In this document: piece by piece, positions 1 to 64,000 of the stretch
How the letters are laid out: each line of letters starts with the position of its first letter
Numbering within the stretch: position 1 is the first letter of the stretch
DNA from: Elusimicrobia bacterium RIFCSPLOWO2_02_FULL_39_32
Lineage (GTDB): Bacteria; Elusimicrobiota; Elusimicrobia; 2-02-FULL-39-32
Direction: 5' to 3'
Assembly: GCA_001800135.1 (NCBI GenBank)
Contig: MGUU01000024.1
Span: 1 to 64,000 of the forward strand
Length of the DNA stretch: 64,000 bases
Made by a program: the position numbers and the translations under genes
The notes under the pieces: generated by a model
Seen by the model: the letters and a program-made list of their open reading frames with translations, nothing else
What the model was told of the DNA's origin: nothing
Database searches by the model: none

Positions 1-119
1 AAAATTAACAAAAGAAAAAAAGTACCAAAAAAAGAAAATTACTACTACGACTGTCCTGTTTTAATGCTCCCATATCCTCTTTTAAAGACTACAGAACATG
101 GTGATTTCCTTCATGAAAC

Positions 120-185
120 TTTACAAAATTGTCACAAAAAATTTACAAAAAGTTTAAGACTATTTGAACAGCTCTATGATATAGT
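120..185 (+). promoter_or_regulatory. Promoter of GIANT-1 with a three-copy, 11-bp-phased operator array
   Basis: Three related 8-mers stand exactly 11 bp apart: TTTACAAA at 120, GTCACAAA at 131 and TTTACAAA at 142. A TTTAAGA block follows at 153, again 11 bp on. Twenty bases later lies TATAGT (180-185), a good -10 element. The same layout with the same spacings precedes GIANT-2 and, on the other strand, the M6 protease gene. No TTGACA-like -35 lies 17 bp upstream of the -10, which suits an activator-dependent promoter or an alternative sigma factor. The repeats are on one face of the helix, so cooperative binding of one regulator is likely (inference). Confidence 0.75.
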
Positions 186-200
186 GTGCGTCTATGCTCG

Positions 201-221
201 TACGCGCGCAATGCGTGCGTA
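201..221 (+). other. 5'-leader hairpin of GIANT-1 mRNA
   Basis: TACGCGCGC (201-209) pairs with GCGTGCGTA (213-221) around the loop AAT, giving nine pairs including one G-U. It lies in the leader, between the presumed transcription start near 192 and the purine-rich AGGGAAG (224-230). That possible ribosome binding site is 13 nt from the ATG at 244, which is rather far. The hairpin could protect the very long mRNA or tune translation, but no known riboswitch class was recognised. Confidence 0.5.
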
Positions 222-243
222 TTAGGGAAGACATAGATCAATT

Positions 244-3200
244 ATGATTCAATTTTGGATCCAAAAATATAATAGAAGATGGCTAGCTCTAACCGGAGGG
301 TTGGTTTCGCTTAGCTTTATCTTTACCACGATCAGCGCTCCTTTTGCTCAGGCAAACCTCTGGTCTGAACGCAAGAAGGCTGCGGAAGAACTTCAGTTTC
401 GCAATTCTGGGATTGTTTCCAAAAAATACTCTAACGAAACAACAAAGGATAAGTTAGAACCATGGATGGAGCTTGCATCTAGTGTAGGATTACCCATAGG
501 TCAGTCCTCATCGCTTTTAGGGATGAAACCTCAACTCTCACCAGAAATCATAAAGCAGGTGATGAGTAAAATAAAAACTCGTCAACAAAACAAATCTAGC
601 AAAAAATCTCAAATTCAATTATCTCTTTCTTCAGAATTACTAACTCGCATAGACTCTTATGGGGCGATAGAGAAAGTAAATTTAGTGAAAGGGGATCATC
701 TAGTGATCTTTATTCAAGATGCGCATGGAATTACAGGGGTTCAGAAAAATATAGCTCATTTACTAAAAGAGCTCACAGAGATGGGAGTAGGGTTGGTTGG
801 AGTTGAAGGATCTTCCGGGAAGCTGGAGGGGTTAGAGAAATGGAGAAGTTATCCGGATAAAGAGAGTTTAATGGGAGTTGCTGGCTATTTGTTGGAGAAG
901 GGACTGCTAACAGGAGTGGAAGTTGCAGGGTTGTCTTCCAAAAATGCGGCATATCAATACACGGAGTCAAGGGGAATTGAAAGCGGACATGGGGACAGTG
1001 TGAGATCGGCAGTTAATAGAACAGGTGTGGAATACTATGGGGTGGAAGACAAAGAAAAATATTTAGAGCAAGTGAAATCATTTAAGGATACCTTGAAGAA
1101 TGAGAATAGAGTTCGAGATTGGGTATTGGGTATTGGGAAAAAAATAAAAGAGTTAAAGCAACTGTTCTATACAGTAGAGTTAAAAGAATTGGATGAAAAT
1201 AAAGAGGGATATGAAAAAGGAGAAAAAACATTAGGGCAGTGGCTTGAATTCTTATCTAAAAAATATGGAGAGACGAATTTACAATTTCCCAATATTAGCA
1301 GATACCTCAATGCGTACCATCTGGAGAAAGAGATTAATTTTAAAAAGGTTAGCGAGGAACAAAAACAACTTTTAGAACAACTTTCAAAGCGATTGAGTAA
1401 AGAAGAATTAATGGGTTTATTAGAAGAAAGTTTGTTGTATCGGTTAGGAAGGATTGAATACAGGGATTTTTATGAAGGAATTCAAGAGAGATGCAAAAAA
1501 GCAAAAGTTCAGATTACGCCTGAATTAAACAAATATATACAGTATGTGGTTGGTGTAGGGGGAATTGATCAAGGAAATTTGTTTGTAGAGGCTAAAAGAT
1601 TCGAGGAAAAGGTCATTGCTCGGTCAATCCAAAAAAATATTGATTTGCAGCAGTTAGTAGAGCTGAATAAAGATTTCCGTTTATTACAGAAAGCTCTTGA
1701 TTTTAGGCTGACTCCTGAGGAGTGGGAGGAATATAGTAAAAGAGAAGAAGATATAAAAAGGATAGGGCAGAGGATTCATGAGATAAGCAATAAGGGTCTT
1801 CAAATTAATCAAGAAAATAAAAATGATCTATCTTTTTTATCTAGGGTCGCATTTCTCAAAACAATATTTGGGTTTAAGGATGGCATTAAAAATGAAGGTC
1901 TAGCCGGCATATCTCAACCAGTAGAGGAACTGTTAAAGAATGTGAGTAAGTTCAATCGTCTCTCACATGAGAGAAACCATATTTTTGTGGATAAGATAGT
2001 CTCTAGATTTAATGATCATCTGGAACAGAACTCTCATCCTTCTCCACGGATACGCAAATCTCAGATTATAAACCCAAAGAATCAAGCTCTGATAAGCGAT
2101 AACAATATCAGTGTTCTTGTAGCCGGGGGTTACCATAGCAAAGGCATAGAGCAAATCTTAAGAGATAAAAATATCTCCTATATCATCATCCGTCCACACA
2201 TGAACCTGCAAGAGTTGAATGAGACTGGAGTGGGAAACAGCGCAAGTGTAAGAGGTCAGCTAAAGCAAGGGTATCATCCGCTGAATGTATTTAGGAAAAA
2301 TCTTCTCCCATTAGAAAAAATGTTTTTGCCGGAAAAAGTGAGTTTAGCTCCGGAACCGAATTTGGCCGGAGGCAGGAATGCTCAAGGGGCAGTTTTAGTG
2401 GAAAACAGTTTGGAGGTAATCACTAAAGGAATTGGTTTATCCGAAGATAAGTTGAAGGAGACAGAGACTAGAAAAGGAGCATGGGAGGGAGATTTCTTTA
2501 GCGCAATAATAGAACAGAATGGCAGACGTTATCGGATTTGGACTCCGAAGAAAAAAAATAAAGAGGCAAATAGATTAATTGTTGCGGATACGGAAAGAAC
2601 ATTGGAATCTTTAAAGTCATTTAAGAAAAGAAAGATTGAGGCAATGGAACTTGCGGAACTAAATAATATTTTTGATTCCAACCAGGAAAAAAGAGGAGTG
2701 GTCATTGCGTTAGAAAAGCAAAAGATATTAGAGAGGGCAAGAGCCCGTATTTTCGTTCCATTAGCTGGAATGATCGGAAGGAGAATTCAAAGAGTTCGCA
2801 AGTTTTCATCCGGAGTTGTTGGGTCGGTTCTTACATTCGGAAGCCTAGCTTTAAACGGAGACGGCGGTTCTAGTGTAGATGGCAATCTGTCTGATGAAAA
2901 TTTGGAAGGAATTGCATCTCAGGCTTCTATCAGCGTACAAACCAGAGCAAACTCAACTGAACTCCTTTCTGCTCCCTTTGAGAACCACTCCCTGAGCATT
3001 AAAGAAATTGTAAATCCTCAAGATCAGCCAGACTTAGTTGGTTTGTATGCCGGTTCGGATGCAGACATCACTACTTTTTTGCTTGCTACAAACGTACAAA
3101 ATGCTGTTTATATTGACATGACGCCTGTATATTTCTCAGAGTTATGTAGAGCTATTAGAGTTATTAAAGAAGACTGGAACAAAATTACTTTTGATGATGA

Positions 3201-6200
3201 GTATGCAATAAGTAAGAGATCCCATGGCTTTAGCTCTGGCGCATTCGGAGGAGATATCCATTATCAGATTGCTCAAGAGCTAAAGAGTTTAGGAATAAAG
3301 CCAGAACGAATTCAAATTGCCTCCAATCAGGGACACGCACAAATCATTTTTCCTTGGACCCATCCCAGTTCAAAAGCAGAAAAAATTTATAGCATAACAT
3401 TTGTGGAAGTGAATCTTGTGCAGATTGAAAATGATTTCGATGTGCCGCCATTCCTAAATGAGTTATTTCAAAAAAGGATTGATATTTATTACCAAAGAGG
3501 CGCTTTCCTTTTTCTGGGGTTTTACACCAAATTTTTACGGCGTTTAATGTCTTCTATCGTAAAAGAAGGCGGGTATCTCGTTGTTGATGATATGGAATTG
3601 CCCGTGCCGGCATTTCAACCTGAGGCGGGAGAGTCGAGCATTCTTGAGAAGATAAGCTCCAGCCGGTTAAATTATTGGAGGGATGTTCTAAAGTCAATAC
3701 TTAGAGATTCTTATGGCTGGAATCAATCTGTCTATTTAAAGAAAACCATATCTCAACCTGCGGAGGATAAAACTCAATCACTGCGCCACAAGTCCAAGAC
3801 CGGCAGAGCGTCTCCTAAAAGAAAAAATATTATTCCAGGGATCGCCATTGGTCTTGTTTCATTGGGCTCTTCATTGAGCAGGTTTATTTACATGATCATT
3901 ATGGGCTCACTTGCTGTTATGGGGATTGTGGGGATGGGGTCTGACGCGGGAGTCGGAGGCGTGGAAAGCGGTGGAGCAGGAGGTGGAGGTACTGGAGGAG
4001 GTGGAGGCGTAGGGGGCGGTGGAGCGGGCGGAGTTGCAGACCCAGGTACAGGTACAGAAAGCGGCGGTGGAGGAGTAGGAGCGAGATTTGCTGCGCAAAA
4101 TTTTGATGTTGTTTCTCAGGCTATTCTTCTTGAACTCGACGCCCGCTATGGGTTTGTAGAGGAAGACCATCCCATTTATAGTTATGCAAATCAAATATTC
4201 CAGAGGATATTGGAGCAGACTAAAAGTAAAGATGGGAGTCGTCCGCGGCTTTATATTTTTAAAGATAAAATGGTCAATGGTTTTGCGTTGCCAGATAAAA
4301 GCGTGGTCCTTGGTTTGGGGATATTGGATTTGGTTCATACAGAAGATGAACTCGCTTCCGTATTTGCGCATGAACTCACTCATGTGGAAAGAGAACATCA
4401 TTCTGATCTCTTGGAAAATATTAAAAACGGAAAGTGGACGCTTAAAGAGAGAATCGGCGCAGGGCGCGCTTATGAAGTGGATGCCGATTTTATTCCTCCC
4501 GTCGCGATCTTGGGCCAAGCGGGTTACAACCCTTTAGCCGGCGAGACTCTGTTTGAGCATATGCAGTCGGAGGAACAAACCGAGAAGTGGGACTTGGAAC
4601 ATGGCAGCCTCGAAGATCGAAGGCTCAATCTATTGTCTTTGCGGTATCTGATAGATCTTAAAGGAATTGAACGGCTGCAGAAACCAGTTGATTCAAGTTG
4701 GAAAGAGATGGTTCGAAAGAAAATTGAATCCCTGCCGGAGATTTCCGACTTCAATGCGGCTAAAGAAAAACTGCTGAATGCGGATGAAGATCAAGTGAAG
4801 GGGTTGATTGAAAGATTGGTCGAGCATAAAGACCCTAAAGCATGGATTTTATTGCGAGAGGTTTTATCTGAGCTTCACAAAGAAGTGCTGGATGAGACCT
4901 CAAAACAGCAGATCGAATATAAAGCGATCTCCAACCCGCATCAAGTTGGCCCGTCGTTTAGCTCTTATCCGCAGTATCGTTTGACGGTAAAGGTGGATAA
5001 AGAATTGGAAAGAAAATATAAGACCGTCTCCCGCATTCTTTCTAAAATTTTTAATGACCTCATTCCTTCGCAGTTTCCGCAGATTGAAGGGATCGCTGAG
5101 AGAAATAATATCTTGGGAAGTTTGCTCCTCTTTGGTTTGGGCATAGATATTTTTGATCGCTACCGATATACGGGCAACGATCCTCATCAAGATGTCTGGC
5201 TGATTCGCCGGATCTCAGGCGAGGAATCCCAAGACCCTTTTTCCTTCTATTTAGTTGACTATGATCTCGGCGTGCCGAGCTTTAAAAATTTCTATATTGG
5301 CCAACAGTTTACGATAAATCTTATGGATGAGGACGAACCATTTGAAGGAATTATAAAAGCGCTCGACCCAGGAATTTTTCATTCTCTGGGGATTTATACT
5401 CTTCCTTCGAAAGGATTTTGGCAAGATGAAACCAGTTTACTTAACCTCATTAAGTATGCGGTCTCAAAGGATGTGGGTCTTTTTTATGATCAAGGGACAG
5501 GAAAATTCAATTTTCAACTCTTTTTTGAGCGGACGGACCGGCTAATACAAAAATTTGTCGAATTTAACCGCGCTTTTGGGAATGATTCGCTGTTAGCGGA
5601 GCATATCTTTGATAAGAGGAATCATATTTTGGATGAAGAAGGGCTCTTTGACCTATTGGTGGAAGATTATAAATCCCGCGGGTTATGGAACGTGGAATCC
5701 ATGCTCAAACTTTTGGGAGTGATTGACCGCGGCCAAAAAAAATTGTTGGAAAAATTTATCTTTGAAACTTCTCTCTTAACCAAAGAAGATCGAACCAAAG
5801 AAGAAGATCTCTTTTTAATGCTGGCGCTGGGTCAAATGAGGCTGCTTCCTCTCACAGAGGTGAGAGTCCGCGCCTCCAGCAAAGCGGAGGGGCTTAAAGT
5901 TCTAGCGGACATCAACCAAATGATGGTTGAGCTTGAGAATAGTCTAACACTAAATAAGCGGCACAGCGCCCATGTATTGTTTGTGGCTTATCTTGCTCAG
6001 CATGGTCCCGCCCAGTTTCTCCTTGATTTGGAAGGGTTTTTTAAAAATGTGCCGATGTTGCAAAAAGGCCGTTTCTATTCCATTTTAATCGAGCAGGTGA
6101 TCGCTCCTACGATGATTGAAGTTTCCCATTTAAGTGGAGATTCCCTCCGATTTTTACATGAGAATATTTTGGAAGTTCTTCACGGTTTCTTTGATATGTC

Positions 6201-9200
6201 TCTGCGGGAATTAGGCGGTAACATGGGCTGGTGTGTAGAATGCCTCAACCGCATTCTCTTTTATTTGGGCGATATGGACCAAAAATTTAAGAAGTTTAAA
6301 TCGTTGACCCTTCTTCGGTATGTCGGCGATCTGATCTCTCCTAAACCCGGTGTGTCCATGGATCCTCGCGATAAGGTTCTCACGCTCTACTGGATTCATT
6401 ATTTATTGCTTCAGGTTCTTTCCGACTGCGTTGGTAAAGGGGATGATGCCGCCGCTATGGAGACCTTAAGATGGGCGAACCGAAATTTGCCGATCAATCT
6501 CTTTAAGACAGTTTCTGATCCCATAACGATGTTTGTTGTGGATGGGGTGGATATGGAACCCTCAGAGATCGCTCGTCGTTTTCAGGATGTGATTGCGCAT
6601 TTATCTCCTCTTAAATCAAAGCCTCTCAACGAACTTTCCAAAGATGAGCTGGAATCGCTCTTGGAACTCACAAGCCTCTTTAGAGATCCAGATTTGCGCA
6701 GGCAGGTGCAGGATTACGTTATGAACCGGCTTCTTTCGATGTCGGATCTTGGCTCCGCAATTCAGCGGTTGTTCCACGGCGAATACATTGGAAGGTTTTT
6801 AAGGTTTGGCTTAAACAGTGTGAACTATTTAGTGGAGGAGATCGCTCAAACCGTAGAGGATTTGGAAATGGTGAAATCTGAACTTTTAGAACTTTATAAA
6901 ACTGAGGGAAGATCCAAAGTGGGCGTGCTTGTGATGCTGGAAGGCACTTTAAAGTATTGCTTCGAGCGTTCTAGACAGTTCATGCATGCGGCGCTGGCGA
7001 CAGATCAGGATGAAGCTCCCTTGTTAGATTTAGGTCTGGAAGAATGGTGGTCCAGGCTGTTTACGGGCGGAATTTTAAAAAATCATTTAGACGCGACTGC
7101 TCTTGGATACATGGAGGATCCCAAAGCGATCGAAGCTTGGATCACTGAAACGATAATTGACGCAACCTCAGCCGGAAGAAAGAAGCCGGTTAACCTCGCG
7201 GATTTGGAAACAGAAATGGAGGGGGATGGCATGGAAGAGAGCGGTTTTAATCTGAGAGGTCCGGATATTAGTGGATTAATAGGAGTTAGCGCCACAGCGC
7301 AAAAACTCTACGATGCCGGCGTCATAGAACTTCAAGTGATTTTAAGAAAGATGCTCACAGATTCAAAAAGCGGCCTTTTGCGCAATAAAGAGTCTGCCAT
7401 GGAATTGGCTTCGTTCTATTTGGATCAACATGTGGATGTTGCGCAAGCCCATCGGCCCGCGATCAAGCAAATTTTAAATTCTTTAGTCTGCGCGGCTAAT
7501 CTTGAAGAGCTTTATCATCCGCTTTCTCATCTATTGGCAGGGGCGATTTTAAGGAAGCCGGAGGAGAGGGCAGATGTCCGCCTTGTTGTTCGAGAGTTTC
7601 TAATGAAACAAGACTACTTCAACCGCCCCGTAAAAAAAGGAGAAGAGGGGGAAGAAGAAAAAACGATTTGGGAACGTTCATTAAAAGTACCTGTGATCAT
7701 TGACGGACGCGAAATTTTAACTGAAGGCGATGCTCTCGTAGAAAAGGTGGTTCGATGGGCGTTTGGCGAGCAGACGATTGCAGAAGCTAACAATAGCGCA
7801 GAGCGGGAAATTTTCCAAAATCTGCCGGAAGAATACCGAAGGCCTCAGGGCGGCGGTAAACTCTCCGAAATGGAGGCGATAAAAGAATTAGGCCAAATGT
7901 TGGGCGCCGTAGGAACTCGGCTCTTGCAGGTGCTGGGCCAATACATAGAGATCCCTGAGGAGATGCAGAGAGAGTTTTCACAAGTGTACGATGACATCAA
8001 AGGCCAATCTAAACTTTCCGCTTACGAAACCATTAAAAGAGAATGGCCAAACTTCAATGATAAGTTGGTTCGTCGTTTGGGCGGCGGTTCATTGGTAACC
8101 GCCTATCTTGTAAAACGCGCGGACGGATCTCAATATACTTTAAAAGTGTTGAACCCCAATGCGGAATCCCGCATTCGCGAGACCATTGATCTTATCAACC
8201 GTGTGTTGGACCATCTTTTAAATGAGGATCCAGAAAATAAGATTTATCAGCTTGTAAAGAATCATCTTCTTCCCGATATCGAACGCTGGCTTTTAGCGGA
8301 TATCCACGATAATAAGTTTATGGAGAACGATCAGAAATTTAAAAAAGCGTATCACGGTTGGACGGACGGATCAGCCCATTCTATCTATGTTCCGCAATCT
8401 TTTGCTCCCAACACCTATTATTTGAAAGCAGAGGAATATATAAAAGGGATCAACCTCACTCAGATTACGATTGGGGATCGCGATGATTATAAAAATGGCG
8501 TAGTGACTCAGTCCACCTATCAGAATATTATCAGTTTAATTTCTAAAAACTACATGGCGCAGGTGAATGGCAAGTTGGGTCTCATCCATTCTGATGCGCA
8601 TGAGGGGAACTTTCGATTGATGCCCGATGGCCGGCTCGCCGTGCTGGACCGGAATTTTTACATCGAGCTTTCTAAAAAGGATCAAGATTTAATTCGAAAA
8701 TTAACTAATGTCTCTTGGTTGGAAATAGCGAAAGCAGGCGGACAAAAGGATCAGATTGCTCAAGACAAGTTAGATCAGTTGCTTGATTATTTATTTAGTT
8801 TTGAAGAAAACAGTGGAGTGAAGGGCAATAGAAAAGAGATCACTCAAAGAATATTCCAGGCATATCAAGAAGAGGAAAAGTTAGAAAAGTTAATGACTGT
8901 GGAAGGTTTATCTAGTTTGATTGTAGAGTTAAAGAAGGAAGGGCTGTTTCTGCCGCTTCAATTGACTTTGCTTTTTAAGAACTTAAATGCCTTAAACGGT
9001 ATGGCAAAGAAAGCGGGATTCACTAATCTCGCACAATCCCTAAATCATAAATCTGATATCATATCTTCCAATGGCGGATATATCTATTGGGTAAGGGATT
9101 GGGTTTTGCCGCGCGTCTCTCAAGTGAGAGGGTTCTCTTTCCTTCACAAATACACTGACCCTGAAAAATATGAGAAAAACGCATGGTGGATTGAGAATAG

Positions 9201-12200
9201 CTTATTTATTCTATTTTTAGGAGTCCCAAGCTTTATTTTTCTCTACCTATTTATCGGACACGACTTACTATTTGCGTTCCGAACTGCAAACCTGATCACA
9301 TGGAGCGCGTTTCTTTTGGGGCACACTTTTTTGGTTGCTGGAATTTTTGGCTCTAGAGCTCCTCCGGAAAATTTTTGGCGCGCCTCTATCATTAGTCTGA
9401 TTTCAATTTATGTTGGATTCGGTTTTACCCCCACCACCTTTTACTCAACAGATCCATATTTATCTTTAATAAGCATACCTACGGTTTTGATGATATCCTA
9501 CTTTGTTCATTTTATAGTGAATATTTTTCCAAAAATATGGAAGATTGTGGTTCTGAGCTCCGCAGTTTCACTTTTATCTTTGCTATCTGCAAAGGGGGTA
9601 GTTGCATTATTGCAAGAGATAACGATTGATTCTCTATCTGAGGCGATTTTAATAGAAGTTGTTATGTTTTTTGCAAGCTTGTATGGTTTTGGTTATTTAG
9701 TGTTTAACAGAATTTATTCACGGGCACAAAAGGGGAACGAGACGATTTTGAAGATTCTTCCATGGAGAGCCCATCTGATTTCTTTTGTTGTAAATGCTAT
9801 TGGCGCTGTAGTGTTGTTGGCGTTAGTTATGAGCATATCGTCTTCGGATCTGGACTTAATATATAAAACCTTCCCCAAACTTTTTAGTTTTTACACATTA
9901 GTGGCGCACGCCATTCCTTATGTTATTTTTTACACAGCAGGCCGCTATCAAGATTTATTTTATCCGTCTTCAGACAAGGAGGGCGGGGGAGGGGGATTGA
10001 AGAAGATTTTGATAGGCAAGCATCCTTCTGTAACGCTGGAAGATAACCTGGAGTTGGTGAGGATCGCAGAGGCACTTAAGATTGATGAAATTGAATCAGA
10101 GCCGATCAACGGCAAAAAAATCAGGCATAAGCTGGTCAAATATAAGAAAGGCGATGATGATCAGGCATATAAAATTCTGGCAAAGTATAAGAACATAGAT
10201 GGAGCTTACCATTACATCCATCCTATCACCAAAGTAAGATATGTTTTTGTGCAGGAAGGTTTTGAGAGCGAGGATTTTGCCAGAAAGCACGAGCTCTACG
10301 AAATCTATTGGGAAGAGAAATTAGGATTAAAAGGTAAGATTGCTCAGCGGCTGTACCATATTTTTGCATGGATCAACCAATTGGCGGCGGAAAATATCAC
10401 TTCGATTGACCAACTGCCTTTTCTCAAGCGGCAGATTGAAGATATGGGAATGTTTGAACTTGACTACTTTGTCAACGAAGATAGAAAGGAGCACAAGAAA
10501 TATAGAGCAGTAGACAAAAAAGGGGGGAGTTATTTTAAATCTTTGGTTGATGCAAAAATAGTTAGCGCTGGACAGATGAAGAATGTAGAGAAGTTTGAAG
10601 CATCGGTTCATGAATACTCAGAGAGGCGATTAAAGGAGAAGTTTGGGTTGGATGCAGTTGTCAGCGAAAGCCAAAGAGATGCCGCTGTAAAGAAAGCAGA
10701 GCATGCCGACCAGTTAGGTTATTCTGTGAATGATGTCGCTCGAGCGTTAAAGATGACGGAGATCGCCTATATTGAGCAAATTCTGAGCCGCTTATATTCC
10801 GGACATCTTTTACTGATCCGGAGTTCAGAGCTAAAAGCGCTTTGCGATGTTTTTGACGCGCTCATCTCGCGTGGCCCTAATCCATCGCCCAATTTACGCG
10901 CAAAGAGGCTGACAGAAGCGGATCCATCGTTTTCATCGCGCGCAGAACCTATTGCCAAAGATGGAAAATTGCTTTCTAGTCCTGATTCTTCGTCCCCGCC
11001 GCCAACTGCCGCGCGAGGTACTCTTTCTCGATTGGGAAAAGATGAATCGCCTCCGCCATCAGAGACTCCTTTAGCTGCTCAAACAAATAAAGACGTAGCA
11101 GTTCAACTTCCAGCTCGAGTTGAAGAACGCGGTAGCGCTGGCTCTCAAACATCTGCTTCTGTTTTAAGACGCGCTGAAAGAAAAGCGAAAAAATTTAAAG
11201 AAGTTCAGGAGCTTCGAGCTCGCATGGTGAATATTCCTTCACATATGCAAACTGTTCGTTTTTATCCCTTTGAATATCTTCTTGAAGTGGCAAAGAAGAG
11301 GCTGGGCAAGTCACGAACAATACCGGCTCAGTTTATAGTAGTGGGAAAAGATATGCAAATTCCTGGAATTCATCAATTTGTAGCGATATTAAACAATTGG
11401 TTCGACGTTGCATATTTTTTACATGGGATTGAGCTCGATCAAATATCTCAGCATACTCGATTTAGATATAGTTTTATAATCAGTAAAAGTTCAGGAAGGT
11501 CACCGATCTCATATGAATCAGCTCAAATATTGCTCGAAGCGCTAAAAGCCTTGCTTCCGGAAGAAAAGGAGAAAAGAGTTGAGGTGGAACTTAAGGAAGG
11601 TATGGAGATACCCCCTGCACCTCCGATTCAGAGCGCCAATTTTGCTGTAGGTGAGATTAATCCCCCACAGCTTACAGATCCTGAAAAATCTCTATTGCCA
11701 GAATCACCACCTGCACTTGCGACTCCAGTGAAAAAACTGGAGGTGGTTGTGGATCCCGCACATCCAATTCAAAGTCTTAATCCTGTGTCAGAACCGGCAC
11801 CTTCACCGATAACAAGCGAAGAAACTTCAGCGCAGCGAGGAGTCACAGCAGGAGATATTCTGGAGTGGGTGACGGGCGCTCTTGAGTCAAAAGACGAAAC
11901 GCCAACTGAATTGGACAGAATGGAGCAGTTTATTAGAGATTTAAGAACAAGGAGATATAAATTACGGACAGATGAGATAAAAAAATCGGAAAAAATATCA
12001 GATACCTCTCCTCTTCTTATGCCCATTGATCTTGAGCAAGAGTTAACTAAAACAGGGCTTTCCCAGGAAGCTATTGATCTTATAAGAAAACACTCAATCA
12101 CCATTTATGATTTTTTGGAAGATGTTCTAAAAGCAAAAACAAAAGATGGAGTAGTGATTGAATTAACATTTCCGCGGTATGTCATGGATGCTCTCGTGCT

Positions 12201-15200
12201 TGTTTCTGGACTTCTTAGAAAGAAGATAGATCGTTTCCGTTCTAGTCTGAGGAGGATTACGAAAAAAAACGTTGAGAAAGTATCAGAGTTTTTTGATTTG
12301 ATTACAATAGAATCAGAACAGCCAATATTTTTTTTCATCGGTGGTTTCTTTAAAGAAAAATATTTTCTTCTCTTATATCTTTTCCTCCAAAACCCTGAAC
12401 GAATGAAAAATGTTCGTTTTGTATTTGGCGTGGATAGGGCGGTTCAAAAATTATACAGCGCCCCAGGATACCTTACAGCCCACGATGAGATACCGATATG
12501 GGCAGATATTTTTAGAGATTTTAATCTTTATAGTCAGGAAGGAGATCATAATAAAAAACAACGGCTGAGAGCGAATGACCTCAAAAGGAATCTTATGGGG
12601 AGGCTTAACCGAGACATTCGTCGGAATCAAGGATTGGTCCCTGATGAAGAAGGCTCAGCAAAGGTTGAGCTTGGGGCGATCGTTGGACTGATCGCAGTGG
12701 GTGTACTGCTGATAATACAGAATCCGATGGGCGCGGGGATCTTTGCGAATCCGATCTCATGGCTCATTTTACTTTATGCTGCTTTCAGATTAATCCCAAG
12801 AAAGTATCGTTCTTTGGTGGCCATTGGCTCTCTTGCAGCAATGGGATTAGTGGGAATGAGCGGAGGATTAGGAGCTGGCGGGATAGGAAAACCGCAAAAA
12901 CGTTTTATTAGAAAAATTGGCGAGCTCTTGGCAGCAGTAGAAACATTGCAACATTCGGACTATAAGAATGTGCCTCAAGAATTAGGGCTATCGGGTAAGG
13001 GGTCAGAAGAATTTTTATTATTAGCGCAGTCCATGGAACTTTCGAAAGGTTATACGGTGAGTGCGGTTGAGGCTGCAGCGAAATTTGTGCGAGCTCATTT
13101 TACAGAGTTTGAGAATACACCGTTTAAGCCCGGGAAATTCTTAAGAGAACTCAATGATGAGCGGGGCTTGAGAGAAAAAGAGGAGGAACGACTCAGACTC
13201 CAATCCGCTGGACTTATTCAAAGGCAAATAGTTCCAACCGCTATTCAGAGACAAACGCTTCCAGCAGATATTCAACGACAAACATCCTTACCGGATATTG
13301 AGGAGTTTTTAATGGATATTGGTATGGGATCTGATTATATACGCCGCATAAAGTCTAATCCAGAACTTTTGAAAATGATTCTGCAGGATCCTGATATTGC
13401 AAGGTTATTTTCCGGGCGAGGAGAAAAAAAGAGAGGACAAAAGATTGGGGCAGTGGCGCAAAGACAAGCTCTGCCAACGGAAATCGAGGAATGTTTGTTG
13501 AAAGGTGGTTTTGGGGTGGAAGCGGTCGCTTTTTTAAAAATCGCTCTTCCTTCTTTAGAACATCTTGGGCTTCTTATTGAAAGAGCTATTATGATTGGAG
13601 ATGTAAATGTATGCGTGGCACGGTTTATGGAAAGATATCCGCTTGAAGAAAGTTTAAGCATGGATTCTGTTCTTTACCGAAAAGCTTTAAAAAATGTGGT
13701 TAAATTTGCAAACGAGAGCGAGTCCAATGCTTTTGCGCGCAGGTTCACAGAAATCGCGGCAGAGAAAGCAGCTGAACTCCACCATGCGGGCACACGAGAA
13801 AATCAACAACTGCCGCATCGCCCCAGCTCCTCAAAACCGTCTGATTCTGAAAAAGAAGGTTCAAACCTTTACGTTGATCTAACTTCCGGAAGCAGGTTCC
13901 TTGTTTATATGGATAGTTTAAGGAACGATTTAAATTATCACCTGATAGATTCCTCATTTTTCGTTACAGTCTTTTTAAATAAGATGTTAGAACTCTTGGG
14001 AAAAAAGAATGTGACTGTAGTCCAGCAAGATATCGCTCTCTTAGAATATAACACGGGCAGCGTAGGAACCATTCATGTTCAGAATTTGGGCAATTTTTTT
14101 ATTGGCAGTTCAGTGTTCTGGGATCGGGTTTCTTTATGGTTAGAAGAGGGCGGCCAGATTATTTTTCAAGTAGATCCTACAGCGCTTGTCCGCGATAGAA
14201 ATTTTCCCATGGTGGATAACATCTATCGAGACCTTATTGAAAAAGAAGGTTGGGGTTTTGAATATAAGGTTGGAGTCTATAACGATAAGCTAAGTCAAAT
14301 GACCTTGGATACATTCGTATTTACAAAACCTCGCGCAGGTAAACGTTTAGAGTCAAGGCAGACCCTAGAAGATTATTTAAGAGAAGTTCAGATTGATCTG
14401 CGCCATTCCATGCAACCGTTAACTGTTTTGGCTCTTCGCGCGTTCCATAGGGCATTCCATGCCATGCTCCTATTTCGGGCAGAAAAAGAGTTTAACGGAG
14501 ATCCAAGGATGGCTGACATTCCTGTTCTAGGTGATGTTTTGGACATTCAATTTAATCGTCTCTTGTACGAAAATTCTACAGTGCATCAGGTTGTATCTAA
14601 GCACAGGCCTCTAAATGTTGATACCGCAGAACTCTATTTTACTGTTGATCGCGCGGCATTATATACAGCATCCTATCTTTACAAAAGAGTTCAAGAGCTC
14701 TCAAGAATAGCTTCGGGTTTGTTGGATCCTCAATCTATCTTAAATAAGTTAATGGAGGAAATGGCAAAGACAAGTGAGATCATCGGCCGTATAGGAATCC
14801 ATGCCAAAGATGAATACGGAGAACCTCATTTTGAAGATGTTCAGGGCGCAATTCCCCCCTCACTTTTTATGGAAAAGAGGAATATCGAAGATCTTCTTGA
14901 GGGCGCTTTAGCTGCAGGCAACGCGAGTAAAGAAGCGCTGAACCATGCTTTAGCGCATACAAAGATCAAGCTGTGGATGACCCCTATCTTGCTGCATAAG
15001 AGATTTGATCTTATCTTAAAACATTTTTGGGATAAAGATAGCAAGCTCCATGCTTTGAAAGCAATAGAAGGTTTTGACCGGAATGAGCCGTATGGTCAGC
15101 TATCTTATTCAACCTCCCTGCGAGATTTAAAAAATGAGTTGCGCGTGAGAATACGGGAAGAGATGAGCGATATTGAACCTAGATTCAATTATGAGCATCT

Positions 15201-18200
15201 GCAAACCATGGATTCGGTTTATGATCAAATTCTTAAAGAAGACGAGCCCTTGCTGCAAGAAGAAGATTTTGTGAATTTCTTAGTTGGGGATGCGCTCTTT
15301 ACTCGAATAATGAATCTGGTTTTTTTAGAATCTTATTCATTGCCTCAAGCAGTGAGCGAGATTCAGAAAGGGATTGAAAGCCGAGAGATTTTGAAAAACA
15401 TCATCATGGCAAATATTCGCGATGGTCAACTTCCTGAACTGTTTGACATGAGAGAAATGCATAAACATCTCCAGCTCAAGTTAAATTCATATTTGGGCAA
15501 GATACAAAATCAATCTCCTATTTCCTTGTTTATAGAGATATGGACAACGCTTCGATTTTATGAAAATAAGATCGCATTTTTTATGGAACAATCAAAAATG
15601 TCTGCAAAACCTGCAGCTGAACTGTCAGCTTCTCCCTCGCTGATTAGCGAACAGACAAAAATTTCTCAAGAACCTGCGATTAAGTCATCTCTTTCTTCTG
15701 CAGGGATCCAAAAACAGGGTAGAGATCTTAGGGTTAAGAACCTGTCTGATCAAGATGCGAGTGATCTAATGTCAAAATTAGGACGGGGTTTAGAGATTAA
15801 TGACGCGCTAAAATTTGCTCCAATCAAAATTGGGAATCGTACTTTTGAAGTCGAATCCTATTATTCGGATGAGTATTTAATGCGTCTCTTGAGAATCGGG
15901 CCCCTCATCTTTATTGAAGTTCCTGGCCATCTATACAAAGAAATGAATATGGATCCTCAAATTCTGAATGAGAGGCTGCAACTTCTAAAGATGCATTTGG
16001 GCCACGATTATCTAGAAAATCAGGGGAACATTTTCTTTACAAGGCCGTCCAGGTACAGCGCTGCAAAGTTGTCTGAAACTGAATATAGTGACGAGTCGCC
16101 TGTCTTTAATCTGTTGCAGTTGAATCCTAATACAATGCTTGCGATTGCGGCGATGCTGGCTTATCCCGAACAGTTTGAAAATGAAATATTTCCAGATTAT
16201 GGGGCAGGGGATGGTCTGCTCTCAAGAGTGGCGTTGCGCTTAGGCGCGTCTCAGGCGGTTCTGTTTGAACTGGATACTATAGAATTCGAAAGGGCTAGAG
16301 TTTTTTTGAAAGATGAATGCCGAGTGGAAGCTAATGGCTCAAACGATGGCGACTATCGTATTTTAGTAGAAGATCTGCGAGATCCTTATTTTGCAGATAA
16401 GTTTAAGAATGACGATAGAATCAGAAACACTCGAATAGGAGCAGCTAATCTAGGTTCCCCGGATGCTTATGCGAATGCAGATCAGAATGTCATTGATCTC
16501 ATACTGCAACTATCCGAGATGAAATTCTTTATCAGTGCTGGATATAACGCCAATTATCCATCGGACGAGGCTGCTCTTATGGATACCATTAACAGGGTTA
16601 AGGGATCTGGTTTTCAGATAGAGCCATTTGAATATTACTTTTTAGAAGGAACAAACCATCAAGATTTTATTAAGAGCGCTCCACAAAAGCAAAATAGTTT
16701 TAAGGGGTTCATCGCTCTTCGGCAAACTCCGCCCATAACCGTAAACCAACCAAAGTCAGACAGTGTGGCTCAAAATTTACTAACAGAGGAGGAAGGCTCT
16801 TCAACCCCAGCTAAATGGAAAAGGTTTGGTTTGATGGTTATTATGGGTTCCCTTGGCGCAGTAGGAATGGGATTTGGATCTGGATTAGGAGGTGGGGGGG
16901 TAGGAAAAAGTGGTGGTGGCAGTGGAGCAGGCAGAGAAGAAGGGGCAGGTACAGGAGGAGGCGGTGGAGGAGGAGAGAGATTTAAACCTAAAAAATCTAT
17001 TAAAAAACGAGATCCTGTTAGTCAAGCTCAAAGAATTTTGGATAAAATTGAAAAAAATAAGGGGTTGAGTGTTGCTAAACAAAGAGCATCTCTAAAGGCG
17101 CTTCAGAAAGTTGTGGTAAAAGAGCGATTCTTAAAAAATGTTAAACCTCCTTTAATGAGAAGAATTGTTCGAAATATGATTCCTTATCTTAGCCATGAGG
17201 AGTTTGTTGAAGTAGAGAAAGGAGTTCTTTATCGTACTTATAATGATCTTTTTGGAGAGGCGGAAAAGATTTTAAATTCCATGGTTTTATTAGGGCCTAT
17301 AGCTGTTTCCGATCGCATGATTCAGATTTTAATGCAAGTGATTTTAAGCCAAAAAAGGGAGATTCTCGAGCGGGTGACCACAGCGCAATACATGTTATTA
17401 GTTCTCCTAGAAGAAATTCTTTTTTATCGGCGCGCTCTTAAAATTCCAGTTGTCTCTGAATTAAAAAAATTTCAGGCAGAAAAAAAACGAATTTTGCGTC
17501 ACCAAAAACAAACTGGTTCATTATCGCGCGCGGTAATTCGTTCCAAAATTGCAATTGAATCACAGGAGCAGCGGCTTTTATATCTTGTCATGGATGAACT
17601 CCAGCATATTAAAGCCTGGATGAGAGAGCATAAACGTTTTTCCAAAGGAACAGATCCTCTTGGAGATTTTATGATCAGCTTGGTTATTTTACGCGCATGG
17701 TATCTTTTTTTAACAGAGGTCTCTTATTTAAAAGAAAATTTGGGGGTAAGGGATTCCTCCTTTGCTAAACTTTTAAGTGATTCGGATGTGACAGAAGCAA
17801 GAGTTGTGTTTCAGTCCGTTGCAAAGAATCTTTATAAATCATTCCTTTTTTCCGATGGGGTAGTATCAGAAAATATAGTCTCTATGCTCAGCCTAGAAGA
17901 ACCAGAAGCTCAGAACTTTTCTTCCATCTTTCAAGATATTACAGCTTCTGCGCTTTTTTTGGTGATTGGGATCAAGAACCATTTGATACATAATTTGAGA
18001 ATGCTTTCGCTTAAAGATAACGAACTTTCTGACTTGCAAGCAAAGGAACTGTACAAATTTCTTATACGATTTTTAAAAGACGCGGTTCTTTATTATTCAG
18101 TTGTTTTTTTTCACGATCTTGGCTGTGTTCGACAGGTAAGAGAAATGAGGAGAGAAATAAAAAATTCTCTTCAGACTATTCCTTGGGAAAAATATTTTTT

Positions 18201-21200
18201 ATCTCTTACTCGGCCGCTAAGGAAGCTGATCAAAAGATTGCCGCCTGACCAACAGCTTGTTTTACTAGGCTCCTTAGAGAAACTTTATCTTTCCATGGGA
18301 TCTGACCATGTTTCATGGGAAGCAGTGAATCATATTCATGATCTCCTGCCGGATGATTCTAGCCGAGCCTCCTTTTATCTTTTAATTCCAGAAACGATTT
18401 GGTTTGTAGGAGGAGATCAATCTCTTTTTAGGGATATTTTAGAGAGCGCAGAACTTCGGCAGCCAGATGCAATATTGGATTATCTTAAAATTGAGGTGCC
18501 TCAACTTTTAATGGCAACCCGTGGAGACTTCGAAAGATTTAGAAGAGCGATTTGGGAGGAGCTTTATGGTTTTTTCCTTCTAGCTTTAAGCGATGAAAAA
18601 GATTCTCTCTCTTCAAGCCATGTAAGAGACGAGCTTGGTTCAGAAGAATCAGGCGGGGGTAGAGAAGATGAGGCTGGTCCGCCCGGTGGGCTGATGTTTT
18701 GGGTAAGGGATTGGGTTTTACCAAAACATTTGAAAACAACTCTTTCGCCCTTGCAATATCGGAAGGATGCTTGGTGGTTTGAAAACTCTTTATTTTATAT
18801 CTACGGGGCTCCTCTTTATCTTTTATTTGTGAGTTTGAAATTTTATGTAACAGGAACTTTTAATTTGGATTTTAACGAGTATCAAAATCTCCTATGGTCT
18901 TTTTTCTTTGCAGGACATATTTTTGATCTTTTCTTAAATATCTTTAGAGCCAAAGCAGAACGCGCTCCGCCTCTTAACATTGTTTTTGCAGGAATCATCA
19001 GCAGCCTCAATATTTTCTTAATCCCTTATTTTCAGCTTCATCCTATCATTGCAGTTGTTTGTTCTTTCTTTTCCCATTATATTGTTAATCATATTATTAA
19101 ATATCTTTTTCCTTCCACTTTTGTAGTGCTTTCACTTTTGGGAGTTGTAGGTGTGCCTCATGGTAGCGGCGGCCGACCCAAAAAAGATGTGGATGTAGCC
19201 AAGAAGGGAAAGAATGGGAATGTTTCTAATAATTACAGAAGTGGCTGGCTAGATTTCTTGATGACAAGTTCTAGAAAAGCGTCCATAGATAGTCCCAATA
19301 AAGCACACATGTTCGATAAATTTTTGCGCTTCCAGCTCTCAGGCATGAGTTACGATACAGACAAAACTTTCATTTTAGAGAGGTGGAAAAAATATTCAAA
19401 GATTCTTTTAGAAAGAGGCTCAACTAGCCAAACTCCTTATTCAGCTATCCCTATTACTTTTCTTTCTCCTGCTTTTGTAGAGCATGCGATTGCTGTTAAA
19501 AGAATTGTAAATCCTGAAAATCGCGCTTTAGTGGGAATTTATGGAGCAGCAGGTGGAGATTTCTCCTCTTATTTGCTTGCAACCAATGCCATTGAAAGTT
19601 ATTTTGTGGATAAGATCGCAGTGGATTCGAAAAAATTAGAGAGGCTAATAAAAGATAAATGGGATTCTATTCCTCTTGATACAATTTACGCAAAGCATAA
19701 ATGGTATGGTGGATTCGCTCACTTTAGCACTATTGAAGATATTTATGAAATAATTATCCAAGAATTAAAGCTGATTGGGGTTGAAAAAGAAAGCATTGAA
19801 GTTACAGTTGAGCAAGGAAACACAAAAATCAGTTTTGATTGGCAGCATCCTGATTCAAATTTTAAGCAGAGATATCATGTGACCTATATCAATGCAGATA
19901 TTACTGAGATCGGAAGCTCAACACTTTTAGAGTCCCATTCTTTATTAAATTGGGTTCTGCAGAATGGGATTGATCTTTACTATCAACGAGCTGCTCAAAC
20001 CGTTCCATTTGAATATCACAAATTTATGTGGCGAATTGGCAAAGCATTGAAAGTAGGCGGCTATACTGTGAGCGACGATTATACAAGTAGTGGTTTATAC
20101 ATTGATCCTACAAGACATCTTATGATGGGAGGTTCTAAATTTAGCGCGCCTATTATTACTAGAGAATTAGATTCTATAAAAAGAAGAATCCCATACCGTC
20201 TAGATGGCTATGGTTGGGATCTCACAATCCGAAGGAAAGAGAGTGATCTTCCATCTAATCGTATACATGGGAAGCGAATTTCCTTTTCGGATTTTAGAAG
20301 TTCTTTATCTGACAATACCCTACATGAACCTCTCTCTGGAAATCTATTAAATCCTAATCATGGATCAGATTCCACTCTTGTTTCTATAGGTGATAAAGGT
20401 TCAGCAGATATTCTACCACCTGAAGACGATAGAGGTGAAGTAGCACTTTTACCATCTGATTTGTCTAAGATTCAGGATCCATCTACTATATTTAGTTTAT
20501 CAAATCATACTGGTGTTTTATCTGTTCCTTATGAAGAACATGCAAAAGCTGTAAAAGAAGTTGTAAACCCAAACAATAACCCTTCATTGGTCGGACTTTA
20601 TGCAGCTGCAGGAGCAGATTTATCATCCTTCTTATTATCTACGAACGTAGAAAGAGCTTATTTTGTGGATCAGGAATGGATCAATCCAATGAAATTATCT
20701 AGAGCGATTGAGGATTATTGGGATACTATTTCGTTTACCGATGACTATAGTCAATATAAAAGAGAAAATGGTCATGCATATTATTTAACTATGGGAGATA
20801 TTCATAAGAGGATTGTGCAAGAGTTAAAAGGATTGGGAGTGCGTAAGGAGACTATTGATGTGCAAGAGGTGGATGGTTATACAACCATTAGTTTCTTTTG
20901 GACTTATCCTGGCAGCAATATGGAAAGAAGATACTCGATTACCTATATTAAAAAAGATATGACAAAGATTTATAAACCAGGACATTTAAGACCGGATTCT
21001 CTGCTTTATAAAGTCTTAGATCAAGGTATTGACATTTATTATCAAAGAGCAGGAATGAATATGGAGTCACATTATTTTAAGTTTCTCTGGCGCATTGGCT
21101 ATGCTTTAAAATTAGGAGGATATGTCCTTAGTGATGAGTATCTAGACGATGGAGAATTATATTATTGGCTTGGAGGTACAAAAGTAGAAGATGTGAAATT

Positions 21201-22296
21201 TAGTAAATTTATCGTTACTGAACTGATTCAATCTTGGGTTGAGTTTATAAAGAGATACAAAGGCCAGGGCGAGTATGGCTGGAACATGAAGATTTACAAA
21301 AAAGAAAAAGATTTAAATCTTTCTAAAGCAGAAAAAGATGAATTAATTCAACAATTAAGTCGCATATTAGAAGAGAAAGAGAGCCTTGATAAAAAATCAT
21401 TTACAAACATTCTTGTTGTAGGTCTTGGCGCTCTCTTGGCTTTTACAGTTTTAGGATTCCTGCCAATTCCAATGGAAGCAGCGCCGCTTTTAACTAATGC
21501 TTCACTTGGGTTTGATCCCTTTACGCATTGGTTCAACTGGGCAGATCGTTATCTGCTTTCTAATTCATTTTTATCTGCCGCCTTCATTATTACTCCGCTT
21601 CTGGCAGTTGTTAGAAGAAGAGAACTGGGATCGTCATCGTCATTTTTTAATGATTTAAGACTTGTGCCGTACGATCATGAAGCTCAAGAACGTATTAATC
21701 GCAAATTGCACAATGAAGAAGGACAAGAGCGTATTCATCATAAATTGTATGACCAAGAGGATTATGACCGCATCAGTCAAAGGTGGATAGATGGAGAAAT
21801 TTCTTATCTTCCATCTGGTATTCGAACGCTTGATCTTAGCGATGTCAAACAAAATCAAAATGTACAAAGCCGTTTACAGCTTGAGCTTGACCGCGTTGCA
21901 AGAGGGGATGGAATTTTAGCTTTGACTGCAAATTGTGAGCCTATAAAATTGCTGGAGGAGATAAGAGAAACTATAGATTCAGATCAGTTTGCGTTGTTGG
22001 TAGAAGCGATAGAACAAAACAAGATTTTTACAGTTGTGGATAGCGAAGCTCCAGATAAAAAAATCCGTATGGATGTAGTGATCGCGCAAATGAATGAATT
22101 GGGTTTAATCGGTCCTGTGGAAGTTCTTACCAATGATCATTCTCGTTTTATCTTAAGTTTAGGCACAATGAATTTAGTAACAATTATAGAATTGCTGTAC
22201 GAGAACATGGGCAGAAGTTGGATAAGTCCTAAACAGTTTGATGAACATTTAGAGAAAGAACATGAATTGAATGCGCGCGTTAAATCCAGCGCTTAA
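244..22296 (+). CDS. GIANT-1: 7,350-residue exported multidomain protein (M48 protease, ABC1-like kinase, methyltransferase-like modules)
   Basis: A signal peptide ends near residues 33-37 (FAQA then NLW). Residues about 140-660 form an unrecognised domain with QDAHG (H161), GVEG (E188) and GGYH (H631), perhaps distantly like ChaN/EreA/TraB folds. Shared VGLY-YYQR-YGW modules lie at about 912-1165, 6410-6665 and 6762-7020. An M48-type zinc protease site is complete: H1376-E1377-x-x-H1380 and E1411 in YEVDAD. An ABC1/UbiB-like kinase spans about 2600-2820 (glycine loop near 2613, HSDAHEGN at 2782-2789, VLD with D2802). A methyltransferase motif I, DYGAGDG, starts at 5318; another Rossmann-like stretch lies near 4540-4700. 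Two related membrane domains start near 2948 and 6151. Hydrophobic GSLxxMG segments precede glycine-rich linkers. No frameshift is seen. Giant ORFs are known from Omnitrophota; the role of this one is unknown. Confidence 0.85.
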   Translation: MIQFWIQKYNRRWLALTGGLVSLSFIFTTISAPFAQANLWSERKKAAEELQFRNSGIVSKKYSNETTKDKLEPWMELASSVGLPIGQSSSLLGMKPQLSPEIIKQVMSKIKTRQQNKSSKKSQIQLSLSSELLTRIDSYGAIEKVNLVKGDHLVIFIQDAHGITGVQKNIAHLLKELTEMGVGLVGVEGSSGKLEGLEKWRSYPDKESLMGVAGYLLEKGLLTGVEVAGLSSKNAAYQYTESRGIESGHGDSVRSAVNRTGVEYYGVEDKEKYLEQVKSFKDTLKNENRVRDWVLGIGKKIKELKQLFYTVELKELDENKEGYEKGEKTLGQWLEFLSKKYGETNLQFPNISRYLNAYHLEKEINFKKVSEEQKQLLEQLSKRLSKEELMGLLEESLLYRLGRIEYRDFYEGIQERCKKAKVQITPELNKYIQYVVGVGGIDQGNLFVEAKRFEEKVIARSIQKNIDLQQLVELNKDFRLLQKALDFRLTPEEWEEYSKREEDIKRIGQRIHEISNKGLQINQENKNDLSFLSRVAFLKTIFGFKDGIKNEGLAGISQPVEELLKNVSKFNRLSHERNHIFVDKIVSRFNDHLEQNSHPSPRIRKSQIINPKNQALISDNNISVLVAGGYHSKGIEQILRDKNISYIIIRPHMNLQELNETGVGNSASVRGQLKQGYHPLNVFRKNLLPLEKMFLPEKVSLAPEPNLAGGRNAQGAVLVENSLEVITKGIGLSEDKLKETETRKGAWEGDFFSAIIEQNGRRYRIWTPKKKNKEANRLIVADTERTLESLKSFKKRKIEAMELAELNNIFDSNQEKRGVVIALEKQKILERARARIFVPLAGMIGRRIQRVRKFSSGVVGSVLTFGSLALNGDGGSSVDGNLSDENLEGIASQASISVQTRANSTELLSAPFENHSLSIKEIVNPQDQPDLVGLYAGSDADITTFLLATNVQNAVYIDMTPVYFSELCRAIRVIKEDWNKITFDDEYAISKRSHGFSSGAFGGDIHYQIAQELKSLGIKPERIQIASNQGHAQIIFPWTHPSSKAEKIYSITFVEVNLVQIENDFDVPPFLNELFQKRIDIYYQRGAFLFLGFYTKFLRRLMSSIVKEGGYLVVDDMELPVPAFQPEAGESSILEKISSSRLNYWRDVLKSILRDSYGWNQSVYLKKTISQPAEDKTQSLRHKSKTGRASPKRKNIIPGIAIGLVSLGSSLSRFIYMIIMGSLAVMGIVGMGSDAGVGGVESGGAGGGGTGGGGGVGGGGAGGVADPGTGTESGGGGVGARFAAQNFDVVSQAILLELDARYGFVEEDHPIYSYANQIFQRILEQTKSKDGSRPRLYIFKDKMVNGFALPDKSVVLGLGILDLVHTEDELASVFAHELTHVEREHHSDLLENIKNGKWTLKERIGAGRAYEVDADFIPPVAILGQAGYNPLAGETLFEHMQSEEQTEKWDLEHGSLEDRRLNLLSLRYLIDLKGIERLQKPVDSSWKEMVRKKIESLPEISDFNAAKEKLLNADEDQVKGLIERLVEHKDPKAWILLREVLSELHKEVLDETSKQQIEYKAISNPHQVGPSFSSYPQYRLTVKVDKELERKYKTVSRILSKIFNDLIPSQFPQIEGIAERNNILGSLLLFGLGIDIFDRYRYTGNDPHQDVWLIRRISGEESQDPFSFYLVDYDLGVPSFKNFYIGQQFTINLMDEDEPFEGIIKALDPGIFHSLGIYTLPSKGFWQDETSLLNLIKYAVSKDVGLFYDQGTGKFNFQLFFERTDRLIQKFVEFNRAFGNDSLLAEHIFDKRNHILDEEGLFDLLVEDYKSRGLWNVESMLKLLGVIDRGQKKLLEKFIFETSLLTKEDRTKEEDLFLMLALGQMRLLPLTEVRVRASSKAEGLKVLADINQMMVELENSLTLNKRHSAHVLFVAYLAQHGPAQFLLDLEGFFKNVPMLQKGRFYSILIEQVIAPTMIEVSHLSGDSLRFLHENILEVLHGFFDMSLRELGGNMGWCVECLNRILFYLGDMDQKFKKFKSLTLLRYVGDLISPKPGVSMDPRDKVLTLYWIHYLLLQVLSDCVGKGDDAAAMETLRWANRNLPINLFKTVSDPITMFVVDGVDMEPSEIARRFQDVIAHLSPLKSKPLNELSKDELESLLELTSLFRDPDLRRQVQDYVMNRLLSMSDLGSAIQRLFHGEYIGRFLRFGLNSVNYLVEEIAQTVEDLEMVKSELLELYKTEGRSKVGVLVMLEGTLKYCFERSRQFMHAALATDQDEAPLLDLGLEEWWSRLFTGGILKNHLDATALGYMEDPKAIEAWITETIIDATSAGRKKPVNLADLETEMEGDGMEESGFNLRGPDISGLIGVSATAQKLYDAGVIELQVILRKMLTDSKSGLLRNKESAMELASFYLDQHVDVAQAHRPAIKQILNSLVCAANLEELYHPLSHLLAGAILRKPEERADVRLVVREFLMKQDYFNRPVKKGEEGEEEKTIWERSLKVPVIIDGREILTEGDALVEKVVRWAFGEQTIAEANNSAEREIFQNLPEEYRRPQGGGKLSEMEAIKELGQMLGAVGTRLLQVLGQYIEIPEEMQREFSQVYDDIKGQSKLSAYETIKREWPNFNDKLVRRLGGGSLVTAYLVKRADGSQYTLKVLNPNAESRIRETIDLINRVLDHLLNEDPENKIYQLVKNHLLPDIERWLLADIHDNKFMENDQKFKKAYHGWTDGSAHSIYVPQSFAPNTYYLKAEEYIKGINLTQITIGDRDDYKNGVVTQSTYQNIISLISKNYMAQVNGKLGLIHSDAHEGNFRLMPDGRLAVLDRNFYIELSKKDQDLIRKLTNVSWLEIAKAGGQKDQIAQDKLDQLLDYLFSFEENSGVKGNRKEITQRIFQAYQEEEKLEKLMTVEGLSSLIVELKKEGLFLPLQLTLLFKNLNALNGMAKKAGFTNLAQSLNHKSDIISSNGGYIYWVRDWVLPRVSQVRGFSFLHKYTDPEKYEKNAWWIENSLFILFLGVPSFIFLYLFIGHDLLFAFRTANLITWSAFLLGHTFLVAGIFGSRAPPENFWRASIISLISIYVGFGFTPTTFYSTDPYLSLISIPTVLMISYFVHFIVNIFPKIWKIVVLSSAVSLLSLLSAKGVVALLQEITIDSLSEAILIEVVMFFASLYGFGYLVFNRIYSRAQKGNETILKILPWRAHLISFVVNAIGAVVLLALVMSISSSDLDLIYKTFPKLFSFYTLVAHAIPYVIFYTAGRYQDLFYPSSDKEGGGGGLKKILIGKHPSVTLEDNLELVRIAEALKIDEIESEPINGKKIRHKLVKYKKGDDDQAYKILAKYKNIDGAYHYIHPITKVRYVFVQEGFESEDFARKHELYEIYWEEKLGLKGKIAQRLYHIFAWINQLAAENITSIDQLPFLKRQIEDMGMFELDYFVNEDRKEHKKYRAVDKKGGSYFKSLVDAKIVSAGQMKNVEKFEASVHEYSERRLKEKFGLDAVVSESQRDAAVKKAEHADQLGYSVNDVARALKMTEIAYIEQILSRLYSGHLLLIRSSELKALCDVFDALISRGPNPSPNLRAKRLTEADPSFSSRAEPIAKDGKLLSSPDSSSPPPTAARGTLSRLGKDESPPPSETPLAAQTNKDVAVQLPARVEERGSAGSQTSASVLRRAERKAKKFKEVQELRARMVNIPSHMQTVRFYPFEYLLEVAKKRLGKSRTIPAQFIVVGKDMQIPGIHQFVAILNNWFDVAYFLHGIELDQISQHTRFRYSFIISKSSGRSPISYESAQILLEALKALLPEEKEKRVEVELKEGMEIPPAPPIQSANFAVGEINPPQLTDPEKSLLPESPPALATPVKKLEVVVDPAHPIQSLNPVSEPAPSPITSEETSAQRGVTAGDILEWVTGALESKDETPTELDRMEQFIRDLRTRRYKLRTDEIKKSEKISDTSPLLMPIDLEQELTKTGLSQEAIDLIRKHSITIYDFLEDVLKAKTKDGVVIELTFPRYVMDALVLVSGLLRKKIDRFRSSLRRITKKNVEKVSEFFDLITIESEQPIFFFIGGFFKEKYFLLLYLFLQNPERMKNVRFVFGVDRAVQKLYSAPGYLTAHDEIPIWADIFRDFNLYSQEGDHNKKQRLRANDLKRNLMGRLNRDIRRNQGLVPDEEGSAKVELGAIVGLIAVGVLLIIQNPMGAGIFANPISWLILLYAAFRLIPRKYRSLVAIGSLAAMGLVGMSGGLGAGGIGKPQKRFIRKIGELLAAVETLQHSDYKNVPQELGLSGKGSEEFLLLAQSMELSKGYTVSAVEAAAKFVRAHFTEFENTPFKPGKFLRELNDERGLREKEEERLRLQSAGLIQRQIVPTAIQRQTLPADIQRQTSLPDIEEFLMDIGMGSDYIRRIKSNPELLKMILQDPDIARLFSGRGEKKRGQKIGAVAQRQALPTEIEECLLKGGFGVEAVAFLKIALPSLEHLGLLIERAIMIGDVNVCVARFMERYPLEESLSMDSVLYRKALKNVVKFANESESNAFARRFTEIAAEKAAELHHAGTRENQQLPHRPSSSKPSDSEKEGSNLYVDLTSGSRFLVYMDSLRNDLNYHLIDSSFFVTVFLNKMLELLGKKNVTVVQQDIALLEYNTGSVGTIHVQNLGNFFIGSSVFWDRVSLWLEEGGQIIFQVDPTALVRDRNFPMVDNIYRDLIEKEGWGFEYKVGVYNDKLSQMTLDTFVFTKPRAGKRLESRQTLEDYLREVQIDLRHSMQPLTVLALRAFHRAFHAMLLFRAEKEFNGDPRMADIPVLGDVLDIQFNRLLYENSTVHQVVSKHRPLNVDTAELYFTVDRAALYTASYLYKRVQELSRIASGLLDPQSILNKLMEEMAKTSEIIGRIGIHAKDEYGEPHFEDVQGAIPPSLFMEKRNIEDLLEGALAAGNASKEALNHALAHTKIKLWMTPILLHKRFDLILKHFWDKDSKLHALKAIEGFDRNEPYGQLSYSTSLRDLKNELRVRIREEMSDIEPRFNYEHLQTMDSVYDQILKEDEPLLQEEDFVNFLVGDALFTRIMNLVFLESYSLPQAVSEIQKGIESREILKNIIMANIRDGQLPELFDMREMHKHLQLKLNSYLGKIQNQSPISLFIEIWTTLRFYENKIAFFMEQSKMSAKPAAELSASPSLISEQTKISQEPAIKSSLSSAGIQKQGRDLRVKNLSDQDASDLMSKLGRGLEINDALKFAPIKIGNRTFEVESYYSDEYLMRLLRIGPLIFIEVPGHLYKEMNMDPQILNERLQLLKMHLGHDYLENQGNIFFTRPSRYSAAKLSETEYSDESPVFNLLQLNPNTMLAIAAMLAYPEQFENEIFPDYGAGDGLLSRVALRLGASQAVLFELDTIEFERARVFLKDECRVEANGSNDGDYRILVEDLRDPYFADKFKNDDRIRNTRIGAANLGSPDAYANADQNVIDLILQLSEMKFFISAGYNANYPSDEAALMDTINRVKGSGFQIEPFEYYFLEGTNHQDFIKSAPQKQNSFKGFIALRQTPPITVNQPKSDSVAQNLLTEEEGSSTPAKWKRFGLMVIMGSLGAVGMGFGSGLGGGGVGKSGGGSGAGREEGAGTGGGGGGGERFKPKKSIKKRDPVSQAQRILDKIEKNKGLSVAKQRASLKALQKVVVKERFLKNVKPPLMRRIVRNMIPYLSHEEFVEVEKGVLYRTYNDLFGEAEKILNSMVLLGPIAVSDRMIQILMQVILSQKREILERVTTAQYMLLVLLEEILFYRRALKIPVVSELKKFQAEKKRILRHQKQTGSLSRAVIRSKIAIESQEQRLLYLVMDELQHIKAWMREHKRFSKGTDPLGDFMISLVILRAWYLFLTEVSYLKENLGVRDSSFAKLLSDSDVTEARVVFQSVAKNLYKSFLFSDGVVSENIVSMLSLEEPEAQNFSSIFQDITASALFLVIGIKNHLIHNLRMLSLKDNELSDLQAKELYKFLIRFLKDAVLYYSVVFFHDLGCVRQVREMRREIKNSLQTIPWEKYFLSLTRPLRKLIKRLPPDQQLVLLGSLEKLYLSMGSDHVSWEAVNHIHDLLPDDSSRASFYLLIPETIWFVGGDQSLFRDILESAELRQPDAILDYLKIEVPQLLMATRGDFERFRRAIWEELYGFFLLALSDEKDSLSSSHVRDELGSEESGGGREDEAGPPGGLMFWVRDWVLPKHLKTTLSPLQYRKDAWWFENSLFYIYGAPLYLLFVSLKFYVTGTFNLDFNEYQNLLWSFFFAGHIFDLFLNIFRAKAERAPPLNIVFAGIISSLNIFLIPYFQLHPIIAVVCSFFSHYIVNHIIKYLFPSTFVVLSLLGVVGVPHGSGGRPKKDVDVAKKGKNGNVSNNYRSGWLDFLMTSSRKASIDSPNKAHMFDKFLRFQLSGMSYDTDKTFILERWKKYSKILLERGSTSQTPYSAIPITFLSPAFVEHAIAVKRIVNPENRALVGIYGAAGGDFSSYLLATNAIESYFVDKIAVDSKKLERLIKDKWDSIPLDTIYAKHKWYGGFAHFSTIEDIYEIIIQELKLIGVEKESIEVTVEQGNTKISFDWQHPDSNFKQRYHVTYINADITEIGSSTLLESHSLLNWVLQNGIDLYYQRAAQTVPFEYHKFMWRIGKALKVGGYTVSDDYTSSGLYIDPTRHLMMGGSKFSAPIITRELDSIKRRIPYRLDGYGWDLTIRRKESDLPSNRIHGKRISFSDFRSSLSDNTLHEPLSGNLLNPNHGSDSTLVSIGDKGSADILPPEDDRGEVALLPSDLSKIQDPSTIFSLSNHTGVLSVPYEEHAKAVKEVVNPNNNPSLVGLYAAAGADLSSFLLSTNVERAYFVDQEWINPMKLSRAIEDYWDTISFTDDYSQYKRENGHAYYLTMGDIHKRIVQELKGLGVRKETIDVQEVDGYTTISFFWTYPGSNMERRYSITYIKKDMTKIYKPGHLRPDSLLYKVLDQGIDIYYQRAGMNMESHYFKFLWRIGYALKLGGYVLSDEYLDDGELYYWLGGTKVEDVKFSKFIVTELIQSWVEFIKRYKGQGEYGWNMKIYKKEKDLNLSKAEKDELIQQLSRILEEKESLDKKSFTNILVVGLGALLAFTVLGFLPIPMEAAPLLTNASLGFDPFTHWFNWADRYLLSNSFLSAAFIITPLLAVVRRRELGSSSSFFNDLRLVPYDHEAQERINRKLHNEEGQERIHHKLYDQEDYDRISQRWIDGEISYLPSGIRTLDLSDVKQNQNVQSRLQLELDRVARGDGILALTANCEPIKLLEEIRETIDSDQFALLVEAIEQNKIFTVVDSEAPDKKIRMDVVIAQMNELGLIGPVEVLTNDHSRFILSLGTMNLVTIIELLYENMGRSWISPKQFDEHLEKEHELNARVKSSA

Positions 22297-22327
22297 AATC
22301 CTTTTTATTTTTAAGGAATTTAAGGTT

Positions 22328-24844
22328 TTAGGCTCCGATCCACTTTAAGGCTTTTTCTGAATATTCTTTTAAGAGTTCTTTCGCGCGTTTTTCTTCTTTT
22401 GCTTCTGCCCAAAGATGGAAATAGGCTGCGTCGGGATCTGGCAGCAAAAGGATACAAGAATCTTTATAATGGATTTTTACCCCTTCTACCAGTTCCGTGT
22501 TTTTGTTTTTAGCGTATTCAAACGCTAAACGCATGATTTGGCCTTTTTTATCCCAGGGGCAGGGAACCTTTTGATGGCGGATTTGAATTTTATAAGGGAT
22601 TTCTTTTAAGAGGTGTCCAATGCGCGTATTTTGCAGAGAGAGCATTTCCAAAATTTTCGCAATCGCATACATAGCATCAAAATTAGCTTGAAATTCTGGA
22701 AAGACAAATCCTCCGATCCCATCTCCTACAAAGAGCATCTGTTCTTTACGGGACGCATTTACAATATGACGAGGAATGGTAGGGATTCTTTCTACTTTTA
22801 ATTTTGATTTTGAAGCGAGTTGTTCAATCACAGTGGTCTGGTTAATTGGGATTGCGATTTTCCCGGATTTGTAACATTTCATGACAAGGCTGGAGATCGC
22901 TACTAAGGCTTCCATGTCTGAAACAATGTTCCCTTTTTCGTCAATCATAAATACTTTTTCTGCCCCATTGTCAATTAAAAATCCTATGTCTGCTTTTAGG
23001 GTGGTTACAATATTAGAAAGTTGTTCTAAAGAATATTGAAATTCTTTTTCTGTTTTCGTGACTTTTTGTGGATTGTGGTAAGAATTTAAAGCCACTACTT
23101 CTATGCCTAATTGCCCTAAAATCGCAGGGAACGTCATGGCAGCAGAAGAAAAAGCATAGTCAATCACTACTTTAAATTGAGCATTTTGAATGATCTCTTT
23201 TTTAATTGTTTTTAAGAAACCAGCTCGATAATATTCTTCGGATCTTTGCGGCGTGACCAGTTCCCCGCTCTCTTCAATAGAGGCTCGCTTAAAATCTTCT
23301 CTTAAAAAAAGTTGTTCAATCGCTTTTTCCTGTTGAAAAGATATGTCTCCGCCATTTTGATCAAAAAATTTAATGTCAATTAAGCGATGGTCAAATGGGG
23401 ACTGCCTGATGTGAACCCCTCCCACTTCTCCTTCTTTTCCCATTTCATATCGCACTACAGGGATAGGGGATGTCCGTAAGTCTCCCACGCGTACCCCGCC
23501 AGAGAGGAGCCCAGAGATCAAAGCTCTCTTGATCATTCGACTGGCTTTATGTGTGTCTCGGGAGGTAATGATGTAAGCGCCTTTGCCAACATAGGCTCCA
23601 TAAGCAGCCCCTACTTTAGCGGCAAATTCTGGAGTAATCTCAATATTGCCAAGTCCGCTAATCCCATAAGCGCCAAACAAAGTTCTGGACCACTTTTCAC
23701 CCCAGATAAGGCTGGTGGCTAAAATCGCTCCATCTTCTAAGGTTTTGTGCGGCCACATTTTTACATTCGATCTTATTTTAGCTTCTCTGCCAATTTTACA
23801 TTCATCCGCAATCACAGCCCCAACCTGGATCAAAGCTTTTTCTCCAATCACAACTTTTTCGCCGACAATGGTTTCTCTCATTAGGCTCTCTCTGCCAACT
23901 TTTACATGGTTCCAGAGCACGCTGCCAGAGATGTGGCTGTAGCTTCCAATAACGCAATTTTCTCCAATTACGGAATTTTCTATTTTACAGCCGGCTTCAA
24001 TTTTGCAATTTTTCCCAAGGATAGAGTTGCCTATAAATTCTACCCCATCTTGGATTTCTGCTCCCTCATCTACCCAGACTGAGGATTCATGTTCATTGTT
24101 TGTGAACTGTTTTTGTTTTCCTTCAATTTTCACCAACACTCTACGGTCTAGAATATCCCGATGGGCTAAGCGATATTCTCTTAAATCTCCCACATCTTTC
24201 CAAAATCCTTCCGCCACATATCCATAGAGAGATTCTTTTTTTGCCAAGAGTTTTGGAAAAAGATCTTTAGAAAAATCGAACATCTGTTTTTGAGGTATTT
24301 CATGTAAAACTTTTGGGTCTAAGATATAGATGCCTGTGTTAATGGTGTCTGAAAAAACTTCTCCCCAGCTTGGCTTTTCTAAAAATCGGGTAATCTTATT
24401 TTCTTCGTCAATAATCACCACTCCGTATTGCAGCGGATTTGTAACCCGGGTCAAGACCATGGTAGCTAGAGCATTTTTTTCTTTGTGGAAAGCGATCGCT
24501 TTGCTTAAATCAAAGTCGGTAAGCACATCTCCAGACATCACTATAAAAGTTTCTGACAATTCATTTTCCGCAAATTTAATGCAGCCCGCGGTTCCTAAAT
24601 CTGAAGGGGGGAGAAGGTATTTCATTTTTATGCCAAATTTTTTACCGTCCTGGAAATGTTTTTGAATGTCCTCCGGCTGGAAGTAAAGCATGGAGACTGC
24701 TTCTTTGATGGAATGTTTGGATAGTAGTTCTACAATATGATCCATCATGGGACGGTTCGCCATGGGCACGATTGGTTTTGGTAGATTGCAGGTGAGGGGT
24801 CTTAAACGGGTGCCAAACCCTCCTGCCATGATCACACATTTCAT
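22328..24844 (-). CDS. Sugar-1-phosphate nucleotidyltransferase fused to a degenerate phosphomannomutase domain
   Basis: The 838-residue protein has an N-terminal nucleotidyltransferase domain (about 1-235) with the GGFGTRLRPLT signature at 8-18, then left-handed beta-helix hexapeptide repeats (about 250-365), then a phosphohexomutase-like region (about 380-838). The arrangement matches bacterial mannose-1-phosphate guanylyltransferase/phosphomannomutase fusions, which supply GDP-mannose or related NDP-sugars for surface glycans. The mutase region lacks its hallmarks: near residue 480 the phosphoserine loop reads HIRQSP instead of TASHNP, near 620 the metal loop reads DNGAEK instead of DGDADR, and near 706 GDGIGG stands where a sugar-binding GEeSGH is expected. 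It is probably structural or regulatory. AAGGAG lies just upstream of the ATG. The gene diverges from the CsgG-like gene and converges on GIANT-1. Confidence 0.85.
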   Translation of the reverse strand: MKCVIMAGGFGTRLRPLTCNLPKPIVPMANRPMMDHIVELLSKHSIKEAVSMLYFQPEDIQKHFQDGKKFGIKMKYLLPPSDLGTAGCIKFAENELSETFIVMSGDVLTDFDLSKAIAFHKEKNALATMVLTRVTNPLQYGVVIIDEENKITRFLEKPSWGEVFSDTINTGIYILDPKVLHEIPQKQMFDFSKDLFPKLLAKKESLYGYVAEGFWKDVGDLREYRLAHRDILDRRVLVKIEGKQKQFTNNEHESSVWVDEGAEIQDGVEFIGNSILGKNCKIEAGCKIENSVIGENCVIGSYSHISGSVLWNHVKVGRESLMRETIVGEKVVIGEKALIQVGAVIADECKIGREAKIRSNVKMWPHKTLEDGAILATSLIWGEKWSRTLFGAYGISGLGNIEITPEFAAKVGAAYGAYVGKGAYIITSRDTHKASRMIKRALISGLLSGGVRVGDLRTSPIPVVRYEMGKEGEVGGVHIRQSPFDHRLIDIKFFDQNGGDISFQQEKAIEQLFLREDFKRASIEESGELVTPQRSEEYYRAGFLKTIKKEIIQNAQFKVVIDYAFSSAAMTFPAILGQLGIEVVALNSYHNPQKVTKTEKEFQYSLEQLSNIVTTLKADIGFLIDNGAEKVFMIDEKGNIVSDMEALVAISSLVMKCYKSGKIAIPINQTTVIEQLASKSKLKVERIPTIPRHIVNASRKEQMLFVGDGIGGFVFPEFQANFDAMYAIAKILEMLSLQNTRIGHLLKEIPYKIQIRHQKVPCPWDKKGQIMRLAFEYAKNKNTELVEGVKIHYKDSCILLLPDPDAAYFHLWAEAKEEKRAKELLKEYSEKALKWIGA

Positions 24845-24977
24845 ATGAAAATTCTCCTTTGTGAAAATAGACTAGCAAATTGGTTGGATTGATTTCAATG
24901 AGTTGTTCTGCTATATTTTAATTATTCTCAATTTTTTAGATCTGGATTTTAGAAAAATCTAAGCATGGGGGAAATTC

Positions 24978-26483
24978 ATGAAAATCAATAAAAAGTTAGT
25001 TTTTTTATTTTTAGCAGGAATACTTTTAGTTTTTGACCGTACAAATTTGTTTGCAGACGCTCTTCAAAAAATAGCTAAAAAAATTTCCTCTGTGGGCAAG
25101 GATTTAAAAAATAAGAAAGTAGCTGTTTTGCCTTTGCCTTATCATGATGGCAGAGAATCAAAGGGCTCTACCATTGTTTCAGAACGGCTGATTACTAAAA
25201 TTGTGGAACAAAAAAAATTAGAGGTGATAGAGCGCTCATTGTTAGAAAAAGTTTTTAGGGAGTTAAAGTTGCAAACTAGCGGAGGTATTGACGAAGAATC
25301 CGCAAAACAGATTGGCAAAGTTTTGGGAGTGGAAGCGATTGTAAGTGGAACTTTAATTGATTTGGGAGAAGAAGAAGTTGAAATCAATGCAAGGCTCATC
25401 CAAGCGGAAACAGGGAAAATTCTTGTTGCTTCTAGCGGCAAAGTGGACCGGTTCTGGAAAGATGAGGAGCCAAAACAAAAAGAGGTTGCTCAATCTTTAG
25501 ATAAAACTTCTCAAAAGCAAGAGCAAACCAAGCTGACCCAAGCCGATGCAGAAAATTTAACTGTGAGTGAACCAGAACCAACAGGGCCAACCATTGTGCT
25601 GAGCAATCATCCTACTGGCGGTTATGGATCCATGCCTGCCCATTCACAAGGAGATATGGGAGCACCTAGGGGAGATTTTCATCCTGCGCATTTTCCTCCA
25701 AACCAGCAAGGGCAAATGGTTCCTCCGCACCAACCACCAGAAGGACAGATGATGCCACCTCCCCATGGTGAAATGAGACAAGGCGCACATGGTCAAATGC
25801 AGCCGCCTCCTTATGGAGAGATGAACCAACCTCCGCATGGACAGATGCAACCACCTCCTTATGGTGGGATGCCGCCTCCTCCCCATGGACAAATGATGAC
25901 TCCTCCCTTTGGTATGCCGGATGAGCAAATGGGGATGGAAGATACAGATCAAATGATCTGGACTGGACCTTTAGATAGTTTTTTGATTGAGGCTGGATTT
26001 CCACATGAAATGGCTAGAAGTCCAATTGGGCAACAGCTTTTACAAGGCATTATACTTTTAAAAGAAGGTCAGCCTGAAGCTGCGGAAAAACATTTTTTAA
26101 TGCTTGCTGAAAATCTAAGAAAAGAACCTCGTTTAAGAGCTATGGCAAAATTAGGTGTTGGGCTTAGTCTTTTTGCAGAAGAAAATAAGGATAAAGCAAA
26201 AGAGGAACTAGAGGATATTGCAGCGTTTAAACAATGGCCAAAGATCAGCGCGGCAGCTCATTTTATTTTAGGAAGATTTAGTGAAAGTTTAGGTGAGCAA
26301 AGAAAAGCCCAAGATCATTATGTGGAAGTGATTCGCTTAATACCTTTTCAGACTCTTTTAGTGCGTAACGCTGGCAACCGTTTACGAAGAATGCGTTCTG
26401 AAGAAAATGTTGCTGAAAGGGTAAAAATGAGAAGAGCAATGCGGAGGGAGAAAAGACAAGCAAATAGGGATAATCTGAGATAA
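24978..26483 (+). CDS. CsgG/FlgO-like exported protein with Pro/Met/His-rich repeats and C-terminal TPR region
   Basis: A signal peptide occupies about residues 1-27. Residues 40-165 match the CsgG/FlgO fold: KKVAVLPLPYHDGRES, then a conserved ERSLLEKVFRELKLQ-type helix and a GVEAIVSGTLIDLG strand. Proteins of this family act in the outer membrane or periplasm, often in secretion or in assembly of surface structures. Residues about 235-320 are low-complexity with repeating HGQM and QPPPYGEM-like units. Residues about 330-460 hold TPR-like helices, and the C-terminus is very basic. The start ATG follows a GGGGG stretch at normal spacing. The combination suggests a scaffold in the envelope; the exact role is unknown. 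Confidence 0.75.
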   Translation: MKINKKLVFLFLAGILLVFDRTNLFADALQKIAKKISSVGKDLKNKKVAVLPLPYHDGRESKGSTIVSERLITKIVEQKKLEVIERSLLEKVFRELKLQTSGGIDEESAKQIGKVLGVEAIVSGTLIDLGEEEVEINARLIQAETGKILVASSGKVDRFWKDEEPKQKEVAQSLDKTSQKQEQTKLTQADAENLTVSEPEPTGPTIVLSNHPTGGYGSMPAHSQGDMGAPRGDFHPAHFPPNQQGQMVPPHQPPEGQMMPPPHGEMRQGAHGQMQPPPYGEMNQPPHGQMQPPPYGGMPPPPHGQMMTPPFGMPDEQMGMEDTDQMIWTGPLDSFLIEAGFPHEMARSPIGQQLLQGIILLKEGQPEAAEKHFLMLAENLRKEPRLRAMAKLGVGLSLFAEENKDKAKEELEDIAAFKQWPKISAAAHFILGRFSESLGEQRKAQDHYVEVIRLIPFQTLLVRNAGNRLRRMRSEENVAERVKMRRAMRREKRQANRDNLR

Positions 26484-26560
26484 TATAAATATAGAAATTT
26501 TCCATAGAACTAACTTAAACCGAGATTATGCAGGAAATGGTCTTTTTCTTATCCTAAAGG

Positions 26561-26670
26561 ACACCACTCGCTTCGCTCGTCCCTCCTCTTAAAAGATTCT
26601 TTTGTAGGAAGGGACAGTCCACGATGGGACGAGTGCTGCTTCGCTGCGAGAGTGGTCGCCAAGGCGACCA
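26561..26670. repeat. Intergenic palindromic repeat (REP-like)
   Basis: Between the CsgG-like gene and amrS lies a block with a large imperfect inverted repeat. The left arm, CCACTCGCTTCGCTCGTCCC (26564-26583), is mirrored by 26626-26655, and an extra perfect 8-bp hairpin, TGGTCGCC-AA-GGCGACCA, occupies 26653-26670. No ORF fits here. It resembles REP-type or small non-autonomous elements, but no second full copy is seen in the window. Confidence 0.5.
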
Positions 26671-26698
26671 TCTTAGAATGAATAAGGAAGTGATTTAA

Positions 26699-27748
26699 AT
26701 TTTAAGTTTAGATAAAATTTTAGATGAACATTCAATAGAAGGCAAACTTTACGAAAAATTATCAGAAAATAAACTCCGCTGTTTTGCCTGCGGCCACCGC
26801 TGTATTATTTTTGACGGGCAATGCGGTATTTGTAAAGTGCGGAGAAACAAAAATGGAAAACTTTTTGTTCCGCATGGTTATGTAGCTGCCATTCAGTGCG
26901 ATCCGACTGAAAAAAAACCTTTCTTTCACGCGCTTCCCGGATCAAAATCTCTTACTTTTGGAATGCTCGGATGTGATTTCCATTGCCCTAATTGTCAAAA
27001 TTGGGATATTTCACAGGCGGTTCGCGATCCAGAAGCAGGAGTGATGCCAAATGATGTTTCTCCAGAGAAGATGAGTGAAATCGCCAAACAACTAGGAGCG
27101 TCTTTGGTGGTTAGTTCTTATAATGAACCTCTTATCACAGCAGAGTGGGCTGTTTCAATTTTTAAGGATGCGCGAAAAAATGGTTTTAAAACCGGTTTTG
27201 TTTCTAATGGGAATGCCACCCCTGAAGTCCTCAAATTTATTCGTCCTTATACGGATTGTTATAAGGTGGATTTAAAAAGCTTCAAACAAGAAAATTATCG
27301 GGCGCTGGGAGGTAAAGTTTCTACTGTATTAGAAACCATTGCAAGTTTAGTGAAGATGAAATTTTGGGTAGAGATCGTTACGCTCATTATTCCAGGATTC
27401 AACGATTCAGATGAGGAATTAAAAGAGATTGCAAAGTTTTTGGCTTCTATCTCTTTTGATATTCCTTGGCATGTCACAGCGTTTCATAAAGATTATAAGA
27501 TGATGGATCCAGATAATACCCCAGCTGCTACTTTAATTCGCGCTGCTCAACTTGGAGAGGAAGCGGGTTTAAGATATGTTTATGCTGGAAACTTGCCAGG
27601 GAAAGTTAGCAAGTATGAGAATACCTACTGTCCATCTTGCAAAAAACTTTTGATAGAAAGATTCGGGTTTAGAATTCTTCAAGATTTAATTTCCCCTTCT
27701 GGCTTTTGTCCCTCCTGTAAAACAGATATCCCCGGCATGTGGTCTTAA
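26699..27748 (+). CDS. amrS: AmmeMemoRadiSam system radical SAM enzyme AmrS, probable AUU start
   Basis: The radical SAM cluster motif is CDFHCPNC (CxxxCxxC), followed by QNWDISQ, typical of AmrS. EKKPFFH and LPGSKSLTFG just before it are also family hallmarks. Starting at the first NTG codon (GTG 26837) would remove conserved sequence: the same frame upstream encodes LRCFACGHRCIIFDGQCGIC, the cysteine-rich N-terminal segment of this family. That frame is open back to a TAA at 26696 and holds no ATG, GTG or TTG. ATT at 26699 lies 8 nt after AAGGAAG (26684-26690), so an AUU start is the best reading. The C-terminus has two more CxxC pairs. AmrA is encoded at 44,346; AmrB is not in the window. 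Confidence 0.85.
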   Translation: MLSLDKILDEHSIEGKLYEKLSENKLRCFACGHRCIIFDGQCGICKVRRNKNGKLFVPHGYVAAIQCDPTEKKPFFHALPGSKSLTFGMLGCDFHCPNCQNWDISQAVRDPEAGVMPNDVSPEKMSEIAKQLGASLVVSSYNEPLITAEWAVSIFKDARKNGFKTGFVSNGNATPEVLKFIRPYTDCYKVDLKSFKQENYRALGGKVSTVLETIASLVKMKFWVEIVTLIIPGFNDSDEELKEIAKFLASISFDIPWHVTAFHKDYKMMDPDNTPAATLIRAAQLGEEAGLRYVYAGNLPGKVSKYENTYCPSCKKLLIERFGFRILQDLISPSGFCPSCKTDIPGMWS

Positions 27749-27770
27749 AAATTGTTAATGAGGAAGGGTC

Positions 27771-27799
27771 TTGATTTTTTAGACGAGGATTGTTAATAT
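27771..27799 (+). promoter_or_regulatory. Promoter of the split tRNA-Asn gene
   Basis: A -35 element TTGATT (27771-27776), a 17-bp spacer and a -10 TAATAT (27794-27799) precede the tRNA by about 37 nt. This is a consensus-like housekeeping promoter, so the tRNA can be transcribed on its own. Confidence 0.65.
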
Positions 27800-27836
27800 A
27801 ACAAACGCGTCAAAAAATTAATTTGTTATTTAAAAT

Positions 27837-28156
27837 TCCCGGGTAGCTCAATGGTGGAGCATCCCGCTGTAAACCCATGCAGCCTTGTCTGGAAACAGGC
27901 AAGTGAATAACCAGGTGAACTCAGGGAAGCCTAAGTCCTCATAAAGGATAAGGTAATCCTGAGCCAAGTTCCGACCATAAATCGGAAAAGGTGCAGAGAC
28001 TAGAACGTAAAGTTCGTACTCTATGAATTAGGGGAAGCGCCTGGCTCCGTAAAGAAAAATTATTTTCTTCGGAGATGATATAGTCCAAGCCTTAAGGAAA
28101 CTTAAGGATTACTTGTAACGGGAGGGTTGTAGGTTCGAGTCCTACCCCGGGAGCCA
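27837..28156 (+). tRNA. tRNA-Asn(GUU) split by a group I intron in the anticodon loop
   Basis: Exon 1 is 27837-27870 and exon 2 is 28116-28156; CCA is encoded. The acceptor stem TCCCGGG/CCCGGGA is perfect, the D stem is GCTC/GAGC, the anticodon stem TCCCG/CGGGA, the T stem GTAGG/CCTAC with loop TTCGAGT, and the variable loop is short. Joining after T27870 and before T28116 gives the seven-base loop CTGTTAA, the canonical tRNA-Asn loop with anticodon GUU. The unspliced sequence shows GTA and might be misread as tRNA-Tyr, but bacterial tRNA-Tyr has a long variable arm, which is absent here. Confidence 0.93.
27871..28115 (+). ncRNA. Group I intron (IC3-like), 245 nt, no ORF
   Basis: All core elements are visible. 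P1: exon GCTGT (27866-27870) pairs with GCAGC (27879-27883), putting the required U-G wobble at the splice site. P2: 27884-27891 with 27896-27903, closed by GAAA. P4: CTCAGG (27920-27925) with CCTGAG (27958-27963), within the P and Q sequences. R: GGTGCAGAGACTAG (27990-28003); S: TATAGTCCAAGC (28079-28090), forming P7. P9: CCTTAAG-GAAA-CTTAAGG (28090-28107). The intron ends with the obligatory G (28115). The P, Q, R and S strings closely resemble the Anabaena tRNA-Leu intron. It is small, lacks a homing endonuclease gene and is probably self-splicing. It sits between positions 35 and 36 of the tRNA. Confidence 0.92.
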
Positions 28157-28169
28157 AATAGGACGGTCC

Positions 28170-28211
28170 ATGCCTGAATTGTCGATTCTCAGTGACAATT
28201 CAGGCATTTTT
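28170..28211 (+). terminator. Rho-independent terminator after tRNA-Asn
   Basis: ATGCCTGAATTGTC (28170-28183) pairs perfectly with GACAATTCAGGCAT (28194-28207) around a 10-nt loop, followed by a T run. It starts 14 nt after the CCA end of the tRNA. Confidence 0.85.
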
Positions 28212-28265
28212 GTTGGTTCGAAAATTTTATTTGCCGTTTTCTCAAAATTTCCTATTTTCGAACTG
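28207..28265 (+). repeat. Intergenic repeat, copy 1 (TTTTTGTTGGTTCGAAAA family)
   Basis: The 18-mer TTTTTGTTGGTTCGAAAA at 28207-28224 recurs at 31490-31507. Similarity continues after a divergent spacer, with TTTTCT, AAATTT and CTATT blocks and a closing TCGAA. The element carries TTCGAA near both ends. The rest of the stretch to 28457 shows no convincing gene. Confidence 0.5.
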
Positions 28266-28457
28266 TTCGTCGAGCGGACTGCTTTGGAAAGCAATTCGAA
28301 CGGTTTGGTAAAAGTAAAACTGAGCCTCCCTTCATCTAACATAAACTGCGAGAAAATAATTTGAAGGAGCTGCCTTTTTTCTTCATCTCAATTTAGCAAC
28401 CATTGACCGCATTGCCCACGTCATCGCCACCGCTGCGTAAATCAAAGTTGAGTAGAA

Positions 28458-28778
28458 TTAGTCTCTTTCACTATCAAGGATTCTGTTAATGTCTCTCTTC
28501 CCATGAAGAACCCGAATAACCCGCAGCGCATCCTTTGTTACAAGGTAGTATATCCAAACGACTTCAAATCCTTTAACTGGCCATTTACGGATGCCTTGTA
28601 AGCGAGGATTTTTTAACTTTTTAGGCATTCCAATATTAGGTTGCTTAGTCAGTCGTGAAATTGTTTCATCCACCGCATCAACAAATCGGCTAGCAACGTT
28701 TGGGACGCCTTGATCAATCAAATAAATAAACTGATTAAGAATATCCTGTCGCGCTGTGGACCGGATAATAAATTTCAT
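28458..28778 (-). CDS. parE: ParE/RelE-superfamily toxin
   Basis: This 106-residue protein has the ParE layout: IIRSTARQDILNQFIYLI helix at the start, GMPKKL in the middle, and the VVWIYYLV and LRVIRVLHGKRDI strands at the end. ParE toxins poison DNA gyrase; RelE relatives cut mRNA on the ribosome. The family is clear but the target is not. The ATG overlaps the stop of the antitoxin gene by 4 nt (ATGA), so the pair is translationally coupled, antitoxin first. Confidence 0.85.
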   Translation of the reverse strand: MKFIIRSTARQDILNQFIYLIDQGVPNVASRFVDAVDETISRLTKQPNIGMPKKLKNPRLQGIRKWPVKGFEVVWIYYLVTKDALRVIRVLHGKRDINRILDSERD

Positions 28779-29044
28779 TTAGAAGCAGTTTTTCTATGTT
28801 TCTTTAATAATTGAGATGCTTCGGCCTTAAGATCCTTCCAGAACTCGCGAGTGATTTTGATATCCTCTCCAGATTCAAGCCCCTTCATTAAAAGAGTTTC
28901 GAGTTTTGCGTCAGCTTCTTGTTCTTGGGCTTTCCGAAGCAACGTCCGAACATACTCGCTAACATTGCCGAAGCCTTTATTTTTTATTTGTTTTTTGACA
29001 AATTCTTTCATTGGTTCAGGCATTGAAATAGTTACAGTTGTCAT
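28775..29044 (-). CDS. parD: ParD-like antitoxin
   Basis: This 89-residue protein begins with a ribbon-helix-helix DNA-binding segment (TTVTISMPEPMKEFVKKQI, then GNVSEYVRTLLRKAQ), as in ParD/CopG-type antitoxins. The acidic and then basic C-terminal half would bind the toxin. GGAGGTGAG just upstream of the ATG is a strong ribosome binding site. It probably represses its own promoter, where an inverted repeat overlaps the -10. Confidence 0.85.
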   Translation of the reverse strand: MTTVTISMPEPMKEFVKKQIKNKGFGNVSEYVRTLLRKAQEQEADAKLETLLMKGLESGEDIKITREFWKDLKAEASQLLKKHRKTASK

Positions 29045-29056
29045 GGGCTCACCTCC

Positions 29057-29093
29057 ACACTAACAGTATAACAGTGTTCTTATCTATTATCAA
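29057..29093 (-). promoter_or_regulatory. parDE promoter and operator
   Basis: On the minus strand TTGATA (29093-29088), a 17-bp spacer and TATACT (29070-29065) form a near-consensus promoter. ACACT and AGTGT half-sites (29057-29061 and 29073-29077) flank the -10, a likely ParD autoregulatory operator. The left inverted repeat of the insertion sequence begins only 8 bp upstream of the -35. Confidence 0.7.
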
Positions 29094-29101
29094 TAGGTAA
29101 G

Positions 29102-29129
29102 AAATATTTCTGAGGTTTTGCCATAAGGA
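29102..29129 (+). repeat. Left terminal inverted repeat of the IS
   Basis: This 28-mer is the reverse complement of 31427-31454 except for two central bases (GG against AA). It lies 8 bp from the parDE -35 element. Confidence 0.85.
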
Positions 29130-29331
29130 CGGTGGCCACTGATCACGGGACGTAGGAAGCAAAAGAGCGATGCGTTGAGGAGCAGTTCTTCTAGTTATAT
29201 TTTGGACTGCAAGTCAGGTTTAGTGAAGTGCTACGATATTATTGGGTTAACGGTTTTAAAAGAGTGGGAATAATCTGCGGATTGAAGTTACATCAATCAA
29301 AAGGGATGTTCATTTTGACAGACCTCTCCTG

Positions 29332-30930
29332 TTAGAGAAGACCATGTTCTTTTCTAAAACCTGCCGGATCCACATCCCGAGTAAAAGATTTTGGCGGCTT
29401 GCCCAGAAGGATCATCAACTCTTGAATGTCAAAAATCCCATAATGTTCATCTGTAAAAGCTACAATTTTGGAACGGGTCTGAGAAATTGTATTGAGGCGG
29501 AATCTCCGAATTCCTTCTTCTGTGAGCTTCTGCCCCAATTCGGTGCGATAGGCATTAGTCAGATTGTACATGCATAATGTCAAAACGGCGTGAGCCGTCA
29601 CGGCTCGCTCTGTTTTCTTTGGGATCTTATTGATCAGCCATCCTTGTTTGAGTTCCCGGTTGGTTGTATTTTCAATAAGGCTGCGCCAATCGTATTTGTC
29701 GATAATTCCCAATGGATTAGACACTCCCAACGATGTCAAAAAAACCTTCTCATGTCCGGGATCGTAGTCTCTGCCATTCCAATGTGTCACCATAACCACA
29801 TGGATGGGATTGCCTTTGAAATCCTTGGCATGCGGATTTTTTTTCTGATGCTCCTCATCTCCATATTGATCATAACTGGTCAGTCCCAAGATCCCTACTA
29901 CCTTTAAGTTCTTGCTCTGCTGCCGGAAAATGATCTTCGGATCTTTCCCATCCCTCAAACCGCGCGCATCCTTGGTCACTGCCATGTCAGTGCGCGCTGG
30001 AATAATCCAGTCGATATGATAGGTATGCTTTAAGATCCAAAGAGTCAAACCATCCAGATAGCCCCTGTCGATTAGAAGCAGTTTGATCCTGCCAGATCCT
30101 ATGTTTTCTATGGCTTGCTGGATCAATGGCAGCGTCCAATTCTTTTCGGATTCATGTATCTGCGTGACCTTGGCCGCCACGATGATTCGCGAATCCAGGC
30201 TCCGCAGCAACATCAACTTGAATCCAAAGGTTGTTATTGAAAGGGTCACCAGTCTTTTCTCTTTGCGGCTCCAGACTTCTTTGTCTACCGTCTTGCGTCC
30301 TGCCCCTCCGCACTTCTCTGTGGTTGGTAGGTCTGTGGCATCCATCAAATACGTCCGATCCTTGATAAATCCTCGCTTGGACAAGAGCTTAACCCCTCCA
30401 TTTAAAATACCCTCTAACTCCCGGGGTGAAAAACGATCCAAAGCGTCGGCAAGGGTGTCTTTATGCAAGGGACGATTTTTCTTCCCTTGGCCTCTTTTGC
30501 AGTGTCCATTCTCGATCTGTTCGGCCGTGTAGCCCAGCATCATGAGCAACCCAATATCCCCAAACAGTAATCTTGGCACTTGATTCATCGAGTTTATGCC
30601 CATCAGAATCTTTATCTGGTATGTCAAAAGCAGTTTGGCAATGGTAATCATTCTCCGCGCGTATCCTTCCCCAGCCACATCCAAGCATTCCAGAAATCCA
30701 ATCGTCTTGATGAAGATTAAAAACTTGTCCAGAAAACCCCACCCCCCATGCTGGATCATGCGATAATCTCCTTTCACAATCCGTTGGGCGACCTCCTTCT
30801 GGTCTCGGGTCAGATGCCTCCACGCCAAATACTGGCGGTTCTTCCGCGCAGCTCGGCGCTGTCCGCGCTTGCGCGCCTGCTCCCGGTCCCGTTGATCCTT
30901 AACTGCCTGATTCCTTTTTTTACGGGCCAT
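29332..30930 (-). CDS. IS4-superfamily DDE transposase
   Basis: This 532-residue protein has a catalytic triad in the expected contexts: D197 in LMDATDLP, D288 in LLIDRGYLDG and E420 in YDWRSLIEN, which resembles the IS4-type YxxR...E signature. The long stretch between the second D and the E fits the beta-strand insertion of this superfamily. The N-terminus is very basic (MARKKRNQAVKDQRDREQ) and could bind the inverted repeats. The start overlaps the end of the upstream accessory ORF by 11 nt, suggesting coupled translation. The frame is intact. The closest named IS group (for example IS1634-like) cannot be decided here. Confidence 0.85.
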   Translation of the reverse strand: MARKKRNQAVKDQRDREQARKRGQRRAARKNRQYLAWRHLTRDQKEVAQRIVKGDYRMIQHGGWGFLDKFLIFIKTIGFLECLDVAGEGYARRMITIAKLLLTYQIKILMGINSMNQVPRLLFGDIGLLMMLGYTAEQIENGHCKRGQGKKNRPLHKDTLADALDRFSPRELEGILNGGVKLLSKRGFIKDRTYLMDATDLPTTEKCGGAGRKTVDKEVWSRKEKRLVTLSITTFGFKLMLLRSLDSRIIVAAKVTQIHESEKNWTLPLIQQAIENIGSGRIKLLLIDRGYLDGLTLWILKHTYHIDWIIPARTDMAVTKDARGLRDGKDPKIIFRQQSKNLKVVGILGLTSYDQYGDEEHQKKNPHAKDFKGNPIHVVMVTHWNGRDYDPGHEKVFLTSLGVSNPLGIIDKYDWRSLIENTTNRELKQGWLINKIPKKTERAVTAHAVLTLCMYNLTNAYRTELGQKLTEEGIRRFRLNTISQTRSKIVAFTDEHYGIFDIQELMILLGKPPKSFTRDVDPAGFRKEHGLL

Positions 30931-31303
30931 AGGGCAACTCCTGAGTCTTCAGTTGTTCCATCTGCATAAAAACTTTCCAAAGGTTCTTTTGAATCTTGAG
31001 CCACTCTTTGCGGGTTTTTCTATAAGACTGTGCGGACTTCACCCAACCTTCGGTCTGAGCAACCCAAGCTTTGGGCACATGAATCATCCGTGTCTTCCCG
31101 TCAACGTTGACTGAAAGGTAGAGATGGGGGCCGTGCCGGTATTTATCTGATTTCTTGCAACGACAGTTCGGTTGTCCGCAACGGGTTCGGACTCGAACCA
31201 GACATCCTCTCGCCAAGCGTTCGTGCATGAGGAGTCTATTTTCCATGCGCAAGCGTTCGCGGGCAAGATATCGCATTTTTAAGCGTAGATGACTTAGATC
31301 CAT
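30920..31303 (-). CDS. IS accessory protein, DUF6788-like
   Basis: This 127-residue basic protein contains RCGQPNCRCKKSDKYRHGP followed by YLSVNVDGKTR and VPKAWV, the cysteine- and HGP-containing signature of small proteins that commonly precede transposases. Two or three cysteines may bind a metal. It is the first ORF of the element, with its ATG about 8 nt after a candidate TATAGT -10, so its leader is very short. Its function is unknown; the overlap with the transposase suggests a helper or regulator of transposition. Confidence 0.7.
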   Translation of the reverse strand: MDLSHLRLKMRYLARERLRMENRLLMHERLARGCLVRVRTRCGQPNCRCKKSDKYRHGPHLYLSVNVDGKTRMIHVPKAWVAQTEGWVKSAQSYRKTRKEWLKIQKNLWKVFMQMEQLKTQELPYGP

Positions 31304-31307
31304 GATA

Positions 31308-31339
31308 CCTATATGTTACTATATTTATATACATATAGG
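31308..31339. promoter_or_regulatory. Palindrome at the transposase promoter
   Basis: CCTATATGT (31308-31316) and ACATATAGG (31331-31339) form a 9-bp inverted repeat around an AT-rich centre that contains the minus-strand TATAGT. It is immediately upstream of the first IS gene and could be an operator or a binding site for an IS protein. Confidence 0.45.
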
Positions 31340-31343
31340 AATA

Positions 31344-31375
31344 TATAATAAAAAAAAGCCCCCGGCAAGGGGGCT
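31344..31375 (-). terminator. Terminator upstream of the transposase genes
   Basis: AGCCCCC (31357-31363) pairs with GGGGGCT (31369-31375). Read on the minus strand, the hairpin is followed by a run of T residues, so it stops leftward transcription. It lies inside the IS, upstream of its own promoter, and would stop read-through from the thrC operon into the transposase. Confidence 0.8.
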
Positions 31376-31426
31376 GGTTTTGAAAAGCTTTTAGGAATCT
31401 ACTCCCTCGGGTTCTGAGGAACGTTA

Positions 31427-31454
31427 TCCTTATGGCAAAATTTCAGAAATATTT
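31427..31454 (-). repeat. Right terminal inverted repeat of the IS
   Basis: This is the partner of 29102-29129, matching at 26 of 28 positions in inverted orientation. Confidence 0.85.
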
Positions 31455-31489
31455 TATCGAATTGGAAAACACTGACTGCATAACCTGCG

Positions 31490-31545
31490 TTTTTGTTGGT
31501 TCGAAAAACGTGTCCGACTTTTCTTGAAATTTGCTATTCGAAGAA
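31490..31545 (+). repeat. Intergenic repeat, copy 2 (TTTTTGTTGGTTCGAAAA family)
   Basis: The 18-mer at 31490-31507 is identical to 28207-28224 and in the same orientation. It is followed, after a divergent spacer, by TTTTCTTGAAATTTGCTATT, which resembles the corresponding part of copy 1. The copies lie outside the IS ends, 36 bp beyond the right inverted repeat in this case. Confidence 0.5.
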
Positions 31546-31561
31546 AATCCAATTCAACGAT

Positions 31562-31817
31562 TTAATCTAATTGCAGAATCTCTAATGTTGCTTTAACGGA
31601 AGGGTTTTCGGTGTTTAGGAACTCTATCTTTTTGCCGTGTTTTTGAACTAAAGGTGTAATAAATTCGTCTCCCCATGAGGGGGGCTAAAACTTTCACCCC
31701 TTTAAAATCCAGTTGGATAGGCTCTGTTATATCTTTAGGTAAGAGATAGGCTGTCAATGATAAGTAAGCGTCTTTCCCCATGGGACGGGAAACCAGAATC
31801 TCGCCAAACTTCACCAT
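31562..31817 (-). pseudogene. DUF4325 (STAS-like) gene with a one-base frameshift in a C/G run
   Basis: From the ATG at 31817 the frame reads GEILVSRPMGKDAYLSLTAY and QLDFKGVKVLAP, as in DUF4325/STAS-like proteins, then turns into unrelated sequence and stops at 31593. Skipping one C of the six-C run on the minus strand (31677-31686 region) restores the expected continuation SWGDEFITPL, KKIEFLNTENPSV and ATLEILQLD, ending at TAA 31564-31562. That gives 84 residues, a normal length. Either the gene is inactivated, or it is phase-variable, or the base is a sequencing or assembly error. It lies 26 nt after thrC, at the end of that operon. Confidence 0.75.
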
Positions 31818-31843
31818 CTTCTTGGGTATTTTCTAAGTTTCAA

Positions 31844-32905
31844 CTAAAGAATTTTGTTTAAAGATTCAAGGGTGGGTTGGATGGTTTCTGGTTTTTCAAT
31901 GGTGAGGATCGCTCGTTCCGGGTCTTTTAAGCCGTGTCCTGTTAAGATGCAAACAATTCGCAGTTTAACAATTCTCTTTTCTAACTTTTTTTGAAAGAGA
32001 AATTTTTTAAGCCCTGCCACACTGGCAGCGGATGCGGGTTCGCAAAAAATTCCTTCCAGCTCAGCCAACATTTTGTAAGCTTCAATAATCTCGTCATCTG
32101 TCACTGAATCAATTGCGCCTGCGGATTCATCCCTGGCTCTGATCGCCCCATCCCAAGAAGCTGGATTTCCAATTCTAATAGCTGTAGCTAGTGTTTCAGG
32201 ATTTTTAATTGGGGTTCCTTTTACTAAAGGCGAAGCTCCTTCTGCCTGAAATCCCATCATCTTAGGCAAGTTGACGCATTTCCCTTTGTCACAATATTCT
32301 TTATAGCCTTTCCAGTAAGCAGTAATATTGCCCGCATTTCCTACAGGCATAAATTGATAATCTGGCGCTTCCCCCAACTCATCTACAATTTCAAAAGCAG
32401 CGGTTTTTTGTCCTTCAATCCGAAATGGATTGATCGAATTCACTAAAGTGATTGGGTATTGTTTTGTAGCTTCTTTTACTAAATTTAAGGCATCGTCGAA
32501 ATTACCCTCTATGGCAATTACTTTTGCTCCGTGCATGAGCGCTTGTGAAAGTTTGCCCAGAGCAATTTGTCCGGAAGGAATTAATACAATGCAGCGCATT
32601 CCAGCTTTGGCCGCATATGCCGCAGCCGAGGCAGAGGTGTTGCCAGTGGAGGCGCACATAATCGCTTTGGATCCATTTTCCAGAGCTTTTGAAACTGCCA
32701 AGGTCATGCCCCTATCTTTAAATGAGCCGGTAGGATTTAAACCCTCAAATTTTAAATAGATTTCATAGGAATCTGCGCCAAGTTTTTTGGACAGATTCGT
32801 TGCCAGGATTAAAGGGGTGTTCCCTTCTTTTAAAGTGATGAGCGGTGTTTTTTCAGTGATGGGCAGGAAGTCGCGATAACGCTCTATAATTCCTAAAGTT
32901 TCCAT
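31844..32905 (-). CDS. thrC: Threonine synthase
   Basis: This 353-residue protein is a fold-type II PLP enzyme that makes threonine from O-phosphohomoserine. The PLP lysine is K63 in [30 protein letters not shown] is the phosphate-binding region, and [16 protein letters not shown] is a characteristic loop. Its length fits the short bacterial class. It follows hom by 48 nt on the same strand, so homoserine and threonine synthesis are probably co-transcribed. Confidence 0.93.
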
Positions 32906-32953
32906 GGGTTTTAAGTAATTTTTTACAATTCGATTATAAAAAAGTAAAGATTC

Positions 32954-34264
32954 TTATTCCTCAATTCGGATTAAAACTGTTTTTGATTTTATGGCGGCGA
33001 GGCGATTGATTTCTTGAACAGCTTTTTGCACTTTTCCTTCTTCTGCCAGATGCGTGGTTAAAAGGATTGGCACAACCTCTTTTTTTAATTCTCCATTTTG
33101 TTCTGCTGTTTGGGGTTGATAGACAGAGGAAATGGAAACCCCGTATTGGCCTAAGATGCCTGTAATTTTTGATAATACTCCGGGTTTATCTTCTGTCATA
33201 AAACGCAAATAATATTTGGAGTTGCTTTGCTCTTGCGGGAGCAGATGCACTTTCTTTTTTTGGTCGTAGGTCACATAGGCAAGTCTTCCTGCGGTTCCTT
33301 CCGCCACTTGTCGGCTAAGAAAAATAATGTCTGACACCACAGCTGAAGCCGCAGCCATTTGTCCCGCGCCTTTTCCATAAAACATGACATCGCTCACAGC
33401 GTCCCCAACAATTAAAATTGCGTTGTATTCATCATTCACAGGTAAAAATGGATGGTTGTGGGGTAAGAATGTGGGATGAACTCTCACCTCTATTTTTCCC
33501 TTATTTTCTTTGGCAATGCCAAGCAATTTAAGTCCATAGCCAAACTCTTTTTGAGCCAGTTGAATATCCATTAAATTTAAACCTGTAATGCCCTCGCAGA
33601 AAATGTCGCTGATTTTAATCCAACCGCCAAAAGCAATGGAAGAAAGTATGGCTAACTTATGCGCAGTATCTATTCCCTCTATGTCAAAGGCAGGGTTAGA
33701 TTCCGCAAAACCGCTTTTTTGCGCTTGTTTTAAGGCTTCTTCAAAAGGTATGTTTTTTTCCGTCATTTTGGTTAAGATAAAATTTGTGGTTCCATTTAAA
33801 ATTCCAATAATTTTTTTAATTTGGTTTGCAGCCAGCCCTTCGTTTAAACCCTGCACAATCGGGATACCGCCGCCAACCGCAGCTTCAAAATAAACTAGTT
33901 TTTTATATTTTTGCGCGGTAAGAAAAATTTCATCCCAATATTTTGCCAGAACCGCTTTATTGGCAGTGACCACATGTTTGCCGGCTTTTAAAGATTCTAG
34001 GATAATGGTGCGGGCAGGTTCATACCCTCCAATGAGTTCCACTATAATGTCAATAGAGGGATCATTTAATAATTTTTTATAGTCAGACACAATCTCTTTT
34101 GCGCTGAGCCCGATTTCTGGTCTTGATTTTATAAATTTATCGCAGAATTTTATAAAAGAAAGTTCTGCGCCAACGCGTTTAAGGATTTGACTCTTATTTT
34201 TTTCAATAATTTTTACTGTTCCAACGCCCACTGTCCCTAATCCAATTAACCCTAACCCGATCAT
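32954..34264 (-). CDS. hom: Homoserine dehydrogenase
   Basis: This 436-residue protein has an N-terminal Rossmann segment (GLIGLGTVGVGTVKII), the NKAVLAKYW and AAVGGGIPIVQGL motifs of the family, and GILNGTTNFILTKM in the catalytic domain. A C-terminal ACT domain (RFMTEDKPGVLSKITGILGQ) is present, so threonine feedback is plausible. It reduces aspartate semialdehyde to homoserine. The stop codon of the upstream aminotransferase lies 6 nt before the ATG, showing an operon. Confidence 0.95.
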   Translation of the reverse strand: MIGLGLIGLGTVGVGTVKIIEKNKSQILKRVGAELSFIKFCDKFIKSRPEIGLSAKEIVSDYKKLLNDPSIDIIVELIGGYEPARTIILESLKAGKHVVTANKAVLAKYWDEIFLTAQKYKKLVYFEAAVGGGIPIVQGLNEGLAANQIKKIIGILNGTTNFILTKMTEKNIPFEEALKQAQKSGFAESNPAFDIEGIDTAHKLAILSSIAFGGWIKISDIFCEGITGLNLMDIQLAQKEFGYGLKLLGIAKENKGKIEVRVHPTFLPHNHPFLPVNDEYNAILIVGDAVSDVMFYGKGAGQMAAASAVVSDIIFLSRQVAEGTAGRLAYVTYDQKKKVHLLPQEQSNSKYYLRFMTEDKPGVLSKITGILGQYGVSISSVYQPQTAEQNGELKKEVVPILLTTHLAEEGKVQKAVQEINRLAAIKSKTVLIRIEE

Positions 34265-34270
34265 AATAGT

Positions 34271-35473
34271 TTAGCCTCCTTTTTTAGGCGGAGCTATTTT
34301 TAAAAAATTTTTTATTCGTAACAAGGCATCATGAAAACGTTTGTCGTGCGTGACTAAAGCCATGCGGATAAATCCTTCCCCATAAGGTCCAAATCCTACC
34401 CCAGGAGAAACCGCAACCCCTGTTTCTTTAATGAGTCTTTCTGAAAAGCTAAGTGAGCCTTCCGTCTTAAAGGCCTCAGGCAGTTCTGCCCATAAATACA
34501 TGGTGGCTTTGGGAGTAGGCACATCCCATCCCAGTTTAGCCAACCCTTGAACCATAAAATCTCTTCTTTTTTGATATTTTAGCACAGTTTGTTGTACGCA
34601 CTCCTGGCTTGATTTTAAAGCCCATGAAGCAGCTAACTGGATAAAGGTAGGGACTCCGTAATCTAAAAAGGATTTTAGTTTTTCAAAAGGAGCGATCCAT
34701 TTTTCTCCTCCTACGGCAAAACCCACTCTCCACCCTGCCATATTGTAAGTTTTAGAAAAAGAGAAAAATTCAATTCCCACATCTTTTGCGCCCGGCACTT
34801 GCAGGAAAGAAGGAGCCTCATACCCATCAAAAGTAATTTCTGAATAAGCATTGTCGTGCGCTACTAGAATCTCATATTTTTTAGCAAAGTGAACCACTCT
34901 TTCGAAAAATTCCAAATTATCTACAGTGGCTGTAGTGGGGTTGTTGGGATAATTTAGAAATAAAATTTTTGCTTTTTTAGCGATTTTTTCAGGAATTTCT
35001 TCTAAATCCGGCAAATAGTTTTTGTCCTTTTTTAAAGGAACAAAATGAACTTTACCTCCTGTAAGATACACGCCGTTAAAGTGAACTGGGTAACCTGGAT
35101 TCCCAACTAAAGCCAGATCATCAGGATTTAGATATGCCATGCACAAATGCGCAATCCCTTCTTTGGAACCAATCAATGAAAGTATTTCTTTTTCCGGATT
35201 TAAAGAAACATGAAAGCGCTTTTCAAACCATTCTGCGATTGAAGCGCGAAATTTTGGCATGCCTTTTGCCTGCGGATAACGATGGGTTCTGGGATGATCT
35301 TTAATGGTTTCACAGAGCCGTTCTACAATATGGGGCGGTGTGGGAATATCTGGGTTTCCCATTCCTAAGTCAATCACATCTAATTTTTTTTTGTAAGCTT
35401 CCAGTTTAAGAAGATTAATTTTAGAAAGAAAATAGGGGGGCAGCTCTTGTAACTTTTTTGAAGGTTCTATCAC
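34271..35473 (-). CDS. Class I/II PLP-dependent aminotransferase (AlaC / LL-DAP aminotransferase-like)
   Basis: This 400-residue protein has the fold-type I motifs DLGMGNPDIPTP near the start, YPNNPTTATVDNLEFF, AHDNAYSEITFDGY and the PLP-lysine motif SFSKTYNMAGWRVGFAVG. It is close to the family that includes alanine aminotransferase AlaC and LL-diaminopimelate aminotransferase; the substrate cannot be fixed from sequence. Its place before hom and thrC points to aspartate-family amino acids. The start codon is GTG. Confidence 0.85.
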   Translation of the reverse strand: MIEPSKKLQELPPYFLSKINLLKLEAYKKKLDVIDLGMGNPDIPTPPHIVERLCETIKDHPRTHRYPQAKGMPKFRASIAEWFEKRFHVSLNPEKEILSLIGSKEGIAHLCMAYLNPDDLALVGNPGYPVHFNGVYLTGGKVHFVPLKKDKNYLPDLEEIPEKIAKKAKILFLNYPNNPTTATVDNLEFFERVVHFAKKYEILVAHDNAYSEITFDGYEAPSFLQVPGAKDVGIEFFSFSKTYNMAGWRVGFAVGGEKWIAPFEKLKSFLDYGVPTFIQLAASWALKSSQECVQQTVLKYQKRRDFMVQGLAKLGWDVPTPKATMYLWAELPEAFKTEGSLSFSERLIKETGVAVSPGVGFGPYGEGFIRMALVTHDKRFHDALLRIKNFLKIAPPKKGG

Positions 35474-35480
35474 AGTTGGG

Positions 35481-35810
35481 TTATTTCAAAAAATCCGCGA
35501 TCTCTTTTTTTTCTCGCACAATCCATTCAGGAAGAATTTTAGCATATTCCCAACAAAGCAGAGCCATTCCTATGCAAGCCATGCCATAGGTAATTTCAAA
35601 TCCGCTCCAGCGCAGCCACTGTTCTTGAGTAACAAAATCCCATTTTTCTGGAGAATAGTAGTTCGCTTCCGGCTCGCCAAAAAACGCATGGTAAATTCCA
35701 GCAATTCCGACTATGCTTCCCCAAGAGGAAAAAATCCAGCCTGCAATTCTCACCAGCCCGCGGATCTTTACTTTTTCTTGAAGAGGTTTTAACTCTTGTA
35801 TGTTTTCCAT
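35481..35810 (-). CDS. Small membrane protein of unknown function
   Basis: This 109-residue protein was not recognised. It has two hydrophobic segments, about residues 22-44 (AGWIFSSWGSIVGIAGIYHA) and 71-89 (ITYGMACIGMALLCWEYA), joined by a polar, aromatic-rich loop. It ends 7 nt before the aminotransferase and so seems to be part of that operon. Nothing indicates a catalytic role. Confidence 0.7.
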   Translation of the reverse strand: MENIQELKPLQEKVKIRGLVRIAGWIFSSWGSIVGIAGIYHAFFGEPEANYYSPEKWDFVTQEQWLRWSGFEITYGMACIGMALLCWEYAKILPEWIVREKKEIADFLK

Positions 35811-35916
35811 AAATAGTTAGCCCGAATCATTCAGTCGGATTCAAAGAATTCAACAATTTAATTGAATTGCTCGGACTAGGTTTTTTTCTTCGCTCTTATG
35901 CATGACTTTAAGTTTT

Positions 35917-36207
35917 TCAAGGAGTTGGAGAAGGGTTTTTAAGCAGATCTTTAAAGCCTACGCTGGGCTTAAAAGAGATTTTTTTCCCTTCAGGCAAATG
36001 AACTGTCTCACCGGTTTGCAGATTTCTAGCTGGTTTAGCTTTTCTTATCTTTATGCGGAAAGTTCCTAATCCTGTTAGAGTCACTTTTTCTCCTGATTGT
36101 ATGCTTTCCCCAAGAGATTCAATTAGAGCTTTGATTACTCTTTTTGCAACTGGGCTTTTAACTTTAGATTTTTCCGCAATTTTAATTAATAATTCTTCTT
36201 TTTTCAT
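35917..36207 (-). CDS. HU/IHF-family DNA-binding protein
   Basis: This 96-residue protein has the full HU/IHF fold: N-terminal helices (MKKEELLIKIAEKSKV), GEKVTLTGLGTFRIKIRKAK, and the DNA-gripping arm ARNLQTGETVHLPEGKKISFKPS. HU-family proteins bend and compact DNA. IHF subunits and HU cannot be told apart safely here. Confidence 0.9.
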   Translation of the reverse strand: MKKEELLIKIAEKSKVKSPVAKRVIKALIESLGESIQSGEKVTLTGLGTFRIKIRKAKPARNLQTGETVHLPEGKKISFKPSVGFKDLLKNPSPTP

Positions 36208-36336
36208 TTGATTTACCTAAATTTTTTCCTCATAAAAAAGTTCGTAAATAGTTTTAAATATTCTCTTGCTTTTTCGTTTTGAAAAATGGCGCTTTTTTCC
36301 ATCTCAGTTCTTATTTTCATAAGAGCAATAGGCGAT

Positions 36337-36957
36337 TTAAAAGTTAAATTTGTTTAGATACGGCAGTTTGGATTTTACCAAATGAATCTCTTTTAGGCTA
36401 GAAAGAAGTTCGCCAGTAGAATTCCAACTCCCTTCAATCAGGGCTTTGCGCATTTGGGCAGGTTGTTGGACCAAGATGGAAAAATCTCCATAGGTTACTT
36501 CTAATTTTTCTAAATCAATTTTAATTTCACAAACTGGATCGTCTTCCACAAAATTCATCAGATTTTCTATGTCTTCTTTTTTGGCTGTTACTAAAGGCAG
36601 TCCTAGAGCAGTGCAGTTATCTGAAAAAATCTCTGCAAAAGATTCTCCAATCAGGGCTTTAATCCCATAGCGCAAGAGCGACTGCGGGGCATGTTCTCTG
36701 GAGGAGCCGCAGCCAAAGTTTCTATTGACTACCATGATGGTTGCTCCCTCATATTTTTTTTCATTGAGAGTATGCTCTTTTTTTGAACCGTTTTCATTAA
36801 AGCGAACATCGTAAAAAAGGTATTCTCCTAATTTGTCAAAAGTAACGCATTTCAAATAGCGCGCAGGAATGATGCGGTCTGTGTCTAAGTCATTGCCTTT
36901 TAAAGGAATTCCTGGCCCAGAGACAAAAGAGATTTTTTTTATTTCAGTTGGGTTCAT
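36337..36957 (-). CDS. leuD: 3-isopropylmalate dehydratase, small subunit
   Basis: This 206-residue protein carries the swivelling-domain motifs [13 protein letters not shown] and [17 protein letters not shown]. With LeuC it converts 2-isopropylmalate to 3-isopropylmalate in leucine synthesis. Its ATG overlaps the end of leuC by 4 nt, showing coupling. The length matches the longer, E. coli-like LeuD class. leuA and leuB are not in the window. Confidence 0.95.
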
Positions 36958-38354
36958 AGAAATTCTCTTACATCTGTTAAAGAGCCTTGAATCGCCGCAG
37001 CTGCCACCATGGCTGGACTCATGAGAATGGTTCTGCCGGTTGCGCTTCCCTGCCTGCCTTTAAAGTTTCTGTTGGAAGAGGAGGCGCAGAGTTCCCTGCC
37101 TTTTAGTTTGTCAGGATTCATGGCTAGACACATGGAGCAGCCAGCTTCTCTCCACTCAAAACCAGCTTCTTCAAAAATTTTATCCAAACCTTCATTTTCC
37201 GCTGCTTTTTGTACTTGTTGAGATCCTGGAACCACTAATGCTTTTACTCCCGCAGCCACTTTTCTTCCTTTTGCTATTTTTGCCGCTTCTCTTAAATCAG
37301 AAATTCTGCTGTTAGTGCAGGATCCAATGAAAGCCACATTGATAGGAATCCCTTTTAAGGGTTTTCCTGATTCAAACCCCATATGTTCATAAGCTTCTTT
37401 TGCGGTTTCTCTTTCATTTGAGTTGAGGCTCTTAAGGTCTGGCAAGGTTTTGCTAATGCCAATCGCTTGACCTGGATTAATGCCCCAGGTTACCATGGGT
37501 TCAATTTTAGAGCCATCTAGTTCTACTGTATCATCATATTTTGCATTTGGTTCGGATACGATCGCTTTCCACCAGCTTACAGCTCTTTTGAATTCTTCTC
37601 CCTTAGGCGCAAATTCTTTTTCCGAAAGATAATTAAACGTGGTATCGTCGGGATTTATATAACCCATGCGCGCGCCGCCCTCAATTGTCATGTTGCAAAT
37701 TGTCATGCGTTCTTCCATATTGAAATTTTGAATCGCTTCCCCGCTATACTCATAACAAAAGCCAATGCCGCCATTCACTCCTAGTTTTTGGATAATGGCA
37801 AGGATCACATCTTTTGCATATACTCCAATTCCTAATTTACCCTTTACACTGATTTTTCTGATTTTTGGTTTAGATAAAGCTAAAGTTTGCGTTGCCAGCA
37901 AATCTTTAATTTGCGTGGTGCCAATGCCAAAGGCCAAGGATCCAAATGCGCCGTGGGTGCTGGTATGGCTGTCTCCACAGGCAATGGTCATGCCCGGCTG
38001 AGTTATACCAAGTTCAGGCCCAATCACATGCACAATGCCTTGCTTTACAGTTTTAAAGTCAAAAAATTTAATGCCAGACTCATTTGTGTTATTTTCTAAA
38101 GCCACCAACATCTCTTCAGCAAGGGGATCTTTTAATGGACGGCTTTGATCGTCTGTGGGCACAATATGATCTACCGTAGCAAAAGTATTTTGGGGAAAAA
38201 GTACTTTTAGTTTTTCTTCCCTAATCATTTGAAAGGCTTGAGGGCTGGTTACTTCATGAATTAAATGAAGACCAATAAATATTTGATCCTTGCCATTGGG
38301 CAATGTCCGTACCCGATGAAGCTCCCAAATTTTATCTAATAGAGTTTTTCCCAT
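36954..38354 (-). CDS. leuC: 3-isopropylmalate dehydratase, large subunit
   Basis: This 466-residue aconitase-family protein contains [37 protein letters not shown] and [12 protein letters not shown], which hold the three cysteines of the 4Fe-4S cluster. It starts with [15 protein letters not shown], the usual LeuC start. It is the first gene of the leuCD pair and follows sdhB on the same strand after 72 nt, so a separate promoter is possible. Confidence 0.95.
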
Positions 38355-38426
38355 TTTAATTTTTTTAGCTTAAGATTTTTAACCAGAATAAAATTTTTAG
38401 ATTTTTTAAGATAAAGGTAGTTTTCT

Positions 38427-39128
38427 TTAAATTTTTTTGAATAAAAGATCTTTTTTGATTTCGCCAATAGCCTTGGTAATATTAATGTCTCGAGGACAGG
38501 CTTCTACGCAGTTAAAGATTGTTCTACAGCGCCACACGCCTTCTTTTTGGTTTAGGAGATTTAAACGTTCTTCTCCTCCCTGATCTCTGGAATCAAAAAT
38601 AAAACGATGCGCTTGCACAATGGAAGCTGGACCTGCATAGTTTGGATCTGACCAAAAAGAAGGGCAGGCTGTTGTGCAGCAGGCGCAGAGAATACATTTT
38701 GTGGTATCTTCAAACCTTTCTTGTTGTTTTTGCGATTGAAGCCTTTCTTTTTCCGGAGAAGTTTCTTGGTTTATCAAATAGGGTTTAACCGCCACATATT
38801 TTTCAAAAAATTGTTTCATATCTACAACTAAATCTTTTACAATTTTAAAACCTTTTAATGGTTCTACCACAATTGGCTGCGATACATTTTTTATCAAGAC
38901 TTTGCAGGCAAGCATGTTTCTGCCATTAATCCGCATCCCATCGGACCCGCACACCCCATGGCCGCAGGATTTCCTTAAAGTTAAAGAGCCGTCCAATGTT
39001 CCTTTAATTGCTAAGAGCGCATCCAGCACCCGATCCGTAGGTTCACACTCTACAGCATAATCTTTAAAATAAGGTTTAGAATCTTTTTCCGGATTATATC
39101 TTTGAATTTTTAGATGAACTTTTATCAT
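38427..39128 (-). CDS. sdhB: Succinate dehydrogenase/fumarate reductase iron-sulfur subunit
   Basis: This 233-residue protein has the 2Fe-2S motif around C55 and C60 (SCGHGVCGSDGMRINGRNML), the 4Fe-4S motif CILCACCTTACP and the 3Fe-4S motif CRTIFNCVEACP. It links the flavoprotein to the membrane anchors and quinone. It is the last gene of a leftward sdhC-D-A-B operon. Confidence 0.95.
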   Translation of the reverse strand: MIKVHLKIQRYNPEKDSKPYFKDYAVECEPTDRVLDALLAIKGTLDGSLTLRKSCGHGVCGSDGMRINGRNMLACKVLIKNVSQPIVVEPLKGFKIVKDLVVDMKQFFEKYVAVKPYLINQETSPEKERLQSQKQQERFEDTTKCILCACCTTACPSFWSDPNYAGPASIVQAHRFIFDSRDQGGEERLNLLNQKEGVWRCRTIFNCVEACPRDINITKAIGEIKKDLLFKKI

Positions 39129-39183
39129 TTATTTTTTTGAATGCGGCTCTTTTAAAGAACCTGCTCTCTAACCTTTTTTACGT

Positions 39184-40917
39184 TTAGTATTTTCTTTCTT
39201 GAGGCTGAAAATTTTTTATCACCACATTTTTATATTTTAATTCTACACCAATCTCGGAAAGAGTTGCAAGCGTATGTTTAAGCCAGTTCTGGTCATTGCG
39301 CTTTGGATAATCTTCCCTGTAGTGAGCTCCGCGAGATTCTTCTCTGGCTAAAGCGCTGGCAATCGTTACCAAAGATAAAGTGATTAAATTGCCTAATTCT
39401 AAAGCGTCTAAAAGTTCTGAATTAAATACCTGGCTTTTATCAGATAGAGAGATATTTTGAAAACGTTTTTTTAGTTCCCTAACTTTTTCTTGAGCTTTTT
39501 TCAAACCCGCTTCTGTTCTAAATACGCCAACCAAATCCATCATGGTTTCTTGTAATTCTTGTCTCAGGGTAGAAATTTTTTCTCCATTTGATTTGGATTT
39601 AAACTGTTCTATTTGAGCTTGAATTTTAGTTTGAGGGTTTGAAGGCAGAGGAGAGAACTCAGTTTTTTTGCAATATTCAGCCATGGAAAGGCCTGCGCGT
39701 CTGCCAAAAACTAAAATGTCCACTAAAGAGTTTGTGCCTAAACGGTTGCCCCCATGCACTGAAACACAGGCGCATTCCCCGGCTGCGTAGAAGCCTTTTA
39801 GGACACTATTTTTTTCATCCCAAACCACCTCTGCATTTACATTGGTGGGTATTCCGCCCATGGAGTAGTGCGCTGTGGGCTGGATAGGGATTAAATCTTT
39901 TACAGGATCTAACCCCATGTAGGTACGCACAAAATCTGTAATGTCCGGCAATTTTTTTTCAATCACCTCTTTTCCTAAATGCGTTAGATCTAAATGCACA
40001 TAATCTTTTCCATCAATGCCTCTGCCATCTCGTACTTCAAGATAAATACAGCGGGAAACAATGTCTCTTGGCGCGAGATCTTTTATGTTAGGAGCATACC
40101 GTTCCATAAAGCGTTCCCCATTTTTATTGCGTAAGATGCCACCTTCACCTCTGCAGGCTTCAGTTAGAAGAATACCCATTTTATAAATCCCTGTGGGATG
40201 GAACTGAAAAAATTCCATATCTTCTAATGGAATTTTATTTCTTAGGGCAATCGCCATTCCATCTCCTGTAAGAGCATGAGCATTAGAGGTGATTTTAAAC
40301 ATTCTACCAGAACCGCCAGTAGCAAAAAGAACAGCTTTAGCATGAAAAATATGAAGCTCTCCAGTTTCAATTGAATAGGCGATGACGCCTCTACAAATTT
40401 GCTCTTCAATGATCAAATCCACCACATGAAATTCATCAAAAAATTTAACTTCATTTTTAATGCATTGCTGATAAAGAGTTTGCAAAATCATGTGTCCAGT
40501 GCGGTCCGCGGCAAAACAAGCGCGTTGCACCGGCCCTTTTCCAAATTCTTTAGTATGGCCGCCAAACCTGCGTTGATCAATTCTGCCATCTTGCGTGCGG
40601 TTAAAAGGCAAACCTAAATGTTCCAGCTCATACACAGTGGTCACAGCTTCTTTGCACAATATTTCTACAGCATCTTGATCTGCTAAATAGTCAGAACCTT
40701 TAACTGTATCGAACATATGCCATTCAGGGCGGTCTTCTTCTTTATTGGCTAGAGCCGCGCCAATCCCTCCTTGAGCTGCTCCAGTGTGGGAGCGTGTTGG
40801 GTAGAGTTTGGAAAGCACTGCTGTTTGAACTTTTGCTTGAGAAAGCGCTAAGGCAGCATAAAGCCCTGCTCCGCCTCCGCCCACTACAATCGCTTCAAAC
40901 TGATGTATTTTAATCAT
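39184..40917 (-). CDS. sdhA: Succinate dehydrogenase/fumarate reductase flavoprotein subunit
   Basis: The protein starts MIKIHQFEAIVVGGGGAGLY, giving the FAD-binding glycine motif. RSHTGAAQGGIGAA contains the histidine that usually binds FAD covalently. FFQFHPTGIY, RFMERYAP and HGGNRLGTNSLVD complete the active site. The ATG at 40917 was chosen over a TTG at 40962 because that longer version would overlap the sdhD gene and add unrelated residues. It is 577 residues long, normal for the family. Confidence 0.93.
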   Translation of the reverse strand: MIKIHQFEAIVVGGGGAGLYAALALSQAKVQTAVLSKLYPTRSHTGAAQGGIGAALANKEEDRPEWHMFDTVKGSDYLADQDAVEILCKEAVTTVYELEHLGLPFNRTQDGRIDQRRFGGHTKEFGKGPVQRACFAADRTGHMILQTLYQQCIKNEVKFFDEFHVVDLIIEEQICRGVIAYSIETGELHIFHAKAVLFATGGSGRMFKITSNAHALTGDGMAIALRNKIPLEDMEFFQFHPTGIYKMGILLTEACRGEGGILRNKNGERFMERYAPNIKDLAPRDIVSRCIYLEVRDGRGIDGKDYVHLDLTHLGKEVIEKKLPDITDFVRTYMGLDPVKDLIPIQPTAHYSMGGIPTNVNAEVVWDEKNSVLKGFYAAGECACVSVHGGNRLGTNSLVDILVFGRRAGLSMAEYCKKTEFSPLPSNPQTKIQAQIEQFKSKSNGEKISTLRQELQETMMDLVGVFRTEAGLKKAQEKVRELKKRFQNISLSDKSQVFNSELLDALELGNLITLSLVTIASALAREESRGAHYREDYPKRNDQNWLKHTLATLSEIGVELKYKNVVIKNFQPQERKY

Positions 40918-40921
40918 TAAA

Positions 40922-41311
40922 TCACTTGGGCTGAAAAGTAAAGAGGGTGAGAAATCCAACAAACAGCAGAATAAAACCTGTTGTGTACATGATGCTTAGC
41001 CAAAAAATTCTCCATGCTCCGGGCCTTAAATAATCATCCAAAATAGTTCTTAAACCATTCAGCCCATGCAAAAGCGCTAGAAAAAGCATGAGTCCGTCAT
41101 AACTTCTCCAAAATGGTGTTTTCCAGCGATTTACCACGAATTGATAGTCAATCGTATCAATGCTATTGATTAGGTGCATGATCACAAGATGTCCAATGGC
41201 TAAGAGTAAAAGAAGGATTCCACTTAGCCTCATAAAGAACCAGGCAAAAAGTTCAAAAGAACTGTTCACAGGAATGGGCCGTCCGTTTTGAAAAGTTTCT
41301 GAATTTTGCAT
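40922..41311 (-). CDS. sdhD: Succinate dehydrogenase membrane anchor (SdhD-like)
   Basis: This 129-residue protein has three membrane helices. FMRLSGILLLLLAIGHLVIM and LLHGLNGLRTILDDY hold the conserved R-SG, H and HxLNGxR motifs for quinone and heme b binding. It ends 4 nt before the sdhA ATG. It is related to the neighbouring SdhC, with which it would form the two-subunit anchor. Confidence 0.85.
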   Translation of the reverse strand: MQNSETFQNGRPIPVNSSFELFAWFFMRLSGILLLLLAIGHLVIMHLINSIDTIDYQFVVNRWKTPFWRSYDGLMLFLALLHGLNGLRTILDDYLRPGAWRIFWLSIMYTTGFILLFVGFLTLFTFQPK

Positions 41312-41398
41312 AGATGAATTTTTAGTTTGAAAAATATATTAAAAAATAATCAATTTTTTTCGTCTTAGGGTTCTTTTTCATAATTGGTTTAGTCGCGT

Positions 41399-41743
41399 TT
41401 AATGAGATAACATCAGAAAAGAGACCGGAATCATTGCCAAGAAAAAGAGCAGCATTTCTACATAAAAGATTTGACGATGATACTTAGTAGTTTCAGGAAT
41501 AAAATCTATCAGTATAATTCTAATTCCATTTAAAGCATGGTAGAGCACTGCGGCAAACAGTCCCACCTCTCCAATTTTAAAAATAGGGTTGCGATAGATC
41601 GCTATGACCTTGTTGTAAATTTCCGGGCCCCAGCCTATGAGCATGGTGTCAATAATATGAATGGCTAAAAATAGCAGGACGCCAATCCCTGTAATGCGGT
41701 GGAAAATCCAAGACCATTGCCCTTCTTTACCCTTATAAATCAT
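41399..41743 (-). CDS. sdhC: Succinate dehydrogenase cytochrome b subunit (SdhC-like)
   Basis: The protein has three membrane helices, the HRITGIGVLLFLAIHIID motif near the start and LYHALNGIRIILIDF in the second helix, which carries a likely heme-ligand histidine. The ATG at 41743 (MIYKGKEG) was preferred; a TTG at 41764 would add seven residues. Neither has a clear ribosome binding site. Confidence 0.85.
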   Translation of the reverse strand: MIYKGKEGQWSWIFHRITGIGVLLFLAIHIIDTMLIGWGPEIYNKVIAIYRNPIFKIGEVGLFAAVLYHALNGIRIILIDFIPETTKYHRQIFYVEMLLFFLAMIPVSFLMLSH

Positions 41744-41766
41744 AAATTTAAATGATGTTATCAAAA

Positions 41767-43137
41767 CTAAAATGGATAATCAATTCCAACAAAAAGAGCG
41801 GTTCCTTGCTCAGAAAATCCTAAATCAATAATGCCAACTACATTTGGACGAACCACAGTGCGAAAACCCAGACCTCCAACATGGTGCAGGTCCCAAATCC
41901 TACCATTATCTGGATCATGGAAAACCATTCCTGTGTCGTAGTAAGGGGTTAATTCAAAGTCAACATTTACATTAAAGGCGCTTAAGGTATAAACCCGGAT
42001 CCTTTCTTCTATGGTAAGATTCATCTTGTTTCTGTCAATAAAGCGCGCGTCTCCAAACCCTCTTAACGAATCTTTGCCTCCTAAAAGAGATTGTTCATAA
42101 AAAGGGGTTTTGGAGCCATTTTCTCCTTCCACTAAAAAGCGCCAGCCTGTAATCCACTGATTATTTTTTAAAGGATAAAACCCTCTAGCTTCCAGACCCA
42201 TTCTGTCATATTTTGTATCTCCTCCTAAAGGGCCGGCAATTTCCTCGAACAGATTAAAAAGATGTCCGCGGGTTGGAGCTAGGATCAAGTCGCGTGAATC
42301 ATAAGAAAGCGTTAAACGCTGCGCTAAGACCGCTTTTTGTATGTCCACTCCTTCTGGCCTGGGAGAAAAAGTTGTGATGCTTGGCAAAGAATGGATGGGT
42401 CCATCTAGCGCATTAGCAAGACGGTAGCGATTGCTAAGAGTCAAACGCAAGCGCTCTAAAAAGTTGATGCCAGTAAATATTTGAAAATGGTTATCTTTCA
42501 AGGTATAGTTAGATTGATTTTTGAATTCTGATCTTGGGCCAAAGCCAAAAAATCTAAAAGAGCCGTCCCTGCGCACAGTTAGATCGCATTTAAAGTAAAA
42601 CCATTCAGAAAGAAATTGGGAATCTTCATACCGGAATGTGATTCTTCTATTGGTTTCTGTGGCATAAGAAGCAATGATAAACATTTGAGCATTTTTATGA
42701 GGATACCAATAATGGCGCATGGTGCTGTTGATCCCAAAAGTGTGGTTGTAGGTTAGAGAAGGAGCAAGAATATGTTGGATTTCTTCTTTTTTATTTACAA
42801 ATAAAAAAACAGGCAATACCCCAACGGTTAAGCCTGAATTTGGATCAGAAGAGGGAGCTGGAAGATAGACCCGTGTTTTTCCCGGAGAGGCTGCTATCAT
42901 AATATTGATCAGACCTTGCAAGAATTTTTTTCCAAGAGTATGCGCTTCTTTAGCCGCAGCTTGAACCTCTTCCACTGCTGTGTGAGCGGTTTTGGTGACC
43001 ATATCTTCCATAGGCTGGGTGACCCGGACAAGCAAGGAATTCTCAGGCTGGTTTTGAGAAGGCGGTTCTTCAGCGTTACAAAAAGAAAAAAAGAAAAAAA
43101 TAATGGAGATTAAATAAAAAACTTTCAAAAGTTTCAT
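41767..43137 (-). CDS. Omp85/BamA-like outer-membrane barrel protein
   Basis: A signal peptide (MKLLKVFYLISIIFFFFSFC) is followed by a coiled region and a C-terminal barrel of the bacterial surface antigen type: SYDSRDLILAPTRGHLFNLF, LLGGKDSLRGFGDARF and a last strand ending in aromatic F (GTALFVGIDYPF), the Bam recognition signature. There are no obvious POTRA repeats, so it is a short relative rather than BamA itself. The ATG at 43137 is preferred over an upstream TTG because it begins the signal peptide. It follows the gene upstream by 8 nt. It shows that the cell has an outer membrane. Confidence 0.8.
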   Translation of the reverse strand: MKLLKVFYLISIIFFFFSFCNAEEPPSQNQPENSLLVRVTQPMEDMVTKTAHTAVEEVQAAAKEAHTLGKKFLQGLINIMIAASPGKTRVYLPAPSSDPNSGLTVGVLPVFLFVNKKEEIQHILAPSLTYNHTFGINSTMRHYWYPHKNAQMFIIASYATETNRRITFRYEDSQFLSEWFYFKCDLTVRRDGSFRFFGFGPRSEFKNQSNYTLKDNHFQIFTGINFLERLRLTLSNRYRLANALDGPIHSLPSITTFSPRPEGVDIQKAVLAQRLTLSYDSRDLILAPTRGHLFNLFEEIAGPLGGDTKYDRMGLEARGFYPLKNNQWITGWRFLVEGENGSKTPFYEQSLLGGKDSLRGFGDARFIDRNKMNLTIEERIRVYTLSAFNVNVDFELTPYYDTGMVFHDPDNGRIWDLHHVGGLGFRTVVRPNVVGIIDLGFSEQGTALFVGIDYPF

Positions 43138-43145
43138 TTGTAGAA

Positions 43146-44216
43146 TTACTTTTTTGCGATGTAAAGGAGGAGGATCGTGTCTAAAATCCCCCAAACAAGC
43201 CAGAGAGCAAAAATAATATCGAGCAAGATAAAGAAATTGGTGGAGAGAAATTCCCGGGCTTGGTTGTAAGATTCTTCAATGCGGTTCAGTTTAATTTCCA
43301 CGGTTTTATAGAGCTCATCAATGTTAAAAACTTTTACCACATCCTTATAGATGGTTCGTAAATGCCAGTCCATGTCAATTTTAGGGATGTTCTTAGAAAC
43401 ATTGTAAAGAGAATCCACAATGGAGAGTTTGTCTTTGCCAAAATCAATCGCATCTTGTGAAAAACGGAGGTAGCGGGATGGGATTTCCCAAAATTTGTAA
43501 TAAGGGGGAAGCCGGTCCAATAATTTTTGCGCGCTGTCCACTTCGCTGTCTAAAACAAAATGATAGGATTTTAAGCTCCAGTATTGCGCGTAAGAAAGGG
43601 CCACTAGATCTAAGAGAGTGTCGAATTCACTGGAAGAGATCACAGCCCCAAAACGTTTGAGCAGGATCAATTCATTTTCATAATAACCTAAGTTTGTCAA
43701 AGGATCTTTGGTAAAGACAAAATCAGAAAGCATGTCGAAATTTGGCTCCCCGGCTACAATGCCGTAGAGGGCTTTATAGTGCTGCCGGATAAAATGATCC
43801 GCATTTTTAACATGGGAAGGATGAAAAATAAAAGCAGGAAAGGTTTCTGATTCTTTTAGCCGTAAATCATAGCGGTGAATGGCAAAATTTTGAGCGCGTT
43901 CAATCAGCTCATTCACTCTTTTTTGGCACCATTCAGCGATCGCAGTTTTTCCAATAAAGAGTTTTTCAACATTGCAGGAAAGTTCCGCGCATTCATTCAG
44001 GTTAAACTCCATTTGAAAATTAATTTGTATTAATCCCACACCGAATCTATAGAGATGTGATTCCGTGTTAGCTTCTGTATAAAGTTTGGAATTAAAGGAG
44101 ATGGGTGGAAGGGCGTGCGCATAGATTTCATGGGTCATGCTTTGAGCCTCTTCTCCGGCAAAATCCAGCTCTAAGCCTAAGTCAAAAGGAAAAAAAAGGA
44201 CTACTTGGGTTTTCAT
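43146..44216 (-). CDS. Unknown protein with a C-terminal membrane helix
   Basis: This 356-residue protein was not recognised. It starts with MKTQVVLFFPFDLGLELDF and has a mixed alpha/beta N-terminal half. The C-terminal half is helical, with a likely coiled coil (about 290-325), and ends in one long hydrophobic segment (FILLDIIFALWLVWGILDTI). The order resembles RMD1/DUF155-type membrane proteins, but the match is only by layout. It is in an operon with the barrel protein 8 nt downstream. Confidence 0.6.
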   Translation of the reverse strand: MKTQVVLFFPFDLGLELDFAGEEAQSMTHEIYAHALPPISFNSKLYTEANTESHLYRFGVGLIQINFQMEFNLNECAELSCNVEKLFIGKTAIAEWCQKRVNELIERAQNFAIHRYDLRLKESETFPAFIFHPSHVKNADHFIRQHYKALYGIVAGEPNFDMLSDFVFTKDPLTNLGYYENELILLKRFGAVISSSEFDTLLDLVALSYAQYWSLKSYHFVLDSEVDSAQKLLDRLPPYYKFWEIPSRYLRFSQDAIDFGKDKLSIVDSLYNVSKNIPKIDMDWHLRTIYKDVVKVFNIDELYKTVEIKLNRIEESYNQAREFLSTNFFILLDIIFALWLVWGILDTILLLYIAKK

Positions 44217-44345
44217 ATGAAGGTTTTGAAGGAAATTTTAGCAGATTTTTTTAGGATTGACAAAAGAGAGTTGGGGGTTTAAAATGATACTCCACACCCA
44301 CAAGGTTTGTGATATCTTTAAGAAAGGAAGTTTAATGATTAAATC

Positions 44346-44912
44346 ATGTCTTTAAAATTAGATGAAAAACCGATCCTTTTAAAGTTCGCAAGAACAGTTC
44401 TTGAACGCTCCGTTAAAGAATCAGGTTTAAGAAATCAGGTGGATTGGTTAAAGGAACTGGTTCCTAATTTTTCCGTGAGCGACATGAGCCCTCAATCTCT
44501 TTTTGTGACTCTTAAAAAATTTAAAGAGCTGAGAGGCTGCGTGGGAACGATTTTAACTGAACTCCCTTTATTGCAAGGGCTTGGAAAATTGACCATGCAA
44601 TCCGCTTTTTTTGATCCTCGTTTTTCCCCTTTAACTTTAGAAGAACTGCCCTTTATTCAAATAGAAATTTCTTTTTTATCTCCTTTAGAAAAAATTATTA
44701 GAATTGAGGAGATCATTCCCGGGGAACATGGCGTTTATCTAAAAAATGGATTTAATGTTGGACTTTTTCTGCCGCAAGTTTGGCAGGAGCTCCCCCATCT
44801 GGAAGAATTTTTGCAAGAGCTTTGCTTCTCTAAGGCTGGGCTTTCTAAAGACGCATGGAAAGATTCCAAAACAGAACTTTTTATTTTTACAGTGGATCAC
44901 TTTGCAGAATAA
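44346..44912 (+). CDS. amrA: AmmeMemoRadiSam system protein A (AMMECR1 domain)
   Basis: This 188-residue protein is an AMMECR1-domain protein: SLFVTLKKFKELRGCVGTI is the hallmark LRGC(I/V)G segment, followed by SAFFDPRFSPLTLEEL and PGEHGVYLKNGFNVGLFLPQV. Its biochemical role is unsettled. AAGGAAG lies closer to a short upstream reading frame (MIKSCL, ATG 44335) that overlaps the true start, so translation may be coupled. The 3' end overlaps folK. Confidence 0.9.
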   Translation: MSLKLDEKPILLKFARTVLERSVKESGLRNQVDWLKELVPNFSVSDMSPQSLFVTLKKFKELRGCVGTILTELPLLQGLGKLTMQSAFFDPRFSPLTLEELPFIQIEISFLSPLEKIIRIEEIIPGEHGVYLKNGFNVGLFLPQVWQELPHLEEFLQELCFSKAGLSKDAWKDSKTELFIFTVDHFAE

Positions 44913-45399
44913 AATTTTTTTAAGTCTTGGTTCTAATATTGGCGCAAGAATCAGAAATTTACAAACAGCAATAAAGTTTCTTAAAGCAAACCCAAAAATT
45001 CAAGTGGGCAAGCTCTCATCTATCTATGAAACTTCCTCTGTAGGCCCTAAACAAAGAGATTTTTTAAACTGCGTTTTAGAATTACAAACAGTTTTATCCC
45101 CTGAGCAGCTTCTTTTTCAATTAAAAGAGATTGAAAAAAAAATGGGAAGAAAAAAGACAATTCAAGATGGGCCGAGACAAATTGATTTAGATTTAATTTT
45201 GTATGGAGGGAAAAGGCTTCAATCTCCTTTGTTGACTTTGCCTCATCCTAGATTTCATAAAAGGAAGTTTGTTTTAAAACCATTACTTGAGATTGCGCCT
45301 AACTTAAAACCAATGGGTTTTAAGAAGACAATTTTACAGCTTTATCGTCGTTTGACAGACCCAAGTCAAAAAGTTAAACTACATCGAAAACAGATATGA
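44902..45399 (+). CDS. folK: 2-amino-4-hydroxy-6-hydroxymethyldihydropteridine pyrophosphokinase (HPPK)
   Basis: The family signature DGPRQIDLDLILYG and the N-terminal FLSLGSNIGARIRNL are present, as are SSIYETSSVG and LPHPRFHKRKFVLKPL. HPPK transfers pyrophosphate to the pterin in folate synthesis. Homology begins right at TTG 44902 (LQNKIFLSLGSNIG), giving 165 residues; the longer open frame upstream is an overlap with amrA. Its stop overlaps the panB ATG (ATGA). Confidence 0.9.
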   Translation: MQNKIFLSLGSNIGARIRNLQTAIKFLKANPKIQVGKLSSIYETSSVGPKQRDFLNCVLELQTVLSPEQLLFQLKEIEKKMGRKKTIQDGPRQIDLDLILYGGKRLQSPLLTLPHPRFHKRKFVLKPLLEIAPNLKPMGFKKTILQLYRRLTDPSQKVKLHRKQI

Positions 45400-46196
45400 A
45401 AATTAAAAAAATTACTACAGCCGCGCTTTTAGATATGAAAAAAAATGGGGAAAAGATCACTGCCCTTACAGCTTATGACGCGGCCATGGCAAAAATTTTG
45501 AACGCATCTCAAATTGAAATTGTATTGGTTGGGGATTCTGTGGGCAATGTAAAGTTAGGTTATGAAAATACAATCCCAGTCACTTTGGAAGAGATGCTGC
45601 ACCACACCAAAGCGGTTAAAAGAGGAAATAGTTTTAGTTTGCTGGTGACAGACATGCCTTACCTAACTTATCAGCTTTCCATAGAGCAAGCAAAAGTAAA
45701 TGCCGGCAGGTTAATTAAAGAAGGCGGGGCAGAAGCGGTTAAACTTGAAGGTGGTTTGGAAGTGGCTAACACCATTAAAGCGCTTGTGGAAATTCATATT
45801 CCAGTGATGGGACATTTAGGTTTAACTCCCCAGTCAATCCATCAAATTGGGGGATATAAAATCCAGGGAACGACTCAAGAATCTAAAGAAAAAATGGTTC
45901 GAGACGCAAAAATTTTAGAAGGCGCAGGAGTTTTTGCCATTGTTTTAGAGGCGATTCCAGAGGATCTGGCTCAAGAAATTACTAAAAAAATTTCAGTGCC
46001 TACCATTGGCATAGGCGCTGGTTCTGGTTGTGATGGTCAAATTTTAGTGAGCGATGATCTTTTAGGGCTTACAGAAGGACATGTGCCAAAGTTCGTCAAA
46101 CAATATGCGGATTTAAAAGTAGAAATTTATAAAGCGGTGCGGGCGTTTAAAAACGAGGTTAAAACCAAACGGTATCCTTGTTCTTCTCGCCCATAA
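45396..46196 (+). CDS. panB: 3-methyl-2-oxobutanoate hydroxymethyltransferase
   Basis: This 266-residue protein has the PanB motifs TALTAYDAAMAKIL, VLVGDSVGNVKLGY, GGAEAVKLEGG, PVMGHLGLTPQSIHQIGGYK and PTIGIGAGSGCDGQILVSDD. It makes ketopantoate for pantothenate and CoA. It starts inside the folK stop codon and is coupled to it. Confidence 0.95.
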   Translation: MKIKKITTAALLDMKKNGEKITALTAYDAAMAKILNASQIEIVLVGDSVGNVKLGYENTIPVTLEEMLHHTKAVKRGNSFSLLVTDMPYLTYQLSIEQAKVNAGRLIKEGGAEAVKLEGGLEVANTIKALVEIHIPVMGHLGLTPQSIHQIGGYKIQGTTQESKEKMVRDAKILEGAGVFAIVLEAIPEDLAQEITKKISVPTIGIGAGSGCDGQILVSDDLLGLTEGHVPKFVKQYADLKVEIYKAVRAFKNEVKTKRYPCSSRP

Positions 46197-46222
46197 AACA
46201 GTTTTTAACTCGAGAGGTTCCA

Positions 46223-47092
46223 ATGTTTCTGGCCATACTTATTTTAATTTTTACTCTCATCTTTTTTTTGGGGTACCTTTCTTCCAGCATCGTGTTAAAA
46301 GTTCCAAGAGCGGCCAATGAGTTTAATCCTAAATCTTTTGGTTATGATTATGAATCTTTTGCAACTTTCAGTGAAGACCAGATCAAAATAGAAGGATGGT
46401 TTGTCCAAGCAAAAGAGAAAAGCTCTACGCTGCTTTTTGTGCTGCATGGATGGGGAGCTAATCGAAGCGATGTGCTGGCAACAACTATTTTTTTAGCTAA
46501 AAAATATAATCTTGTTTATTTTGACTTTAGAAACCATGGAAGTTCTGGAGGAGATAAAACTTCTTTAACCTGTTTGGAAATTAAAGATTTTAAAGCAGTA
46601 GTTAATTTTATAGAAAAAGAAAAGAAAGAGTTTGTTCAGAAGTCTGGTGTCTTTGGTTTTTCCATGGGCGGTTCTGTGGCGATTAGCGCTGGAGCAGAGC
46701 TGCCTCAGCTGCAAGCGATTGTTGCAGAAAGCCCTTTTGCTTCTTACGAGGAAACAGTCTATCGTTTTGCTAAACTTTTTTATGGGGCTCCGCGGTTTGT
46801 GGTTCCTATCACACTTTATTTTATTCAAGCTCGTTTAGGATTTAATCCAGAGAAATGCTCTCCGATTCATTTTGTTTCTAAAATTGCGCCCAGAGCTTTA
46901 TTGATTATTCAAGGCGGAAATGATTTGCGTATGCCGGTAAAAGAAGGACAGGCTTTGTATGATAGAGCAAGAGAGCCTAAGGAGCTTTGGATTGTTCCAG
47001 AAACAGATCATGGCGCTATTTTTGAAAAAAATCCAGAAGAATACCAAAAAAAAATATTAGATTTCTTTGACAAAGCGTTTAAAATTCTTTAA
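46223..47092 (+). CDS. Alpha/beta hydrolase with N-terminal membrane anchor
   Basis: A membrane helix (MFLAILILIFTLIFFLGYL) is followed by an alpha/beta hydrolase domain. LFVLHGWGANRSD is the oxyanion region, and the apparent triad is S147 (GFSMGG), D234 (GGNDLRMP) and H263 (ETDHGAIF). It resembles peptidase S9/BAAT-like esterases of unknown substrate. ATG 46223 was chosen because GAGAGG lies 6 nt upstream; an earlier ATG (46178) overlaps panB. The 3' end overlaps the convergent LolA-like gene by 14 nt. Confidence 0.8.
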   Translation: MFLAILILIFTLIFFLGYLSSSIVLKVPRAANEFNPKSFGYDYESFATFSEDQIKIEGWFVQAKEKSSTLLFVLHGWGANRSDVLATTIFLAKKYNLVYFDFRNHGSSGGDKTSLTCLEIKDFKAVVNFIEKEKKEFVQKSGVFGFSMGGSVAISAGAELPQLQAIVAESPFASYEETVYRFAKLFYGAPRFVVPITLYFIQARLGFNPEKCSPIHFVSKIAPRALLIIQGGNDLRMPVKEGQALYDRAREPKELWIVPETDHGAIFEKNPEEYQKKILDFFDKAFKIL

Positions 47093-47747
47093 ATAGGTCC
47101 GGGTTTAAGTCAGGATTAATTTCCAGATTTTTCCATTCGTAGGATTCAATCAGTTTTCCATTTTCTTCAAACAGTTCAATTTTTCTTATCAGATGATTTT
47201 GATCCATGGTAACACTGCGTTTAAATATCTTTCCATTTTCTAAATGTTCAAAAGAGATCTTTTTTAAGCCTTCGATATCAGTTGGAGAAATAAGAAGAGA
47301 GTCCCTGCTGTCTTTATTGATTCTTTTTTGCAGGAGTTGGCAGATTGTTTCTGCTCGGTGGATTAGCCCCGAGCGATCCACTGTTCCTCCTGAATCAGAA
47401 GAGACTTTTTTATCATTTAAAGCATAGTTTAGGACAAAGAATTTAAGTTTTGGGAAAGGTCTTACTTTTACAAGATTTGAGATCCCTGGATTATAAATCA
47501 AAACAGCGCCTTTTTTAGGCTTTTCTATGTCCATGCGGATTTTATTGGGAGAAAGATAGGAATAGCGCATGAGAGTCTCTGTTTGTTTGCCTTCATAATA
47601 AGTTTTGGCTTGGTAGGTGCATTGATAGGATCGTACTTCTTTATAGCGGCTCATGAGAGATTCACAGAGATCGTTGAGATCATTGGAAAAAGAAGGAGAA
47701 GAAAAAATAAAGAAAATAGAACTGATCCAGCCTATTTTCTTCACCAT
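47079..47747 (-). CDS. Periplasmic LolA-like / DUF1571-like protein
   Basis: This 222-residue protein has a signal peptide (IFFIFSSPSFSNDL). The mature part starts with a helix and then a beta-rich fold: YQCTYQAKTYYEGKQTETLM, SPNKIRMDIEKPKKGAVLIY and a KISFEHLENGKIFKRSVTMD strand. This layout fits the LolA/LolB-like lipoprotein-carrier fold, close to DUF1571 proteins. A role in lipid or lipoprotein handling is inferred only. It lies directly after cysH. Confidence 0.65.
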   Translation of the reverse strand: MVKKIGWISSIFFIFSSPSFSNDLNDLCESLMSRYKEVRSYQCTYQAKTYYEGKQTETLMRYSYLSPNKIRMDIEKPKKGAVLIYNPGISNLVKVRPFPKLKFFVLNYALNDKKVSSDSGGTVDRSGLIHRAETICQLLQKRINKDSRDSLLISPTDIEGLKKISFEHLENGKIFKRSVTMDQNHLIRKIELFEENGKLIESYEWKNLEINPDLNPDLFKEF

Positions 47748-48473
47748 CTATTTTTTAATGTGGATGTGTAAGCCGCACTCTTTTTGATCTGGATTTTCCC
47801 ACCACCATCTTCCTGCTCTTAAATCTTCCCCGGCTTTTATGGCGCGTGTGCAGGGGGAACAGCCAATGGATGTATATCCTAAGTCATATAGCTTATTGTA
47901 AGGGACTTTATTTTTTTTAATGTAGTCCCACACCTGCTCATTAGACCAATCTATTAAAGGGTTAAATTTAACAATACCTTTGCGCGGTTCGTCTAACTCC
48001 ACTTTGGGTGTATTTGCGCGGGTGACTGCCTGAACCCTGCGTAAGCCTGTAATCCAGCTATCCAGTTGGCTTAAGATCCTATTGAGAGGAACTACTTTTC
48101 TAATGTTACAGCATTCCAGACGATTTTCAATGCTCTGACGAAAAGAGTAGAGCCCTTTTTCTTTTTCCAGTTTTTCCACAGCTTCTCTATCTGGGAATTG
48201 AGATTCTATGGGTACCCCATATTTTTCTCGAATCCGTTCCATGATCTCATAGGTTTCTTCATTCAGCCTGCCGGTATCCAGGGTGAAAATTCTAAAATTT
48301 TTGTGATTAATTTTATAAAGCATGTCAATCAAAACAGAATCCTCGCATTGAAAGCTGGATGCCAGGGCTATTTTAGGAGAAAAATTTTCTAAAGCCCATT
48401 TTAAGAGCTCTTCAGCAGTTTTGGATTCCAATTCTTTGGTTATTTTTGTAATTTCTTCCAGCGGTATTTTCAA
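47748..48473 (-). CDS. cysH: Adenylylsulfate (APS/PAPS) reductase, iron-sulfur type
   Basis: This 241-residue protein has the 4Fe-4S motif of assimilatory APS reductases: C121-C122 (ECCNIRKV) and C205/C208 (GCSPCTR). The catalytic C233 lies in KECGLH, and ALASSFQCEDSVLIDML is the nucleotide-binding region. It reduces activated sulfate to sulfite. The start is TTG, supported by AGAGGA a few bases upstream. With cysK and the sulfonate-type transporter nearby it forms a sulfur-assimilation group. Confidence 0.92.
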   Translation of the reverse strand: MKIPLEEITKITKELESKTAEELLKWALENFSPKIALASSFQCEDSVLIDMLYKINHKNFRIFTLDTGRLNEETYEIMERIREKYGVPIESQFPDREAVEKLEKEKGLYSFRQSIENRLECCNIRKVVPLNRILSQLDSWITGLRRVQAVTRANTPKVELDEPRKGIVKFNPLIDWSNEQVWDYIKKNKVPYNKLYDLGYTSIGCSPCTRAIKAGEDLRAGRWWWENPDQKECGLHIHIKK

Positions 48474-48657
48474 TTTTTTATTCCTCTTTAGATATAAAAA
48501 GTATGGTTTTCAATGGAGATGCTTTTATGCAATATTCGATTTAATGAATTTTACAAAAAAAGAGTAAAATGTTAAAGTTATATCCTCAATAAAAATTTCT
48601 ATTGTTTTTATATTTTTTCAGAAAAAATAGGGTTCATTCTCGAATTAAAAATATATT

Positions 48658-49254
48658 ATGAAAGTGAAAATTGCTGTTTTAGCTTCAGGCAATGGCTCTA
48701 ACTTGCAGGCGATTATTGATGCCACTTCTTCAGAAGTTCTCAAGTTGGCAGAAGTAGTTCTTGTGATCGCAAATAAGAAAGAAGCTTTTGCTTTAGAAAG
48801 AGCTAAAAGAGCAGGGATTGAAGCTCTTTTTTTAGATCCTCTTTCTTTTTCCACACGTTTCTCTTATTTTGAAAAAATAACAGACGAACTGGAGAATAGA
48901 AAGGTGGATTTAGTTTGTCTTGCAGGTTTTCTTTTAAAGTTAGAAGGTCCCATCCTAAAAAGATTTTCTAAACGACTTTTGAATATTCATCCTGCGCTTT
49001 TGCCAAAATTTGGCGGGAAAGGAATGTATGGCCATCATGTGCATGAAGCGGTTTTAAAAGCAGGAGAAAAAGAGTCTGGATGCAGCGTGCATGTAGTGGA
49101 TCAAGATTTTGATCATGGCCCAATCCTTTTACAAAGAAAGGTTCTAGTTTTACCCGAGGATACTCCGCAAACTTTAGCGGATAGGATTTTGAAAGAGGAA
49201 CACCTGCTTTATCCAGAAGCGATCCATCTTTACATACAAAAGTATCTCAAGTAA
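48658..49254 (+). CDS. purN: Phosphoribosylglycinamide formyltransferase
   Basis: This 198-residue protein has VLASGNGSNLQAIIDA (phosphoribosyl binding), NIHPALLPKFGGKGMYGHHVHEAV with the catalytic N and H, and SGCSVHVVDQDFDHGPILLQ with the catalytic D. It uses 10-formyl-THF in purine synthesis. No clear ribosome binding site precedes the ATG. Confidence 0.95.
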   Translation: MKVKIAVLASGNGSNLQAIIDATSSEVLKLAEVVLVIANKKEAFALERAKRAGIEALFLDPLSFSTRFSYFEKITDELENRKVDLVCLAGFLLKLEGPILKRFSKRLLNIHPALLPKFGGKGMYGHHVHEAVLKAGEKESGCSVHVVDQDFDHGPILLQRKVLVLPEDTPQTLADRILKEEHLLYPEAIHLYIQKYLK

Positions 49255-49315
49255 GTTTGAATCTCATATTAAATTATTTGTTGGCATCAAAAAAAAAGTT
49301 TTTTAAGGAGAGTTC

Positions 49316-49747
49316 TCACCAGGTATAAAAAGGAATATTTTCTCTATCCGTATGCGTGCAATTCACAGTCACCTCTCCTGATTGAGAAGAGTATATCCAT
49401 CCCCCAACATCAGTCACATCTGTGCTGGCTACAGTGCTGGTATAGACAGTTAGTTCACTAGCAGAATCATTATGATATTTTCCTAATTTAGCGGTAGGAA
49501 CTACATCTATATATTGGGTTGTTAAAGATATTAAGTTTTGAGCATAGACTCCAAATTCACTTGCAGAATACATGGAAGAACCAGACCTTAAAGCGCTTAA
49601 AGAGCCTTTGGTAGCGCCTTCTTTAGAGCGGCGAAAGAGTTCAGCGAATTTTGGGGTTACAACAACCACTAGAATAGCCAGAATAGTAACAGTTAACATT
49701 AGTTCTACTAGAGTAAACCCTTTTTTTTGAAGGAATGGGGAGCGCAT
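49316..49747 (-). CDS. Type IV pilin / type II secretion pseudopilin-like protein
   Basis: A prepilin leader (MRSPFLQKKG) is followed by FTLVELMLTVTILAILVVVV, so cleavage is after G and residue E5 of the mature protein is kept. The remaining 100 or so residues are a serine- and threonine-rich globular domain with WIYSSQSGEVTVNCTHTD near the end. It is like GspG-type pseudopilins. ATG 49747 was chosen over a TTG 12 nt upstream. No other pilus gene is near. Confidence 0.8.
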   Translation of the reverse strand: MRSPFLQKKGFTLVELMLTVTILAILVVVVTPKFAELFRRSKEGATKGSLSALRSGSSMYSASEFGVYAQNLISLTTQYIDVVPTAKLGKYHNDSASELTVYTSTVASTDVTDVGGWIYSSQSGEVTVNCTHTDRENIPFYTW

Positions 49748-50046
49748 AAGAATAATCAATGTTACTAATTTTGTAAGTTAAGACTCAAGCAACGCAATTG
49801 ATTAATTTTTAATGATTTGTTAAGATCAAAATCTCATGAAAACTGAAAAATTTTGTATCTCTAATCTTAAAAAAGAGTATCATTTCACCCTTGCCCTGTA
49901 GGGTTATAAAAACTGATTATTTTTCCACTTTTGTTTCGAAAAAATGTCTATTTTTTCGTCTTGCCTGTCCATGAGACTATCCTTGGAGCGAAGTCGAGGA
50001 GTTCTTATTTTTTAATTCAGTATTCGAGTTGAATTGGAGATTTTTT
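49748..50046. other. Gene-free stretch before the sulfonate-type transporter operon
   Basis: No ORF is convincing here. Two small hairpins are visible: ACCCT/AGGGT near 49898-49915, and an imperfect stem around GCGAAG near 49980-50000. A TTTTGTTTCGAAAA-like patch near 49930 resembles part of the repeat at 28207 and 31490. I see no known riboswitch, although one would make sense upstream of sulfur genes. Confidence 0.4.
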
Positions 50047-51069
50047 TTGAATCGTTTAAAGATAGTTTTTTTCATTTATTCTTTACTTCTATTTTGCGCT
50101 TGCAAGAAAGAGTCTCATTCTTTGAAAGTGCGTTTAGGTTATTTTCCGAATATCACGCATGCTCAGGCTTTAGTTGGAGTCTCTCAAAATATTTTTCAAA
50201 AACATTTAGGCCAAGTCCTTTTAGAAACAAAAGTTTTCAATGCCGGACCTCAAGCCATAGAAGCTCTTTTTGCCGGGGCATTGGATGTGGTTTATGTGGG
50301 ACCTAATCCAGCTATCAATGCTTATGTAAAGTCCAATGGAGCTTTTAAAATTATCTCTGGCTCTTGTCTGGGAGGAGCCTCTTTGGTGGTTAGAAACGAT
50401 GCTGGAATTGCTGGCGCGGGAGATTTTAATGGAAAGCGGATCGCCACGCCTCAAGCGGGAAACACTCAGGATATTGCGGCAAGGATTTGGTTAAGAAACA
50501 ATCGTCTTAAATTGAGAGAAAAAGGAGGCACAGTCCATCTTTTACCCATAGCAAATTCTGATCAGCTCACATTATTTTTAAAAAAAGAGCTGGATGCTGC
50601 ATGGACCGTTGCTCCATGGACGCATCGTCTCATTCAGGAAGCTAATGGTAAAATTTTTATGAAGGAAGAAAATTTATGGAAAGATTTAACCGGGGGGCAG
50701 TATGCCACTGTTGTTATCTTAGCGAGCGATCAATTTGTAAAGGCGCATCCGAAAATCATTAAAAATCTCTTGCAAGCGCATATGGAAACAACTGACTTTT
50801 TAAAATCTAATTCCAAAGAGGCAAAGGAACTAGTAAATCAAGAACTTAAAAAGCTTACAGGTAAATCTTTGGCGCCCGAAGTTTTTGAAAACTCTTTTAA
50901 GGAAATTGAGTTTACTTTGGATCCTTTAAAAGTTTCAATCCAGAAGCAAGCTCAGTGGTCGTTTCAGGAAGGGTTTTTAGGAAAGAAAGAGCCGGAGCTC
51001 TCCACCCTTTTTGATCTTTCTATTTTAAATGAATGTTTAAAAGAAAAGGGAAAAGGTTTGGTGAATTAA
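50047..51069 (+). CDS. ABC transporter substrate-binding protein (sulfonate/taurine/nitrate type)
   Basis: A signal sequence with a cysteine-rich end (YSLLLFCACKK) suggests a lipoprotein, though the lipobox is weak. The mature protein fits the SsuA/TauA/NMT1-like family: LKVRLGYFPNITHAQALVG, QAIEALFAGALDVVYVGPNPAI and GKRIATPQAGNTQDIA. TTG 50047, preceded by GGAG at good spacing, is preferred; a TTG at 50029 is also open. Its stop overlaps the ATG of the ATPase gene. The ligand is probably an alkanesulfonate or sulfate ester, inferred from cysK and cysH. Confidence 0.8.
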   Translation: MNRLKIVFFIYSLLLFCACKKESHSLKVRLGYFPNITHAQALVGVSQNIFQKHLGQVLLETKVFNAGPQAIEALFAGALDVVYVGPNPAINAYVKSNGAFKIISGSCLGGASLVVRNDAGIAGAGDFNGKRIATPQAGNTQDIAARIWLRNNRLKLREKGGTVHLLPIANSDQLTLFLKKELDAAWTVAPWTHRLIQEANGKIFMKEENLWKDLTGGQYATVVILASDQFVKAHPKIIKNLLQAHMETTDFLKSNSKEAKELVNQELKKLTGKSLAPEVFENSFKEIEFTLDPLKVSIQKQAQWSFQEGFLGKKEPELSTLFDLSILNECLKEKGKGLVN

Positions 51070-51887
51070 TGTTTAAAAAGAAATCCAAACATTATTTGGA
51101 AACATCCGCGTCAGAACTTATTGTAAGAAATGTGACTAAAACATTTCCCACCCGCACAGGGAACACCAATGCTTTAAAGAATGTTAGTTTTGACGTGCGG
51201 GAAGGGGAATTCGTCTGCTTGGTTGGCCCCTCTGGCTGCGGTAAATCCACATTGCTTAATTTGATTGCTGGATTGGAAAAACCAGATAGCGGTGAGATTC
51301 TTTTAGATGGGAAAGAGGTGATTGTCCCAGGACCAGACCGGGTTGTGATTTTTCAGGAAGGAGCGCTTTTCCCTTGGATGAGTGTTTTGGAAAACGTAGA
51401 GTACGGTCTTAAGATACGCGGGGTAGGCGCTAAAGAACGACAGGAGATCGCTTTAGAGTTTTTAAGTTTAGTGCATTTAGATAAATTTGCGCATTCTTTT
51501 ATTCATGAGCTTTCTGGCGGGATGAGGCAGAGGGTGGCTATTGCCCGCGGGTTAGTGCTTGAACCAAGAATTTTATTAATGGATGAACCTTTTGCGGCTT
51601 TAGACACTCAAACCCGGGATCTTTTAGTGGAAGAGCTAAGAGGCATTTGGAGCGAATTAGAAAATACGGTTTTTTTTGTGACTCATAATGTGAGAGAGGC
51701 GGTCTATCTTGGGGATCGGGTGATCTTGCTTTCTTTTCGACCTGGGAAAGTAAAGAATATTTTTCCTATTCCAGTCACGCGTCCCAGAGATCCGGACGAT
51801 CCAAAGTTAGAGCAAATTGTGCGCTCTATAGTGGAAGAACTGCACGATGAAGTGGAAAAATCAGTTTCCGAAGAGCTAAAGGAATAG
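51069..51887 (+). CDS. ABC transporter ATP-binding protein (SsuB/TauB-like)
   Basis: Walker A is GPSGCGKSTLLN, the Q-loop region is VVIFQEGALFPWMSV, the signature is LSGGMRQRVAIARG and Walker B is ILLMDEPFAALD; TQTRDLLVEEL and FVTHNVREAVYLGDRV follow. This is typical of nitrate/sulfonate/taurine transporters. ATG 51069 overlaps the stop of the binding-protein gene (TAATG). A longer start at 51033 would lie within that gene. Confidence 0.9.
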   Translation: MFKKKSKHYLETSASELIVRNVTKTFPTRTGNTNALKNVSFDVREGEFVCLVGPSGCGKSTLLNLIAGLEKPDSGEILLDGKEVIVPGPDRVVIFQEGALFPWMSVLENVEYGLKIRGVGAKERQEIALEFLSLVHLDKFAHSFIHELSGGMRQRVAIARGLVLEPRILLMDEPFAALDTQTRDLLVEELRGIWSELENTVFFVTHNVREAVYLGDRVILLSFRPGKVKNIFPIPVTRPRDPDDPKLEQIVRSIVEELHDEVEKSVSEELKE

Positions 51888-51892
51888 AGCCC

Positions 51893-52654
51893 ATGCGTAA
51901 ATTTTTTTTACAGATTATATTTTATACCGGTTTAATTTTACTTTGGCAAGGAGTAGTCAGTTTAAAGATTTGGCCCGAATATCTTTTCCCTTCGCCATTA
52001 AAAGTTTTGCAAGCCATGGTTCAGGGTTTCAGTGATGCCAGTTTTTTTCTAGCTGTGGAGATGAGCATGAAAAGAATCCTTTTAGGTTATGGGCTTTCTA
52101 TTCTGGGAGGCTTGATCCTTGGATTTTTATTAAGTCAAATTCGTTTGTTGGAAGAAACCTTGGGCTCTTTAGTTTTAGGATTTCATACTTTACCCAGCAT
52201 CTGTTGGCTGCCATTGGGAATTTTATGGTTTGGTTTGTCGGATGGGGCAATTTTGATAGTGATTCTTTTTGGTTCTCTTTTTTCTCTTACCCTAGCCACC
52301 ACAGACGCAATCAAAAATATTTCACCTATTTACATTCGGGCTGCAAAAACCATGGGTTCTAAAGGCTGGCATCTTTATTGGGATGTGGTTTTGCCTGCGG
52401 CTTTGCCCACGATTGTCACAGGTCTTAAACAGGGGTGGTCTTTTGCCTGGAGATCTTTAATGGCAGGGGAACTTTTATTTGTTAGTTTAGGGTTGGGTCA
52501 CCTTTTACAGATGGGACGAGAACTAAATGATGCGGCTCAAATGTTTGCAGTGATGATTTTAATTGTTTTAATTGGCGTGGTTGTGGATTTTTGGATTTTT
52601 GGTAAAATTGAAAAAAAGGTGCGGCTGCGCTGGGGGTTACTTGAAAAAAGATAA
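51893..52654 (+). CDS. ABC transporter permease (SsuC/TauC-like)
   Basis: This 253-residue protein has about six membrane helices and the cytoplasmic EAA-type loop AAKTMGSKGWHLYWDVVLPAALP that contacts the ATPase. PEYLFPSPLKVLQAM at the start and GWSFAWRSLMAGELLF near the end are typical of the sulfonate permease family. It follows the ATPase by 5 nt and abuts cysK. Confidence 0.9.
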   Translation: MRKFFLQIIFYTGLILLWQGVVSLKIWPEYLFPSPLKVLQAMVQGFSDASFFLAVEMSMKRILLGYGLSILGGLILGFLLSQIRLLEETLGSLVLGFHTLPSICWLPLGILWFGLSDGAILIVILFGSLFSLTLATTDAIKNISPIYIRAAKTMGSKGWHLYWDVVLPAALPTIVTGLKQGWSFAWRSLMAGELLFVSLGLGHLLQMGRELNDAAQMFAVMILIVLIGVVVDFWIFGKIEKKVRLRWGLLEKR

Positions 52655-53608
52655 ATGACAATAACTCTTCCCAATATTTTAGATACGATTGGCAATACTC
52701 CGCTTGTAAAACTAACTTCATTCCAAAGATGGATTCCAAAAGAGGTTTCTATTTTTGCAAAATTGGAATCTAAGAATCCGGGCGGTTCAGTAAAAGACCG
52801 GGCTGCAAAAAAAATGATTTTAGAAGCGGTTCGCTCTGGAGAGCTAACGCGGGAAAAAACTATTTTGGATTCTTCCTCTGGCAATACCGGGATTGGCTAT
52901 GCTTTAATTGCCGCGGCTTTAGGATATAAATTAGAGTTAGTGATGCCGGAAAATGCCTCAGAAAAAAAGAGGACGATCGAAGCTTTTGGCGCAAAGGTTA
53001 TTTTTTCCGATCCTTTGGAAGGGTCGGACGGCGCTATCCTGGAAGCTCAAAAAAGATTTAAAGAAAATCCAGGGAAATATTATATGCCAGACCAGTACAA
53101 TAATCCTAACAATTGGAAAGCTCATTACGAAACCACGGCTGAAGAAGTATGGAAACAATCTCATGGGAAGTTAACTCACTTTGTGGCAGGCATTGGCACA
53201 TCTGGAACTTTGATGGGAACCGGGAAAAGGCTGCGTGAGCTAAAAAAAGAGATCCAAGTCATAGCGGTAGAGCCGGAAGGCGCGTTGCATGGTTTAGAAG
53301 GATTAAAGCATATGGAATCTTCCATTGTGCCCGGGATTTATGACCCTAGTGGCTATGATCGGAAAATTTCTGTTTTTACAGAAGATGCTTATGAAATGAC
53401 TTGCAGGCTGGCTCGGCAAGAAGGGATTTTGGCAGGATACTCTTCCGGAGCAGCTTTACAAGCCTGTTATCAACTAGCGAATGAAATTAAACAAGGCCTG
53501 ATTGTGACTATTTTTCCTGATGGCGGAGAACGTTACTTACAAACTCAATTTTGGTATGAAGTATTAAAATATTGGGAAGAACACTGGAAATTTTTTGAAA
53601 CAAGATAG
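52655..53608 (+). CDS. cysK: Cysteine synthase
   Basis: This 317-residue PLP enzyme has K47 in NPGGSVKDRAAKKMI, the SSGNTGIGYALIAAALG substrate loop, VAGIGTSGTLMGTGKRL phosphate loop and GYSSGAALQA. It makes cysteine from O-acetylserine and sulfide. The CysK and CysM types cannot be separated with certainty. It starts immediately after the permease stop, so the transporter and cysteine synthesis are one operon. Confidence 0.92.
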   Translation: MTITLPNILDTIGNTPLVKLTSFQRWIPKEVSIFAKLESKNPGGSVKDRAAKKMILEAVRSGELTREKTILDSSSGNTGIGYALIAAALGYKLELVMPENASEKKRTIEAFGAKVIFSDPLEGSDGAILEAQKRFKENPGKYYMPDQYNNPNNWKAHYETTAEEVWKQSHGKLTHFVAGIGTSGTLMGTGKRLRELKKEIQVIAVEPEGALHGLEGLKHMESSIVPGIYDPSGYDRKISVFTEDAYEMTCRLARQEGILAGYSSGAALQACYQLANEIKQGLIVTIFPDGGERYLQTQFWYEVLKYWEEHWKFFETR

Positions 53609-53672
53609 TAATTAATCGTTAGAATTGAAAATTTTTGAAAGACGCACAAAAAATTATTTAGAGTAACTTCAC

Positions 53673-56600
53673 CTAACGTTGGATCGCAATTTTAACTGTT
53701 TTTGTTTTTCCGCTTTCTTTGACTAAAGCAAAATAGATTCCGCTCTCTACTTTTTGATCAGATTCAGTTTGAGCGTTCCACTTGACCCTGCCGTCGCCAT
53801 CTTCATCCTTAAGCTGTTTAACTAAATTACCTGAAAGCGTATAAATCTTAATTTCCGAATAGGCAGGAAGACCTCTAAAGATAATCCCATTATTTATATG
53901 CTCACTATTTCCGGGTTTAAATGGATTAGGATAGACCATAATATCAGAAGTAATATCCGCTGCATATTCCATAATCGCGAATAAAGTAAGATGATCTACT
54001 TTTCCAATCACTCTTTTATTGGTTCTGTCCACGCTTGAATTTGGAACTAGAACCCAAAGGCCGGTAGATTCGTCATAATAGAAGAGGCGAAGAAGATGTT
54101 CATTTAGGTTCGATATATCACTGTCAGCATAAGGAAGATTAATTGTTACTTCTTTTTTAAATTTTTTTGTTCCATCAGTTAAGGTAATTTCTCTCATGAT
54201 TCCAGTTCCTTTTATTTTTGGATCATTTTGCAAAGGAGGAGCGTTTGTTTTTTCTTCAATCATAATTTGCGTGGAGTTGGCTAAAGCGTCTGGCGGAATT
54301 TCCACTTGCACCCCATCTGCTGTGGCAAAGATATTTTTATTCGTTATGTCAATTAAAGACCGAACCACAAATTTGTAATGAGCGGCTTGTGCGCCGCTAT
54401 TGCCAGCCCCGTCTTTGGCAATTGAATGAAAGTACCAGGTGTTATCTGCTATAGGGATAGATTCTTTGCAAGTTCCATCGCTTGAAAAATTGTCTGACTG
54501 AGAGGGAGTAGAATCAGGCAGACTGTCCACTTTCCAGTAATAGCCTGAAACGCCTGAAGAATCTTCAGGCCCTGAAACTTTAAACTCTGGTTTTGGTTCT
54601 GGGTAACTATTAGTTGAATTTGGATGTGTTTTAGAAATAATGGAACTTGGTTTTTTTGGAGCGGTTAAATCTATTTTAATTCCATTGGAATTGTCAGAAT
54701 AGCTCCCATAGAGGCCAGCTCCATTTTTTGCCCGTACTCTTGCATAGTAAGTTTCCCCTTCTTTTGCGCCTGTGACTGTTTTTGAAAAAACATTGCCTAC
54801 ATCCCCATCAAAAAGGTTCGATCCACCCGGACTATTTCCAACCTGCAAATAATATCCTGCGATTCCAGTTTCTAAATCTTGAGCCGTGCCAGATTCCCAG
54901 CTAAAAGGTATGCTGGTTGAATTCGTGTATGTTCCTTGATCTTCAGGCACAGATGGGGCGCCAACAACAGGTGTATTATCTTGAATAGTGAGTGAAACTG
55001 AAATAGTAACTTCGGAGCTGGAAGAGTTTGGGTCTGAGATCACAACTGTGGTTTTGTGAGTTCCTACAGCCAGACCAAATGGTTTTACTGAAACTGTAAT
55101 TTGGGTTTGATCATTTTTTGCCATATATCCAGAATTAGAAGAAAGAGTTAACCATGAATTGGAAACTTTTCCTGTCCAGTTTAAAGTGGAATTTTCTGCT
55201 CCTGTATTCGTAATGGTAAAAATTTGAGGATCGCTGCTATTAGATGCATAAGCAGCAGTGAAACTTAGAGAATTTTTATTAAGAGAGATGGTAGGAATGG
55301 GTAAGCTAATATCTGCTGTCATGGTGGCTGAGGAGTTGCTGATATTGGAAATGCTAATATTGCTATTAGAACCATTATAAAATTTGCTGGAAGGATTGGA
55401 ACTATTATTAAAAGTTTTATTGCCGGATGATCCAGGATATGGATCTCCGCTATCTCCATAACTTGAGCTACTGTCTAATTGATTTAAACCATCTGCTTCC
55501 ACTAAATCCACAAGTTTTCTTGATTCATTTCCATTGCCTGATTGAGATTCATCAATATGCCAGATTAAAAGCCCTGAGCTAGGCAGCGCCTGATCATATC
55601 CGGTTTTTTGCCTATTTTCAATTAAAAAATATTCTCCTGTGCCGAACATTTCTGGGCCATTAGGGTTAGATAAGAGTTGTTTGATTCCTCTGTCAGAATT
55701 TTCAGATGTTTCAACTTGGCTGAAGGAAGCTCCTGTGATAAAGTTTTTTATCTGGGTAGGAGTGACCCATCCTAAATAAGATTTGCTCCAAGCGCTATGG
55801 TGGCTAGGGCTGTCTCCGGCATAGAGTATTCCATTCCATGAACCAGAAGCCATAATATCCCAATCTCCAATTCCAGCTGAGGAACCATTTGAACTATCCG
55901 TATCATAAAGATCAGGCAGACCTAAATCATGGGACAGTTCATGACAAATGATCCCTATTGTGGCTTGATGATTATAGTGCAGTTCGCCAAATTGCGTATA
56001 TCCGCTTGAAAATCCAGCCACTGTGGCGCCATCTACAACTGGAGGGTCAACAAAGAAAATTGACCAGCGATGCCCCCAAACAGAGGGTGTGGTTGGGGAG
56101 TAGGCTGTTTCATAACCTGCGGGTATGATGACAACATGCAATTCATCTGTAGAGAGATAACCATCATTATTGGCATCAAAGGAAGCAAAATTTACATAAG
56201 AATCAGCTGCGAGAATTGCATCTTTGGTAAGTTGTTGATTGGTCTCATCAATGTTAGAACCCGTGTTGGGATGGTTGTAAGATAAGGTGACTACTACAAT
56301 TCCATTGTTAGCAGTCCCATTGCTCTCTTGCGCAGGCGCCATGGTCAGTTGGTCATAAGAAACTTCTTTAAAATATTTTTTTACGCTGTTGGTTGCGCCA
56401 AAAAATTTTTCTTCCCAATCTGCTTCTGTAGTCGTTAAATTTCGATTTTTAAAATTGACCAGTATCGCTAAAATTTTGTGCGTGCCTAAAGTTGGTTCTA
56501 CCGATGCTGCTGCTTGCGCGGAAAATTGGGGAGCAAAAAAACTAGGAGCTCCACGCGTTTTAATTGCTTTAAGAGTCTCTAAGTCAGAAGATGTGATTTT

Positions 56601-56936
56601 TTTTATGCCTTGCGGCTGGTCTTTGCCAACGATAAGGTTGCTGGGAACAAGACCTTTCGTTGAATCTATTTTTGCGTATTCAAAATAAAGGCTTTCTTTA
56701 TTTAAGATAACAGGATAACCCTCTTCAGTTTCCAGCCAGTTTGCCCACTCATCTCCTTTATTAAGAACTTTTATTTTAGTTCCATCCGGCTGTTCAATGG
56801 ATTGCCATTGTTTAAACCCTGGGGCGGAAAATAGAGGGGGCTGAACCCAGAATAAAATAGAAAAAAGAGTCAGGATAAAGATAAAAAAATCCCGGTTCAA
56901 AATCATTTTGCTTTGGCTTTGTGACCTGGTTCTCAT
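53673..56936 (-). CDS. Secreted M6-type (immune inhibitor A-like) metalloprotease with C-terminal beta domains
   Basis: After an N-terminal signal segment (FFIFILTLFSILFWVQPPLF) comes an M6-family catalytic domain with HELSHDLGLPD (H332, E333, H336, counted from the ATG at 56936), the HExxHxxGxxD zinc motif. DANNDGYLSTDEL looks like a calcium loop. Beta domains follow: a BACON-like one (SLSFTAAYASNSSDPQIFTI), a fibronectin-like one, and one starting DGVQVEIPPDA. The last 90 residues (YPNPFKPGN to the KIAIQR end) resemble FlgD-like or type IX sorting tails. ATG 56936 lies just 7 nt after the -10, so the mRNA may be leaderless; ATG 56906 is an alternative. It shares its regulatory array with both giant genes. 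Confidence 0.85.
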   Translation of the reverse strand: MRTRSQSQSKMILNRDFFIFILTLFSILFWVQPPLFSAPGFKQWQSIEQPDGTKIKVLNKGDEWANWLETEEGYPVILNKESLYFEYAKIDSTKGLVPSNLIVGKDQPQGIKKITSSDLETLKAIKTRGAPSFFAPQFSAQAAASVEPTLGTHKILAILVNFKNRNLTTTEADWEEKFFGATNSVKKYFKEVSYDQLTMAPAQESNGTANNGIVVVTLSYNHPNTGSNIDETNQQLTKDAILAADSYVNFASFDANNDGYLSTDELHVVIIPAGYETAYSPTTPSVWGHRWSIFFVDPPVVDGATVAGFSSGYTQFGELHYNHQATIGIICHELSHDLGLPDLYDTDSSNGSSAGIGDWDIMASGSWNGILYAGDSPSHHSAWSKSYLGWVTPTQIKNFITGASFSQVETSENSDRGIKQLLSNPNGPEMFGTGEYFLIENRQKTGYDQALPSSGLLIWHIDESQSGNGNESRKLVDLVEADGLNQLDSSSSYGDSGDPYPGSSGNKTFNNSSNPSSKFYNGSNSNISISNISNSSATMTADISLPIPTISLNKNSLSFTAAYASNSSDPQIFTITNTGAENSTLNWTGKVSNSWLTLSSNSGYMAKNDQTQITVSVKPFGLAVGTHKTTVVISDPNSSSSEVTISVSLTIQDNTPVVGAPSVPEDQGTYTNSTSIPFSWESGTAQDLETGIAGYYLQVGNSPGGSNLFDGDVGNVFSKTVTGAKEGETYYARVRAKNGAGLYGSYSDNSNGIKIDLTAPKKPSSIISKTHPNSTNSYPEPKPEFKVSGPEDSSGVSGYYWKVDSLPDSTPSQSDNFSSDGTCKESIPIADNTWYFHSIAKDGAGNSGAQAAHYKFVVRSLIDITNKNIFATADGVQVEIPPDALANSTQIMIEEKTNAPPLQNDPKIKGTGIMREITLTDGTKKFKKEVTINLPYADSDISNLNEHLLRLFYYDESTGLWVLVPNSSVDRTNKRVIGKVDHLTLFAIMEYAADITSDIMVYPNPFKPGNSEHINNGIIFRGLPAYSEIKIYTLSGNLVKQLKDEDGDGRVKWNAQTESDQKVESGIYFALVKESGKTKTVKIAIQR

Positions 56937-56943
56937 TACCAAA

Positions 56944-57009
56944 ATTATAGCTAGGTTCCTCTAACTATTCTTCAACTTTTTGTAACAAATTTGTAACACT
57001 TTTTGTAAC
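56944..57009 (-). promoter_or_regulatory. Promoter and operator array of the M6 protease gene
   Basis: Read on the minus strand, three perfect GTTACAAA copies begin at 57009, 56997 and 56986 (steps of 12 and 11), then TTGAAGA begins at 56975 (11 on), and TATAAT (56949-56944) follows after 19 bp. This is the same layout as the promoters of the two giant genes. Confidence 0.75.
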
Positions 57010-57019
57010 GCTTTTTTCC

Positions 57020-57085
57020 GTTACAAAATTGTTACAAAAATGTCACAAAAAGTTTAAGATCAAACGACCTGTTTTGCCGTATAAT
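57020..57085 (+). promoter_or_regulatory. Promoter and operator array of GIANT-2
   Basis: GTTACAAA at 57020 and 57031, GTCACAAA at 57042 and TTTAAGA at 57053 stand exactly 11 bp apart. TATAAT (57080-57085) follows TTTAAGA after 20 bp. All these distances equal those of the GIANT-1 promoter. The array is separated from the opposing protease array by only 10 bp, making a bidirectional control region. Confidence 0.78.
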
Positions 57086-57138
57086 AAAAAGGTTATTTTT
57101 CACTTTTTTTACTAGAAAATGAAATCTTTTTAAAATTT

Positions 57139-60100
57139 ATGAAAAAAATGTTTTCCTTAGTTCTGGCAGCTTCTTTGCTCTTTAGCATGGCGGCCCCAAG
57201 TTTTGCCCAAGCTAAAATCTATGAAAGGCAAAGAGTTGACCAGCTGCGCGCTTTAAGCCAATTCACAAAAAATCCTCTTGCTTTAGTTGTGCAACACCTT
57301 GCGGAAAAATTGGTTCAGAATCCAAAACAGTTCCATTTATTTTACGAACAATATATCCATGAATTAGAAACCATAAGTAAAAAAGAGAATGAGTTTAAAG
57401 TTCCATTTAAATCTCTTGCCAACAGATTTCTTTTCGCAACCCCGATTTTTAGCGTACGAGATGAAAAAATTTATGTTTTAGCCGCAATCAGGGGAAAACA
57501 TTTTCAAACCAATCTGGCGCTGATATTTTCTAAAGATGGGAACTTTGAGTCTAAGGTAGAAAAAGATTTTGAAATCAAAAAATTACTTACAGAAAATGAA
57601 TTCAAAGTAAATGAAAACTGGGAGCTTAAAGATATAAGAAGAGGACTATCCTTATGGCCTAACTTCCTTGTAGAGCCTCAGAAAGAGGGATCAAAATTAA
57701 ATTTTAAACCGAATCAGCTTATCGCCGATCTTCATGCAAAGAGCCCTTTTAAAAAACAAGACAGGATAAAGAAAAAAAGTTTTGAACCTTGGGTAAAAGC
57801 AGCATCCATTCTTTTAGTTTTAAACCTCACTACTCTTTTAACTCAGGGCTGCGTTTCAGTAATAACGGAACAATCTTCCATGTCTGTAGCTTCTTTTCCT
57901 TTTATGAATCTTTATTTTACGGCGATTGCGTTAATCTTATTGAATCTATACAGTCTGATCACTAAACATCAAAATTATTTTCCAGCTTTTGTTTTTTACC
58001 CCTATTTTTCAGTAAAGAAAGTACGGTTGCCAGATTGGCTATTTCTATCCAATTTAATACCCGGCAAAGGGAACGAGCCAGAGGGCAAATCAGCCCAACT
58101 AAACGAGATTCGCGCTTCTGATGGAGAATCGGAGTTAGAACCGGCTCCCCAAACAAAAATAAATACAAAACATATCACAGATGGATTTAATAAAGTTCGG
58201 CTGATGGATGTTACAGGAGTTGAAAGGCTGGGAGTTATGGGGGATGTGCAAGCAAATTATTTGCAGATGTTAAATGCCCTTGAAAAATCCGGATTTATTG
58301 ACAGCAAAGGAGATTGGATTGCAGGTTCAGCAGTTCTTATCTTTGATGGAGACTTAATAGACGGCGGGCCAAATCCATGGGAGGTATTACAGTTTGTTTA
58401 TAGTCTTCAAAACAAGGCGAGCGCTCAAGGAGGAAAAGTCATTGCAGTGATGGGCAATCATGAATATATGTTTTTAAACAGCGTTGAAGGAAGAGATCGC
58501 TACGCGCGAGAGTTGATTTGGACCCATTGGTTGAGTGATGACAATGCCATGACCGGGCTCAATACTTTGAAAAAATTGCTTGGCAGAGAACATTTAGATT
58601 CAAACTGGGAAAAAGATAGCCATGCTGAGTTAGGGTATGCGGTTCAAAATAGAGAAGAACTTTTAAGAGAAATTCATGAACGGTATCCGGAATTGAATAA
58701 CATTCTAAGATGGATGCAGCATTCCATGCCTTATGCGGTGCGAATCAATGAAAATGTTTTGGCAGCGCATGCAGCTCCAGATTTTTATGCCAGGACATTT
58801 GAAGAGATCGCTTCTAGCGCCAGAGGAGAACTAATGACTATACAGGATAGGGAATGGGTCAGTAATTCTCAACGCGTAAGAGAGTGGATGAAAAGGTTGG
58901 GATTTGAATATTTTGTTTATGGTCATACCTGCCAAACTCCAATTGGTGTAGGGAAAAATGGAGGCATTCAAGGCAAAGTCAGTCAAATCATGCCTAAAAT
59001 TTACAATATAAATACAACTCCTCGTCAGGCAGCAGAGGGAGGGGCTGCGGCTGTTCTAGAATTTTTATTTGACAGAAACTTAGCGCATACTGTTAAAGTG
59101 ACCTATGGGGAGAACGAGTTTGGCTTAGAAGATGAAATTTTTGAACATTACTCAGTTAAAGTTTATCGCGCTTTTATGGAGGCTGCGGAAAAAATTGGGG
59201 CTAAGGGATTACTTGACTTTATTACCAAGAACATTAATCACAAAAATATGGTTAGACAATCTTCAGAAGGTCAAGTCTATAAAATTGAGGGCTTAGAGGA
59301 TTATGAACTTCACCTCCCACCAGATATTAAATTTGATGATTTTAAACCTGTACAGGATCCTTTTCCAAAGAGTAATTTTGGTCAGGCGGTTGCTCAGTTG
59401 GGCAGTGTGACTATTCATAAGAGATTATTCGGAGTTCCCTATAGTGTATCTTCCCTTTCATTTGAAGAGAGTCCAACTTTAGATTCCCTATATGAAAAGC
59501 ATCTTGAGATTGCCGCAGGAATGGCTCAAAGCGCTTATGACAACTTAGCCATAGACTTAAAAAATATTCAGGATGCTGGTTATACGCTTGATTTAACAAA
59601 TTCAAATAATATTTTTATTGATCCAGAACATTCAAGATTTCAACCGCATCAACTGATTTTAGAAAAAGACGATTCATTGACTCATGCTTCAAGGTTGGCG
59701 GCTTGTCTCCTCAATCATGAGTTTGCGGCAGAAAAATATAATGGAAAGGACCCTCGCATATTTTATTGGCGAAGATTAATCCTTGAAAAATCTTTAATCG
59801 CAGCTCAAACTAGTGGACTCATATTTTCAAATGAGGATTATCAGAATCATGCATTATTTAATTTTGATTCTGAAATGGAGTTAGCTTTTGAATGGGCCGG
59901 CTTAAAAGGAGAATGGCCAAAAGTACAAAGTAGGATGATGGAAAAAGTCGAGGTTCAGAAAATTTTTTCAGATTATCCATCTACTTTACCCAAAAAGGGA
60001 TTGGTTTTGTCTAGCAGACAGAGAGCAGGCTTAAGAGGTTTTGAAGAGATTTTTTACAGCGCTCTTTTAGTTGGTGGAATAGGAGAAATCTGGAATCATC

Positions 60101-63100
60101 TATTTTGGGCAGCTCCCACGATTGGTTATTTAATCGGTTCTGTTATCAGCCTGCTCCTCTTTATGAAAACACACAAAAAACCAATTTATTTAACCTCTGA
60201 AGGCGTTCTCACTCACGCACCTCCTTTAGGAATGGATGAAGAAGCAGCTCAACTAAGAGCAAAAAAAATTCTTTTTTTAATAGCAGTCACTCTACGATCC
60301 ATTTATCTTTTAACTCTTTATCTATCTCCCTTTGGAAATATCATTGACCTGATCCTTGCAACCATTGCAGCTATTGTTGCGCATGGGTTTATTTATAACA
60401 GCAAACTAGCTCCAAGATATTATTGGCCTTTAGCAATGGCTTCTCCAACTAAGCGAACCGAATTTAAATCAGAACAAGATAGAGAACGTTCAGAAATTGC
60501 TGCGCGTTCCATTAAACATGGTTCATGGAATGAACTCTCTATTAAATTATCCGTTCTTTATAAAGCCATGACACAATTAGATGAGCCAGATCGTTTAAGT
60601 TTAGAAACAGGAGATCATCTTCAAGGGCTTAGGGATCGTTTAGACCTTTATGCTGAACGAGTCAGCCTTCAATTTCAAGATCATGAACTGCTTGAGTATA
60701 GAGAAGTTTTAGAAATTTTAATCGGTTTTTTAAAGAACGAAATTGGACCGCGTCTTAATAATAAAGCTTTGATCAGCCTTTCAAACCATTCTACTCTTCA
60801 AGTTTATCACACCCGTTCCATTGAAATTATAGAGGATTTAATTTCTTTTATTGATGGAAATATAGAGGAACGGAAAACAACATTTGGAATTAAGGAAGTA
60901 ATTGAGGAAGCGTTCGAGAATGTATTTAATGAATCATTTAGGGAAAGATATGCGAAAAGAGGGAATGAAATTACTTTGGAATTTGAAAGTTTTGAAAATA
61001 ACCTTATTGAAAGTGCTGGGGACAGAAGAAAAATTCTAAATGTTTTTAGAACCTTATTTATGAACACAAGGCAGGTATGGCAGGAGAGATTACAAGCTGA
61101 AGCTAAAGACAATGTTCCGCCGCCTTTATCCTTAGAGTTGAGCGTTAAATTAAGATGGGTTGGAGATAAACCTATTCTTGAAATAATAGATAATGCAGGA
61201 GGATTTCAGAATGACGGGCTCTTGGATGTCCCAGAGAGTCAAGAACCAGATCGGCAAAAGATGTTTTTCTTAAATGTTTCAGAACGTAAAGGAGGATCTG
61301 GGTTAGGTTTAGCAGAAGTCTGGCATCTCATAAAACTTCACAGCATTAAAGATCAGCCTGCATGGATTCATGCCAGCAATCTTTCAGATCACAAAAGCAG
61401 AAAAAAAGGAGCTAAATTTACTATTTTTCTGCCAGAACTTATTGTCAAAACTGAAAGTAAATCAGAGGATACACCAGATGATCCAAACATAAAGATACTT
61501 AATAAACATAATTGGATTTTGTCTAAAGCTCGAAGGGAATTAGGACTCAAGCTTGCTGGACGCGGCGGAGGTTATTTTAGATTTTTTAAGGAGAAGGGAC
61601 TGCTGCGAGAGTTAAAGAAAAAGATCATTGAAAGATTAATTGAACACCATTGGAATTTTATTAAAACAGCTCAAAGTTTAGGAATTAACGAAATAACATT
61701 AAGAAATTTTAGAAAAGAGCTTAAAATCAAAACTTCTAGAAAAATAAAGAATTCTGCTGCTAAAGTCAGATCAGAAAACAATCCAATTATCTTTGAATCT
61801 TCAATGATTTCAGATGAGGAATTATTGAGTAGAAAACCTTCATTAAAACCTACAGTTAAGAAAAAGAATCAATTTATCCAAGGGCTAGATATTTTTGCAG
61901 ATATGGTTTTAGCTGACATGAGAAGAAATGGCGTAACCCCTGAAGATTTTATTAAAGAGGCGGAAAAATATGCGTTAGTTCGTATGGAGATTTTATCTAG
62001 GCTTAACCGCAAGGATAGAAAATTCTTTGCGCAATATACAGATAATAAAGAGCTGGAACTTATTTTTAAGGCTATGGAAACAGCTGAAACCTATTTGGGA
62101 AACTCTTATAAAAATTATTTTGTTGGAATTATAAAAGACTATTTTGAAAAAGGTTCTTCATTTATTTTTGAAGATTTTTGCAGATTAGACCTTTGGTTTA
62201 AACAGAATGATGAATGGTATAAAAATCTTTTTGACATTCCAATGGATTATAGACCCAGAGAAAATGATATTGGCGCTCTATTTGAAGAACTTACAGGTTT
62301 TAGTTTGGAATCCATTCATGACAGGGATGGGGTACTTTCTATCCCCTATCTTTATTATGCCATGCAGGTAAGAAAGTCAGTTAATCCTGAACATAAACCA
62401 CTAGTTGCGGTATATGGCGGAGCAGGCGCTGATATTTCAACATTTTTATTATCCACAGATGCTTCTACAGGTTATTTTGTTACGCAAAATCAAGTAGATG
62501 CCGAACAACTTAAAAGTATGATGGAACAATGGGATTCAATAACATTTGATGACGATTATGCTAAAGATAAAAGGCTTTATGGTTTTGGAAATGGCGGAAC
62601 TCTTGATAAAAGAAAGGGCGCAATTTATAAAGCGATAGTCCAAGAACTAAAAACAATTGGAGTTAGAAAAGAATCTGTAAGAATTGAAAATAAGGATGGT
62701 CATACAAAAATTATTTTAGACTGGGTTTACCCGGGGACCAATCAGCCTAGAACTTATTCAATTACTTATATAAAGCAGCGGTTGCAGAAGATTGGCAGCC
62801 CTGAAACAACTGACCCTTTGCTTAATTCTGCGCTTGAAAAAGGCATTGATATCTACTATCAAAAAGCTGTACAGGATACAAATAACTTATGGGGTCAATT
62901 CTTGCCTAGGGTTGCAAAAGCAATTAGAGTGGGAGGCGCTTCCATTACAGATGATTACCAATCCATAAGCGGTATTCACAACCCTGAACCGTTTCTTAAT
63001 ACAGAGTCACATCATTTTGTTTCACTTAAACAGAATTCCTCTAAAAAAATATTCGATTGGTGGAAAAAAATAATTCCTTCAAAATCTAACTACGGTTGGG

Positions 63101-64000
63101 ACGTAACGATCAGAATAAAAAAAGAACAACCTCAACAACAACTTATTACTGCTGTCGCAAAAGCCAAAGATAGAACAAGTGGCGTTAAAGCAGAGGACCT
63201 GCCTTTAGTGGCATTGGCGGATTTGGTGGCAACAGATATGGTCAGGGCTCATATCCCTCCAGAAAAATTTGCGGAAAAAGCAGAAGAATATACGATTGCA
63301 AGAATTTATGCGCTTTCTAAAATGGATCCGAAATGGTTAGAAGAAGCTCGAGATTTTACAATAACTAAAAATTTAAAATTAATCTATACGTTACTTCAGA
63401 CTGCAACTATAAACTGGGGGGCTGAACCCCAAGTTCAGCTTGCAGGCTTGATAAAAGCTTATTTTAAAAGTAAAGATTTTAAAGCTCTGCTTCCTCAATT
63501 TAAGAAAGAATACGATCATGTCCCATCTAATTTTTCTCAGTGGTTAAATAAAAATAAGAAAATAGTTCTTTCAAAAAGATTTAAGAAAGGTGAATTATCT
63601 AAAATTGTCAGCCGCATTACAGGGTTTAACCCAGAAATTATTAAAGACCGCACCTCAGTTCTTTTACTTCCCTTTGTTCATTACGCAATGTCAGTTTGTG
63701 AGATTGTGAACCCGGATCATAAAGATTTAGTGGGACTCTATGGCGGAGCAGGCGCTGATATTTCTTCCTTCCTGCTTTCAACAGACGCAGGCACAGGGTA
63801 TTTTGTTACAAACAATAGCGTGGATGTCCATAAATTACAATCCTATTTAAGGGAATGGGATTCTAAAACAGTCGAGTCTGATTATACTGACCAGGAGTAC
63901 ACTTACAAAAAACGTTTGAGGGGTTTTGGAGAGGGCGCTTTTTTACAAAACAGTCCTGAAAACATTTATTGGGCAATTGCAGCTGAACTTAAAAGCATGG
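57139..64000 (+). CDS. GIANT-2 (partial, at least 2,287 residues): exported protein with phosphatase, GHKL ATPase, Fis-like HTH and repeated modules
   Basis: No stop codon occurs before the window ends. A signal peptide ends near residue 25 (SFAQA then KIY); two membrane helices follow at about 217-235 and 258-275. A PPP/calcineurin-like phosphatase site is complete in outline: GDVQAN (D369), DGDLIDGG (D403, D405), GNHE (N440, H441), H544 in AHAAP and YGHT (H596). A membrane region lies at about 967-1100. A GHKL ATPase domain has DNAGG (D1351) and GGSGLGL (1385-1391). Two Fis-like helix-turn-helix segments follow, about 1455-1480 and 1495-1532 (WNFIKTAQSLGINEITLRNF). From about 1580, units of roughly 440 residues begin, each a helical segment plus the VGLY-YYQR-YGW module; the second is cut by the window. 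A four-codon reading frame (57119-57133) precedes the start. Confidence 0.85.
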   Translation, partial: MKKMFSLVLAASLLFSMAAPSFAQAKIYERQRVDQLRALSQFTKNPLALVVQHLAEKLVQNPKQFHLFYEQYIHELETISKKENEFKVPFKSLANRFLFATPIFSVRDEKIYVLAAIRGKHFQTNLALIFSKDGNFESKVEKDFEIKKLLTENEFKVNENWELKDIRRGLSLWPNFLVEPQKEGSKLNFKPNQLIADLHAKSPFKKQDRIKKKSFEPWVKAASILLVLNLTTLLTQGCVSVITEQSSMSVASFPFMNLYFTAIALILLNLYSLITKHQNYFPAFVFYPYFSVKKVRLPDWLFLSNLIPGKGNEPEGKSAQLNEIRASDGESELEPAPQTKINTKHITDGFNKVRLMDVTGVERLGVMGDVQANYLQMLNALEKSGFIDSKGDWIAGSAVLIFDGDLIDGGPNPWEVLQFVYSLQNKASAQGGKVIAVMGNHEYMFLNSVEGRDRYARELIWTHWLSDDNAMTGLNTLKKLLGREHLDSNWEKDSHAELGYAVQNREELLREIHERYPELNNILRWMQHSMPYAVRINENVLAAHAAPDFYARTFEEIASSARGELMTIQDREWVSNSQRVREWMKRLGFEYFVYGHTCQTPIGVGKNGGIQGKVSQIMPKIYNINTTPRQAAEGGAAAVLEFLFDRNLAHTVKVTYGENEFGLEDEIFEHYSVKVYRAFMEAAEKIGAKGLLDFITKNINHKNMVRQSSEGQVYKIEGLEDYELHLPPDIKFDDFKPVQDPFPKSNFGQAVAQLGSVTIHKRLFGVPYSVSSLSFEESPTLDSLYEKHLEIAAGMAQSAYDNLAIDLKNIQDAGYTLDLTNSNNIFIDPEHSRFQPHQLILEKDDSLTHASRLAACLLNHEFAAEKYNGKDPRIFYWRRLILEKSLIAAQTSGLIFSNEDYQNHALFNFDSEMELAFEWAGLKGEWPKVQSRMMEKVEVQKIFSDYPSTLPKKGLVLSSRQRAGLRGFEEIFYSALLVGGIGEIWNHLFWAAPTIGYLIGSVISLLLFMKTHKKPIYLTSEGVLTHAPPLGMDEEAAQLRAKKILFLIAVTLRSIYLLTLYLSPFGNIIDLILATIAAIVAHGFIYNSKLAPRYYWPLAMASPTKRTEFKSEQDRERSEIAARSIKHGSWNELSIKLSVLYKAMTQLDEPDRLSLETGDHLQGLRDRLDLYAERVSLQFQDHELLEYREVLEILIGFLKNEIGPRLNNKALISLSNHSTLQVYHTRSIEIIEDLISFIDGNIEERKTTFGIKEVIEEAFENVFNESFRERYAKRGNEITLEFESFENNLIESAGDRRKILNVFRTLFMNTRQVWQERLQAEAKDNVPPPLSLELSVKLRWVGDKPILEIIDNAGGFQNDGLLDVPESQEPDRQKMFFLNVSERKGGSGLGLAEVWHLIKLHSIKDQPAWIHASNLSDHKSRKKGAKFTIFLPELIVKTESKSEDTPDDPNIKILNKHNWILSKARRELGLKLAGRGGGYFRFFKEKGLLRELKKKIIERLIEHHWNFIKTAQSLGINEITLRNFRKELKIKTSRKIKNSAAKVRSENNPIIFESSMISDEELLSRKPSLKPTVKKKNQFIQGLDIFADMVLADMRRNGVTPEDFIKEAEKYALVRMEILSRLNRKDRKFFAQYTDNKELELIFKAMETAETYLGNSYKNYFVGIIKDYFEKGSSFIFEDFCRLDLWFKQNDEWYKNLFDIPMDYRPRENDIGALFEELTGFSLESIHDRDGVLSIPYLYYAMQVRKSVNPEHKPLVAVYGGAGADISTFLLSTDASTGYFVTQNQVDAEQLKSMMEQWDSITFDDDYAKDKRLYGFGNGGTLDKRKGAIYKAIVQELKTIGVRKESVRIENKDGHTKIILDWVYPGTNQPRTYSITYIKQRLQKIGSPETTDPLLNSALEKGIDIYYQKAVQDTNNLWGQFLPRVAKAIRVGGASITDDYQSISGIHNPEPFLNTESHHFVSLKQNSSKKIFDWWKKIIPSKSNYGWDVTIRIKKEQPQQQLITAVAKAKDRTSGVKAEDLPLVALADLVATDMVRAHIPPEKFAEKAEEYTIARIYALSKMDPKWLEEARDFTITKNLKLIYTLLQTATINWGAEPQVQLAGLIKAYFKSKDFKALLPQFKKEYDHVPSNFSQWLNKNKKIVLSKRFKKGELSKIVSRITGFNPEIIKDRTSVLLLPFVHYAMSVCEIVNPDHKDLVGLYGGAGADISSFLLSTDAGTGYFVTNNSVDVHKLQSYLREWDSKTVESDYTDQEYTYKKRLRGFGEGAFLQNSPENIYWAIAAELKSM

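Follow-up and report, generated by a model that had tools for sequence, protein, structure and literature searches.

At promoters controlled by PhoB, the direct repeats of the pho box replace the -35 element; they follow an 11-bp step, and about 15-16 bp separate the start of the proximal repeat from the -10 hexamer. The PmrA box reads YTTAAK-N5-YTTAAK and the PhoP box GTTTA-N5/6-GTTTA. Binding sites of the OmpR/PhoB family are 11-bp direct repeats, often in more than two copies, an example being ArcA, whose boxes in E. coli are spaced 11 bp centre to centre, often occur in 3-5 copies and have a GTTA-like half-site (PMC3798270). Giant open reading frames (ORFs) are reported to be common in Elusimicrobia and Omnitrophota and to have no known function (PMC10066038, PMC12057145, PMC11573180). 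Text searches of open-access papers found no description of a regulon or common regulator of giant genes.

The stretch of DNA analysed here, a window of 64 kb (contig C24), carries three arrays of repeats at 11-bp steps. Array 1 (120-159, plus strand) consists of the half-sites TTTACAAA (120-127), GTCACAAA (131-138), TTTACAAA (142-149) and TTTAAGA (153-159), and array 2 (57020-57059, plus strand) of GTTACAAA (57020-57027), GTTACAAA (57031-57038), GTCACAAA (57042-57049) and TTTAAGA (57053-57059), in both cases at 11-bp steps. Exactly 20 bp past the fourth element lies a -10 box, TATAGT at 180-185 for array 1 and TATAAT at 57080-57085 for array 2. Array 3 (56969-56997, minus strand) stands back-to-back with array 2 and reads GTTACAAA-TTT-GTTACAAA-AAG-TTGAAGA, with an extra GTTACAAA upstream at 57002-57009 after a 12-bp step and a TATAAT at 56944-56949 (minus strand). 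With up to three mismatches allowed, the extended pattern GTYACAAANNNKTTACAAANAGTTKAAGA matched only these three arrays in the whole window, and it was absent from 100 dinucleotide shuffles of the window. Direct reading thus bore out the two arrays with exact 11-bp steps reported in the preliminary description, at a frequency far above chance. A single identical 40-bp copy of array 1 is present elsewhere in the genome (C16:285559-285598).

The arrays head three ORFs, and these are the longest in the window. Array 1 precedes a giant gene of 7350 aa (244-22296, plus strand) with the exported-type N-terminus MIQFWIQKYNRRWLALTGGLVSLSFIFTTISAPFAQA and Pfam M48 peptidase and ABC1-kinase-like stretches. 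Array 2 precedes a second giant (57139-64000, plus strand; 6091 aa, extending past the window end), also with an exported-type N-terminus and with metallophosphoesterase, methyltransferase-like and HEAT-like stretches. Its divergent partner downstream of array 3 is an exported-type, M6-peptidase-like gene of 1089 aa (53673-56942, minus strand); since the listed TTG start falls inside the promoter, the true start is probably the ATG at 56936 or 56906. Stretches resembling cytosolic enzymes occur inside the first giant and inside other exported-type giants (L075:7544-19795, L076:12538-19842, L086:6548-19834 and L088:10013-19747, all minus strand). They comprise triosephosphate isomerase with a GAPDH C-terminal stretch, proline dehydrogenase with phosphoglycerate kinase, SecA motor domains, patatin, M48 peptidase and ABC1 kinase.

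Pattern searches of the whole genome (2.52 Mb, 27 contigs) identified about 40 copies of a near-invariant element, [GTYACAAA-N3][KTTACAAA-AAG][TTKAAGA-N4][TT..], followed by a -10 hexamer at a set distance. The sites can be read as one long element, in which two or three GTYACAAA/KTTACAAA repeats lead into AAG-TTKAAGA-MAAG-TT. Exact GTTACAAA-N2-4-GTTACAAA pairs numbered 20 genome-wide versus 0 in the reversed control, and GTTACAAA pairs with a fixed 3-bp gap and up to two mismatches 58 versus 10. A chance origin of the arrays was rejected, the shuffle and reversed-control counts falling far below those observed. A 36-bp matrix built from 37 sites gave bimodal scores against a background of 0.63 Mb of fetched sequence, the listed sites reaching about 30 bits and above (27 bits for the lower-scoring C10:128263) and the best unrelated place 12.9. 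Weak or coding-region matches at two mismatches, such as C14:16019, C16:133871, C18:25040 and C20:58937, lacked the AAGTTKAAGA block and were dropped. Throughout the 37 sites the 11-bp steps form tandem direct half-sites, as expected of an OmpR/PhoB-family operator, whose half-sites are spaced 10-11 bp centre to centre. Counted from the C of the final full repeat, most of these sites have the first base of the -10 hexamer 33 or 34 bases further on; the 20-bp gap described earlier, exact in both window arrays, is 19 or 20 bp at most sites genome-wide. This offset, confined to two adjacent positions in most sites of two independent sets, fits a class II activator promoter. The -35 position is occupied by TTKAAG and separated from the -10 by about 20 bp, a spacer that we infer from established promoter rules to be too long for ordinary sigma-70 recognition.

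Where the first downstream gene could be read, its length reached 1000 aa or more at 26 of the 37 sites, many of these ORFs being 2000-7700 aa long. At three further sites the giant is the second gene, after a gene of 279 or 288 aa; these giants have open frames of 10,747 and 11,491 aa. This two-gene unit, in which a giant of more than 10,000 aa comes after a protein of 255-288 aa, is conserved in two families (C16:285598, C16:332275, L306:5204-10001). Starting from the genes gave a similar result. A profile of the giants' common N-terminus, A1 (consensus MIxFWIxKxNRxxLQxTAxxVxxSFLFTTxSAPFAQA), detected 31 places in the genome, 28 of them with a plausible start. The element lies upstream of 23 of these 28 signal-peptide genes (21 within 500 bp and two more within 2 kb, 0.1 being expected by chance) and is absent within 2 kb of the other five. 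A sister species (G001) has the element within 500 bp of 25 of its 32 A1 genes and within 2 kb of two more. The giants are called exported-type from their signal-peptide-like N-terminus. The proposed regulon of giant exported proteins was thus upheld in that the pattern is not scattered at random but stands mostly before giants of the exported type. Not every target is a giant, however: the others include a LacI-type regulator, a receiver protein and exported-type proteins of small size.

The exact form of the element was found in all nine genomes of the window's family, at 2-39 copies each at the stringency used, and in none of 51 other genomes of the class, nor in the reversed control. A looser form is more widespread. 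The scan of related genomes that the preliminary description had proposed revealed that four other families (f4, f6, f11 and f12) keep the architecture and the 11-bp register upstream of A1-type genes, where 16 exact KTTACA pairs are spaced at 11 bp and none at 6-10 or 12-30 bp; over whole loci in other families there were 18 such pairs at 11 bp and none at other spacings. Among 22 arrays of the four families, TTAA is present at +22 in 20 and at +33 in 15, neither having been used for selection, and a -10 lies at +48/49 in 17, as in the window's family. On this comparison of sequences, the broader array architecture is older than the exact form of the window's family. The TTAA at +33 in the other families reveals a fourth half-site, whose counterpart in the window's family is a degenerate TT.

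The arrays resemble pho-box promoters in having repeats in place of the -35 element, in the 11-bp step and in the position of the fourth half-site, in register with the proximal pho-box repeat. They differ in having four half-sites in unlike pairs and giant exported targets, the pst and phoB genes having no array. Their TTAAG/TTTAAG pair at 11 bp recalls the PmrA and PhoP boxes, a likeness of half-site sequence alone, and unlike those boxes the arrays carry a KTTACA pair ahead, in register. ArcA boxes vary in position and mainly repress, whereas the arrays have a fixed position relative to the -10 and two repeat types (PMC3798270). The giants themselves resemble those of Omnitrophota and Elusimicrobia in being very long, poorly annotated and exported or surface-type, with the difference that a common promoter and regulator is indicated here and none is mentioned in the available parts of those reports (PMC10066038, PMC12057145, PMC11573180). 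The regulation is of a known kind, applied to a gene class whose control was unknown.

The genome encodes three OmpR-type response regulators, of the winged-helix Trans_reg_C kind. One of these, RR1 (C17:37507-38205), is of the OmpR/PhoB family; its start lies 9 bp away from an array of three repeats, which faces the other way, toward a giant of 4876 aa. This distance is 9-13 bp in four genomes (G000, G001, G003 and G006), and a weaker array is present in a fifth (G008). G006 has only a handful of arrays, two of them in the RR1 neighbourhood, and no A1-type giants were detected in it; one of its arrays stands before the gene of a 708-aa sensor (L303:717-2843) that carries a nucleotide cyclase domain and lies near RR1. 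In three genomes of other families (G013, G022 and G033), RR1 orthologues adjoin A1-type giants, and the orthologues form one clade (support 98/97). RR1 was not found in G021 and G028 (96% completeness) despite their giants and arrays. The gene next to RR1 in G013 and G022 encodes a membrane histidine kinase whose sensor domain is of the Cache type, and a soluble receiver-kinase and a receiver protein adjoin RR1 in the window's genome. In G022 the two-gene unit of a 255-288-aa protein and a giant also sits beside RR1 and the kinase. The closest named match to RR1 in a scan of named genomes was from 'Elusimicrobia bacterium isolate nzgw210' (76% over 181 residues), the other matches being mostly distant regulators; the host of the window thus probably belongs to the nzgw210 lineage. 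Since RR1 starts 9 bp from an array and lies beside arrays or giants in several families, it is the leading candidate regulator of the arrays. The array overlies the RR1 start region, which suggests autorepression of RR1.

The element, its positions, its association with genes, its conservation and the linkage of RR1 to arrays and giants are direct observations. They make it likely that the arrays are the operator-promoters of one regulon, in which an RR1-type OmpR/PhoB response regulator activates about 30 loci, mostly encoding giant exported proteins. Binding, activation rather than repression, the identity of the regulator and the signal belong to the model that we propose. A signal would act on the histidine kinase and lead to phosphorylated RR1. 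Each array would present four half-sites, stepped by 11 bp along one face of the helix. Two would be of KTTACA type and two of TTAAG type, with the final one degenerate in the window's family, and together they would replace the -35 box ahead of an ordinary -10. Phosphorylated RR1 may bind the four half-sites as two head-to-tail dimers and contact the sigma-70 polymerase in place of a -35, switching the giant genes on. The giants thus appear, from the arrangement of these sites, to be switched together by a two-component system. With a shared operator and a two-component system as candidate, the question of when and why giants are made becomes directly testable. The signal, once found, could switch the regulon and show which giants act together, and the motif provides a sequence handle on further regulon members that does not depend on protein similarity.

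A possible, if doubtful, alternative is that a second regulator, RR3 (C17:17581-18246), occupies the arrays, either by itself or together with RR1. Each array consists of two pairs of unlike sequence, and each regulator could take one such pair, yet divergent half-sites are also readable by a single regulator. RR3 tracks the giants slightly better than RR1 across genomes, being present in 16 of 18 genomes with giants versus 2 of 34 without, and either regulator in 18 of 18 versus 2 of 34, but these counts (Fisher test, shared ancestry ignored) are confounded by phylogeny, as is any co-occurrence of the regulators with giants. The two genes lie 10-21 kb apart in G000, G001, G006 and G022; nevertheless the arrays sit at RR1, and a reading of five genomes showed none at the gene for RR3. 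It is unlikely that RR1 and RR3 share the four-repeat operator side by side, with the KTTACA pair taken by one and the TTAAG pair by the other, as an AND-gate releasing all giant surface proteins together. Control by PhoB, making the arrays a phosphate-starvation regulon, is very improbable and was rejected. The half-site does resemble TGTCA/TGTTA, giant 2 contains a metallophosphoesterase domain, and a phoB-phoR-porin-pstSCABB-phoU cluster adjoins a giant with an array, the giant following phoU; in this standard pho-pst operon, however, neither phoB nor the porin gene nor pstS is preceded by an array, and the exact form of the element is absent from the 51 other genomes of the class.

The preliminary description had suggested one activator or a special sigma factor, and the activator branch fits an OmpR/PhoB-type response regulator. 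A dedicated sigma factor reading TTKAAGA and the -10 would account for the fixed distance between the two, but seems most improbable: the -10 is an ordinary TATAMT, a non-canonical -10/-35 pair as at alternative-sigma promoters was not found, most of the conservation lies in the repeats farther upstream, the conserved part as a whole being a four-copy direct repeat, and a spacer of about 20 bp fits a sigma-70 promoter that needs an activator. It is scarcely credible that phased A-tracts act through intrinsic curvature or as an UP element with no sequence-specific protein. A-runs do recur every 11 bp in the window's family, but the linker is mixed elsewhere, with AAAAA in none of the 22 arrays, while KTTACA and TTAA persist, and the information in the 36-bp matrix is highest at G and C positions. 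This reading was rejected on the loss of linker A-runs in families that keep the half-sites, and activation by an RR1-type response regulator is retained as the preferred explanation.

The window contains further features of note. A group I intron (27879-28107) splits a tRNA-like gene ending in CCA (27838-28158) for which there was no ARAGORN call, and a DDE-type transposase gene is present at 29332-30930 (minus strand). The sequence CTGTCCTGTTTTAATGCT at 51-68, upstream of array 1, is also found at the ends of contigs C3, C5, C16 and C21, and because of this recurrence a multi-copy repeat probably breaks the assembly near this position.

What the first reader, a model, noticed from the sequence alone, without database searches (positions are those of the whole stretch)
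244..22296. A 7,350-residue exported protein with an intact protease site and kinase site
GIANT-1 keeps all key residues of an M48-type zinc protease (H1376, E1377, H1380, E1411) and of an ABC1/UbiB-like kinase (glycine loop, HSDAHEGN, VLD), plus a methyltransferase motif I. Large parts have no family I can name. An internal protease suggests possible self-processing into separate enzymes.
Basis: partly seen in the sequence, partly recalled or inferred. Interest (0 to 1): 0.7.

Follow-up and report, generated by a model that had tools for sequence, protein, structure and literature searches.

The report
Giant exported protein with protease-kinase module
This is a real 7,350-residue exported protein of an uncultured Elusimicrobiota bacterium, one of about two dozen relatives in the same genome, and it carries a swappable cassette in which a zinc protease and an atypical kinase form a fixed pair that recurs, always protease first, in giant and in ordinary-sized exported proteins across the phylum.

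Summary
One uninterrupted 7,350-aa frame starts with a signal peptide; M48 (HELTH 1376-1380, E1411) and ABC1-like kinase residues (K, D, N, D) are intact. The genome is Elusimicrobiota (sister: NC_groundwater_250_Ag). A syntenic ortholog there shows purifying selection (Ka/Ks 0.23-0.39) up to the C-terminus, which argues against a chimera.

New: (1) GIANT-1 is one of about 21 paralogs sharing a signal peptide, a W-ERRKA motif and an N-terminal TIKI/ChaN-like domain with D159/H161/E188/H631. (2) Giant ORFs end in [QNS][AQ]-COOH (25/29 versus 3/228 others). (3) M48 and kinase form a composite module: 11/11 instances M48 first; in an independent set 19/23, spacing mostly about 1.1-1.2 kaa. In another family it is a free-standing exported protein of about 1.7 kaa. 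(4) The sister ortholog has a different cassette at the same place. (5) Paralogs embed other enzyme pairs (ICL + malate synthase, TIM + GAPDH).

Self-processing is unsupported: the sister's backbone exists without the M48, and nothing seen separates protease from kinase. Most likely the module is an exported, membrane-tethered protease with an attached kinase domain. Substrate, side of the membrane and kinase activity are inferred.

The parts
244..22296 (+). GIANT-1 ORF, 7,350 aa
   Evidence: ortholog and Ka/Ks
244..354 (+). Sec signal peptide (aa 1-37, ...TTISAPFAQA), subtype shared by paralogous giants
361..381 (+). W-ERRKA motif right after the signal peptide (aa 40-46)
   Evidence: alignment A1, W40/E42/R43 at 90-100%
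661..2361 (+). N-terminal TIKI/ChaN-like domain (aa 140-706) with a helical insertion; D159, H161, E188, H631
2932..3747 (+). Rossmann/methyltransferase-like repeat copy 1 (aa 897-1168)
3802..9072 (+). exchangeable cassette (aa 1187-2943) with the M48-spacer-ABC1 module; replaced by an unrelated cassette in the sister ortholog
3871..4041 (+). TM segment + Gly-rich linker at the 5' border of the cassette (aa 1210-1266); same linker in the sister species
4102..4620 (+). M48 metallopeptidase domain (aa 1287-1459; HELTH 1376-1380, E1411)
7879..8709 (+). ABC1/UbiB-like kinase domain (aa 2546-2822; GGGS loop, Lys, D2784, N2789, D2802)
9073..9873 (+). multi-TM module 'WVRDWVLP...' copy 1 (aa 2944-3210), 3' border of the cassette
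12814..12888 (+). TM + Gly-rich segment (aa about 4191-4215)
16021..16563 (+). methyltransferase-like region with motif I DYGAGDG (aa 5260-5440), below Pfam cut-off
16825..16983 (+). TM + Gly-rich linker (aa 5528-5580)
18661..19161 (+). multi-TM module copy 2 (aa 6140-6306)
19429..20268 (+). Rossmann/methyltransferase-like repeat copy 2 (aa 6396-6675)
20482..21333 (+). Rossmann/methyltransferase-like repeat copy 3 (aa 6747-7030)
21394..21612 (+). TM pair before the C-terminal domain (aa 7051-7123)
21799..22293 (+). C-terminal alpha/beta domain (aa 7186-7350) ending in the family motif (...ARVKSSA-COOH)

Best explanation
GIANT-1 is a Sec-exported, membrane-tethered mosaic protein from a large Elusimicrobiota family with fixed ends and interchangeable middles. 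SHOWN by sequence: a shared signal peptide and TIKI/ChaN-like domain at the N-terminus, a shared short C-terminal end motif, repeated Rossmann-like and multi-TM modules, and a middle cassette that differs from the sister species'. The cassette is a complete copy of a composite enzyme, M48 zinc metallopeptidase - about 1.1 kaa fast-evolving spacer - ABC1/UbiB-type kinase domain, that also exists as a free-standing exported-type protein. INFERRED: the chain is exported through Sec and held in the envelope by its multi-TM modules; M48 and kinase sit on the same side of the membrane and work as one unit on the same membrane-associated substrate, the kinase domain (by phosphorylation or an ATP-driven shape change) controlling access to or activity of the protease; swapping cassettes between linker-like segments gives lineages different enzyme loads on a common carrier.
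For: Paralogous family: N-terminal domain in giant frames across the own genome and in 69 of 341 genomes of the phylum. TIKI/ChaN-like: PF04187 hits 11 of 82 members (best 3.4e-5) and is over cut-off in a sister-species giant; model pLDDT 83.5, pTM 0.81; best structural match HopBA1, a TIKI protein, Z 8.6 over 152 residues, and 6a7h (residues 3863-4056, the VvRRSP region by PMC6254334 numbering) Z 5.8; invariant H161, E188, H631 plus D159 in the spacing of the RRSP 2His/2Glu set. Pairing: 11/11 modules M48 then kinase, catalytic residues invariant; independent set 19/23, or 18/20 where at least 1,100 aa upstream is readable, spacing 1,113-1,169 aa in 12 of 19; free-standing form 1,691-1,784 aa in six genomes. 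Cassette exchange. No TM-like segment between the two enzymes in GIANT-1 or the free-standing form. C-terminal end motif: 25/29 vs 3/228, p = 2e-27; also in giants of another family.
Against: An ABC1-type kinase outside the cytoplasm would lack ATP, so 'same exported side' and 'active kinase' pull against each other. In GIANT-1 the kinase has lost the canonical UbiB KxGQ lysine and Ala-rich loop. The spacer is not alignable across clusters except for about 90-180 aa before the kinase. Some modules of other giants do show one TM-like segment between the domains. Foldseek alone gave no confident hit for the N-terminal domain, and GIANT-1's own N-terminal domain is not hit by PF04187. No expression or activity data.
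Confidence: 0.6

Rival explanations
1. Self-processing polyprotein: the internal M48 (or the N-terminal TIKI-like domain) cuts the chain into separate enzymes after export.
For: Protease residues intact; K/R-rich + hydrophobic + Gly-rich segments lie between modules; the length makes a single stable chain surprising.
Against: The sister ortholog keeps the backbone without the M48; M48 and kinase remain fused nearly everywhere, including in ordinary-sized proteins; TM + Gly-rich linkers occur in only about 6 of the 30 long ORFs scanned; no conserved cut motif was seen.
Confidence: 0.2
2. Delivered effector carrier: the giant is handed to prey or host cells, whose cytoplasm supplies ATP and NAD for the kinases, GAPDH, SecA-like and other enzymes the family carries.
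For: Paralogs carry nucleotide-dependent and metabolic enzymes behind a signal peptide while housekeeping TIM and GAPDH exist separately; the N-terminal domain resembles a fold also used by TIKI-type effectors; related phyla are argued to be host-associated or predatory (PMC10066038, PMC11573180).
Against: No RTX repeat or autoprotease of known giant toxins found in GIANT-1; multi-TM modules suggest anchoring in the producer; lifestyle of this organism unknown.
Confidence: 0.2
3. Fusion sink: the giants are concatenations of once separate genes, kept as envelope or coat material, with embedded enzymes mostly inactive.
For: The cassette equals a free-standing protein in size; one embedded TIM lost its catalytic lysine; Rossmann-like repeats have an altered motif I.
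Against: M48 ligands and kinase K/D/N/D are invariant in all aligned modules; GAPDH SCTT and ICL KKCGH are kept; Ka/Ks 0.23-0.39.
Confidence: 0.15
4. Assembly chimera or decaying pseudogene.
For: The cassette is not in the sister ortholog and its GC content is somewhat higher.
Against: Frame kept through both junctions, same 5' linker in the sister species, same module in other families, purifying selection.
Confidence: 0.03

Closest known systems
Giant proteins of Elusimicrobiota and Omnitrophota (PMC11573180; PMC10066038; West-Roberts 2023 preprint cited in PMC12057145, not readable here)
   Same: Phylum known to be rich in proteins over 5,000 aa; TM segments; poor annotation
   Different: In the passages read these papers stress poor conservation and do not describe a shared TIKI-like N-terminus, a shared C-terminal end motif or the M48-ABC1 module
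M48 metallopeptidases (HtpX/BepA type)
   Same: HExxH, distal Glu, NA and terminal His motifs; nearest solved relatives 3c37 and BepA
   Different: Embedded in a giant chain and paired with a kinase about 1.1-1.2 kaa downstream
ABC1/UbiB/COQ8 atypical kinases
   Same: PF03109 over cut-off; Lys, catalytic Asp, Asn and metal Asp kept
   Different: Exported context; Gly-rich loop in place of the Ala-rich loop and no KxGQ lysine in GIANT-1; H/L variation before the catalytic Asp in some paralogs
TIKI superfamily (ChaN, Ere esterases, HopBA1, RRSP)
   Same: Core alpha/beta fold and spacing of D/E-x-H ... E ... H
   Different: First Glu is Asp; helical insertion of over 300 aa; N-terminal position in giants; function unknown
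Plastoglobule PGM48 and ABC1K1/K3 (PMC12587418)
   Same: An M48 protease and ABC1 kinases sharing one membrane-associated site
   Different: Separate plant proteins, not a fusion; a parallel only, no common origin of the arrangement claimed

Membership tests
Peptidase M48 | PF01435 over gathering score | tested here: met
   41 bits vs 20.3
Peptidase M48 | HExxH plus distal Glu zinc ligands | tested here: met
   H1376, E1377, H1380, E1411; invariant in 11 modules
Peptidase M48 | proteolytic activity | not testable with these tools
   needs expression and assay
ABC1/UbiB kinase | PF03109 over gathering score | tested here: met
   39.8-44.8 bits vs 22.9
ABC1/UbiB kinase | kinase residues Lys, Asp, Asn, Asp | tested here: met
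   K89, D239, N244, D257 of A11 invariant
ABC1/UbiB kinase | UbiB-specific KxGQ motif | tested here: not met
   LLQVLGQ in GIANT-1; kept as KLGQ in some paralogs. Hence called ABC1-like, not UbiB
ABC1/UbiB kinase | Ala-rich nucleotide loop | tested here: not met
   LGGGSL in GIANT-1
TIKI superfamily | 2His/2Glu catalytic set | tested here: inconclusive
   H161, E188, H631 invariant, Asp159 in place of Glu
TIKI superfamily | TIKI core fold | tested here: inconclusive
   VIA Z 8.6 to HopBA1, 5.8 to 6a7h; Foldseek E 0.95
TIKI superfamily | sequence match to a TIKI family profile (ChaN PF04187) | tested here: inconclusive
   11 of 82 family members and one over cut-off in a sister giant, but not GIANT-1 itself
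Class I methyltransferase (aa 5260-5440) | profile over cut-off | tested here: not met
   PrmA 17.3 bits vs 22
MARTX/RTX giant toxin | RTX repeats and internal cysteine autoprotease | tested here: not met
   no such Pfam or NCBIfam match in the whole protein
Elusimicrobiota giant proteins | over 5,000 aa in an Elusimicrobiota genome | tested here: met

The most novel reading that the evidence does not exclude
Elusimicrobiota possess a dedicated carrier family of giant exported proteins with a TIKI-like hydrolase at one end and a C-terminal recognition tail at the other, into which whole enzymes are slotted as exchangeable cargo: a previously undescribed M48-ABC1 protease-kinase machine, enzyme pairs of central metabolism (isocitrate lyase + malate synthase, TIM + GAPDH) and a SecA-like motor; that is, regulated proteolysis and metabolism run outside the cell's own cytoplasm or inside a partner cell.
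Probability: 0.25. Interest if true: 0.9.

Novelty: new variant of a known kind. Interest (0 to 1): 0.7.

Why it matters
Giant bacterial proteins are usually described as poorly conserved and unannotated. Here the family has defined ends, a testable N-terminal enzyme fold, a C-terminal tail that could be the handle of an export or quality-control machine, and cassettes that exist as ordinary-sized free-standing proteins. The free-standing M48-ABC1 protein of about 1.7 kaa makes the question of what these giants do directly testable at the bench, and raises the question of how a kinase works in an exported protein.

Tried and rejected
PDB sequence search of the C-terminal half gave weak hits (Cys-loop channels, E 0.005-0.04) judged chance. 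Foldseek on the N-terminal model gave no E below 1e-3; coiled-coil rows are the helical insertion. Profile-profile test of the N-terminal halves against ChaN was weak (E 0.0014 and 0.27) though in the expected register. C-terminal domain: no confident match, Rossmann/HAD-like rows all Z under 8. The C-terminal motif is not the tmRNA tag of this genome, which ends in LALAA. A universal 'TM + Gly-rich linker' rule was rejected: such segments were flagged in only about 6 of 30 long ORFs. Homology of the whole M48-kinase spacer was not found. PF01963 (TraB) did not mark the giants of this genome. Literature searches found no description of an M48-ABC1 fusion, but the library lacks subscription papers and bioRxiv.

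Full report
Observation. The frame 244-22296 (+) is a single 7,350-codon ORF. The methyltransferase-like region around aa 5300 is below cut-off. Neighbouring genes (sugar nucleotidyltransferase/phosphomannomutase, CsgG-like, homoserine dehydrogenase, aconitase, a fumarate-reductase-type flavoprotein) are ordinary bacterial genes.

Organism. The same-genus genome G007 has contigs of the same lengths as JACPBF01 (Elusimicrobia bacterium NC_groundwater_250_Ag_S-0.2um_38_13), and G162 corresponds to Ca. Obscuribacterium magneticum, Elusimicrobiota. Elusimicrobiota are already known for huge proteins (PMC11573180), so a giant ORF as such is not new.

Reality of the gene. G007 carries the ortholog split over two contig ends: the start on C6 and the end on C23, followed by the same 838-aa gene. 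Conserved blocks: aa 1-1186 60% overall (88% over 1-700), 2944-3501 70%, 3621-5515 75%, 5582-6293 78%, 6710-7350 84%. Ka/Ks is 0.23-0.39 in every block tested, 0.34 in the last 100 aa. Between aa about 1187 and 2943 the sister has a different cassette, bordered by the same TM + Gly-rich linker upstream and the same WVRDWVLP multi-TM module downstream; parts of that other cassette resemble a 13,470-aa giant of our own genome.

Family. The N-terminal domain occurs in about 21 giant frames of 2,000 to 13,500 aa in this genome. Thirty ORFs of 1,199 aa or more in the fetched stretches total 149,274 aa, including a few that are not family members. Members share the signal peptide, a W-ERRKA motif and the domain. 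69 of 341 genomes of the phylum have the domain, and more distant copies exist in Omnitrophota and Auribacter.

N-terminal domain. AlphaFold2 with 82 relatives gives pLDDT 83.5 and pTM 0.81. The best structural relative is HopBA1 (Z 8.6, 152 residues), with 6a7h residues 3863-4056 at Z 5.8; these residue numbers fall in the catalytic lobe of VvRRSP, and HopBA1 and RRSP are both TIKI superfamily by PMC6254334. Foldseek alone was not significant. PF04187 (ChaN, 'Tiki superfamily') hits 11 of 82 members and exceeds its cut-off in one sister-species giant. D159-x-H161, E188 and H631 reproduce the order and spacing of the RRSP set E3900-x-H3902, E3930, H4030, with Asp for the first Glu. This is a TIKI-like domain; hydrolytic activity is inferred.

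C-terminus. 25 of 29 long ORFs with a complete end finish in [QNS][AQ]-COOH against 3 of 228 other ORFs (Fisher p 2e-27). The pattern was noticed on the same list, so the p-value is post hoc. Replication: relatives' ORFs of at least 1,000 aa 7/12 versus 3/91 shorter ones, and 12/32 versus 11/520 among other loci, with ...ISIQA and ...IDIQA in a different family of the class. Among own-genome ORFs with a signal peptide by a simple rule, giants have it in 20 of 22 and smaller ones in 1 of 57. The preceding domain is alpha/beta without a confident match. It is not the tmRNA tag. A sorting, docking or stability signal is the natural guess; untested.

Protease-kinase module. In the own genome and three relatives, 11 M48 domains and 11 ABC1 domains in giants form 11 pairs, M48 first; one 13,470-aa giant has three pairs in tandem. 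M48 ligands (11 aligned) and the kinase K/D/N/D (10 aligned) are invariant. In an independent set of 23 long-frame ABC1 domains on other contigs, nearly all from other genomes, 19 have M48 upstream in the same ORF (18 of 20 where at least 1,100 aa upstream is readable); spacing M48 start to kinase start is 1,113-1,169 aa in 12 of 19 (629-1,649 in the rest; GIANT-1 1,259). In family f15 the module is a free-standing exported-type protein of 1,691-1,784 aa. The M48 and kinase ends are clearly homologous between clusters (hhalign 1e-6 to 1e-21 for kinase, 3e-4 to 2e-13 for M48), the spacer hardly. No TM-like segment lies between the enzymes in GIANT-1 or the f15 proteins, though some other giants show one borderline segment. 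A plant parallel is the plastoglobule, which hosts both PGM48 and ABC1 kinases as separate proteins (PMC12587418); this is a lead, not homology evidence.

Mechanism. Shown: exported-type N-terminus, mosaic architecture, fixed module, exchange of the cassette, selection on the backbone. Inferred: envelope tethering by multi-TM modules; protease and kinase acting as one unit; the kinase domain controlling the protease. The main difficulty is ATP on the exported side; either the kinase works as a pseudo-kinase or ATP-sensing switch, or the chain reaches a compartment with ATP. Self-processing is not needed to explain the data and is weakened by the M48-free sister ortholog.

Other cargo. Paralogs carry isocitrate lyase and malate synthase in one 6,135-aa giant (KKCGH kept; the only ICL found in the genome), TIM and GAPDH in a 4,084-aa giant (SCTT and the TxHxxTNDQ stretch kept in GAPDH, TIM catalytic Lys lost, while separate housekeeping TIM and GAPDH genes exist), a SecA-like motor, phosphoglycerate mutase and an AprA-type methyltransferase, AceK, PPDK, FBPase, glutamate-dehydrogenase-like, patatin, PP2C and M23 domains. 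Catalytic residues of these were judged by eye against textbook motifs. This widens the question from one protein to what the whole family does.

Verdict. Novelty lies in the two shared ends and in the conserved M48-ABC1 module; I found no description of either in the papers I could search, which is not proof of absence.

Noticed in passing
57139-63999 (continues to 75414 of contig C24): A second giant ORF in the window, 6,091 aa, with signal peptide and C-terminal ...ITYSA end but no detected TIKI-like N-terminus; carries two copies of the same Rossmann-like repeat as GIANT-1.
   Followed up: partly
L026/L027 (own contig C16:232568-250975): 6,135-aa exported-type giant with malate synthase and isocitrate lyase domains in one chain; the only ICL found in the genome.
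   Followed up: partly
L039 (own contig C8:25990-38244): 4,084-aa exported-type giant with TIM and GAPDH domains although separate housekeeping copies exist.
   Followed up: partly
L050 (own contig C25:133994-147283): 4,429-aa giant with a SecA-like motor (DEAD, P-loop, preprotein-binding domains).
   Followed up: partly
L020-L022 (own contig C16:113629-154041): 13,470-aa giant with three tandem M48-ABC1 modules.
   Followed up: yes
L020, own contig C16:109354-109833: A 159-aa protein with the family signal peptide and ...ETQQ end, suggesting the end motif is not limited to giants.
   Followed up: no
29332-30930: DDE transposase gene (PF01609) in the window between giant and housekeeping genes.
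   Followed up: no
own contig C16:113629-382980: Many giant ORFs of the genome sit in one roughly 270-kb stretch on the same strand.
   Followed up: no

Follow-up and report, generated by a model that had tools for sequence, protein, structure and literature searches.

What interrupts the tRNA-Asn gene of a bacterium that seems to have no other, and can the insertion be removed to leave a functional tRNA? We have studied this in a stretch of 64,000 nucleotides of DNA (the window), in which a reading of the sequence alone had placed a group I intron in a tRNA-Asn(GUU) gene. The host appears to be a bacterium of the class Elusimicrobia (Elusimicrobiota), not a cyanobacterium. The comparisons described below leave little doubt in our minds that the single tRNA-Asn(GUU) gene is split at 35/36 by a classical self-splicing group I intron, that this intron belongs to a site-specialised set that would have spread by homing, and that the focal copy now only splices.

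The tRNA-Asn(GUU) gene is split within its anticodon

Using default settings, ARAGORN reported no tRNA in the window. With introns allowed, the program found a tRNA-Asn(gtt) at 27837-28156, exactly where it had been placed before, whose anticodon loop contains an intron of 245 nt. Splicing generates a 75-mer that ARAGORN recognizes as a perfect tRNA-Asn(GUU) cloverleaf with an encoded CCA, bearing out both the identity of the host gene and its perfect arms. The intron lies between tRNA positions 35 and 36, in the middle of the anticodon; ARAGORN and the empty site of an ortholog (see below) both support this position, which the sequence-only reading had also given. Joined, the exons would give the intact gene product, tRNA-Asn(GUU), in agreement with that ortholog. 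The coordinates of the gene and of the intron elements are collected in Table 1.

Table 1. Elements of the split tRNA-Asn(GUU) gene and its intron, in window coordinates
Feature	Coordinates	Strand	Basis
tRNA-Asn(GUU) 5′ exon, positions 1-35, ends CUGU	27837..27870	+	ARAGORN with introns and on spliced sequence
P1 exon strand GCUGU, U-G wobble at splice site	27866..27870	+	sequence; precursor fold
Group I intron, 245 nt, without open reading frame, 3′-terminal G	27871..28115	+	RF00028, 88.4 bits; limits from ARAGORN and orthologous empty site of congener
P1 internal guide sequence GCAGC	27879..27883	+	sequence; GCAG[CT] in 72/73 Asn-site introns among the matches listed
P2 hairpin, GAAA loop	27884..27903	+	precursor fold; compensatory pairs
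P3 5′ strand (3′ strand 28037-28044)	27911..27917	+	RF00028; compensatory pairs; precursor fold
P4-P5 domain, conserved J4/5 and J5/4 adenosines	27920..27963	+	RF00028; homologue alignment; precursor fold
P6 domain	27968..27988	+	compensatory pairs; precursor fold
P7 5′ strand GACUA (3′ strand UAGUC 28081-28085); guanosine-binding helix, pseudoknot	27998..28002	+	RF00028 alignment; complementarity
P7.1-like hairpin, P7-P3 interval	28003..28015	+	compensatory pairs in 34 homologues; precursor fold
P7.2-like hairpin, P7-P3 interval	28019..28034	+	compensatory pairs; precursor fold
P8 hairpin	28045..28074	+	compensatory pairs; precursor fold
P9 hairpin, GAAA loop	28090..28107	+	compensatory pairs; precursor fold
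tRNA-Asn 3′ exon, positions 36-76, encoded CCA	28116..28156	+	ARAGORN
Palindrome resembling an intrinsic terminator, then T run, directly 3′ of tRNA gene	28170..28213	+	sequence; inverse BLAST match with ortholog

Two overlapping small frames 3′ of the tRNA gene, on the minus strand at 28458-29044, resemble a ParE/RelE-type toxin and antitoxin on inspection of the sequence alone; on the same footing, a 532-aa frame at 29332-30930, also on the minus strand, resembles an IS transposase.

The insertion has the structure of a group I intron

A covariance search had been put forward as a check of the group I assignment. The Rfam group I intron model RF00028 matches positions 27879-28107 over its entire length (1-253 of 253) with a score of 88.4 bits and E = 3.2e-21, where the gathering score is 50, and this is the sole Rfam match at the gathering threshold in the 64-kb window. 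The membership of the insertion in group I is likewise upheld by the fold of the precursor and by covariation. Minimum-energy folding of the 320-nt precursor, performed without constraints, gives all the tRNA arms together with P1, P2, P3, P4, P5, P6, P7.1, P7.2, P8 and P9. The previously described P2, P4 and P9 helices are therefore found in this fold; P7 is missing from it, being a pseudoknot and so beyond the folding program, and is seen instead in the RF00028 alignment and by complementarity. In P1, the GCUGU of the 5′ exon pairs with the guide GCAGC, so that the splice site is the U-G wobble. Sequence and fold agree on the guide and the wobble as originally read, and the last base of the intron (28115) is indeed G. 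We saw no clear P10 pairing between the guide and the 3′ exon. The P1 loop is just 8 nt, and there is no endonuclease frame in the focal intron.

Comparison of 34 homologues of the focal form reveals compensatory changes in P2, P3, P6, P7.1, P7.2, P8 and P9. An RNAalifold consensus also paired the exon GCUGU with a strand of P7; this is wrong, arising because P7 is a pseudoknot, and the pairs were discarded. The P7-P3 interval takes other forms elsewhere: other Asn introns have either a segment common to the tRNA-Ile(CAU) introns of Burkholderiaceae or a minimal one, and the two-hairpin P7.1/P7.2 form is absent from the sampled Leu and fMet introns and from two of four Arg introns.

By the established chemistry of group I introns, exogenous guanosine bound in P7 would cut after U35. 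U35 would then attack after the terminal G, joining the exons and restoring the GUU anticodon.

The split gene is the only tRNA-Asn gene found in the host

The host genome is a draft of 2.52 Mb in 27 contigs, 97% complete. It contains 44 tRNA matches, and when ARAGORN was applied to these regions every amino acid but Asn was assigned; for all the others uninterrupted tRNAs are available. A second tRNA-Asn had been suggested as something to look for in the rest of the genome. The class-wide pattern search (see below) found no uninterrupted tRNA-Asn there, leaving the split gene as the only one found. Because the intron occupies the cell's one tRNA-Asn gene, it could not be lost imprecisely without killing the cell.

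Three other group I introns occur in the genome, one of them in a tRNA-fMet gene and the remaining pair in the 23S rRNA gene. Those in the 23S rRNA gene (G000:C22:2838-3067 and 4876-5187; L002 and L003, G000 being the focal genome) each have a LAGLIDADG_2 frame. The tRNA-fMet intron (G000:C10, L004 1060-1798) is 664 nt long and encodes a close homologue of I-Ssp6803I (PDB 2OST, E = 1e-58); a Nitrospira genome (L254) has a similar intron. There is also an odd tRNA-like gene at G000:C16:62986-63108 (L041 187-309), with a hairpin-forming insertion of about 50 nt in its anticodon loop.

Presence and absence of the intron in relatives

The orthologous locus is patchily occupied among the relatives of the host. 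In the congener G001 the intron is exactly absent from flanks that are 90-97% identical to those of the focal genome (93% over 1089 nt upstream, 97% over 109 nt including the 5′ exon, and 90% over the 3′ exon and downstream flank). Two genomes of the same family, G003 and G006, likewise lack the intron at this locus. G004, by contrast, resembles the focal genome (G000) in carrying the intron there, with synteny on both sides; its intron is 84% identical and has an HNH frame.

We extended the comparison to 235 genomes of the class. The pattern employed required the 3′ core of the intron, a simpler pattern having picked up mostly ordinary tRNA-Thr(UGU). On this strict basis at least 26 of the genomes have the intron. 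Among the 141 that are at least 90% complete, an uninterrupted tRNA-Asn is absent from 16/18 of those bearing the intron, yet present in 109/123 of those free of it (Fisher p = 4e-11, counting genomes as independent and uncorrected for their relatedness). Two intron-bearing genomes, G029 and G145, have a match to an uninterrupted tRNA-Asn as well. A cell whose sole copy of an essential tRNA gene is split has to excise the intron, and we strongly infer that splicing must work in vivo in members of the class.

Distribution across bacterial phyla

A pattern comprising the intron 3′ core followed by the 3′ half of tRNA-Asn was run on a collection of 84,980 species genomes. Because ARAGORN alone mis-assigned several relatives (as Thr, Tyr or Phe), the limits of the introns in relatives were set by matching the acceptor and anticodon stems. 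Such stem matching revealed a precise tRNA-Asn intron in 43 of the 80 loci among the matches listed, the remainder being mostly ordinary tRNA-Thr. Four false long introns in Burkholderiaceae, which derived from upstream coding sequence, were excluded. When the introns from searches of the class and the family are added to those of the genome scan, the total is at least 73 introns lying between CUGU and UAA, and 72 of the 73 have the guide GCAG[CT]. The genome with the tRNA-Asn intron L264 also contains the locus L275.

The hosts include Elusimicrobia, Nitrospirota, Omnitrophota, Myxococcota and other 'Deltaproteobacteria', Aminicenantes, Acidobacteriota, Rokubacteria, Margulisbacteria, Cloacimonadota, Clostridia, many lineages of Patescibacteria, Burkholderiaceae and one cyanobacterium. 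In 13 of 15 non-Elusimicrobia genomes, picked for their Asn-site match, RF00028 scored above gathering on the intron; both Burkholderiaceae fell below.

An HNH endonuclease frame in the introns of relatives

HNH-type frames are present in 17 of the 73 Asn introns among the matches listed, with remnants in six more. They encode some 110-170 residues, start at or near the first base of the intron and lie inside the P1 loop, several continuing through the guide sequence. Their alignment shows the signature of an HNH zinc finger, with an invariant C-x2-C, HH and C-x-NC-H-x-E-x-H (invariant residues C37, C40, H52, H53, C86, N88, C89, H90 and H94). Matches to Pfam HNH families are weak, being obtained for 7/12 frames, with single ORFs below the gathering score and a best E of 2e-4. 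By tblastn, HNH proteins of phages match the frame of an Asn intron with up to 67% identity over 82 residues.

The series from full frame, through truncated frame, to none would be the trace expected of a homing cycle. We infer homing from similarity, position and patchy distribution: by analogy with the relatives, the HNH endonuclease of a P1-loop frame would cut intronless tRNA-Asn genes, spreading an intron that would be one of a set specialised on position 35/36. The focal copy would then have lost its endonuclease gene, leaving splicing alone.

Origin of the intron

The sequence-only reading had taken the intron to be close to that of cyanobacterial tRNA-Leu, and hence to have been transferred to a new tRNA host. 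Neither part of this is supported. Core identity between the focal intron and the Asn introns of three relatives reaches 84, 76 and 71%, compared with 51-58% for cyanobacterial Leu introns, a value no higher than with many other introns, and 50% for the fMet intron of the host itself. In a tree of the P3-P7 region, Leu, fMet and Arg introns stand apart (97/96) and the focal intron falls among Asn-site introns, although the deep branches are weak. The Burkholderiaceae Asn introns, with their compact P7-P3 region, lie near the fMet introns (98/98). In approximately unbiased (AU) tests a single clade was not rejected, whether it comprised all the Asn introns (p = 0.16) or their main group (p = 0.32). 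The tree is based on 174 columns only, and its branches are long. To judge from these comparisons, the focal intron is a member of an Asn-site lineage found in many phyla, and not a fresh jump.

How do other explanations fare against these data? If a cyanobacterial intron had recently moved from tRNA-Leu(UAA) to tRNA-Asn and its guide had been re-matched to the new exon, this would account for the same broad type of tRNA anticodon intron and for the level of core identity to Leu introns. We consider such a move highly improbable given that the focal intron clusters with Asn-site introns, that Leu introns lack the P7.1/P7.2 segment, and that the Asn-site introns are highly diverged and spread over many phyla. 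Still less credible is the view that the split gene is a pseudogene with a dead insertion and that tRNA-Asn comes from a gene elsewhere. A draft of 27 contigs that is 97% complete leaves some room for such a gene; yet the exons are perfect, the catalytic core is intact, no other tRNA-Asn was found in the genome, and intron and uninterrupted genes are nearly mutually exclusive across the class.

A different matter is whether group I introns entered position 35/36 of tRNA-Asn repeatedly, Burkholderiaceae being at least one separate case, and the site dictated the same guide on each occasion. This concerns origin only and is compatible with the self-splicing, homing intron that we favour, and we regard the chances as evenly balanced. 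The placement of the Burkholderiaceae introns in the tree and their compact P7-P3 region point toward it, as does the P7-P3 form found both in some other Asn introns and in the tRNA-Ile(CAU) introns of Burkholderiaceae. Against this stand the shortness of the alignment, the long branches, and AU tests that allow one clade for either grouping.

Relation to known tRNA introns

A close comparison is with the introns of tRNA-Leu, which are likewise small, ORF-less group I introns of a tRNA anticodon loop with a U-G splice site, widespread in their hosts. However, they occupy position 34/35 of Leu(UAA) rather than 35/36 of Asn, have another guide, lack the P7.1/P7.2 of the focal intron and are separate in the tree. 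The tRNA-fMet introns with the PD-(D/E)XK endonuclease I-Ssp6803I, one of which is found in the host genome, share location in a tRNA anticodon and endonuclease-driven mobility, but differ in tRNA, site and endonuclease family, that of the Asn introns being HNH-type. Those of tRNA-Ile(CAU) in Betaproteobacteria (Azoarcus type) and of tRNA-Arg(CCU) are also anticodon group I introns, and the Ile introns of Burkholderiaceae have the P7-P3 form common to some Asn introns; they differ in host tRNA and site, and the focal intron has the two-hairpin form.

The earlier reading could name no group I intron in tRNA-Asn, and our search of the open-access literature found no description of one in bacteria. 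The Asn-site set is probably, though not certainly, new to the literature, its mechanism being a classical one. A paper of 2017 claimed group I introns of 22-49 nt in cyanobacterial tRNA-Arg, Gly and Lys (PMC5733544). These inserts do not serve as a precedent, since a group I core would not fit into them and the claim does not extend to Asn.

tRNA-Asn joins Leu, fMet, Arg and Ile as the fifth tRNA known to harbour group I introns in bacteria, and it is a widespread host. The authors of tRNAscan-SE 2.0 state that their program was not designed for the detection of group I introns, and describe fMet and Ile2 tRNAs hidden by them (PMC8450103). Genomes that seem to be without the essential tRNA-Asn are explained because a default tRNA search misses the split gene. 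Within one class, and partly at one orthologous locus, we find the empty site, intron with endonuclease, decaying endonuclease and endonuclease-free intron, and this makes the homing life cycle testable. We think it somewhat probable that mobile group I introns specialised on tRNA-Asn 35/36, with an HNH endonuclease in the P1 loop, have spread over at least a dozen bacterial phyla, in part via phage tRNA arrays, holding the sole tRNA-Asn hostage while invisible to standard annotation, and that they were previously undescribed.

Split tRNA genes in viral sequences

Two viral contigs of IMG/VR (L305 and L306) contain a tRNA-Asn with a group I intron at 35/36, set in tRNA arrays whose other genes number 11 and 15. 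One of these introns matches RF00028 with 90.1 bits. Among the PHROG families encoded in the flanks of the contigs are homing endonuclease and 2OG-Fe(II) oxygenase, which is consistent with phage; there was no virion gene in the stretch read. The whole gene had no match at E 1e-5 in collections of plasmids and phages, and the intron alone gave only weak matches in the phage collection. The phage HNH homing endonucleases that resemble the Asn-intron frame, for example those of Cronobacter phage CR3 or Klebsiella jumbo phages, differ in that the genes examined lie outside tRNA-Asn.

In the jumbo Klebsiella phage KP13-7 (OP617745.1; L331 ~1425-1740) an unannotated CAU tRNA is split by an intron of group I, which RF00028 matches with 104 bits. 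According to a review of 2014, every group I intron observed in phages up to that time lay in a protein gene (PMC3984707); the two viral contigs and KP13-7 run counter to that statement, and together they suggest a route between phyla. By our reading the KP13-7 intron would lie between positions 36 and 37. An HNH gene is located downstream of this split tRNA, and phages related to KP13-7 have the same intron.
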